From positions 1-26,631 of the IMG/VR virus record IMGVR_UViG_3300042309_001892: a stretch of DNA of 26,631 nucleotides; one strand, written 5' to 3'. The DNA comes from a virus. Both the position numbers and the translations under genes were made by a program. Below are positions 1 through 26,631 of this stretch, in pieces (positions within the stretch are counted from its first letter, which is position 1; each line of letters begins with the position of its first letter). The notes under the pieces are model-generated. The model did no database searches, was not told the origin of the DNA, and was given only the letters and a program-made list of their open reading frames with translations.

Positions 1-680
1 TCGACGTTGCCGAGGCCAACATCGGACCTTGACAAGGTCACGGCACCTGTGCGTCCGGCCACGCTCTGGACCGGAGCAGCGGCACTGGCACGGGAATCCG
101 TGTAGTACTTGTTGACGCTGCCTTCCGGAACGGCATCAGTGGATCCAGGCGAGGCGCTGATTTCCACATAAACGCTACCGCTCCAGCGGTAGGTCTTGTT
201 GCTGTCTAGAGCGACATATATCTTGGATACCTCGCCAGTTGCTGGGAATCCAGCAAGATTCGCATATTCCACAACATCGTCGACGAAACTCGGGAGCTGG
301 CTGGCGGGCACAAGGCCGTTCACCAGGTTTGCGTAGTCGCCTGCGGCTTGCTTTCCGTCCAACGCACCCTGGAGTCCGCTGACATCGGCAATCGCGTGGC
401 CGTGTCCAACATCGGACTTGAGGTCAAGGGCAGCCTGCTGTGCGGTGCTGACCGGCTTGTTGGCATCGCTCGTGTTGTTGACATTTCCAAGACCAAGGTT
501 TGCCCTTGCGTCGGCAGCCGTCTTGGCGCCTGTTCCGCCGAATTCCACTTCTATTGTCTGGGCATTCCACTTACCGTCCTTGTTGACAACTACATTTGGT
601 TTTTCGACATAAGCCTTGTTGGCTCCGCCGGCGAGCGAGCCGACGGTTTCAGGCTTGAGGTCCTTATCTTGTGATGACAT
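1..680 (-). CDS. Tail fibre protein, N-terminal part (gene runs off the left edge)
   Basis: The frame is open from an ATG at 680 to the window edge, giving 226 residues of the N-terminal part; the C-terminus lies outside. The start has a clear ribosome site (AAGGAG, then AAGC, then ATG). It looks like a myovirus long tail fibre. It has a collagen-free fibre repeat FGGTGAKTAADARANLGLG at about residues 47-65, then the fibre module LPSFVDDVVEYANLAGFPA, a KIYVALDSNKTYRWSG element and the TDAVPEGSVNKYYTDSRA element. These recur in T4-superfamily tail fibres. A second 'DVGLGNV' repeat begins at the edge. The role is receptor binding at the tips of the virion. It is the farthest-downstream gene of the minus-strand fibre group, 120 bases after the next fibre gene. 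The family is confident; which fibre subunit (gp36- or gp37-like) is not. Confidence 0.85.
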   Translation of the reverse strand, partial: MSSQDKDLKPETVGSLAGGANKAYVEKPNVVVNKDGKWNAQTIEVEFGGTGAKTAADARANLGLGNVNNTSDANKPVSTAQQAALDLKSDVGHGHAIADVSGLQGALDGKQAAGDYANLVNGLVPASQLPSFVDDVVEYANLAGFPATGEVSKIYVALDSNKTYRWSGSVYVEISASPGSTDAVPEGSVNKYYTDSRASAAAPVQSVAGRTGAVTLSRSDVGLGNV

Positions 681-799
681 GCTTCTCCTTTGTGGTGTTT
701 ACAACTACACAGTTTATCTAGGACTGTGTTTTACAAACCTAATTTTTTAAGGAGAAAAGCTTTACCGCACGCATCGTTGAGAGCAAATTTCAATCGACA

Positions 800-1534
800 T
801 CATGCGACTTTCACGAGATATCCCGATATGATGCCGTATCCCAAGTGGGACTCGGCCGAACTGCCGGATGTTATTCCGAATGTAACATTTTTTCCTTCTG
901 TGACGGCGTTCTGCGGGCTCTCTATTATGTGCCTGAATCCTAGTTCATTGCTCATGGTCTTGTTCGGCCCGTAGAACGCAGACAGTTCCGTGTCGTATCC
1001 GAATCTGACCGAGGGTGCTTCGGATGGGTTTGTTATTTCAGTAGTGAGTATCTCCATCAAGTCTATCAAAAATAGATATCCAATTGGAACGCTAAACATC
1101 TGCACTGATTCTTCGGACTTGAAGTTCATCAAGGAAGATCTCACGGACATTTTCGATGTGGAGTAGGACCCGCCCAGCAGAATGAACCCAGTATTGAATT
1201 GGCCGCTCACGGATATCGAGCCGCCGGTTATATTCACATCGTCGAAGTCCTGAGTGCTGATCGACCCCAGACCCAAATTCAACCTGGCGCCCCCCGCGTC
1301 GGCCGCCCCAGTGCCACCCTTCTCCACAGGCACGATCGGCAGGTCGTCGATTGATGTCCTCAACCTTACTTCGGGACACCATCTTTCGGGTATGGTGTTG
1401 CCTATGATTTGAAGCGTCTCGAATTCGTACTGCCCATAGGACTCGGTGGTGTTTAGTGCCGATAGATTCTTTCTTGACCTGATGTTTGCTAGATTATTTT
1501 TTGCGAGTTCAAGTTTTTTTATTATTTTTTCCAT
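800..1534 (-). CDS. Short tail-fibre-like structural protein
   Basis: This is a 244-residue protein with an N-terminal Lys/Asn-rich helix (residues 1-30). In the middle it has the canonical fibre repeat VEKGGTGAADAGGARLNLG followed by 'LGSISTQDFDDVNITGGSI'. That repeat is typical of phage tail fibres and of the trimeric shaft-to-head junctions of short fibres. The C-terminal half is rich in Ser/Gly and beta-type residues, with no recognised receptor domain. It is transcribed in the same direction as the partial tail fibre downstream. The ribosome site before ATG 1534 is weak (ACGGATATCTC). Family assignment rests on the repeat; its place in the virion is inferred. Confidence 0.7.
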   Translation of the reverse strand: MEKIIKKLELAKNNLANIRSRKNLSALNTTESYGQYEFETLQIIGNTIPERWCPEVRLRTSIDDLPIVPVEKGGTGAADAGGARLNLGLGSISTQDFDDVNITGGSISVSGQFNTGFILLGGSYSTSKMSVRSSLMNFKSEESVQMFSVPIGYLFLIDLMEILTTEITNPSEAPSVRFGYDTELSAFYGPNKTMSNELGFRHIIESPQNAVTEGKNVTFGITSGSSAESHLGYGIISGYLVKVA

Positions 1535-1632
1535 GAGATATCCGTAAATTTACCCTTGTGTGTTTATGAACGATCAGATGTTGCAAAAATCCACGGACTG
1601 CCTTTAATGGTCCATCGCGGATATATACCTCC

Positions 1633-2079
1633 ATGGACGACAAATTAATCCAGGACACCCAGCACTGGCAGGGCCTGAAGCCCCCGCTCGCCCCGAACGA
1701 GGAGGAGGTCGGCATCTACGAGGAAATGTGCAGGGAGTACGGACCCGTCGTCATGCTTGGCATGACCAAGGAACTTGTGCGCGTGTGCGAGTACATGGTC
1801 GACCTCAACCCGATACCGCAGCCCAAGCCCGTCCTGAAGTCGGACTGGTCCGATTTCACGGGGCTCGCGGGGACGATAGTGGGGGACGGCGTCCTTAACC
1901 TGGCCGGGATGGGCCTTGTCCGCACGCTATCCGACAGGTGCGACCGGCTCGTCTGCAGGGTGTTCCTCAAGAGGTTCGACGGCATGAAGTATGCGACGCA
2001 CTTCCCCGCCTCGTTCTCAGGGGCCAGACGGGTCATTGCCACCCAGCCCGACGTTGCGATTGTCGTGTGGGACAACTGA
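1633..2079 (+). CDS. Small class I SAM-dependent methyltransferase-like protein
   Basis: This 148-residue protein has the shape of the short phage or bacterial class I methyltransferases. A motif I-like strand-loop sits at residues 39-47 (VVMLGMTKE), an acidic residue ends the second strand (D58 in MVDLNP), then 'SDWSDF' (70-74), 'GDGVLN' (84-89), and a final strand 'CRVFLKR' (108-114). This order matches the family in which a 'GxTPE' loop replaces the usual GxGxG. It is shorter than most full-length enzymes and stops soon after the last recognisable strand, so substrate-binding parts may be missing. It is on the plus strand, divergent from the fibre gene at 1534. There is no strong Shine-Dalgarno before the ATG. 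The substrate is unknown. Confidence 0.5.
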   Translation: MDDKLIQDTQHWQGLKPPLAPNEEEVGIYEEMCREYGPVVMLGMTKELVRVCEYMVDLNPIPQPKPVLKSDWSDFTGLAGTIVGDGVLNLAGMGLVRTLSDRCDRLVCRVFLKRFDGMKYATHFPASFSGARRVIATQPDVAIVVWDN

Positions 2080-2126
2080 ACGCCTCCGCCGCACAGGCCG
2101 AGGTTGACAGAACTATGTGCCGATAC

Positions 2127-2167
2127 AAAAAAGGGGCGCGGAGCCTTAGTGTCGGCTCCGAGCCCCT
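2127..2167 (-). terminator. Rho-independent terminator
   Basis: Read on the minus strand, a GC-rich hairpin (GGGGCTCGGAGCC, 8-base loop, GGCTCCGCGCCCC) is followed at once by TTTTTT. It lies 19 bases after the stop of the minus-strand gene ending at 2186 and should end that transcript before the convergent methyltransferase-like gene. Confidence 0.9.
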
Positions 2168-2185
2168 TGGTTCACAAAACAAATA

Positions 2186-2503
2186 TCAGAGGGTGCTGCC
2201 ACTTATGCTCGAGGCGGTCGGGTGGCCTTCAGTGACATTGTTTTGGGATATCACTGGATCACCGGAAGCGAAATAGGCATTTCCGATGGATATGCCACTA
2301 GCACTGGGCACCTCGAAGGTGGTATCGTTGTAGGTCTCGCCGTCGGCGAGTCTGTGGAGTTGCTTGCGGTTTGAGCCGTTTATCACGAGGACGGCGTCCA
2401 TCGTTCTCTGGTTCGAGAGGCCTCCGCTGACCGACGTGTCAAGGTTGCCCTCCGAGACCTGGTTGACTAGGTTGGGGGTGAGATCAACTGTGTATATTGC
2501 CAT
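2186..2503 (-). CDS. Small virion-associated protein with the 'EGxLDTS...DGExYDD' module
   Basis: The protein is 105 residues from the ATG at 2503. That start is chosen because it is preceded by AAGGAGAAAAC, an ideal ribosome site; the open frame extends 83 codons further without support. The N-terminal half (DLTPNLVNQVSEGNLDTSV, then 'QRTMDAVLV...', 'DGETYNDTTF') aligns by eye with the N-terminus of the 229-residue protein starting at 16073 and with the C-terminal end of the propeller protein at 7245-9500. The C-terminal part is Ser/Gly/Asn-rich, like fibre or decoration proteins. The function is not recognised; a structural or trimerisation module is inferred from its fibre-gene neighbours. 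A strong terminator follows. Confidence 0.6.
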   Translation of the reverse strand: MAIYTVDLTPNLVNQVSEGNLDTSVSGGLSNQRTMDAVLVINGSNRKQLHRLADGETYNDTTFEVPSASGISIGNAYFASGDPVISQNNVTEGHPTASSISGSTL

Positions 2504-2557
2504 GTTTTCTCCTTTGAAGGGGACTATGATTGTATATATCAAGGAATCCACACAAAC

Positions 2558-2797
2558 ATGCACCATACGGAAAAAGAATTGAGCATCGCCCGCAGGTACC
2601 GCCATGGCGAATGCAACGACGTGCAGCTCAACTATTTGATATCCACCGAGAGACTGGACAGGTGTAGAATGGAAAAACTCATAGCCACGATGGAGAACAT
2701 GGATCCTTTTGTGGCTTTTGCCAAGGTGTTGCTGATCTACATCATGATCCACTTCGCTGCCTGCGTGGTGTACTCTCTGGCCATGTTCGTAAAATGA
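2558..2797 (+). CDS. Small single-pass membrane protein
   Basis: This 79-residue protein has a charged N-terminal half and one C-terminal hydrophobic segment (about residues 51-78, 'FVAFAKVLLIYIMIHFAAC...'). That predicts a tail-anchored inner-membrane protein. AAGGAA precedes the ATG. Its stop codon overlaps the start of the glycosyltransferase gene (ATGA, 4 bases), so the two are translationally coupled and may act together at the membrane. No family is recognised. Confidence 0.6.
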   Translation: MHHTEKELSIARRYRHGECNDVQLNYLISTERLDRCRMEKLIATMENMDPFVAFAKVLLIYIMIHFAACVVYSLAMFVK

Positions 2798-3471
2798 AAC
2801 TGCATGTCTTCTACTCGGCTGAACACGCGGAGATCTTCAGGAGGTACTTCCTCGGCACCCTCAAGAAGGGCCCATCGGACATGGATGTGATTGAGCACCA
2901 CTATGTCCCCATGTCCCCCGGCAACGGCGACTTCATGAGCGACTCGTTCCTGGAGGTCATAAGGGCCAAGCTCGGGGAGGTTTGCCGTTCCATAGCCGAG
3001 TCTTACGGATCGATCATAGTCTGGAGCGACGTGGACATACAGTTCTTCGCCCCGGCGGCGGCCATAAAGGACGAGATCGCAAGACAGATCGAGGACAAAG
3101 ACATAGTGTTCCAGGACGAGGGCGACGGAACCTGCAATTCGGGCTTCATGGCGATCAGGTGCTCCCCCCGGACCCTAGCCCTCTTCTCGTATGTCAGTTG
3201 CCTCTGCGAGTCCTACGGCCTGAACGAACAGCCCGTCCTTGCGGGCGTTCTCCTAGAGGGTAGTTTCCCGGCCACCGTGGGAATCAAATGGGGCCTCCTA
3301 GACCGAAGATTCTGGGCCACCTCCCAAGGACAGCCCAGCCCAAACATTCTCATCCACCATGCAAACTGCACGCCACCGATGGAAGGTCTCACCTCCATCG
3401 AGATCAAAAAAATGCACATGGACGAGGTCAGGAGCCAGTTCGAACTGTATCTGGCCGGTCTTTCGGGCTAG
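2794..3471 (+). CDS. Nucleotide-diphospho-sugar glycosyltransferase (PF03407-like)
   Basis: This 225-residue protein has the layout of the 'nucleotide-diphospho-sugar transferase' family, a GT-A fold. It starts with a beta strand (KLHVFYSAE) and has the acidic metal-site motif WSDVDIQFF at residues 77-85 (D79-x-D81). 'CNSGFMAIR' at about 114-122 is the usual acceptor-side signature, and a terminal 'HHAN' motif follows. The expected reaction is transfer of a sugar from a nucleotide-sugar, with phage DNA, a virion protein or host surface glycan as possible acceptor; the sequence does not decide. It overlaps the upstream small membrane gene by 4 bases. Its 3' end overlaps the convergent Nudix gene by 44 bases. 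Confidence 0.7.
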   Translation: MKLHVFYSAEHAEIFRRYFLGTLKKGPSDMDVIEHHYVPMSPGNGDFMSDSFLEVIRAKLGEVCRSIAESYGSIIVWSDVDIQFFAPAAAIKDEIARQIEDKDIVFQDEGDGTCNSGFMAIRCSPRTLALFSYVSCLCESYGLNEQPVLAGVLLEGSFPATVGIKWGLLDRRFWATSQGQPSPNILIHHANCTPPMEGLTSIEIKKMHMDEVRSQFELYLAGLSG

Positions 3472-3949
3472 TCAGCCTTCCCAGCACGGCCTCGATCTCC
3501 CTGCCGCTGTTGTCCAGGAGGGCCTTCAGGCCGAAGTGCATCGGGGAGGGCCAATCCCCGTACTCCACCCATTCGTACCCCTGCGTCTCCCAGTTGAGAT
3601 TCGGCTTGAACTCGTGAGGCACCACGGCGAGGAAGTTGTGGTAACGGAAATCGCCCTTGCTGAACACGTACAGGGGTACCATCTGCAGGACGGAGGTCGC
3701 CCCCGCCTCCTCCTCTACCTCCCTTCTCGCGGCCTCCGCGGGGTTCTCGTCCCCGTCCATGGCTCCGCCCCACACGCCCCATGTGCCAGGCTGCTCGACC
3801 CTCATCGACCTATGGGGGAGCAGGATCCTCCTGGAGTCGGCCGCGACCATTATCGCCCCGGCCCCCGCACGCCCCCAGAATCCCGTGTCGCGCAGGGCGG
3901 CCGCGTGCTCCGTATCGTTCTCAAAAATCCACTCAAGGAAGGTCATCAT
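3428..3949 (-). CDS. Nudix hydrolase with a capsid-targeting-like N-terminus
   Basis: The protein is 173 residues from ATG 3949 (a second ATG follows at 3946). It carries a perfect Nudix box, G-x5-E-x7-REVxEExGA, at residues 62-84. The box glutamates (E77, E80, E81) should bind the divalent metal for hydrolysis of a nucleoside diphosphate linked to another group. The frame extends upstream to 4060, but that part overlaps the divergent gene at 3966; an alternative start is 3967. The chosen start gives MMTFLEWIFE, which resembles the MKTFxEWLxxxE leader of the neighbouring internal proteins, with a possible cleavage 'IFE/N'. Neither start has a good ribosome site. If packaged, the enzyme would enter the cell with the DNA. 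The substrate is not predictable (nucleotide pool, NAD-type or cap-like compounds). Confidence 0.85.
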   Translation of the reverse strand: MMTFLEWIFENDTEHAAALRDTGFWGRAGAGAIMVAADSRRILLPHRSMRVEQPGTWGVWGGAMDGDENPAEAARREVEEEAGATSVLQMVPLYVFSKGDFRYHNFLAVVPHEFKPNLNWETQGYEWVEYGDWPSPMHFGLKALLDNSGREIEAVLGRLTSPKDRPDTVRTGS

Positions 3950-3965
3950 AAAGCGTATATAGGAC

Positions 3966-6041
3966 ATGCTTTTCAAAGAATGGTTGCTCCTCCAGGAGTC
4001 GATAATAGTGAACACGGGGCAGCATGAAATCCCCCTCGGCAAGTCGAACGAGGCCTCCAAGGTCGTCGAGTTCTCGTACGCGACTGACTCGCACTACTCG
4101 TCCTTCGAGATTTGGCCGTTCTCGGAGGACAGGAAGGGATATGTCTTCACGGGCAACGCGACGGTGATCGGCATAATCAAGAACACGCCCATATTCGCCG
4201 ACAACGGAGCCGACAGGGCGTTCATACAGGCCCTGACGGCGTCCCTCAACGCCTCGGGCTACAAAGCCCTCCCGTACAGGGAGGGAGACAGCATGTGGAT
4301 GGGCGTCTTCAAGGGCGCTGGCGCGGACGACGACGATCTCCTCGGGTCCATGAAGGGAGAGAAGGACCCGGACACGGCGACCACCCCTAAGATGGGGGAT
4401 AAGGCACCGGCGGACAGGAAGCTGACCTCGGGCATCAGCGTCAGCAGGGCCAGCGGCTCGTGGGCCTATTTCATAAGAATCAACTCCGGCGACGCGGGCT
4501 CCTACATCGGAGCCATCGAGAGGCTCATGAAGGCCGCCATAAAGCCCCTCGTCGACAACAACCTCGTGGACTACTACCGCATCGTCAGGGGCAGGAACTA
4601 CAAGGCGGAGGAATCGGTTTGGTCGGAGAAGGGCAAGAGGGAGAAGGACGAGTCACGAGGCGCCGCCGACAAGTCGGCCGCCTACATGAAGTTCCTTGCG
4701 GAAAGGATGCTGGCGAACCACCCGAAGGCCAAGGAGGTCGTCCTAGGACACTTCCGCCACTCATGGAACAAGGATGTGAAGCCTTCGAACGAAAAAGTCC
4801 CGATGGACGATCTGAAGGCTTACATCCGCGACAGCCACGGGGAGAGCCCGTTCCTCTACTTCTTCCTCGACACCATACAGGGGAACAACCAAAGCATGTA
4901 CGAGGCTCTGGAAGACGCCGCAAACACTCCAAACTACAACGACGCGATATCGATCTACAAGGAGATCGACGGCGACGAGTACGACTACATGATCGAGGAG
5001 CCGCGACTCTGGATGACCCAGGCCCTCAAGATTTTCTCCCTTTCGGACTTCCTCCACAAGAACTCCAGATCGCACTTCGAGAAGTTCAAGAGCGAGTACG
5101 AGGAGGCGCTCAACCGATGGCTGAAATCCGGCCCGACGATCAGGCCCATGGAACTCAAGCCCCTCAAGGACCTATCCGACCACATTGAGGTACACGACAA
5201 GGATCGAATAAGCGACTCCCACGACAAGCGCGAAAAGGCAAACAAAGAATTCATCAAAAGACAGGAAGATGAATACAGGAAGGCCGACGAGAAGCTCATC
5301 AAGATGAAGCAGGTCATAGCGCTGGGCCAATTCAAGTACCTGATGCTGGGCAAGGACTCGTCATGGAAGGACATATCGCACAACTACATCAACGGATACG
5401 ACGAGGTGGACGTGGGACTGCTGGCCCTTGAAGAGGAGCTCGTCGACAGGGAGTCGATCATGCATTCCGCGCACGAGAAGGCCAGCGAGGACGCCTGGGC
5501 CGACGCGGAGGATAAGAAGTCCGAGACATACGGCCAGGACAAGGACGAGGTAGAAGACGACATAGACTACGAGTGGGACGACTACATGGACGAAAGGGAG
5601 TTCGACGAGGGAGAGTTCGACGGCCTCTCCGAGGACCAGAAGAAGGCCAAGATCAAGGAGGACTACCTGGACGACTTCGTCGGATGGAAAAAGGAGCAGC
5701 TCCAGAAAAAGGAAGAGGAAGAGAGCTGGAAGTACGAGCCGGAGGCCGACGAATCCGACATCAGGAAGTACGAGGGGGAGTTCGCCGAGGAGCAGGCCTA
5801 CGAGGACGGACTCGTCTGGATGCGATGGGTGGACGACGAAAGCCGAGACATAGAGGTCTTCGCACACCACAAGCACTACGAAAAGGCCAGGGAGATGGTC
5901 AGGAAGAACATAGCCGATGGCATGGTACTAAAGGACAAGTACGACGAGCCACTGATCCGCAAAGACCAGAGGGTCGAGTTCGAGCTCGTGGGCGAAGGAG
6001 ATTCCTCCAAGGAGACATCCATGAGGGCCAGAGAGGTCTAA
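3966..6041 (+). CDS. Large acidic putative internal (capsid-packaged) protein
   Basis: This 691-residue protein belongs to no family I recognise. It begins MLFKEWLLLQESI, matching the capsid-targeting leader pattern, with a predicted gp21-type cut LQE/S. Residues about 150-250 form a mixed alpha/beta region. From about residue 430 to the end it is highly charged, with long Glu/Asp/Lys helices and acidic runs (about 530-640), probably coiled coil. It is divergent from the Nudix gene with only 16 bases between the ATGs, and its stop overlaps the convergent gp88-family gene by 4 bases. The coding region is clearly GC-rich with strong G/C third-position bias. The ribosome site is modest (TAGGAC before ATG). 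Packaging and ejection are inferred from the N-terminus only; its size would make it a major internal protein. Confidence 0.75.
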   Translation: MLFKEWLLLQESIIVNTGQHEIPLGKSNEASKVVEFSYATDSHYSSFEIWPFSEDRKGYVFTGNATVIGIIKNTPIFADNGADRAFIQALTASLNASGYKALPYREGDSMWMGVFKGAGADDDDLLGSMKGEKDPDTATTPKMGDKAPADRKLTSGISVSRASGSWAYFIRINSGDAGSYIGAIERLMKAAIKPLVDNNLVDYYRIVRGRNYKAEESVWSEKGKREKDESRGAADKSAAYMKFLAERMLANHPKAKEVVLGHFRHSWNKDVKPSNEKVPMDDLKAYIRDSHGESPFLYFFLDTIQGNNQSMYEALEDAANTPNYNDAISIYKEIDGDEYDYMIEEPRLWMTQALKIFSLSDFLHKNSRSHFEKFKSEYEEALNRWLKSGPTIRPMELKPLKDLSDHIEVHDKDRISDSHDKREKANKEFIKRQEDEYRKADEKLIKMKQVIALGQFKYLMLGKDSSWKDISHNYINGYDEVDVGLLALEEELVDRESIMHSAHEKASEDAWADAEDKKSETYGQDKDEVEDDIDYEWDDYMDEREFDEGEFDGLSEDQKKAKIKEDYLDDFVGWKKEQLQKKEEEESWKYEPEADESDIRKYEGEFAEEQAYEDGLVWMRWVDDESRDIEVFAHHKHYEKAREMVRKNIADGMVLKDKYDEPLIRKDQRVEFELVGEGDSSKETSMRAREV

Positions 6042-7090
6042 TGCTCGGTCAGGAGGATCGTCTTGACATCCTTCCGGTACAGAGCGTCGTCCCCGTCGCC
6101 GGGCGTCACTAGCACATGCCACTTGGGTTCCGCACCCTCGGGCGTCCTCATCATCTCGCCGTAGGTCAGTATGTCCGGCTCCGCTAGGCCGAAGTGCTTA
6201 GCGACTATGCCCTTGAGCTTCCTCTTGTCGTCTATCTTCTTGACATCCAGCCCCGCGAAGAGCTCTTTAGGAACCCATTTGGATGCCTTGCTCATGCCTT
6301 TCACCTTGTCCGCCTCCCTGCGTAGCCCCCCCGTAGAGAAGGCCAAGTTCTGCCCAAGCCCCGCGTCGTTGGCCGCATCGGCGACTTTAGTGTACGCGCC
6401 GTGGTCTATGTTGTACCCCTCTTCATGGAGCTTCGTCATGACCCTGTGTGCCATGGTCCTGTATCTCTCCGAGAAAAAGTCGCCCGAGTCATTCCAACGG
6501 AAAAGCACCTTTGACTCGTACCCCGCTTTGGCCTCGTGCAATTCGCACTTCTCCTTGAGCTCCTCATACAGCATTCTTTCGTAATCGTCGGGAAAATTCA
6601 GCATGTAGTTGAGCCTCTTAGTCATGCTGTCGTACGATTCGGAGAACCTGATGTAGTTGTTCTTCCTTGCATAGCAGATGAGGACGCAATCCCCGGCCCC
6701 TGGGCATGTGTTTATGACATAGAATTTACCGCCCTTGATGTCGTAAACTATGCCTCTAAATGCCGGAATCCCCGTCTTGTAGACGAATTCGTTGGGCATT
6801 CCGCTCTTTAGCATCTTGTCGGTTTGGTTCACGACATTGTTCGGCTTCTCGGTGATCCTCTTGATGAAGTCTTCAACATCAAGGTCGCCGTCCTTGAAGA
6901 GATCGGACGAGGCGTGGATGAACGGCATGGAGGATGGGAACTTCTCCCTGTCCTTGGTCTTCTTGCCGAAGTTGGCCCTGACGGAGTTCAGATATTCAAC
7001 CAGTTTGTCCATGTTGAGGCATGTTTTGTTGACATCCGAGAAGTCGCTGTCCCAGTCTACCTCGTTGTAAAGCCATTCTTTGAATTCCAT
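6038..7090 (-). CDS. Gp88-family protein with capsid-targeting-like N-terminus
   Basis: This 350-residue protein resembles the phage 'gene product 88' family (named after a mycobacteriophage protein). It has the cysteine motif TCPGAGDCVLICYARK at residues 128-143, followed by 'RWNDSGDFFSERY' (198-210) and 'HGAYTKVADAAND' further on. The family's biochemical role is unknown; the Cys-x5-Cys-x3-Cys cluster and conserved Asp residues suggest a metal or enzymatic centre. The N-terminus MEFKEWLYNEVDW follows the same leader pattern as nearby putative internal proteins. The ATG at 7090 has only a weak ribosome site. Its 3' end overlaps the convergent 691-residue gene by 4 bases. Confidence 0.75.
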   Translation of the reverse strand: MEFKEWLYNEVDWDSDFSDVNKTCLNMDKLVEYLNSVRANFGKKTKDREKFPSSMPFIHASSDLFKDGDLDVEDFIKRITEKPNNVVNQTDKMLKSGMPNEFVYKTGIPAFRGIVYDIKGGKFYVINTCPGAGDCVLICYARKNNYIRFSESYDSMTKRLNYMLNFPDDYERMLYEELKEKCELHEAKAGYESKVLFRWNDSGDFFSERYRTMAHRVMTKLHEEGYNIDHGAYTKVADAANDAGLGQNLAFSTGGLRREADKVKGMSKASKWVPKELFAGLDVKKIDDKRKLKGIVAKHFGLAEPDILTYGEMMRTPEGAEPKWHVLVTPGDGDDALYRKDVKTILLTEH

Positions 7091-7187
7091 GGAAATATGT
7101 ATTGACTTGTCATTAGAAAACCATAGTAATTATTAGAGTTTCTACTGGCCTTCAAGACCTCGTACGTCCGTACAAGCGAACTGGAGC

Positions 7188-7229
7188 GAAATGAAAACGG
7201 GCTCCGGCTTTGACGCCGGAGCCCGTTTG
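7188..7229 (-). terminator. Rho-independent terminator
   Basis: A near-perfect 15-base stem (AAACGGGCTCCGGC, 6-base loop, complement) lies between the minus-strand genes at 7245 and 7090. Read on the minus strand it is followed by TTTTCATTT. It ends the propeller-gene transcript 16 bases after its stop and separates it from the gp88-family gene. Confidence 0.9.
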
Positions 7230-7244
7230 TTTTCGTACTCAAAA

Positions 7245-9500
7245 TCAAGACGCAAGCGGATTTCCGACAGGTATCGCCTGCTCCGTTATCGTAGGATTGT
7301 CGTTGTCGCCGAAGGTCGGATGGCCGTTCGGGTTGTTGGTCGCTTCGGGAGATGCCGGGGCGTCGTCCCAGCTTTCTCCGTCCTTGACCAATACAATCTT
7401 TCTGTTGCCATTTGAATCAACCAACTCATAATATCCATCCCTTTGAATGGACACTCTTTGGCCTTCCACCATGACAATCGCCGTGTCCAACGAACCCTCG
7501 CCGACCAGCTTCACAGGCGTGGGAGAAAGATCATAAACTCCATTGTTGGCCGCAGAATAACTCTGAACACCCGACATGCCACCGGTTACCTCCAAGAACT
7601 TGACAACAATCGCCTCTGCATCTTCGTAAGAAATATAATCGCTTGTTTGTCTTGCAACAACAAGATAAGCGATTGATTTTCTGCCTGTCAATCCTCTGAT
7701 GCAATTATCGTCATGATCATCGCCATCTTCATTGATCACTTGAGTCAACCCGTCCGACCCCCCAGGAACTATTATCATGTGGTTTACAGATGGAGAATTA
7801 CCCTCTCCTCCACTGCCTTCTCTGCTGACTTTGACAAACACCGTGTATGTTGCACCTTCGTTAACAACAAGCATTGTTGATTCATTTTCGGTGTCGCTAC
7901 CCGAACCTAGATCACCGCCGATTGAAAATTCTTCGATGTCAATATCATTGGCGACCATTACATACATTCCGGGATAATAATTAGTGAAGTAGCTACTATT
8001 GACACCAAAATAACCAGCGCCCGACACTACCTGACCGTCCATAGCAGGTTCGTAAACGGGCGATCCCTCATCTTCCAAATCGCTTTCATCAACAGCAGCA
8101 GAATGAGTATTTGGGACGCTTAAAAGTTCCTCGACATTATCGCCAGATATGTCTTCGAAAAGTTGAGTCAAATTTGTGTTGATGAAGTTTGCATCATCAT
8201 ACATGTCATTATAACCATCGTTTATGCCAAAACTAACGTATCTGAACAATCTTTCCGAGTCTAGTGATCCTGTTGAACTTAACTTGGCAAAACCATAAAG
8301 TGCTTTTCCACCGTAATTGCCCAAGCCTCCAACACAAATAATTTTATTGTTGTCTAAAAGTATATCCTGAACTCTTTGTCCTTCGTATGGGCCATCGTCA
8401 CCAAAACCATACCCGGTAACAAAGGTAGAGTCTTTGGTTCCGTCCGAATTTAGTCTGATAATGTGTCCTTGTCTGTTGCCGTCATATTGATCGAACCAGC
8501 CGCCAACGACTATTTTACCATCCGACTGAATTGCCAAGCATTGAACCACGCCGTCTGTATAATTTAATCCGTCTCCTTCTGTCCCGAAACTAGAGTCCAA
8601 GGTTCCATCGTCATTCAATCTGACAATCCCACGACTACAAGGCGAACCATTGTACTCATTAAACCATCCTCCAACAACCACTTTGTTATTGGAGTCTACT
8701 TCAATACTAGAAACTCTGTTGTTAAACCCTGTGCCGACATCAAAGGTCTCGTCCGTAGTACCGTCGCTGTTTAGTCTGATTATCTTGTTGCCAAAATTCC
8801 CACCGACATAAATCTTGCCAGACGACAAAACATTAATTGCGAAAACATGATCAAGTTGGCCTAAAACAACAGTCTCAGAAAAAGATGTGTTCAAAGACCC
8901 GTCAGAGTTCAACTTAACCAATCTGCTTACAGGTGTGTCGCTGTAAGCATCAAATTGCCCGCCCACCAGGAAACTTCCATCGGAAAGAAGTTTCAACACA
9001 AAGGCATGATTATTAAACCCAATACTTGAAATGCCCAATAGCACGGAATTAAAAGTAGAGTCCAACGATCCATCTGAATTTAGTCTTGCAATTTTACCTA
9101 CCGATGTTCCATCGATGGTTGTAAAATGCCCAACAATAACCAACTTACCATCAGACTGTTCCACCGCGTCTCTAACGAAACCACCGCTGCCGTCTGAAAA
9201 GATAGGAGCGGTAAAAGTCTCGTCTAAAGTAAAATCACTGTTGTATCTGCGAACATTTCTGGCGACAAGTTCGGAATCTTCGGAATCGTTACTTGCGCCG
9301 TCAATACCCACCCACAGATATTTGCCGCCACTTAATGCGATGAATCTACTTCCAAGCGGAGAATTGCCGGGAACATATGCTTCGTATTCATTTTTCGCAA
9401 CGTCAAAATCGTCCACGAAAACTCTCTTGTCCGGAATAAGATCGGTCACTTCTTCGTAACCTGCGTTGAGATTGGACAAAATGTCATTTATATCGGCCAT
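7245..9500 (-). CDS. Seven-bladed delta-60-repeat beta-propeller virion protein
   Basis: The protein is 751 residues from ATG 9500. That start is chosen because AAGGAGGTACGA precedes it; the longer frame to 9530 lacks support. Residues about 85-420 contain seven repeats with the delta-60 (DUF5122) signature, for example 'ARLNSDGSLDSTF', 'VKLNSDGSLNTSF', 'IRLNSDGTTDETF' and 'VRLNDDGTLDSSF', each followed by a 'GKIVVGGWF'-type strand. Seven copies fit a closed beta-propeller. Residues 430-660 are a Gly/Ser-rich beta region. Residues about 675-725 carry the 'EGSLDT...DGESWDD' module shared with the proteins starting at 2503 and 16073. Such propellers are common in surface-binding proteins, so a receptor-binding or whisker-type fibre is inferred. 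A late-promoter-like box lies about 32 bases upstream and a terminator follows. Confidence 0.75.
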   Translation of the reverse strand: MADINDILSNLNAGYEEVTDLIPDKRVFVDDFDVAKNEYEAYVPGNSPLGSRFIALSGGKYLWVGIDGASNDSEDSELVARNVRRYNSDFTLDETFTAPIFSDGSGGFVRDAVEQSDGKLVIVGHFTTIDGTSVGKIARLNSDGSLDSTFNSVLLGISSIGFNNHAFVLKLLSDGSFLVGGQFDAYSDTPVSRLVKLNSDGSLNTSFSETVVLGQLDHVFAINVLSSGKIYVGGNFGNKIIRLNSDGTTDETFDVGTGFNNRVSSIEVDSNNKVVVGGWFNEYNGSPCSRGIVRLNDDGTLDSSFGTEGDGLNYTDGVVQCLAIQSDGKIVVGGWFDQYDGNRQGHIIRLNSDGTKDSTFVTGYGFGDDGPYEGQRVQDILLDNNKIICVGGLGNYGGKALYGFAKLSSTGSLDSERLFRYVSFGINDGYNDMYDDANFINTNLTQLFEDISGDNVEELLSVPNTHSAAVDESDLEDEGSPVYEPAMDGQVVSGAGYFGVNSSYFTNYYPGMYVMVANDIDIEEFSIGGDLGSGSDTENESTMLVVNEGATYTVFVKVSREGSGGEGNSPSVNHMIIVPGGSDGLTQVINEDGDDHDDNCIRGLTGRKSIAYLVVARQTSDYISYEDAEAIVVKFLEVTGGMSGVQSYSAANNGVYDLSPTPVKLVGEGSLDTAIVMVEGQRVSIQRDGYYELVDSNGNRKIVLVKDGESWDDAPASPEATNNPNGHPTFGDNDNPTITEQAIPVGNPLAS

Positions 9501-9531
9501 TCGTACCTCCTTGTAATAAGCCTTGTACAAT

Positions 9532-9539
9532 TATTTATG
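9532..9539 (-). promoter_or_regulatory. T4-type late promoter candidate (CATAAATA)
   Basis: On the minus strand the octamer CATAAATA differs by one base from the T4 late promoter box TATAAATA. It lies 31 bases before the ATG of the propeller gene, leaving room for a short leader containing the strong AAGGAGGT ribosome site. The assignment is by motif and position only. Confidence 0.45.
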
Positions 9540-9588
9540 ACTCGACAGCGTTATTTCTTGAGTCACGTAACAATCAATTCTTCCATAA

Positions 9589-10044
9589 TCACCTAGGAAG
9601 CATACGAAGCGTCTTTTCGTAATCTTGGTCATTTTGCCACTCTTCACGCCACGCATTAAATAGGGCGTCATATGTATGTTGAACCCTTATTGAATGTATC
9701 GCGGCAATATCTACAGGGTTGAATTTCTTATCATTGACTTGAAAATCAACGATGCGCCCCGATCCCCCTTCGTAGTCTTCGTCGTTCTCGTATCTATCCG
9801 CATCCACCATTCCTTGTACTCTTTGGGTTCTACCAGGAGCGACATAAATATCCATATCAACAAACTTTCCATAAAGAACCTGGAATTCTTCTTGATCCCA
9901 AGGAAGCCCGGCCTTATCCAAGGCTTGTTCTATCACCTTGAAGGCCGCCTTTTCTTGATCATCGTACGATGAGCTAACTAAAGGCCCTTTAGCTAGATCC
10001 CCAGAACCCTCCAGAATAATCAACATCTCGTAAAAACTCTTCAT
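9589..10044 (-). CDS. Putative internal protein with capsid-targeting sequence (MKSFYEML)
   Basis: The protein is 151 residues from ATG 10044. An upstream in-frame ATG at 10077 would add 11 residues. The internal start is preferred because AAGGAG lies at ideal distance and because it places MKSFYEMLIILEGSG, the targeting leader, at the N-terminus; the predicted cut is ILE/G. The rest is an acidic alpha/beta protein ('AAFKVIEQALDKAGLPWDQEEF...', 'VDADRYENDEDYEGGSGRI'), with no recognised family. Curiously, the upstream ATG at 10077 sits just after the shared leader motif (CTAGATAGGCATG) used as the start context of sister genes, so the gene may once have started there or could have two starts. 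Confidence 0.7.
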   Translation of the reverse strand: MKSFYEMLIILEGSGDLAKGPLVSSSYDDQEKAAFKVIEQALDKAGLPWDQEEFQVLYGKFVDMDIYVAPGRTQRVQGMVDADRYENDEDYEGGSGRIVDFQVNDKKFNPVDIAAIHSIRVQHTYDALFNAWREEWQNDQDYEKTLRMLPR

Positions 10045-10077
10045 ATCATCTCCTTGGTGCTCAAATAATTTCTTCAT

Positions 10078-10098
10078 GCCTATCTAGCCATTTTCAAG
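10078..10098 (-). promoter_or_regulatory. Shared leader motif, degenerate copy
   Basis: The minus strand reads AATGGCTAGATAGGC immediately before the ATG at 10077. This matches the conserved leader core found before several capsid-targeted genes, but here a separate ribosome site and start lie 33 bases further on. There is no TAAATA box upstream. Confidence 0.5.
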
Positions 10099-10124
10099 GC
10101 GTTTTTCTTGAAGTCAAAACGCGA

Positions 10125-10514
10125 TTAACTCTCCGCCTTCAACTTTGCCAAATTATAGGCGATCCCTACAAGATTGTCCCAATTCTTCTCAATGTACTCG
10201 GGAGGACCACCAATCTGCGCAACAACGTCGGCCGCCTTTTCCGTCGGAACCATTTCGATCGCATCCCAAGGACAAACTTTTAATTCATAAGGATTGGTCT
10301 TCTTGCCGGGGATATGAACACAAACCTCGCAACCAACACACCTGTCCAAATCGATCTGGCACCAACTCTGTAGATTATGGAACTTGTCATGTTGCTGAAT
10401 CTTGATAATACAATCAACAGGACAAACCTCCAAACAAGCCTCGCACCCAGTGCAATTATCTGCATTTATAATGGCTAACTCTTTTGGAAGTTTTTTTCTA
10501 GGAAGTTGTTTCAT
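10125..10514 (-). CDS. Two-cluster [4Fe-4S] ferredoxin
   Basis: This 129-residue protein is a bacterial-type ferredoxin. Cluster 1 is C21-x2-C24-x2-C27-x3-C31-P (NCTGCEACLEVCP). The second site is C59-x2-C62-x2-C65 with a longer loop to C81-P (KVCPWDAIEMVP). Extra cysteines C35 and C52 are present. The spacing and the C-terminal helix ('EKNWDNLVGIAYNLAKLK') are those of cellular dicluster ferredoxins, so this is a one- or two-electron carrier of the cytoplasm. It lacks the capsid-targeting leader of its neighbours, so it is probably made in the cell during infection. GGAAAG precedes the ATG. It sits in a minus-strand run between two small putative internal-protein genes. It is an auxiliary metabolic gene by definition; its redox partner is unknown. 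Confidence 0.9.
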   Translation of the reverse strand: MKQLPRKKLPKELAIINADNCTGCEACLEVCPVDCIIKIQQHDKFHNLQSWCQIDLDRCVGCEVCVHIPGKKTNPYELKVCPWDAIEMVPTEKAADVVAQIGGPPEYIEKNWDNLVGIAYNLAKLKAES

Positions 10515-10536
10515 TTGATTCTTTCCGACGCGAAAG

Positions 10537-10842
10537 TTAGTCCTCGATTTCGTCGAACTCCTTCATAGCGGCCGCGAACTCCTCCAGCCTGGAAGTGGCC
10601 TTTTCCAGAGCATGGTAGTACTTGTCCGCTTGCTCGCTGCCCAACTTCTTCGCACCCGGACCATGCCATACGTAGGCCGTTGCCCACTGGGCTGCTCTGA
10701 GTCCCTCGGTGGATATCCGGCGGAGCTCGTCCAGCTTTTTCCTCCATGTGTAGTCGCTCATGGGCCCGCCCATGTCGTTCTGGAACGCATAGGACTCCGT
10801 GAGGCCCGCCAGATAAAGTTCGTAATTGTTCGCTTTCTTCAT
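10537..10842 (-). CDS. Small putative internal protein, variant targeting leader
   Basis: The protein is 101 residues from ATG 10842, chosen because GGGAGGAGAC precedes it. The N-terminus MKKANNYELYLAGLTESYA is not the standard MKTFYEWL form. It keeps the aromatic-Glu-Leu core and a possible LTE/S cut, so packaging is only possible. The remainder is predicted helical ('YTWRKKLDELRRISTEGLRAAQ', 'YYHALEKATSRLEEFAAAM') with no recognised family. The shared leader motif (GGCCTAGATAGG) and a GATAAATA box lie just upstream, as for the standard members. It is 22 bases upstream of the ferredoxin gene and probably cotranscribed with it. Confidence 0.6.
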   Translation of the reverse strand: MKKANNYELYLAGLTESYAFQNDMGGPMSDYTWRKKLDELRRISTEGLRAAQWATAYVWHGPGAKKLGSEQADKYYHALEKATSRLEEFAAAMKEFDEIED

Positions 10843-10858
10843 GTCTCCTCCCACTTGA

Positions 10859-10890
10859 TCCTATCTAGGCCTTTTCAAAGCATATTTATC
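10859..10890 (-). promoter_or_regulatory. Shared leader with GATAAATA late-promoter-like box
   Basis: The minus strand reads GATAAATATGC, then a short spacer, then AAAAGGCCTAGATAGG. The box is one or two bases from the T4 late promoter. Unlike most copies it is followed by an independent Shine-Dalgarno before the ATG at 10842. Confidence 0.5.
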
Positions 10891-10955
10891 GTTGGCCGAA
10901 TCCCATAGGAAATCATTTAAAGCCAAGGGGCGACACTATAAAGGAAGCCACGAAC

Positions 10956-11195
10956 TCAAAATCCAGTTATGAATTTCTCCGCTTCCTCGGCGTCATTCAT
11001 AGCCATCATAGCCATAGCGCCGATCATCGGGTTTTTGTGCCTGCTGTCTCCGATCTTTTCTAGATCCGAAACCATAGAAAGCACAGCGTTCCGGATCTCT
11101 CCCTTCTTGAGGTACTCCATAGCCCTGTTCTTGGCCCACTCCAGATCCTTGTCCGCAGATTCAAAGATTCTCATCATTTCGTAAAAAGTCTTCAT
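10956..11195 (-). CDS. Small internal protein with capsid-targeting sequence
   Basis: The protein is 79 residues, starting MKTFYEMMRIFESADK, a textbook match to the targeting leader with predicted cut IFE/S. After cleavage about 67 residues would remain: two or three amphipathic helices ('EWAKNRAMEYLKKGEIRNAVLSM') and a short Met/Ala-rich segment ('NPMIGAMAMMAMND'). This is comparable in size to the small T4 internal proteins. No enzymatic motif was seen. The start directly follows the shared leader motif CATAGATAGGGC. Confidence 0.75.
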   Translation of the reverse strand: MKTFYEMMRIFESADKDLEWAKNRAMEYLKKGEIRNAVLSMVSDLEKIGDSRHKNPMIGAMAMMAMNDAEEAEKFITGF

Positions 11196-11229
11196 GCCCT
11201 ATCTATGCCTTCTTATTGGCATATTTTTT
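11196..11229 (-). promoter_or_regulatory. Shared leader of a capsid-targeted gene
   Basis: The minus strand reads AAAAAATATGCCAATAAG, then AAGGCATAGATAGGGC, then ATG. The A/T box corresponds in position to the TAAATA box of the other copies but is degenerate. Most of it also encodes the end (KKYANKKA, then stop) of the small frame at 11203-11313. Confidence 0.45.
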
Positions 11230-11313
11230 GGCCCAAGGAAACCATTCAGGCGATCCATTCGACGCCGACAAATACCAGCCTTCACCCCTAAATACAGACT
11301 CGTCGGCCACCAT
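11203..11313 (-). CDS. Possible 36-residue small protein (or gene remnant) ending KKYANKKA
   Basis: A minus-strand frame from ATG 11313 to TAG at 11203 encodes 36 residues rich in Trp and Ser (includes 'GWYLSASNGSPEWFPWAKK'). It ends in YANKKA just 7 bases before the start of the internal-protein gene at 11195. The same tail type (KYAxKK, then A or PR, then stop) is readable before other members of the cassette and is the true C-terminus (EKYEKKA) of the endonuclease at 18706-19818. No ribosome site is visible. It could be a real micro-protein, the tail of a decayed gene, or chance overlap with the leader. Confidence 0.3.
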   Translation of the reverse strand: MVADESVFRGEGWYLSASNGSPEWFPWAKKYANKKA

Positions 11314-11404
11314 ACGGAAGAATTTTTAACAAAACCAATCCAAATGTATCTTACGCAAATAATAGATATATGTGAAGGCATCCTAATATCAAGGAGGAAC
11401 AAAC

Positions 11405-12013
11405 ATGCCAGCCACAACAACGGAAGGTACAGGATCTGGTTCGGTAGATAATATCAGAAGGAAGATAGAGAACTCCGTCGTCAGGGAAGAGAACCTATTC
11501 CCGCCGGAGATACTCATGCCGGTCGGCGTGGTGCTCCCCTACGTCTCAAGCAACGCCCCGAACGGGTGGCTGAGTTGCTTGGGTCAAGAGCTTTATAGAG
11601 GAGATTATCCCGACTTGTTCGCGGTGATCGGAACCACCTACGGTGCGGGAGACGGAAGCACGACATTCAGACTGCCCAATTTGGCGGGTAGAGTGGTCGT
11701 TGGACAAGGAAGCGGAGCAGGCCTCACCTCCAGGAGCATGGGAGCCACGGGCGGAGCCGAGACCCACACCTTGACCACCGGCGAAATGCCGAGCCACTCC
11801 CACACATCCAACGCAGTAGGAGGAACCGTGGGTCTGATAACTGCGGACGGAAATAACACTGCGGTCGGCGTAGATGGATCGGCAGTAGAACCCAACTTGT
11901 ACGCAGCCCCCGCAGCATTAAGCATTAATAGTGCTGGTAGCGGTTCCGCGCACAACAACATGCAGCCGTTCGCCGTACTGAACTACATCATCAGATACGG
12001 ACAAAAAACCTAA
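11405..12013 (+). CDS. Tail-collar-domain fibre protein
   Basis: This 202-residue protein has a phage tail collar domain (PF07484 type). 'EILMPVGVVLPYVSSNAPNG' opens it at about residue 35, 'YPDLFAVIGTTYGAGDGSTTF' and 'LPNLAGRVVVGQG' follow, and 'PFAVLNYIIRYG' closes it at the C-terminus. These domains form the distal part of short tail fibres and related microcystin-dependent-like proteins. Residues 1-30 (TTTEGTGSGSVDNIRRKIEN) are shared with the next gene and probably attach the protein to the virion. The start has an ideal AAGGAGGAACAAAC. It is on the plus strand, the first of two genes each closed by its own terminator. Confidence 0.9.
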   Translation: MPATTTEGTGSGSVDNIRRKIENSVVREENLFPPEILMPVGVVLPYVSSNAPNGWLSCLGQELYRGDYPDLFAVIGTTYGAGDGSTTFRLPNLAGRVVVGQGSGAGLTSRSMGATGGAETHTLTTGEMPSHSHTSNAVGGTVGLITADGNNTAVGVDGSAVEPNLYAAPAALSINSAGSGSAHNNMQPFAVLNYIIRYGQKT

Positions 12014-12026
12014 GGTGAATTTGAGA

Positions 12027-12059
12027 AAAGCCCCCGGGGAAACTCGGGGGCTTTTTTTA
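12027..12059 (+). terminator. Rho-independent terminator
   Basis: The hairpin AAAAGCCCCCG, 8-base loop, CGGGGGC is followed by CTTTTTTTA. It begins 14 bases after the tail-collar gene. Nearly the same stem-loop recurs after the next gene. Confidence 0.95.
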
Positions 12060-12115
12060 TTTTTGGATCTAATTTTTAGCCAATTTAAGTCCGTTCTATT
12101 TTAAAAGGAGCTTAT

Positions 12116-12970
12116 ATGACACAGACGACAGAAGGCACAGGACCAGGATCAGTTGATAGGGTAAAATCTAGAATACTCAATGGTGATGTAAAAAATTCAA
12201 ATCTTGAATTAGTAACAATTATAGATGGCGGCAGCGGAGACCTTGAAAACGTAGAACTAATCAAAGCCCCCAACGGAACCTCGGAAAGCATGGACGGACT
12301 CGACCTCGTGATAAGAGGCGGAGAGGGCTATGCGACAGCAGGAGAAGAGGACGACGCCGACGGCGGCGACGTAACCATATCAGGTGGTATGCAACATGGA
12401 AATGGAGATAGTGGGGATGTGAGGATTAACGGTGGAGATAGTAGCACGGAGTTCGAAAACTCCGACGCAGGTGATGTTACCCTCCGCGGCGGCGACGGCC
12501 TCGGACCGGCGGACAGCGACGGCGGAGACGTGACGATCAGGGGCGGAGATTGTCAGGCCGAAGGAACCACAGGGGAGGCTGGCGACGTTACTCTAAGAGG
12601 TGGAAACTCCGATGGGTCATCTGGCGGAAACGTGCAGATTTTTGGTGGTGACTCGGGGTCTTCAGAAGAAGAAGAAGATGATGACAACGACGGCGGAAGC
12701 GTAACGATCAGAGGAGGCTCCGCGACCAGCAACACCGCTCGTGGAGGAAGTGTGACTATAGAAGCGGGGAGCGGTAACTACGGCCATGGCGTTGTTTATA
12801 TACAGAACCTCTTCAGGATTCCCGGTTTTAATGCCTTGGCCGATCTAGAAGCCATAATCCCTGAAGGCGCAGAAGAAAATGGAATGATGTGCTATGTGAA
12901 TAACTTGAATGCTTTTGTCGTAAGAGCGAACGGTGCTTGGGTCACTTTAAATACAAGCCCTATAACCTAA
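12116..12970 (+). CDS. Repetitive fibre protein with GGDVTIRGG repeats
   Basis: This 284-residue protein has three parts. Residues 1-30 (TTEGTGPGSVDRVKSRILNG) match the N-terminus of the preceding tail-collar protein. Residues about 65-225 hold some nine copies of a short repeat of the form GGDVT[IL]RGG[DN] separated by variable acidic Ser/Gly/Asp loops, which predicts a beta-helix or stacked fibre shaft. Residues 230-284 ('NLFRIPGFNALADLEAIIPEG...', then 'GAWVTLN') are a small tip domain seen at the ends of fibre proteins. AAAAGGAGCTTAT gives a good start. The protein is very acidic, so metal-stabilised loops are possible. A second tail fibre or whisker attached at the same site as the collar protein is inferred. 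Confidence 0.75.
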   Translation: MTQTTEGTGPGSVDRVKSRILNGDVKNSNLELVTIIDGGSGDLENVELIKAPNGTSESMDGLDLVIRGGEGYATAGEEDDADGGDVTISGGMQHGNGDSGDVRINGGDSSTEFENSDAGDVTLRGGDGLGPADSDGGDVTIRGGDCQAEGTTGEAGDVTLRGGNSDGSSGGNVQIFGGDSGSSEEEEDDDNDGGSVTIRGGSATSNTARGGSVTIEAGSGNYGHGVVYIQNLFRIPGFNALADLEAIIPEGAEENGMMCYVNNLNAFVVRANGAWVTLNTSPIT

Positions 12971-12994
12971 TTTAACAAGGCGTTTTTACAATGG

Positions 12995-13030
12995 AACGGC
13001 CCCCGGGGAAACTCGGGGGCCGTTTTTTTT
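12995..13030 (+). terminator. Rho-independent terminator
   Basis: The hairpin AACGGCCCCCG, loop, CGGGGGCCGTT is followed by eight T. It sits between the plus-strand fibre gene and the convergent internal-protein gene. The stem core is almost identical to the terminator at 12027, so one was probably copied with the fibre cassette. Confidence 0.95.
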
Positions 13031-13061
13031 GGCCTTGACATTTAGTCTGCCCACATGATCA

Positions 13062-13691
13062 TCATTTGATTCTTTCCACGACGGCAGGTTGTCTCACTTC
13101 GCCGTAGCGTATTTTGAATCCCTTCACAACCACACTCACATTAGATCCAGATACAAGTCTATTCCCATTGATTTCAATAACTTCGCTAGGATTCGTCACC
13201 ATGAACTCATCTTCTTCTGGAAAAGCTTCCCATTTGCACTCATCTTCAAGAATCTTCAACAGACTATCTTTGATGTGAGCGTCCATCCGTCCCTCAAGAG
13301 ATAAACTTCTATAGATCTGATAAAGATGTCGCCCGCGTCTGTTCTTGTCGTTTTCCTGCCTGCTCTGATTCCAATACTCCCACAGCTCATTAAGTTCCCC
13401 TTTACCCTTCCAATACTTGTTAGCAATATTTTCTATGTACTCCACGGGATTTGAAGTAGTCTTCGGCGGAGCCATCTGGGGCTGTCTGATTTGAGGAGCG
13501 GGTTCGTTATGACTTGCTGGCGCTTGTTTGGCATTGGGCCCATCAAACAACCTTTGGAAGTCGTCAACGCTCATGCCCTTCTTTGGAGGAGGGGTCGTAG
13601 CCGCCTTTGGTGTTGGCTGCTTATTCTTCCCAAACAAGTTAGAAAAGAAACCGGCCTCCCTCAATTCTAGCCATTCATTAAATGTTTTCAT
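13062..13691 (-). CDS. Putative internal protein, proline-rich linker type (paralog 1)
   Basis: The protein is 209 residues from ATG 13691, which gives MKTFNEWLELREAGFFSNL, the targeting leader with cut LRE/A. A longer frame to 13724 is rejected because it lies over the upstream gene's end and loses the leader. After the leader comes a conserved 'GFFSNLFGKNKQPTP' segment, then a Pro/Gln/Lys linker (about 25-90), then a helical region and a C-terminal domain ending 'VVVKGFKIRYGEVRQPAVV'. The same plan (FFSNLF, linker, 'AFPxEE', 'VKGFK') is found in the next gene upstream, so they are diverged tandem paralogs 4 bases apart. The function is unknown. Confidence 0.75.
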   Translation of the reverse strand: MKTFNEWLELREAGFFSNLFGKNKQPTPKAATTPPPKKGMSVDDFQRLFDGPNAKQAPASHNEPAPQIRQPQMAPPKTTSNPVEYIENIANKYWKGKGELNELWEYWNQSRQENDKNRRGRHLYQIYRSLSLEGRMDAHIKDSLLKILEDECKWEAFPEEDEFMVTNPSEVIEINGNRLVSGSNVSVVVKGFKIRYGEVRQPAVVERIK

Positions 13692-13695
13692 TGAT

Positions 13696-14421
13696 TCATC
13701 CTCTATTGTCTCTTTTAAGGGCATCTATGCTGACTACGGCTTTCATCGTCCTTCCGCCATACTTGAAGCCTTTTACTATAACCTTCGCAGGCTCTTCAAG
13801 ACTACTTATCCCCGCGTCGTTGATGTGGTATTCGCTTGAATCCCAGTCGGGCTTCTGATACGGAACGACAACTTCTTCGTCCGGAAACGCAACTGCCCCC
13901 AATTCATCCTTGAACATTTTCTCTATGATAGAAATTGCCTTGTCGATTTCCGAACCGGACAGTCCGTAGTTATCGCCCCCGTAGTTCTTAGCCCGAGATA
14001 ACCACGAATAAGCCTCAAATGCCCTAGAACTATTAGATGCATTTTTCAAAGAATGATCAGACTCCGGCCTCATTCTTTGAATTGGGAGTATTTTATCTCC
14101 CACCAACCCATACAGTTGGTCGAATAGCGTTGTGCCCCCGGATTTAGGAAAATTACTAGCCGTTGATGGCTTGTTTTGTTGATTAGGTTGTGATGTTTTT
14201 GGTAGGGTAGGCTGCGATGGACTAGTCTTATTTTCTGAAGGCTTATATCCAGGAACTAATATCCTCATCGCATCATCGTGTGCGTCAGACTGTCTTTTAC
14301 GCTCTTTTTCTTCTGGCGTTTCTTTATTTACATTTTGTGGAGGAGTTTGTTTCTTGGCTCTAAATAAATTGGAGAAGAAATTAGCCTCGTTCACTTCTAG
14401 CCATTCATAAAATGTTTTCAT
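13696..14421 (-). CDS. Putative internal protein, proline-rich linker type (paralog 2)
   Basis: The protein is 241 residues. The leader MKTFYEWLEVNEANFFSNL has predicted cut VNE/A. As in its tandem paralog, 'NFFSNLFRAKKQTPP' follows, then a long Pro/Ser/Thr/Gln/Lys low-complexity linker (to about residue 95). A helical domain follows, and an end domain with 'AFPDEEVVV' and 'VIVKGFKYGGRTMKAVVSI'. The linker is longer and more Ser/Thr-rich than in paralog 1. The architecture suggests an anchor segment and a compact effector domain joined by a flexible tether. The start directly follows the shared leader motif. No enzyme signature is visible. Confidence 0.75.
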   Translation of the reverse strand: MKTFYEWLEVNEANFFSNLFRAKKQTPPQNVNKETPEEKERKRQSDAHDDAMRILVPGYKPSENKTSPSQPTLPKTSQPNQQNKPSTASNFPKSGGTTLFDQLYGLVGDKILPIQRMRPESDHSLKNASNSSRAFEAYSWLSRAKNYGGDNYGLSGSEIDKAISIIEKMFKDELGAVAFPDEEVVVPYQKPDWDSSEYHINDAGISSLEEPAKVIVKGFKYGGRTMKAVVSIDALKRDNRG

Positions 14422-14456
14422 GCCCTATCTAGGCCTTATTATTGGTATATTTATTG
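14422..14456 (-). promoter_or_regulatory. Shared leader with AATAAATA late-promoter-like box
   Basis: On the minus strand AATAAATATACC lies about 26 bases before the ATG and is followed by AATAAGGCCTAGATAGGGCATG split by two bases. This is the clearest copy of box plus leader core, and a good candidate for a T4-type late promoter with the transcript starting just upstream of the start codon. Confidence 0.55.
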
Positions 14457-14491
14457 TTCGCCGGCCCACTAACGGAGCGGAATCAAAAAAA

Positions 14492-15004
14492 TCACACCGC
14501 AACCTTGGTGCGACTAGAGGACACGGCTTGCATCATTTGATTGGCCTTGTTGGTTAATATCCCATTCGCCAGCTTCTGAGCATATCCAGACCCCACGGAG
14601 CCATCCTTGATGGCTTGAAAAAGATTGCTCGCTATCTGGCCCTTCTCTTGCTCGGTAAGATAAGCCAAGCACGCATCCGATATTTCCACATAAGTATCAA
14701 CCGTTCTCTGAATCAGAGAGGGATCGCGAGTTTGAGCCTTCTGGGAAGCCCTCTGGCTGGCCAACTGCATCGCTTGCTTGACGGCCCGGCTTTCTCTCCA
14801 AGCCCTCTTGAGATCACTTACGGCTCCTACGGCCGCCTTCGCAACCCCTCCAAGCCCAGGAACAAGGCTCATGCCACCCGTGACGGCCGCAACCCCGGCA
14901 TCAGTCGCCATATCTCCCGCCGCCGCTTTAGCACGACCTGCCAAACTGGAGCCTACGCCTCCACCTATCGCCTTGGCTTCCAAAAATTCATAGAATGTTT
15001 TCAT
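14492..15004 (-). CDS. Putative internal protein with Gly/Ala-rich hydrophobic segment
   Basis: The protein is 170 residues. Leader MKTFYEFLEAKAIGGG has a likely cut FLE/A. The next part is Gly/Ala-rich and moderately hydrophobic (about residues 14-62, 'AAVTGGMSLVPGLGGVAKAA'), the type of sequence that can insert in or fold against membranes. It is followed by a basic helix (LKRAWRESRAVKQAMQLASQ) and an amphipathic helical C-terminus. No known family. If the protein is ejected, a role at the inner membrane during DNA entry is conceivable but unproven. The start follows a variant leader (ACTAGATAGAGC). Confidence 0.7.
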   Translation of the reverse strand: MKTFYEFLEAKAIGGGVGSSLAGRAKAAAGDMATDAGVAAVTGGMSLVPGLGGVAKAAVGAVSDLKRAWRESRAVKQAMQLASQRASQKAQTRDPSLIQRTVDTYVEISDACLAYLTEQEKGQIASNLFQAIKDGSVGSGYAQKLANGILTNKANQMMQAVSSSRTKVAV

Positions 15005-15037
15005 GCTCTATCTAGTCATTTTCATTGAGTATTTAGC
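15005..15037 (-). promoter_or_regulatory. Shared leader, variant copy
   Basis: The minus strand reads GCTAAATACTC, a spacer, then ATGACTAGATAGAGC before ATG 15004. It keeps the TAAATA box and the TAGATAG core with a few substitutions. Confidence 0.45.
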
Positions 15038-15040
15038 CGC

Positions 15041-15361
15041 TCATGCTCGTGCGTCAGAGCCAGGCCCCATCCACGTAGGCCTCTTGTAACTGGGATCCCG
15101 CGACATCTGAAAGGACAACTCTTGCTCCATCGCATCTATTCCTTTCTGAGTGGGGACAAAACCGCCCGAAGCTCCGCGCTCCAAGAAACCCGCCCCCAAA
15201 CACTTACGAAGATGACTCAAATGGGTCGGCTCTACACGATCAGATATCATACCAAGGCCCTTCTCCAAAGAATCAAACATAACCCAGATGTTAAGACTGG
15301 TGGGAGTCCCCTTCGGAGCACGAGCCTCATTCAATTCAAGCCATTCATAAAATGTTTTCAT
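15041..15361 (-). CDS. Putative internal protein with winged-helix-like domain (short paralog)
   Basis: The protein is 106 residues. The leader MKTFYEWLELNEARAPKGT has cut LNE/A. The mature part reads like a small winged helix: a helical start (NIWVMFDSLEKGLG), a helix-turn-helix-like stretch (THLSHLRKCLGAGFLERG), a wing (GASGGFVPTQKG) and a last helix. DNA binding in the newly infected cell is a reasonable inference from that pattern, but no specific family is recognised. It is nearly identical, also at DNA level, to the first 93 residues of the gene at 16152-16949. Confidence 0.7.
   Translation of the reverse strand: MKTFYEWLELNEARAPKGTPTSLNIWVMFDSLEKGLGMISDRVEPTHLSHLRKCLGAGFLERGASGGFVPTQKGIDAMEQELSFQMSRDPSYKRPTWMGPGSDARA
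15066..15328 (-). repeat. 263-base direct repeat, copy 1 (partner 16651-16913)
   Basis: Copies of equal length encode the winged-helix-like domain of two internal-protein genes and differ at only a small number of positions. This points to a recent duplication. The intervening 15384-16073 gene is unrelated. Confidence 0.85.
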
Positions 15362-15377
15362 GCCCTATCTAGGCCAA
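15362..15377 (-). promoter_or_regulatory. Shared leader core (short copy)
   Basis: The minus strand reads TTTGGCCTAGATAGGGC before ATG 15361. Only the core is conserved. The upstream TAAATA box is absent because the previous gene ends just before it, so this gene is probably read through from the 15384-16073 gene. Confidence 0.5.
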
Positions 15378-15383
15378 AGCAAT

Positions 15384-16073
15384 CTAAATCTGCTCCACCC
15401 TCAAGGGATCGGCGTTAGAGAAACCGAGGCTGACCGGATTCAAATTCAAAGCGTCCTGAAATCCGTCTTGATTCCAGTCGCAGTAAATGAGGATAAATCC
15501 AATGGTATCGTCCGGCGAATCGCCACCTACCGGAAGATCGGCCTGCGAGGTCAACTGCTTCACAAGCCGCCAAGTCACGACCCTGAGGCCACTCGCCAAC
15601 TCCAAGTGAACGGTGATCCCGAGGTCCCGCAGACGAGTCCCGATGCCCAATGAATATCCGACGTTTCCCACGGGCTGGGCGACATTGGTGCTATCACACA
15701 CGTCATTGTAAAAGTCGTAAAGATGGTCAATGTCCTCGAAAACTATCCTCTCATCCTCTTCGACTATGGGCGGGGAAGATTCCCTGAAGTCCTCCAAGAC
15801 CGAATTCACGTCCGCAACCGGATAAAGCCAGATCGTGTCTAGGACAGTCTTCCATCCCGAGACGTAAGAAACCACGTCGTCATAGGACTCGCCGTCCCTT
15901 CTGCTTCCGATAACCTTGACGTTGCCCTGCTGGTCCCTCGTCATCACCATGTTGACAGTCCTCTGCAAAGACACGCCGTTCAAGACGCTGGTGTCCAAAC
16001 CACCCTCGGTGGCAATGTTGGTAAGCACAGGAGTGAGATCAATCGGATATTCAATTGGATTTGTGTAGTTCAT
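15384..16073 (-). CDS. Structural-type protein with 'EGxLDTS...DGESYDD' N-terminal module
   Basis: This 229-residue protein has an N-terminal ~65 residues (DLTPVLTNIATEGGLDTSV, 'SLQRTVNMVM', 'RRDGESYDDVV') that align with the 105-residue protein starting at 2503 and with the C-terminal module of the propeller protein. The rest is beta-rich and acidic, with 'DWNQDGFQDALN' near the C-terminus, a possible calcium-type Asp loop. It lacks the capsid-targeting leader although it is embedded in the internal-protein run. A virion surface or fibre-associated role is inferred from the shared module. The start lacks a strong ribosome site. Confidence 0.6.
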   Translation of the reverse strand: MNYTNPIEYPIDLTPVLTNIATEGGLDTSVLNGVSLQRTVNMVMTRDQQGNVKVIGSRRDGESYDDVVSYVSGWKTVLDTIWLYPVADVNSVLEDFRESSPPIVEEDERIVFEDIDHLYDFYNDVCDSTNVAQPVGNVGYSLGIGTRLRDLGITVHLELASGLRVVTWRLVKQLTSQADLPVGGDSPDDTIGFILIYCDWNQDGFQDALNLNPVSLGFSNADPLRVEQI

Positions 16074-16151
16074 ATAATTATGTATGAAATCACAAACCCT
16101 TTTCAGTGTGAAGTGAGTAAGGAATTTAGACCGGATTTTCTGGCGGTAAAA

Positions 16152-16949
16152 TTACTTAAACAAACCCGCCAATCTTCGAAGTGCTGTATCAACCCTTAAA
16201 ACATTAACTTGGTGATTGTCTTTGATGGATTTTTCTAAACTTTTTATTATCTCTCTATACATTAGCAAATTGTAAAAATCTTCTGATACCACCACTGTGT
16301 CGGGACTATTGAAATCAAAATTCCCAATCTTATATCTTGGCCCCATTCCTGAAAGATTTGCATCATGACCAAATAGTAGATTTTGGTCAGTCAAGTTCTT
16401 TTCCCAAACCAAATACTGCTTCCATTCTTTTGAAAAATGATTGTTAAGTTTATCTAAACATTTTTGTTTTGACAAATTTACTACATTTTTAACTTCTTCT
16501 ATCTCTTTTTGATCATAACTAAAGTCTTGTTTAGACCCAGTTCTTCTACTCTGTCTCCATTGTTGAATTTTTGCTAGCAACTGATTTAAAATATCTCTGT
16601 TGTAATTTTCATAAATCTGAGTTGATGACACAGAGGCAATATATTCGGAACCCATCCACGCAGGCCTCTTGTAACTGGGATCCCGCGACATCTGAAAGGA
16701 CAACTCTTGCTCCATCGCATCTATCCCTTTCTGAGTGGGGACAAAACCGCCCGAAGCTCCGCGCTCCAAGAAACCCGCCCCCAAACACTTCCGAAGATGA
16801 CTCAAATGAGTCGGCTCCACACGATCAGATATCACCCCGCCACCCTTCTCCAGAGAATTAAACATGACCCAGACATTGAGACTGGTGGGAGTCCCCTTCG
16901 GAGCTCGAGCCTCGGCCAACATCGCCAGCATTTCATTAAATGTTTTCAT
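16152..16949 (-). CDS. Putative internal protein: winged-helix-like domain fused to AT-rich C-terminal extension
   Basis: The protein is 265 residues. Leader MKTFNEMLAMLAEARAPKG has predicted cut LAE/A. Residues about 14-105 repeat the winged-helix-like domain of the 106-residue paralog almost exactly. From about residue 107 on, the protein is new: a long Lys/Asn/Gln-rich helical region ('QIYENYNRDILNQLLAKIQQ', 'LDKLNNHFSKEWKQYL') and a final helix. This extension is encoded by visibly AT-richer DNA with different codon preference, so it was probably fused onto the duplicated N-terminal domain. The function of the extension is unknown. Confidence 0.75.
   Translation of the reverse strand: MKTFNEMLAMLAEARAPKGTPTSLNVWVMFNSLEKGGGVISDRVEPTHLSHLRKCLGAGFLERGASGGFVPTQKGIDAMEQELSFQMSRDPSYKRPAWMGSEYIASVSSTQIYENYNRDILNQLLAKIQQWRQSRRTGSKQDFSYDQKEIEEVKNVVNLSKQKCLDKLNNHFSKEWKQYLVWEKNLTDQNLLFGHDANLSGMGPRYKIGNFDFNSPDTVVVSEDFYNLLMYREIIKSLEKSIKDNHQVNVLRVDTALRRLAGLFK
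16651..16913 (-). repeat. 263-base direct repeat, copy 2 (partner 15066-15328)
   Basis: Second copy of the DNA encoding the winged-helix-like domain. The homology ends on one side at the targeting leader and on the other at the junction with the AT-rich extension, so the leader and C-terminal part were not part of the same copied block. Confidence 0.85.
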
Positions 16950-16990
16950 GCCCTATCTAGGCCTTTTCTTGGCATATTTCTCGTTGGCCG
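16950..16990 (-). promoter_or_regulatory. Shared leader with GAGAAATA box
   Basis: The minus strand reads GGCCAACGAGAAATATGCC, then AAGAAAAGGCCTAGATAGGGC before ATG 16949. Similarity to the copy at 10859-10890 extends upstream through TTCGGCCAACGA, so here about 50 bases are shared. A 14-codon frame ending KYAKKRPR can also be read through it. Confidence 0.5.
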
Positions 16991-17053
16991 AACCCATAAG
17001 AACTCATTTTAATTGACCTTGCCGCATAAAGTGAATTTAATTAATGTGACGGG

Positions 17054-18295
17054 ATGAAAAGTGTTAAAAAAAGAAAAACCTTGGCTGACTTCCCCGAACT
17101 AGCCGCAGAATTACACCCAACAGACAATGGAGATCTGAAGCCAGAGGATGTCGGATTTGGGTCAAATAAAAAATTGATATGGCAATGCAAAAAAGTAAAA
17201 GAACACATATGGCCAGCAGAAGTGGGCAGTAGATCAAAAGGCCGTGGGTGTCCATATTGTGCTGGCCGAAAAGTTTCCATTGATAATTGTCTTGCAACCA
17301 CTCACCCCGAACTTGCCGCGGAATTACATCCAACGGAAAATAAATATTTAACTGCGGAAAACATTACCGCTGGGTCGGGTGAAAATTTGATATGGCAATG
17401 CAAAAAAGTAAAAGAACACATATGGCCAGCAAAAGTGTCCAATAGAGTAAATGGTACTGGGTGCCCATATTGTGCTGGCCGAAAAGTTTGCATTGACAAT
17501 TGTCTTGCAACCACCCACCCCGAACTGGCCGCAGAATTACACCCAACAGAGAATGGAGATTTAACTGCGGAAAAAGTCACTGCTGGATCGCATAAAATTG
17601 CGGTTTGGCAATGCCAAAAAGTAAAGGAACACATATGGCCCGCACCAGTGAACGAGAGATCAAAAGGCCGTGGGTGTCCATATTGTGCTGGCCGAAAAGT
17701 TTCCATTGATAATTGTCTTGCAACCACTCACCCCGAACTTGCCGCGGAATTACATCCAACGGAAAATAAAGATTTAACTGCGGAAAACATTACTGCTGGG
17801 TCAAATAAAAAATTAATATGGCAATGCAAAAAAGTGAAAGAACATAAATGGCCAGCAGAAGTGCGCGATAGATCAAAAAAAGGCAGTGGGTGTCCATATT
17901 GTGCAGAATCAAAAGGAGAAAATAAAATTTCAGAGTTGTTGAAAATTATGGGTCTGCCATTCAAAAGGCAAGCCAAATTCAAAAAATGTAAGAATAAAAA
18001 TGTGCTTCCCTTTGATTTCATCGTCAAGCTACCGAACGGAAAAGGCTTCTTGATAGAATATCAAGGAATTCAACATTACGAGCCAATAAGAAGAAGCAGA
18101 TCTTGGACAAAGAAAAAGACCATGGCTCACTTCAAGGCGATCCAAGAAAGAGACAAAATCAAATCAGAATGGGCCAAAAAAAATAAAATACCATTGCTCG
18201 TCATCCCATGCTGGGACCATGAAAAAATGCCAAAGTTGATTGAGGAGTTCGTGGAATTAATTAAACGGGACGAACCCAAATATACTTCTTCTTAA
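17054..18295 (+). CDS. Free-standing endonuclease with four zinc-ribbon (DUF4379-type) repeats
   Basis: This 413-residue protein carries four tandem repeats of about 71 residues. Each holds 'HPELAAELHPTEN', 'LIWQCKKVKEHIWPAxV' and 'GCPYCAG', the pattern of the treble-clef/zinc-ribbon DUF4379 (PF14311), with WxC and CPYC supplying the zinc ligands. The C-terminal ~130 residues look like a Vsr/PD-(D/E)xK-type nuclease. They contain 'LPFDFIVKLPNGKGFLIEYQ' (Asp near 319, Glu-x-Gln near 333-335) followed by 'GIQHYEP', as in phage homing endonucleases. Modular DNA reading by the zinc repeats and cutting by the C-terminal domain is inferred. The gene is AT-rich, opposite in strand to its neighbours and has a weak ribosome site, all consistent with recent insertion. 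Confidence 0.8.
   Translation: MKSVKKRKTLADFPELAAELHPTDNGDLKPEDVGFGSNKKLIWQCKKVKEHIWPAEVGSRSKGRGCPYCAGRKVSIDNCLATTHPELAAELHPTENKYLTAENITAGSGENLIWQCKKVKEHIWPAKVSNRVNGTGCPYCAGRKVCIDNCLATTHPELAAELHPTENGDLTAEKVTAGSHKIAVWQCQKVKEHIWPAPVNERSKGRGCPYCAGRKVSIDNCLATTHPELAAELHPTENKDLTAENITAGSNKKLIWQCKKVKEHKWPAEVRDRSKKGSGCPYCAESKGENKISELLKIMGLPFKRQAKFKKCKNKNVLPFDFIVKLPNGKGFLIEYQGIQHYEPIRRSRSWTKKKTMAHFKAIQERDKIKSEWAKKNKIPLLVIPCWDHEKMPKLIEEFVELIKRDEPKYTSS
17231..17376 (+). repeat. 146-base internal repeat, copy 1 (partner 17657-17802)
   Basis: The two copies differ at about two positions and are spaced exactly 142 codons apart, twice the protein repeat length. Zinc-ribbon units 1-2 and 3-4 therefore arose by recent duplication of a two-unit block or are being homogenised. 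Confidence 0.9.
17657..17802 (+). repeat. 146-base internal repeat, copy 2 (partner 17231-17376)
   Basis: This copy covers the end of zinc-ribbon unit 3 and the first part of unit 4. Its sequence is almost identical to copy 1. Confidence 0.9.
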
Positions 18296-18698
18296 ACGGA
18301 ACCAAGATGTTGTAGTCGCCCGTATTCGCAGACTGATAGAGAGCCCCGCCCAACTCAACCACCGAAGGATCGCCCGGATTTCGTTCGTGTTGCCTGGCAA
18401 AGATTTCGTAAAGCCGATGCCAGTCAATGTCGTCGACCCTGCCCGCCAAGTCGGAGAGTCTAACCACCCGACCAGATCCTTTGAGTTCTTGAACCTTGGA
18501 CATGACGCTATTCCACATGACGCCGCCCGGCTTAAGCCCCTGGAGAACGTCCTCGGGAGACTCGCCCCCGATTATCCTCTTGGCATACTCCTCAACCTTC
18601 CTGTCTGCGGCTGGACCCACGCCCTTCGCGATACTATTCATCGCATGTCTTATGTCGTCCGCCGCATCCTCGTTCAGCCACTCATGGAATGTCTTCAT
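18261..18698 (-). CDS. Putative internal protein with capsid-targeting sequence
   Basis: This 145-residue protein starts MKTFHEWLNEDAADDIRHA, the targeting leader with likely cut LNE/D or shortly after. The rest is mostly helical ('AKGVGPAADRKVEEYAKRI', 'GVMWNSVMSKVQELKG', 'DDIDWHRLYEIFARQHERNP') with a basic C-terminus (PFKKKYIWVRPV). No family was recognised. It overlaps the convergent endonuclease gene end by 35 bases. Its start follows the leader CATAGATAGGGC, most of which is also the end of the upstream endonuclease gene. Confidence 0.75.
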   Translation of the reverse strand: MKTFHEWLNEDAADDIRHAMNSIAKGVGPAADRKVEEYAKRIIGGESPEDVLQGLKPGGVMWNSVMSKVQELKGSGRVVRLSDLAGRVDDIDWHRLYEIFARQHERNPGDPSVVELGGALYQSANTGDYNILVPFKKKYIWVRPV

Positions 18699-18728
18699 GC
18701 CCTATCTATGCCTTCTTCTCATACTTTT
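18699..18728 (-). promoter_or_regulatory. Shared leader overlapping the end of the endonuclease gene
   Basis: The minus strand reads GAAAAGTATGAGAAGAAGGC, then ATAGATAGGGC, then ATG 18698. Its TAG is the stop of the endonuclease at 18706-19818, whose last residues EKYEKKA are encoded by the leader. The TAAATA box is degenerate (AAAAGTAT). Confidence 0.5.
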
Positions 18729-19818
18729 CCTTGGCAGTCACCCTCCTGCACTCCTTGCACTTGCTGGCATAACCGTCCGCCCGGCCCTTGTCCGTGCCGT
18801 ATTCCGAGAATAGGAGAACTTGCTTGCACCCGAGGCACTCCTTCTTCCCCTCGGCCGCATGGGGATTGGCCTTCTTGAGATGAGGCTTGGGCCTGCTGCC
18901 CGCTATGTGCCCTCCCTCACGCTCACAGATGTACCGGCCGTTGCGGGCTATGTTCTTGTCGTAAGTCAATCTAAGAGCCTCGTGGGTCAATTGGCAGTAC
19001 TCACAGAAGACCGAAACTTTGTCGGTGGCGATGTGGGTGTTGTAATATTTTTTGGCTTTGTTGCTGTCCATTTCTTTCCTGTGCTTCGCGTAATCAATCC
19101 CGGTTAGTTGCTGTCTGTATTCATCCGCCCAGTTCCTTATCTGGTGGTAAGGCATACCGAAGTTGGTCTCTGTATAGACTTCAAAGTCCCACCCGTTCTT
19201 TGCAGAGAACATCCTGCTGTCCGAAATCTGTTCCTTGAACTCATCGACCCTGTCCAAGGGCTTTACCTCTATGGCCTTCTTCCTTCCGTCCTTGAAGGTC
19301 ACCAGACAGTCCAAACACCTACCACGGCCCTCCCAATTGAACCCGATCTGTGTCTCAAAGAAGTCCACGCTATCGTCTTTATCCAAAACCCAACACAGTC
19401 TCAATTCGTAGGACGAACCGAAGAAAATCCACTTGTCCATTTTGGCCGACTTGAACCAGCCTTGCCTCTTGGAATTTTCATATTTATTGACTGCGTGTCC
19501 TGCGGCGGCGATCTCGGACAGTTTCTTTTTGAGTTCTTTGCCCTTATCAGTCTCATAGAAGGCCTTCTTGGCCTCCGCCATCTTCTGGCAGGTTTCGGGA
19601 GAGCGTTTGTAAGAATTGGTTTCTGATATCTTTTTTCTACCCTCGTCGGTATAGCAGCAGGTTCTGCACTTGAAGACTCCGTGCTTCCCGATGTTCAAGG
19701 CCGCCGAGTCCTTGCGTAAGGTTTCCACCCCGTCGCACCCCGCCATGCCGCACTTGATTGTGATCCGATCTGTCGAAAGGAAGTCATAATAAGTCTCTTC
19801 CATCTCTTCCATGTTCAT
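18706..19818 (-). CDS. Homing-type endonuclease with TnsA-like nuclease core and zinc fingers
   Basis: This 370-residue protein starts with an N-terminal zinc knuckle (C23-x4-C28 ... C51-x2-C54). NUMOD3-like helical motifs follow ('DEGRKKISETNSYKRSPET', 'KGKELKKKLSEI'; 58-105), the DNA-binding repeats of homing endonucleases. Residues 134-188 form a TnsA/PD-(D/E)xK-like nuclease: E138 in SSYELRLCWVL, D170 in CLDCLVTF, then AIEVK with E184 and K186. The C-terminal part has further CxxC pairs ('CEYCQ', 'CLGCK...CKECRR'). Its ATG overlaps the stop of the upstream zinc-finger gene by 4 bases. Free-standing selfish endonuclease is the likely nature; the exact family needs a profile search. Confidence 0.7.
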   Translation of the reverse strand: MNMEEMEETYYDFLSTDRITIKCGMAGCDGVETLRKDSAALNIGKHGVFKCRTCCYTDEGRKKISETNSYKRSPETCQKMAEAKKAFYETDKGKELKKKLSEIAAAGHAVNKYENSKRQGWFKSAKMDKWIFFGSSYELRLCWVLDKDDSVDFFETQIGFNWEGRGRCLDCLVTFKDGRKKAIEVKPLDRVDEFKEQISDSRMFSAKNGWDFEVYTETNFGMPYHQIRNWADEYRQQLTGIDYAKHRKEMDSNKAKKYYNTHIATDKVSVFCEYCQLTHEALRLTYDKNIARNGRYICEREGGHIAGSRPKPHLKKANPHAAEGKKECLGCKQVLLFSEYGTDKGRADGYASKCKECRRVTAKEKYEKKA

Positions 19819-20183
19819 TTGCTCTTCTCCTTTTTATCTTTGAGCGTCTTTTTCATGGACTCCGATATCTTGTGCTTGGTCCCAGCGGACCGTTCGGGCA
19901 TCTCCACGCCTTTGTTCCAACCGGCGGTCTGGCCGAACACGAGATTCCCCTCCCATACCTCTGGGTGATCCTTCATGAACTGGCTCTTCCTCTTAATGAC
20001 CTCTTCGGTCTGGAGGGCCTTCACAGACTCGGACAGCTTAGCCCGCCACTCTGGGGTCTTCTCCTTGCCCTTCTGGCAGCAGCTCTTGCAGACCTTCAGG
20101 AATGGCTGCTCGCCGATCATCCAGGGCTTCTTGGCCTTCACAGACCTCTCTCCACCACACTCGGGGCATTTGATTTGGTGCAT
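19815..20183 (-). CDS. Zinc-ribbon/NUMOD3 protein coupled to the endonuclease
   Basis: This 122-residue protein has an N-terminal zinc ribbon (C6-x2-C9 ... C32-x2-C35-C) and two NUMOD3-like helical motifs ('PEWRAKLSESVKALQTEE' and 'GTKHKISESMKKTLKDKK') typical of the DNA-binding part of GIY-YIG and HNH homing endonucleases. No nuclease domain is present. The layout (zinc knuckle then NUMOD3) repeats that of the N-terminus of the next gene, with which it overlaps by 4 bases (ATGA). It may be a DNA-binding partner of that nuclease, or the surviving front of a second endonuclease. AGAGGAAACCC gives a plausible ribosome site. Confidence 0.65.
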   Translation of the reverse strand: MHQIKCPECGGERSVKAKKPWMIGEQPFLKVCKSCCQKGKEKTPEWRAKLSESVKALQTEEVIKRKSQFMKDHPEVWEGNLVFGQTAGWNKGVEMPERSAGTKHKISESMKKTLKDKKEKSK

Positions 20184-20288
20184 GGGTTTCCTCTTGCCCT
20201 AGCAGAGTACCATCTTTCCCGATTTCCCGAAACAGAATTTTGCTACCTCGCGAAACAGTCTTTTGGCAAAAAGTTATTTGCGGGGTAA

Positions 20289-20323
20289 ACAAAAAACCCT
20301 CCGGTCTTGCGACCGGAGGGTTC
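20289..20323 (-). terminator. Rho-independent terminator after the capsid gene
   Basis: On the minus strand AACCCTCCGGT, 6-base loop, ACCGGAGGGTT is followed by TTTTGTTT. It lies 35 bases after the stop of the major capsid gene and should end the head-gene transcript before the endonuclease genes. Confidence 0.95.
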
Positions 20324-20357
20324 TTGTGCGAAAATGCCTTGAAAACAAGGTTTATTT

Positions 20358-21785
20358 TCAGATGACGAAATTGGCGACGCTGAGGCGAGCGTAGAACTTT
20401 GCTCCCTCTCTCAGCAACTTCTTCCCATATCGAGTCAGGATTCCCTTGCGAGGACAGAACGACTCGGGATCGAGGACAACTGGGGTCTGGGTGAGTGGCA
20501 CGTACGGGCAGTAGAAGTAACCACTGTCCATATAGCTGTCACCCTTGTAGCCCATGAGGATCTGTCCCGTCGGGAACAGCGGATCCTTGTAGAGTCTCCA
20601 ACGGTTGTTCACGGTGCCGACATACTGGATGCCGAGCGACGATGTGAAGCCTTCCGAGGGGGCCGGAGCGAAACCAGCGGTGGCTGTCTCGAAGATCGAG
20701 GCAACTTCGGGGCTGGTGACGAGCCAGTTGCAGCCGCCGCGGAGCGTCTTGCGATGCACCACGTTGCTGACTTCGACGACCTTGACGTAGAGCGACTCAT
20801 ACTTTTCCTTGATGGTGTCACCAAGGGCAGTATTGAAGTCCCACGAGGCGACTGTGCCCGCGTTGTTGCGGAGGTCGCTGAGAACTTCACGGTCGATCTC
20901 AAGGTTGATCTCTTGCGCCAGAACGGCGGTGAGTTCAGCCTCGGCGTCGAGGTTGTGCTGGCTGCGGAGGTCCTGCTGGGCCTCGTAGCTCCACACGGCC
21001 TTCAACTTACGGGTCTTGGCAGCGATCTCTTCCGACTCAACGACGAGGTTGATTTCGGGGAGGTCCTGGTTGCATTCCATGTTGTACTCGTACGAGACGG
21101 TAACATGGTTGGCACCCGGGTCGCTGTTCCAAGTCAGGCCCATCTCGCCTGTGGTCAGGTTCAGCGTGGCGCTGGTGACCTTGGCCGAGGGTGAACCGAT
21201 GTCGTGGAACGTGAACGAGCCGCTTTCCGAGACCACGAAGGTCTGGACGGCGACGTTACCGTCATAGACGGTGCCGGTCACGGTTCCGGCGAGAACCGGG
21301 GTGTGCTCAAGCGTCACGCTGGTGCTGGTGCCGCCGGCGTCTGTGGCACTCGTCTCGTTCTCAACGAACTGGTGCGAGTAGTAGACGCTCAGGTTGGCAT
21401 CGCCGCTGGCGAGCTGCTGGAGCGAGTTGGCGTCGTCTGTGGGGAAGCCGCTCTTGACGGCTCCACGGACGCTGCCCTTGTTGCTGCCGTATCTAAAACG
21501 GAGGTAATAGACAAGGCCGGTCGGGCCGAGCAACGGCTGAACCGAGACCACCTTATTGGCGATCAGCTGGGGGTAAATTCTACGGACGAGCGGAATCGAG
21601 ATCCTCTTGAACTGGGCTACGTCGCCCGAGTCTGTCGAGTTCTCGTTGATGAGACGCTGGTTTTCGAGGAGAACGGCAGTGCAAGAACGTGTGTACTTGT
21701 CGCTTATGTTCTCTAGCAAACCTGTTTGCGCCCAACGAGATTCCAGCTCCCTTGCTTCATTTAGAAACTTTGCATTTGCTTGCAT
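20358..21785 (-). CDS. 23: Major capsid protein (T4 gp23-like)
   Basis: This 475-residue protein forms the hexamers of the head. The T4 gp23-type signature lies at residues 61-100: 'RISIPLVRRIYPQLIANKVV' then 'SVQPLLGPTGLVYYLRFRYG', which corresponds to the region of gp23 just after its processed N-terminus. The N-terminal ~50 residues are charged and helical and should be removed by the gp21-like protease; possible cut sites are LLE41/N or INE48/N. Residues about 140-230 form a beta-rich Gly/Ser/Thr insertion ('GTVTGTVYDGNVAVQTFVV', 'LTTGEMGLTWNSDPGANHV') that may be a surface domain. AAGGAGAATCATAACC precedes the ATG. It follows the scaffold gene by 36 bases and is closed by a strong terminator. 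Confidence 0.95.
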   Translation of the reverse strand: MQANAKFLNEARELESRWAQTGLLENISDKYTRSCTAVLLENQRLINENSTDSGDVAQFKRISIPLVRRIYPQLIANKVVSVQPLLGPTGLVYYLRFRYGSNKGSVRGAVKSGFPTDDANSLQQLASGDANLSVYYSHQFVENETSATDAGGTSTSVTLEHTPVLAGTVTGTVYDGNVAVQTFVVSESGSFTFHDIGSPSAKVTSATLNLTTGEMGLTWNSDPGANHVTVSYEYNMECNQDLPEINLVVESEEIAAKTRKLKAVWSYEAQQDLRSQHNLDAEAELTAVLAQEINLEIDREVLSDLRNNAGTVASWDFNTALGDTIKEKYESLYVKVVEVSNVVHRKTLRGGCNWLVTSPEVASIFETATAGFAPAPSEGFTSSLGIQYVGTVNNRWRLYKDPLFPTGQILMGYKGDSYMDSGYFYCPYVPLTQTPVVLDPESFCPRKGILTRYGKKLLREGAKFYARLSVANFVI

Positions 21786-21821
21786 GGTTATGATTCTCCT
21801 TGGTTTAACTAAAGATTCTAA

Positions 21822-22736
21822 TTAGTCGTTGTTTTTCGTTCCGGCTAGGACCTGCATTTGACGAAGCAGGTCAGGATCGAGACTTTCGACCAATGTTGTG
21901 TCAACGTTTGGCTTCTTTTCTTCGGACTTATTGTCATTCCATTCGGCAACAAGCTCAGAGTCGTTGACGGCACGTCCTCTCCCCTGCACATTCTTTGCCT
22001 TTTCTACTCTTTCTTTCTTCTCAACCTTGGCTGATTCGGTGATGACCTTTTGGGTCTCTCTGACAGCTTCGTTGAGTTTTGTGTTCTCGGCGCTCAGTCT
22101 GATGTTTCTCGCCTCCAGGATCTTGACCTGGCTCTTGAGTTCTTCTGACTTGCGGGCGATCTCTTCAACCTTCACGTTGTTAACGCCGGCGAACTCTTCG
22201 TCCCCGATGTAGTTGGCAACGCATTCCACGACCTTGTCGAGGGTGGATTTGTGCTCCACCAGTCTCGGGTCATTCGTGATATCTTTGTGGGCCGACTCAT
22301 AGATCTCGGCGCCCTTGTACTGAAGGAAGGCGTCGACCTTATCGACCATGTATTCCTTCATCTCTTGGAGTTTTGTGTTGAACTGCTCGTACATCTCGAC
22401 CTCGAGGTTCTCGTTCTTGCCCTTTTCGGCGAGGAGCATCTGGTAGGCTTCTTCGTAGCCTTCCTCCATCGACGACTCGAACTCCTTCTGTTGGGTTTCG
22501 AGGCGGCCGCGGAGATCTTGGATGATCGCGTACGCTTCCTTGTAGCCTTGGATGGCGGTCTCCTCAGCTGTCTTCAGTTCGTCGGAAAGTTCTGCATAGG
22601 CTTCCTCGAGCTTGGAGTTGAATTCCAGCTCGCAAGCCTGCTTGGCACCTTCCAATTCGTTCTTGACTGCCTCGGTGACTTCCGCAACGGCGTCCTCGGG
22701 GAGCAGTTTGGTCAAAGCCTCTACAATTTTTTCCAT
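21822..22736 (-). CDS. 22: Prohead core scaffold protein (T4 gp22-like)
   Basis: This 304-residue protein is strongly acidic and almost wholly helical and coiled coil from residue 1 to about 240 ('LEEAYAELSDELKTAEETAI', 'KSQVKILEARNIRLSAENTK'). A Lys/Glu-rich tail with a conserved C-terminal motif 'DPDLLRQMQVLAGT' follows. This is the standard form and position of the T4-type scaffolding protein, which forms the prohead core and is degraded by the protease during maturation. Its ATG overlaps the protease stop (TAATG), so translation is coupled. The C-terminal motif probably contacts the capsid protein. Confidence 0.9.
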   Translation of the reverse strand: MEKIVEALTKLLPEDAVAEVTEAVKNELEGAKQACELEFNSKLEEAYAELSDELKTAEETAIQGYKEAYAIIQDLRGRLETQQKEFESSMEEGYEEAYQMLLAEKGKNENLEVEMYEQFNTKLQEMKEYMVDKVDAFLQYKGAEIYESAHKDITNDPRLVEHKSTLDKVVECVANYIGDEEFAGVNNVKVEEIARKSEELKSQVKILEARNIRLSAENTKLNEAVRETQKVITESAKVEKKERVEKAKNVQGRGRAVNDSELVAEWNDNKSEEKKPNVDTTLVESLDPDLLRQMQVLAGTKNND

Positions 22737-23458
22737 TATTTGTTCCTCTCTTTAATTTCTCTGGCTTGTTTCTGGACAATCCCGCCGAAAGCAGCAAGAA
22801 TGAGCTCTTTGCTCAGAGTATGTATGCTACTAGTTTCATTTTTTACACCAGAATGAACTTCTTGCTGGACTGTTTTCGGACTAACGCTCTCTTTGGAAAC
22901 CACTTTTTCCTGGAAAGCTTGGCTGGTGCTCGGATCGGCAACTGCGTCAAAGGTTATGAGTTTGTAGCTCTCGCCGATGACTAGAATGCCGTTCTCGTTC
23001 ACTTTGCCGTTACCAACTCCACGGCTGCTTATTCCCACTCTGACGCCATCATTGATGAGCGCCCTGAGGATTTTGCCGTGGGGTGTGTTCAGTATGACCC
23101 CTTCACCCATGAGGGTCTTTCCCTCCCACCAGAGTTTGGTGATCTTGTGGGATGCGTTCGTAAAGTGGACTATGCTGTCCGTCGGATGGTCTAATTCGCC
23201 GATGAGGCCTCCGCTGGACATGGTTTCCATCAAGCTCTTGACATTGTCGTCAAGTACACCGAACGGGTAGGTCCTTTTATTCTTATTGACGGCGTCGGCC
23301 TCCTGGAACTTACCTCTGAACTTGACAACGCTTCCACCGGTTCCGGCGGACTCATGCAAGTCCATTTCGTTCAGGACGGCGCAGTTTCCGCCTCCGAGAA
23401 TTAGTCTGTTCTCGTATACGGTGCCCGGCGTCAAATCGTGTTCTAGCAACAGATTCAT
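22736..23458 (-). CDS. 21: Prohead core protease (T4 gp21-like)
   Basis: This 240-residue protein is a serine protease of the herpesvirus-assemblin/T4 gp21 fold. The catalytic His is in 'GELDHP' (H91) and the Ser in 'VGISSRG' (S144 or S145); 'FDAVADPS' follows (171-178), as in the family. It cleaves capsid, scaffold and internal proteins after (L/I)-x-E. The C-terminal ~60 residues (after 'AFQEKVV') are a linker and helical tail that probably plugs into the core. The protease matters for the whole window: the leaders of about twelve other gene products end in sites of this type. GGAGG precedes the ATG (17 bases after the upstream stop). Confidence 0.95.
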   Translation of the reverse strand: MNLLLEHDLTPGTVYENRLILGGGNCAVLNEMDLHESAGTGGSVVKFRGKFQEADAVNKNKRTYPFGVLDDNVKSLMETMSSGGLIGELDHPTDSIVHFTNASHKITKLWWEGKTLMGEGVILNTPHGKILRALINDGVRVGISSRGVGNGKVNENGILVIGESYKLITFDAVADPSTSQAFQEKVVSKESVSPKTVQQEVHSGVKNETSSIHTLSKELILAAFGGIVQKQAREIKERNK

Positions 23459-23473
23459 GGTTCCCTCCTAGTG

Positions 23474-25219
23474 TTACTCTTTGACCGACTTGGGCGTTAC
23501 GCTGGCCTTGGAATAAGGATTCTGGAGGTTCGGCCACGTATCGGCGTCGCCCCAGTGGGCGAGCTGACCGGAGTCGGAGTCCACGCTCTTCTCATTCGCA
23601 ATCTTGTATTCCCCAGCCTTGGGCACGTACGGGTTATCCAGTTCTGGATAGACTCCCTCGCCGCCCAAGTTGCTCCAGCCGTCGTTCTCTAGTTCGCTGG
23701 CGTCGCTCGCGGTGCCTTGCATCTCGGCGGGCGACTGGCTCGTCTTGCCCTTCTTAGCCAAATCGGGATGCTGGCCGTCGGCCGACACCACCGGATCACT
23801 GACCTTCCACTCTTCGGGCATCGTGCTTTCCACGATGTCGTACAGGGTTTCGGCAGCCTCGCCGAGCACGTCGGCGGACAGTTCGGCCTCGCCCTTGATT
23901 ATCGGGAGGAGGCTGTCCAACTGAGCGGCGGCCTCTTCGGCGACGATCTCGTTGTTCTCTTCCTTGGCGAGCTGGTGAACTTGTCTTAGGGCCTCGTAAA
24001 CATCGACGAAGGCTTGCATCTCGAGTGTCTTGGACTCGTCGAGTTTCTTGTAGAAGGACTCGGCGATTGCCTTGAACTCGGCGTACTTGTCAGCGGCTTC
24101 TTCATTGATCCTAGAGCCCGCCAACTTGACGATCTTCGCGACACGGTCCACAAAGTTTTCGTGGATTGTTCTGAGGATTCCCTCGGCCAAGAATCGGCAA
24201 GTCTCGTCGTCATAGTTACTGGCCGAAGCAGCCTCAAGGCAAAGTCTGATCTGGTTAGCCAGTTCGCCTTCGGTCAAGTACACGCAGTCGGCGTACTTGG
24301 TGGAGATGCTCTCCAGCAACTCCTCAAATGCCTTGTTGTCGGAAAGAGCGTTGGCTCTCTTCAGTTCGACAACGTCTTTTACGAACTCGTTGTTTTCATT
24401 TATTTTCTTGCCGTTGCCTCTCTTGACGACGACATTGGTGTTCATGGTATCCCAGTTGAACTTGAGGAGCTTGGCCTCGTTTCTGAGCCTCATGGTCGGA
24501 ACTCTGACGCTCACGACCTCGTTGTCCTTCCTCAAGACGCTGCACTGATTGACAACTGGACCGTTCTGTGTGAGGTCAAGATATCCGAGCACGTTCTCGG
24601 CGATCATGTTCCACTCTTTCATCATCTTCTTTCCGATTGCTCTGTTGAGTCTGGCTCTCACGTTCGCCCTGGCTCTCTTGATGCCGCTCGGGGTCTTCCT
24701 CATGCTTATTTTTTTGCCTTTCGTTCTTTTATTGGTGACGTTGGAAGGCTCGTGATGCTTCGCCACGTTGTTCCATCTCACTACCTTGCACTGCTTGCCC
24801 TTTCGGCAAACCACTCTTTTTTCTTTTGCTTCTGTGAATATTCTCTTAGTTCTGGGGAGGTCCATCCACTCGGCGAACATCTCATCGGCCTTGGCGGTGT
24901 CGCTCTCGATGAGCGAATCGATCATGTTTGATATGATTTCCTTCGCGCCGGCCGTCTCGGACTCCTCGTTGATCACGAGTTGTTCCACGTTGTCAAACTG
25001 CACGTGGCCGTTCTTTATTTCGTAGTTAGCGTGGACGAACTCGCCGTCCAGCGACTCAAACAGTACCTCGTCGGGGCCGAAGGAGTTCAGGGAAAGTCCC
25101 TCCATCTCCAAGGTAACGGCCAAAAGGTTGGATGCCGCCTCCAATTCCTTCTGGGCGCTCGACAGCGATTCCGTCTTTATTTTGTTGAATGCATCGTAAT
25201 CGATGAGTTTTCTTTTCAT
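23474..25219 (-). CDS. Large head-core-associated protein (position of T4 gp67/gp68)
   Basis: This 581-residue protein has no family I can name. It lies immediately upstream of the protease gene, where T4 carries the small core genes 67 and 68. The N-terminal 130 residues are acidic and helical. Residues about 133-203 are very basic ('NKRTKGKKISMRKTPSGIKR', 'RARLNRAIGKKMMKEW'), suggesting binding to nucleic acid or to the acidic scaffold. Residues 280-470 are acidic helical. The C-terminal ~90 residues are loop-rich and contain a repeated motif, 'YPELDNPYVPK' and 'WPNLQNPYSK'. A core or internal head role is inferred from gene order. AGGAGTATATTGAC gives a good start. Confidence 0.75.
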   Translation of the reverse strand: MKRKLIDYDAFNKIKTESLSSAQKELEAASNLLAVTLEMEGLSLNSFGPDEVLFESLDGEFVHANYEIKNGHVQFDNVEQLVINEESETAGAKEIISNMIDSLIESDTAKADEMFAEWMDLPRTKRIFTEAKEKRVVCRKGKQCKVVRWNNVAKHHEPSNVTNKRTKGKKISMRKTPSGIKRARANVRARLNRAIGKKMMKEWNMIAENVLGYLDLTQNGPVVNQCSVLRKDNEVVSVRVPTMRLRNEAKLLKFNWDTMNTNVVVKRGNGKKINENNEFVKDVVELKRANALSDNKAFEELLESISTKYADCVYLTEGELANQIRLCLEAASASNYDDETCRFLAEGILRTIHENFVDRVAKIVKLAGSRINEEAADKYAEFKAIAESFYKKLDESKTLEMQAFVDVYEALRQVHQLAKEENNEIVAEEAAAQLDSLLPIIKGEAELSADVLGEAAETLYDIVESTMPEEWKVSDPVVSADGQHPDLAKKGKTSQSPAEMQGTASDASELENDGWSNLGGEGVYPELDNPYVPKAGEYKIANEKSVDSDSGQLAHWGDADTWPNLQNPYSKASVTPKSVKE

Positions 25220-25337
25220 GTCAATATACTCCTAGTCTTTTTCGGCCCTAAAAACCGTGGTTGCACATAGTTCTATATAGTCAGGCAAGCCTTTTTTTTC
25301 GACGGATTGGCTCCGGACTCAATGTCATCTGTATAGT

Positions 25338-26522
25338 ATGCTTGTTAACTCAAAAATCCCGAGAGGACTTGAATTTTTTAATAGCAAGGATTATGATAGT
25401 GTTATGAACGACCTCAAATCCAACCCGTATAGTAAAAAATCCCACTCTGGTGATTACGGCACCTACCTCAATCTTTTCTACAACTATGTGGATCGTCATT
25501 CCGAGCAACCATCGGTCTACGAATACCAGTCGCCCATAAAGATTTCCACCTTTGATAACCTCGAGAAAATCGGGGCAAAAAGGACATTTTTGTGCGAGGT
25601 GGAGGGGCGATTGTCTGGTAAGAACCTAGTCAGCAGCACTGAGGTTTGCTACGAATATGAGGACTCCATGGTGTTGCTGTACCGGAAGGAGAGTCTACTC
25701 AGAAGGATGGACTATCTTCATCCCGAAGATGACGAGAGTGAAGAGGAAAAAGATTTTGCCAATTACAAGGGAAGGATACTCTACAGATCGCCTGAAACCT
25801 TGGCCAAGGTCAAAGAATGTTTCGACATCGAACCCGATACGAATAAGCACAGCAATGTTTATCTCCTTTGTACGATGGAGGGTATGCTTGCTTTACAAAG
25901 ATTCGACGTGAAACTTCCTCAAGCCATGGACGTGGAGTTGAATTATGGGAGCGGGTCTTCTGAGAAGCTTGGGAAGATCGTGGAGTTGTTGGGCAAGAAC
26001 AAGAACGGCTTAGTTCTTTTTTCGGGAGATCCAGGCACGGGAAAGAGCACCTTCATCAAGCATTTAACGACCAAGACGGACAGGAAGGTTATATATTTGT
26101 CCTCGTCTGCGGCTGAGCAGTTAACGAATCCCGACTTCCTCACCTTCATGATGGGACACAGAAATTCCATACTTTTGCTAGAGGATGCCGAGAAGGTGAT
26201 CCGAAGCAGAAGTTCAAGCGACAACGGTGCTGTCAGCAACATTTTAAACATTACCGACGGCATATTGGGAGACTGTCTCAACATTACGATCATCGCCACC
26301 TTCAACATAGAGCGTGAAAACATAGATTCCGCCCTAGTCCGTAAGGGCAGATTGATTTTCGAGCACTGTTTCAAGGCTCTTCCGGCAGAGGATGCGAACA
26401 GGGTCTTGGAATCCATCGGCTCCGAAAGGAGGACGGACTCACCCATGACCTTGGCTGAGATATACAACGACGAAGACAACTTCCACGAGAAGGAAGAGGA
26501 GCCGAGGAAGGTGGGTTTTTAG
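25338..26522 (+). CDS. BCS1-like AAA+ ATPase
   Basis: This 394-residue protein has an unrecognised N-terminal domain (1-200) and a C-terminal AAA module. It has Walker A GDPGTGKST at about 230-238, Walker B 'ILLLEDAE' (276-283), sensor 1 'IIATFN' (about 318-323) and an arginine-finger-like 'RKGR' (about 335-338). The pattern 'LEDAE...SNILNITDGI...TFN' resembles the BCS1 branch of AAA ATPases, which remodel or move proteins. The gene is on the plus strand, divergent from the head cluster (118 bases between starts). Its stop overlaps the next convergent gene. No ribosome site is visible at ATG 25338. The substrate is unknown. Confidence 0.8.
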   Translation: MLVNSKIPRGLEFFNSKDYDSVMNDLKSNPYSKKSHSGDYGTYLNLFYNYVDRHSEQPSVYEYQSPIKISTFDNLEKIGAKRTFLCEVEGRLSGKNLVSSTEVCYEYEDSMVLLYRKESLLRRMDYLHPEDDESEEEKDFANYKGRILYRSPETLAKVKECFDIEPDTNKHSNVYLLCTMEGMLALQRFDVKLPQAMDVELNYGSGSSEKLGKIVELLGKNKNGLVLFSGDPGTGKSTFIKHLTTKTDRKVIYLSSSAAEQLTNPDFLTFMMGHRNSILLLEDAEKVIRSRSSSDNGAVSNILNITDGILGDCLNITIIATFNIERENIDSALVRKGRLIFEHCFKALPAEDANRVLESIGSERRTDSPMTLAEIYNDEDNFHEKEEEPRKVGF

Positions 26523-26631
26523 AAGTTCGTTATGGGTTTCGCGTGCATGCCGGCACCCGACACCAGTACTGGTTGTCCTTTGGAATTCATCTGGATCAGT
26601 TTGGGCATGATCGTTGGGTTCTTTCTGTATA
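26519..26631 (-). CDS. C-terminal end of an unidentified gene (runs off the right edge)
   Basis: The minus-strand frame is open from the window edge to TAA at 26519 and encodes 36 residues ending 'GQPVLVSGAGMHAKPITNF'. The stop overlaps that of the convergent ATPase gene by 2 bases, the same tight convergent arrangement seen at 3428-3471 and 6038-6041. Codon composition resembles the head genes. Because it lies upstream of the core genes on the same strand it could be a structural gene such as the portal, but the visible tail does not identify it. Confidence 0.5.
   Translation of the reverse strand, partial: YRKNPTIMPKLIQMNSKGQPVLVSGAGMHAKPITNF

Follow-up and report, generated by a model that had tools for sequence, protein, structure and literature searches.

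Genes sharing a probable T4-type capsid targeting leader point to a large set of putative internal proteins in a phage contig and its relatives

Analysis of a 26,631-nucleotide stretch of viral DNA (positions 1 to 26,631 of IMG/VR record IMGVR_UViG_3300042309_001892, hereafter the window) confirmed an earlier note's observation that about twelve genes begin with a common leader peptide, eight of them with a strong form, two with a good one (3966+ and 7090-) and two with a weak one (3949- and 10842-; genes are named by their start position). These genes very probably represent a large set of T4-type internal proteins, which would be tagged, packaged, cut by a gp21-type protease and ejected, most likely for early anti-defence or repair. 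The mechanism itself is already known from T4, while the scale, the huge-phage setting and the enzymatic cargo are new.

Leader genes of the window

The leader is near-identical in the eight strong genes, all on the minus strand, where it follows the pattern M-K-[TS]-F-x-E-[WFM]-[LM]. The leader genes are as follows, with a slash marking the predicted cut.

18261–18698, minus strand: leader gene, 145 aa, MKTFHEWLNE/DAADD, score 24.4
16152–16949, minus strand: leader gene, 265 aa, MKTFNEMLAMLAE/ARAPKG, score 23.2
15041–15361, minus strand: leader gene, 106 aa, MKTFYEWLELNE/ARAPKG, score 26.2
14492–15004, minus strand: leader gene, 170 aa, MKTFYEFLE/AKAIGGG, Gly/Ala-rich body, score 22.7
13696–14421, minus strand: leader gene, 241 aa, MKTFYEWLEVNE/ANFFSNLF, score 26.2
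13062–13691, minus strand: leader gene, 209 aa, MKTFNEWLELRE/AGFFSNLF, score 24.5
10956–11195, minus strand: leader gene, 79 aa, MKTFYEMMRIFE/SADK, score 24.1
10537–10842, minus strand: weak leader gene, 101 aa, MKKANNYELYLAGLTE/SYAF, shared upstream DNA segment
9589–10044, minus strand: leader gene, 151 aa, MKSFYEMLIILE/GSGD, score 22.3
6038–7090, minus strand: moderate leader gene, 350 aa, MEFKEWLYNEVDW, GP88 domain (PF17338, E 5.6e-17), score 10.1
3966–6041, plus strand: moderate leader gene, 691 aa, MLFKEWLLLQE/SIIV, score 9.2
3428–3949, minus strand: weak leader gene, 173 aa, MMTFLEWIFEND, start MMTFLEWIFENDTE, NUDIX hydrolase (PF00293, E 1.4e-16)

The leader profile was trained only on the eight strong leaders (scores of 22–26). 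At the cut-off used for counting leader genes, a score of at least 8, it detected 10 of the 32 called window genes versus none of 283 internal start codons, with ~0.05 expected by chance. The weak assignment of 10842 is strengthened because the DNA upstream of it is 89% identical to the upstream segment of 16949 (repeat D9) and because a look-alike start, MKKTKYEMLLAGIISE/S, occurs in the relative G002; homologs of 10842 were found in L020, L021 and L026. The weak 3949- and the moderate 3966+ form a divergent pair 16 bp apart, and in the latter GTATATAGGAC directly abuts the ATG. No clear difference in SD-like motifs was evident between tagged genes and the others.

Two further kinds of candidates were set aside. 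L272 and L283 (MKTFDEWFEEN...) were not counted because they resemble a small, common family that is unrelated. YExLLAGxxSE, sought as a second type of leader, is rare, being present in one window gene and one gene of G002.

Searches of the tagged window proteins against Pfam and PHROGs gave convincing matches for the NUDIX and GP88 domains only. The body of 3966+ is acidic and belongs to no family, and that of 18698, the first gene after the nuclease adjoining the capsid gene, is also family-less, with 46% identity over 67 aa to L266/L270. The AlphaFold models of 16949 (mean pLDDT of 54, with a low-confidence leader helix at residues 4–14) and 14421 (mean pLDDT of 43) were not used, because they were too poor.

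Equivalence to the T4 leader and the predicted cleavage site

The T4 internal proteins IPI, IPII and IPIII and the capsid targeting sequence were reportedly treated by Mullaney and Black in 1996. The window-trained profile placed ipI, ipII and ipIII, together with 61.1, within the top 5 of the 269 T4 genes. Few or no matches above chance were obtained in S-PM2, RaK2, KVP40, CM1 and phiKZ, the last of these being about at chance level. Mutagenesis of T4 IPIII has shown that residues 4 and 7 matter for targeting and residues 8 and 10 for processing (PMC9026906), and the conserved columns of the new leader coincide with these important residues. The consensus of 77 leader proteins (16949 and 76 from relatives) is MKxFxEWLxxxE, with F4 almost invariant and a mean column identity of 5% overall.

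A potential cleavage site follows the leader. The motif [LIVMF]-x-Glu at residues 9–16 was found in 48 of 65 leader proteins versus 407 of 2737 other genes (15%; p 2e-25), at positions outside those used in profile training, so that the test is out-of-sample; an Asp/Gln control at the same site revealed no enrichment among leader proteins. Judged by its residues, this phased Glu site is that of T4 gp21 specificity. The cuts listed in the earlier note generally fit such sites, except that the likely cuts are FLE/A at residue 9 in 15004 and LNE/D at residue 10 in 18698, and that the 7090 protein has no canonical [LIVMF]-x-E. The protease and the other head genes lie at higher window coordinates:

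22736–23458, minus strand: gp21-type prohead protease (Peptidase_S77; PF03420, E 6.3e-27), presumed processing enzyme
21822–22736, minus strand: candidate scaffold, presumed leader docking partner, in the gp22 position between gp21 and gp23
20358–21785, minus strand: gp23 major capsid protein (PF07068, E 1e-84)

The protease, already recognised as gp21-like from the letters alone, adjoins the capsid region and is present in all 14 related contigs searched, as well as in LR756511. The candidate scaffold (304 aa) gave no family match; it is coiled-coil-like and conserved in relatives. An alignment of the major capsid protein with 45 relatives revealed a conserved [ILMF]-N-E site just before the mature part, in the region of T4 gp23 cleavage. 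Recovery of ipI–III, the correspondence to the IPIII residues, the Glu-specific site and the capsid [ILMF]-N-E site all agree with the proposal of a capsid targeting sequence of the T4 type.

Leader genes in related phages

A genome-wide search with the leader profile found further members in contigs of the same phage clade, with up to 29 leader genes per contig and about 13–29 in several of the larger ones. LR756511, which together with G006 is one of the largest members of the clade (>500 kb), has about 29 candidates at a score of at least 8, with 1.7 expected by chance, versus 5 in T4, three of which are the known internal proteins and a fourth 61.1; the set had rightly been called unusually large.

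The tagged genes of relatives are spread genome-wide rather than only near head genes, and they include recognisable enzymes. In several clade phages, the CCA-adding tRNA nucleotidyltransferase carries the leader as an N-terminal extension; homologs in RaK2 and KVP40 begin at the catalytic domain. The related-locus search for CCA enzymes was biased, because a leader peptide was among its patterns. The leader was also found on an Acb1-like (anti-CBASS) protein in G003, for which the same type of search gave too few homologs for a count with versus without leader, on a P-loop kinase in G001 and G008, on RNA-ligase proteins and, in a strong form, on a NUDIX protein in L029. Two other tagged genes, L025:6738 and L029:14682, look like ADP-ribosyltransferases by eye, and Pfam gave no confirmation. 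These enzyme families strengthen the reading of the tagged proteins as putative ejected effectors.

The genome-wide spread, and the presence among the cargo of RNA-processing enzymes expected to act in the host cell, would also suit a tag for another compartment, such as replication factories or a membrane site, with no role in the head and a merely convergent likeness to T4 internal proteins. The specific Glu site with no enrichment of Asp or Gln, the recovery of T4 ipI–III and the match to both the targeting and the processing residues of T4 make this explanation very improbable.

Body turnover and the shared upstream segment

The observation that the proteins are mostly unrelated after the leader holds in general, with two exceptions: 15361 and 16949 are 90% identical over the first 100 aa, after which 16949 has an additional helical part, and 13691 is a diverged paralog of 14421, with 72% identity over the first 25 aa and 34% overall. 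The similarity of the tagged genes extends into the DNA before them:

16911–16995, minus strand: type copy of the upstream-plus-leader DNA segment (AAATATGCCAAGAAAAGGCCTAGATAGGGC-ATG-leader) that tagged genes share, seen as repeat families D3 and D9

Further window copies are located at 11157, 13653, 14383, 14966, 15323 and 18660, and segment copies of 53–86 bp precede other genes in L019, L021, L025, L029 and G001.

Such paralog pairs and common upstream DNA could be ascribed to recent duplication of one gene family, the bodies of which diverged while the leader had no shared function. We find this hardly credible, as the leader is present on unrelated folds (nucleotidyltransferase, P-loop kinase, NUDIX and 2H phosphoesterase/Acb1) and on T4 internal proteins, and F4 and the W7/L8 region are kept while codons and adjacent residues vary.

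Across related phages, the leader is kept and the body is not, as the earlier note had anticipated. G001, whose capsid protein is 100% identical, lacks homologs of most window bodies, and the bodies encoded after the capsid gene differ in L019, L021, L025, L029 and L031. Some bodies are retained: that of 15361 has a homolog in G001 behind a changed leader (MINFYGWLELAE/ARAPKG), 7090 has a 58% identical homolog, also in G001, at a different genome position and with the same leader, 15004 has a 91% identical homolog in L031 (leader MKNFNEFLE), and 14421 an 82% identical one in L085, though the capsid protein there is only 84% identical to that of the window. Body turnover is fast, probably via recombination at the shared promoter-plus-leader segment.

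This turnover also bears on the possibility that the leader does target proteins to the capsid, most of its cargo nevertheless being architectural and serving as core fillers or in DNA compaction in a very large head. A huge capsid may need a large number of internal proteins, several of the bodies are of low complexity or rich in Gly/Ala/Pro (14492–15004 and 13062–13724), and T4 internal proteins are likewise abundant in the core (PMC9958956). However, unlike core proteins, the bodies are not kept between phages, even where the capsid proteins are identical or nearly so, and relatives tag enzymes, including the Acb1-like protein and the CCA-adding enzyme; we therefore consider mainly architectural cargo unlikely.

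Proposed mechanism and significance

According to the preferred reading, ejection of tagged effectors, a tagged protein would dock late in infection on the prohead scaffold core through its 8–10 N-terminal residues, with F4 and W/F/M7 as the key docking residues. The gp21-type protease would then cut after the Glu of [L/I/V]-x-E, at about residues 9–13, so that the tag is lost and the mature protein stays with the DNA. The mature proteins would enter the next host together with the ejected genome and, in the first minutes, most likely counter host defence or repair damage, plausible tasks being the repair of tRNA/RNA, the destruction of cyclic nucleotides and the inhibition of nucleases.

One could go further and suppose a huge-phage clade with genome-wide recombining cassettes, in which a promoter-plus-leader segment makes almost any gene a virion-delivered effector. 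Pre-made CCA-adding enzyme, RNA ligase, polynucleotide-kinase-like proteins and Acb1 would be injected, and counter-defence and tRNA repair would be active before phage gene expression. This extension is plausible, although we would stop slightly short of favouring it.

If the proposed reading is true, the injected proteins of phages never yet grown can be listed from a tag of ten residues, which also offers a sequence-only route to early counter-defence proteins, most of which are in no family. Some huge-phage "translation" genes, e.g., that of the CCA-adding enzyme, would be carried in the virion rather than expressed after infection. Three members are known from T4, and each of them blocks a single GmrSD enzyme; a set of 10–30 would be a far richer source.

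Comparison with known systems

In T4, Alt is an ADP-ribosyltransferase that is packaged in the head, cut by gp21 and injected. Here, enzymes are likewise predicted from the genes as packaged, trimmed and injected cargo; however, Alt is a single large protein, whereas the present set comprises many small ones.

T4 Ip1–3 are injected GmrSD inhibitors (PMC12373910), and a diverse defence set with only the capsid targeting sequence in common has been published earlier for T-even phages (PMC3012670, PMC12373910). IPI, IPII and IPIII resemble the window proteins in leader type (MKTYQEFIAE/A, MKTFKEF...), in key residues 4, 7, 8 and 10, in the L/I-x-E site, in the gp21 protease and in their unrelated bodies. 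Their small genes are swapped between strains, as bodies here are exchanged between related phages. The differences are that the window has at least ten tagged genes in 26 kb, that in leaders of the window and clade the Glu often comes two residues later (site at 12), and that recognisable enzymes occur among the cargo of relatives.

The inner-body or ejection proteins of phiKZ and SPN3US are similar in that many head proteins are cut after Glu and ejected. Their propeptides are mostly much longer, the phiKZ site is S/A-x-E, and they have no common short leader (PMC5694885, PMC9026906), in contrast to the short leader and [LIVMF]-x-E found here. The P1 Dar proteins, with the DarB capsid targeting signal, also combine an N-terminal capsid signal with injected anti-restriction proteins; however, their N-termini have no consensus in common (PMC9024508), whereas the window leaders share one.

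Head Module and Relatives

In the window, a 26.6 kb virus fragment, the minus strand encodes a head module of T4 type, and the gp21-like protease reported in the earlier note belongs to it as a member of Peptidase_S77:

20358-21785, minus strand, gp23 capsid protein (PF07068, E 1e-84)
head module, minus strand, 304-aa protein in scaffold position (assigned by position)
head module, minus strand, gp21-type protease, Peptidase_S77 (E 6e-27)
head module, upstream of gp21, minus strand, 581-aa conserved protein

The closest deposited phage relative is LR756511, an uncultured phage of 595 kb with a 77.6% identical capsid protein. Many IMG/VR contigs are nearer, e.g., G001 (143 kb), with capsid protein and protease identities of 100% and 95%, respectively.

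Two of the largest relatives encode a second, diverged S77 protease distant from the head module (G006:C1:238199-238600 and LR756511 242543-242986). The reading frame of the gp21-like protease in another related contig (G010:C1:7401-8090) holds one in-frame TAA, attributable to an error in sequencing, to a split gene or to recoding of the stop. Near the window's capsid gene, 18706-19818 (minus) encodes a nuclease-like protein with a TnsA-like N-terminal match and an endonuclease VII-like C-terminus, present in many relatives. An AAA ATPase gene, BCS1-like by eye (25338-26522, plus), is divergent from the 581-aa gene and adjoins it in G001 and two other relatives (G002 and G012) as well.

A Shared T4-Type Leader

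Since the leaders are short and provide no direct E-values, internal starts were used as controls. A weight matrix built on residues 1-8 alone of the eight strong window leaders was scored at gene starts, taken from simple ORF picks on contigs that are fragments, and at start codons deep within genes. In the window, 10 genes scored at least 8, versus 0.05 expected and 0 of 283 internal starts. The shared leader is thus real in ten of the about twelve genes claimed in the earlier note, while 3949 and 10842 are weak and not claimable on the leader alone. The matrix also recovered members above expectation in genomes outside the training set, namely 13 genes in G001 (0.3 expected), 13 in G002 (0.3), 16 in G008 (0.7), 29 in LR756511 (1.7) and 8 in G006 (1.4), the counts in large genomes including a few chance matches. 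The leader is sparse in some relatives, with one gene in G012 (65 kb) and five in G003.

Applied to the 269 genes of T4, the window-trained matrix placed 61.1, ipI, ipII and ipIII within the five top matches; the last three of these carry an internal virion protein annotation. Matches in S-PM2, RaK2, KVP40, CM1 and phiKZ were about as many as expected by chance, and the leader is therefore no common feature of phage gene starts; S77 proteases are present in the first four. In the T4 IPIII leader, targeting is set by residues 4 and 7 and processing by residues 8 and 10, with Asp at position 10 blocking processing (PMC9026906). The conserved columns of the present clade, F4, W/F/M7 and L8, followed by Glu, match these positions, in agreement with the T4-type character originally proposed.

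The top T4 match, ahead of the known internal proteins, was gp61.1 (NC_000866 18966-19130, 54 aa, MKTFKEFIKEDMVAGD), a possible member of that group that has escaped recognition.

Predicted Processing Site

With the window left out, [LIVMF]-x-Glu with Glu at positions 9-16 was found in 48 of 65 leader proteins versus 407 of 2737 others (p 2e-25). For positions 11-13, chosen clear of the hydrophobic residue 8 on which the matrix was trained, the counts were 24/65 and 170/2737 (p 1e-12). Replacing Glu by Asp or Gln in this comparison gave no enrichment. Moreover, [ILMF]-N-E is kept immediately ahead of the region aligning with mature gp23 in the capsid proteins of 45 relatives, and the phage's own capsid protein therefore bears the same type of site. 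Most of the cuts predicted earlier fit the motif; 7090 is without a site, and 15004 and 18698 are predicted to be cut nearer the N-terminus. Taken from sequence, the leader is very probably a gp21-processed capsid targeting sequence (CTS).

Modular Tag and Proposed Exchange of Bodies

Across 77 tagged proteins (window 16949 and 76 from relatives), the consensus reads MKxFxEWLxxxE, and the columns of the full alignment average 5% identity. The capsid protein of G001 is identical to that of the window, yet the only full-length homologs it has of the window's strong and moderate bodies are those of GP88 (58% identical, located elsewhere in the genome) and of 15361/16949, and 14421 shares only a C-terminal stretch of 54 aa. 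Because G001 is a fragment, a body missing from it may still be encoded by that phage. The tagged genes downstream of the capsid gene also differ among five related loci (L019, L021, L025, L029 and L031). A 14421 homolog in L085 is 82% identical where the capsid proteins are only 84% identical, which fits horizontal exchange. The conserved leader on varying bodies, noted earlier, thus holds across relatives, and the tag is modular.

Inserted among the tagged genes is 17054-18295 (plus), also present in L030/L031, encoding four treble-clef repeats of DUF4379 (period 213 bp) and, C-terminally, a portion that is Vsr/homing-type nuclease-like by eye. The ferredoxin-like 10125-10514 (minus), with CxxC clusters, is 97% identical in G001, more than any other gene compared between the two except those of the head module.

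Cargo Families and Proposed Role

Window bodies mostly belong to no family, except NUDIX (3949) and GP88 (7090); those in relatives are more informative. A variant of the leader is found on CCA-adding tRNA nucleotidyltransferase in G001, G012, LR756511, G006, G008 and six further contigs, the latter not independent evidence, since their search patterns included a leader peptide. The leader is an extension ahead of the catalytic domain, at which the RaK2 and KVP40 homologs begin. G001 and G008 also encode a tagged P-loop kinase (AAA_33), whose homologs in LR756511 and CM1 are untagged. Strong leaders occur on an RNA-ligase protein in L021 (match placed by its motif) and a NUDIX protein in L029; the capsid protein of the window is 97% identical to that of L021 and 95% identical to that of L029. 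Acb1 is an anti-CBASS phosphodiesterase family; a tagged G003 protein matches it (E 5.6e-7, 29.8 versus the 27-bit Pfam cut-off) with both HxT motifs, and its LR756511 homolog is without a clear leader.

Two small tagged proteins (L025:6738-7241 and L029:14682-15008, the latter with no Pfam match) have a YHxT/YYHGA...I..G pattern resembling that of ADP-ribosyltransferases; Alt, which T4 injects, has this activity.

Such enzymes would be useful if active at entry, repairing tRNA/RNA against tRNA-cutting defences or removing cyclic-nucleotide alarms. All three T4 IPs are injected inhibitors, each of a distinct GmrSD enzyme (PMC12373910), and IPIII retains its protective effect when the host cell expresses it lacking the CTS (PMC9391042). 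It is fairly likely, in our view, that soon after ejection most of the cargo acts on the host. The mechanism class is already known: a diverse set with only the CTS in common has been described in T-even phages (PMC3012670), across which at least 10 Ips are reported (PMC12373910). Our literature searches found neither "capsid targeting sequence" together with "huge phage" nor tagged tRNA-repair or anti-CBASS enzymes.

Upstream DNA Segment

Seven window genes have in common about 53 bp comprising the leader codons and the bases directly before ATG (repeat family D3), these bases ending in most of the genes in TAGATAGGGC-ATG. In relatives, 53-86 bp copies also stand ahead of other genes, and an exact-pattern scan located the segment in six contig stretches. 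In the window, G001 and G002, TA[TG]ATA[GT] lies within 25 nt of the start in 13 of 34 tagged genes versus 23 of 326 others (p 2e-6); LR756511, G006, G003 and G008 show the element weakly or not at all. Since the element leaves scant space for a Shine-Dalgarno sequence, we read it as a putative promoter lying close to the ATG, which may be of the phage late type, and which could also serve as a substrate when bodies are swapped.

Two plus-strand genes, 11405 (tail type) and 12116, are followed at 12025-12061 and 12994-13030 by near-identical terminator-like hairpins (CCCCCGGGGAAACTCGGGGG plus a T-run).

Follow-up and report, generated by a model that had tools for sequence, protein, structure and literature searches.

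Cyanophages carry PetF, a plant-type [2Fe-2S] ferredoxin of host type with a presumed role in maintaining electron transfer in the infected cell, which differs from the protein described here in fold and cluster type and is not its homolog. [4Fe-4S] ferredoxins are already known from lake phages as well: in Lake Baikal, the Nitrospirota viruses VP_99 encode a 4Fe-S ferredoxin 86% identical to that of the host (PMC7678222). The original prediction for the present locus, a bacterial dicluster ferredoxin of a kind rarely reported in T4-like phages, holds as to rarity in the collections searched, where 50,697 phage records gave no close match that could serve as a cultured-phage precedent and two weak ones, but it has to be read beside the phage [4Fe-4S] ferredoxins described earlier (PMC7678222).

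The locus lies in what we call the window, the whole stretch of DNA analysed, positions 1 to 26,631 of IMG/VR record IMGVR_UViG_3300042309_001892. The contig is T4-like, since it carries capsid, protease and tail genes, listed here with the gene under study:

20358..21785, minus strand: major capsid protein Gp23 (Pfam, E=1e-84)
22736..23458, minus strand: prohead core protease, gp21-type, S77 (Pfam, E=6.3e-27)
11405..12013, plus strand: tail collar/fibre protein, whose homolog adjoins the ferredoxin gene in contigs G002 and G001 too
10125..10514, minus strand: 2[4Fe-4S] ferredoxin gene of 129 aa, beginning with ATG; the range includes the stop codon

With capsid and protease on the same contig and the ferredoxin gene on several independent contigs, the gene sits in a real phage genome, and a chimera or assembly artefact at this point, which had been named beforehand as grounds for refutation, is ruled out. 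Elsewhere in the window, one protein (17054-18295) contains four treble-clef repeats (DUF4379), whose coding DNA consists of 213-base repeats, and the gene at 12116-12970 has a terminator-like hairpin on either side (12025-12061 and 12994-13030), the two being nearly identical (CCCCCGGGGAAACTCGGGGG, followed by a run of T).

Inspection of the ferredoxin confirms the two full cysteine sets that had been noted. The first (residues 21, 24, 27 and 31) forms CxxCxxCxxxCP at residues 21-32, and the second (59, 62, 65 and 81) consists of CxxCxxC, a 15-residue insertion and then CP, a spacing that is non-canonical yet conserved in that form among homologs. Extra cysteines occur at residues 35 and 52. 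Across 22 diverse homologs, whose identity to the window protein ranges from 47 to 97%, none of the eight ligand cysteines varies and neither does C35, which shows the second set to be real, if unusual. CxxCxxCxxxC occurs once in the six frames of the window, within the ferredoxin, and among 200,000 shuffled versions of the protein 31 contain CxxCxxCxxxCP by chance. Fer4_21, Fer4 and Fer4_7 score above their Pfam cut-offs, mainly recognising the first half of the protein, and no PHROG matches it. The AlphaFold model is of moderate quality (pLDDT 73 and pTM 0.64 for the best of five; pLDDT 44-57 for the other four). Among PDB entries it comes closest to dicluster iron-sulfur proteins or domains, including PscB of green sulfur bacteria, FwdF, NuoI of complex I and PsaC, with marginal E values near 2e-3, and its viral structure matches (BFVD) include no ferredoxin. 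Judged by its sequence, the window protein is a dicluster 2[4Fe-4S] ferredoxin with two predicted clusters, and the model is consistent with a ferredoxin fold, if through marginal matches.

Residues 91-128 of the model form a C-terminal helical extension outside the classical ferredoxin core. This extension would suit an iron-sulfur decoy or regulator, one that binds a host defence or transcription protein for example, in place of an electron carrier. Such a role is very unlikely, given that host housekeeping copies have the same extension and that all cluster cysteines are conserved.

A row of window genes begins MKTFYE...EA, starts that we take to resemble T4 internal-protein leaders. The ferredoxin begins MKQLPRKKLPKELA, unlike these neighbours; as anticipated, it has no targeting leader of the kind that a gp21-type protease cleaves from T4-like capsid-targeted internal proteins. 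Its immediate surroundings are as follows:

10537..10854, minus strand: 105-aa gene with no known function, upstream of the ferredoxin across a 22-base gap
9589..10077, minus strand: 162-aa gene on the downstream side of the ferredoxin; its leader (MKSFYEMLIILEGSG) is internal-protein-like
10860..10903, minus strand: copy of the cassette-start element (AAATA...GGCCTAGATAGG, family D7) before the gene upstream of the ferredoxin
10079..10122, minus strand: next copy of the start element, between the ferredoxin stop and the following gene
10883..10889, minus strand: ATAAATA, resembling the T4 late-promoter core by consensus match only, some 30 bases upstream of the gene at 10537-10854

The 10537-10854 gene is probably co-transcribed with the ferredoxin. 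Its product has neither a Pfam nor a PHROG match and is 96% identical to a homolog in G001, where the downstream gene also has a homolog (81%), likewise directly after the ferredoxin. The start element (AAATA...GGCTAGATAGG, then ATG) precedes several leader-bearing genes of the window, and in G001 a copy abuts the start codon of the ferredoxin itself. Repeats of the element (TAGATAGGGCATGAA) before leader-bearing genes extend over 10079-18712, and two 263-base stretches (15066-15328 and 16651-16913) are 93% alike. Together, the element repeats and the near-identical stretches suggest recombination of gene units. ATAAATA is present within some copies of the element and occurs six times in the window versus 1.7 expected, a count reached in 2 of 100 shuffles. 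The element and this motif suggest that the genes are exchangeable, late-expressed units.

All bacterial loci found for the ferredoxin (27 of 27, 67-84% identity) are planctomycete records, mostly Pirellulales. Genera among them include Pirellula, Blastopirellula, Bythopirellula and Rhodopirellula, and one locus is titled Kuenenia, a title that may be a bin label. Within the order of the Pirellula genome G021, a match is present in 86 of 147 genomes and, in another count, a strong match in 151 of 397, with one match per matching genome bar one gene split over two contigs. A phylum-wide draw yielded the close form in 3 of 294 genomes. The neighbours of the host ferredoxin in one host group, named by eye, are a decarboxylase-like gene, dprA, prfB and tex. 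The window ferredoxin groups with Pirellulales genes over its full length, and its derivation from a Pirellulales host is supported on these comparisons. The expectations that the gene is host-derived and that it identifies the host group are both borne out, which provides a genome-internal host assignment (Pirellulales, as probable host) for a group of uncultured T4-like lake phages.

Phylogenetic analysis places the freshwater phages in one clade (support 97/93) and the marine phages as sister to the bacterium G660 (100/100), whose copy is 85% identical and follows a decarboxylase-like gene, as in other hosts. A single viral clade was not rejected with fewer hosts, before G660 was added (p=0.335), but is rejected with G660 included (AU p=0.0065). 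Capture by all phages in a single event is thereby rejected, and the tree indicates that the ferredoxin was captured at least twice from planctomycetes. The more divergent viral copies on the short contigs L050 and L051, left out of the AU test, may represent a third capture. The alignment comprises 131 columns and leaves the deeper branches without resolution, so that the protein tree proposed for finding the donor lineage leads to these captures and, for the window clade, as far as the Pirellulales, short of one exact donor.

Seven viral contigs match the window ferredoxin, and a profile search adds the marine set. The 143-kb G002 shares the T4-like structural genes of the window, its capsid being 99.6% and its ferredoxin 97% identical. 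In G001 (33 kb) the ferredoxin reaches 99% identity and the neighbouring small genes are shared, but the capsid region is not. On G003 (125 kb) the ferredoxin is 96% identical but the rest of the contig has little in common with the window, and the gene has therefore moved between phage types. Its tape-measure-like and terminase genes are similar to those of G005 and of the marine G008, and G008 carries further phage genes; G005 and G004 are further ferredoxin-bearing contigs otherwise not close to the window. Among 44 related-capsid records, many of which are fragments, an intact ferredoxin is present in G002 and lacking in the other 43, including the long records G463 (150 kb) and G473 (135 kb). 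In G461 (capsid 97% identical), the gene has decayed: a 3' piece of 31 residues is left, interrupted by a stop (L230; G461:8014-8106). Since most capsid relatives have no intact copy, the ferredoxin is an accessory gene that is not needed generally.

Patchy distribution and a decayed remnant are what a passenger gene, taken from the host and without a role in infection, might leave behind. The phage copies, however, are under very strong purifying selection, with dN/dS of 0.016-0.05 (dS 0.37-1.4, dN 0.012-0.035) among those of the window, L001, L002 and L003, the last with a C-terminus ten residues shorter. Such constraint, independent recapture and presence in different phage types leave the passenger explanation strongly disfavoured and extremely improbable. 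Decay in related phages, which the original prediction had offered as a counter-argument, is thus seen in G461 and not in the intact copies. The gene combines location in a phage genome, host origin and purifying selection, as expected of a virus-encoded auxiliary metabolic gene.

A redox partner was sought among phage-encoded proteins. Nucleotide reduction and radical enzymes, both suggested initially, found no support: radical SAM proteins were rejected as partners, occurring in 0 of 7 ferredoxin-bearing records, and so was ribonucleotide reductase of the PF02867 type, a model that does not cover the class III enzyme and that exceeds its cut-off in 1 of 16 records, G005 alone. The low-oxygen or iron-rich conditions envisaged alongside them are not supported either, as no finding bears on them. 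On G002 lie genes for a haem-dependent N-demethylase-like protein (PF11927, HODM; 17726-18487), for a flavoprotein of the NADPH-FMN-reductase family that has a cysteine-rich stretch (9086-10018), for a ferritin-like protein and for a thioredoxin, a set that would accommodate a ferredoxin dedicated to a specific phage-encoded redox enzyme such as the PF11927 protein or the flavoprotein. This assignment is unlikely. The ferredoxin-bearing G003, G005 and G008 have no PF11927, and G494 and G497 have it without the ferredoxin, so that HODM/PF11927 was rejected as a partner; neither the PF11927 protein of G002 nor its flavoprotein has a homolog in the other ferredoxin phages examined. Thioredoxin-like genes are found in G005 and G008, but also in G480, without the ferredoxin. 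Beside its N-demethylase-like protein, ferritin-like protein and cysteine-rich flavoprotein, G002 (L063-L064, L067) encodes a caspase-domain protein. As no phage-encoded partner is common to the ferredoxin-bearing phages examined, the simplest reading is a host partner, and the ferredoxin most likely serves host enzymes. With a window contig of 26.6 kb and no phage record certified complete, a phage-encoded partner could be missed.

In the marine phages, the ferredoxin is usually the last gene of a row, PSCyt1-PSCyt2-PSD1 / DUF1501 / ferredoxin, seen at L047:5801-9823, in L040, L043, L046 and L048, and in others. It lies directly downstream of a close DUF1501 in 14 of 19 marine-group contigs and is missing there in 5, a PSCyt1/PSCyt2/PSD1 protein stands upstream wherever the contig extends that far, and PF07394 (DUF1501) occurs together with the ferredoxin in ten records. 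No report of PSD1 or DUF1501 in phages was found among the open-access papers searched. A DUF1559 pilin-like protein, from a family typical of planctomycetes and carrying an N-terminal methylation motif, is also encoded by marine phages L046 (13284-14270) and L045.

The row could represent a planctomycete redox module that is whole in marine phages and of which freshwater phages retain the ferredoxin alone. We consider this quite unlikely: beyond the five contigs that break the pattern, DUF1501 is absent from the window phage and its freshwater relatives, where it was rejected as a candidate, and the freshwater clade goes back to a capture of its own. PSD1 and DUF1501 have the look of exported proteins, unlike the ferredoxin, a type of protein that is normally cytoplasmic. 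In host genomes, which have 10 to 96 DUF1501 matches each, an operon of ferredoxin and DUF1501 was not seen at the loci examined, bar a distant paralog about 2 kb away at L019, the one host ferredoxin locus with DUF1501 nearby. A different proposal, to which we assign a small but real chance, is that planctomycete phages of fresh and marine waters recurrently need this host ferredoxin, and that the marine ones coupled it to a predicted PSCyt1/PSCyt2/PSD1 cytochrome and DUF1501 as a virus-assembled redox module; if true, the pathway of the module is unknown in the host as well. The marine row places the widespread planctomycete families PSD1 and DUF1501, whose function is unknown, beside a ferredoxin under viral selection, and offers a handle on what they do.

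On balance, we think it probable that the window ferredoxin is a functional, host-derived auxiliary gene that supplements or replaces the Pirellulales ferredoxin during infection. An ancestor of the freshwater phages would have taken the single housekeeping 2[4Fe-4S] ferredoxin of its Pirellulales host, and the gene would then have spread among T4-like and other tailed phages; in the window it forms one exchangeable unit within a series of short genes that have a start element in common. A late-type promoter would probably serve both the preceding gene and the ferredoxin, giving late expression, and the product, having no capsid-targeting leader, would remain in the cytoplasm. There it could supplement or substitute for the host ferredoxin as host synthesis shuts off, and electrons would keep flowing to host ferredoxin-dependent enzymes. 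Such a role points to a need for added electron transfer in infected cells and to low-potential electron supply as a probable limit on phage production in these bacteria.

Compared with known systems, the phage protein shares with the single-copy 2[4Fe-4S] ferredoxin of Pirellulales up to 84% identity, the same invariant cysteines, the same second-motif insertion and the same C-terminal extension. The phage copy differs in its G+C (0.44 versus 0.52-0.61 in the freshwater host genes compared) and in its placement among phage structural genes. The marine-row ferredoxin is 62-66% identical to that of the window but stems from a separate capture, from another planctomycete lineage, and is accompanied by two extra planctomycete-type genes. 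VP_99 and the window phage are alike by description, as freshwater phages with a host-derived iron-sulfur ferredoxin gene, and differ in host phylum (PMC7678222). Relative to the literature searched, the planctomycete source, the repeated capture and the marine gene row appear to be new.
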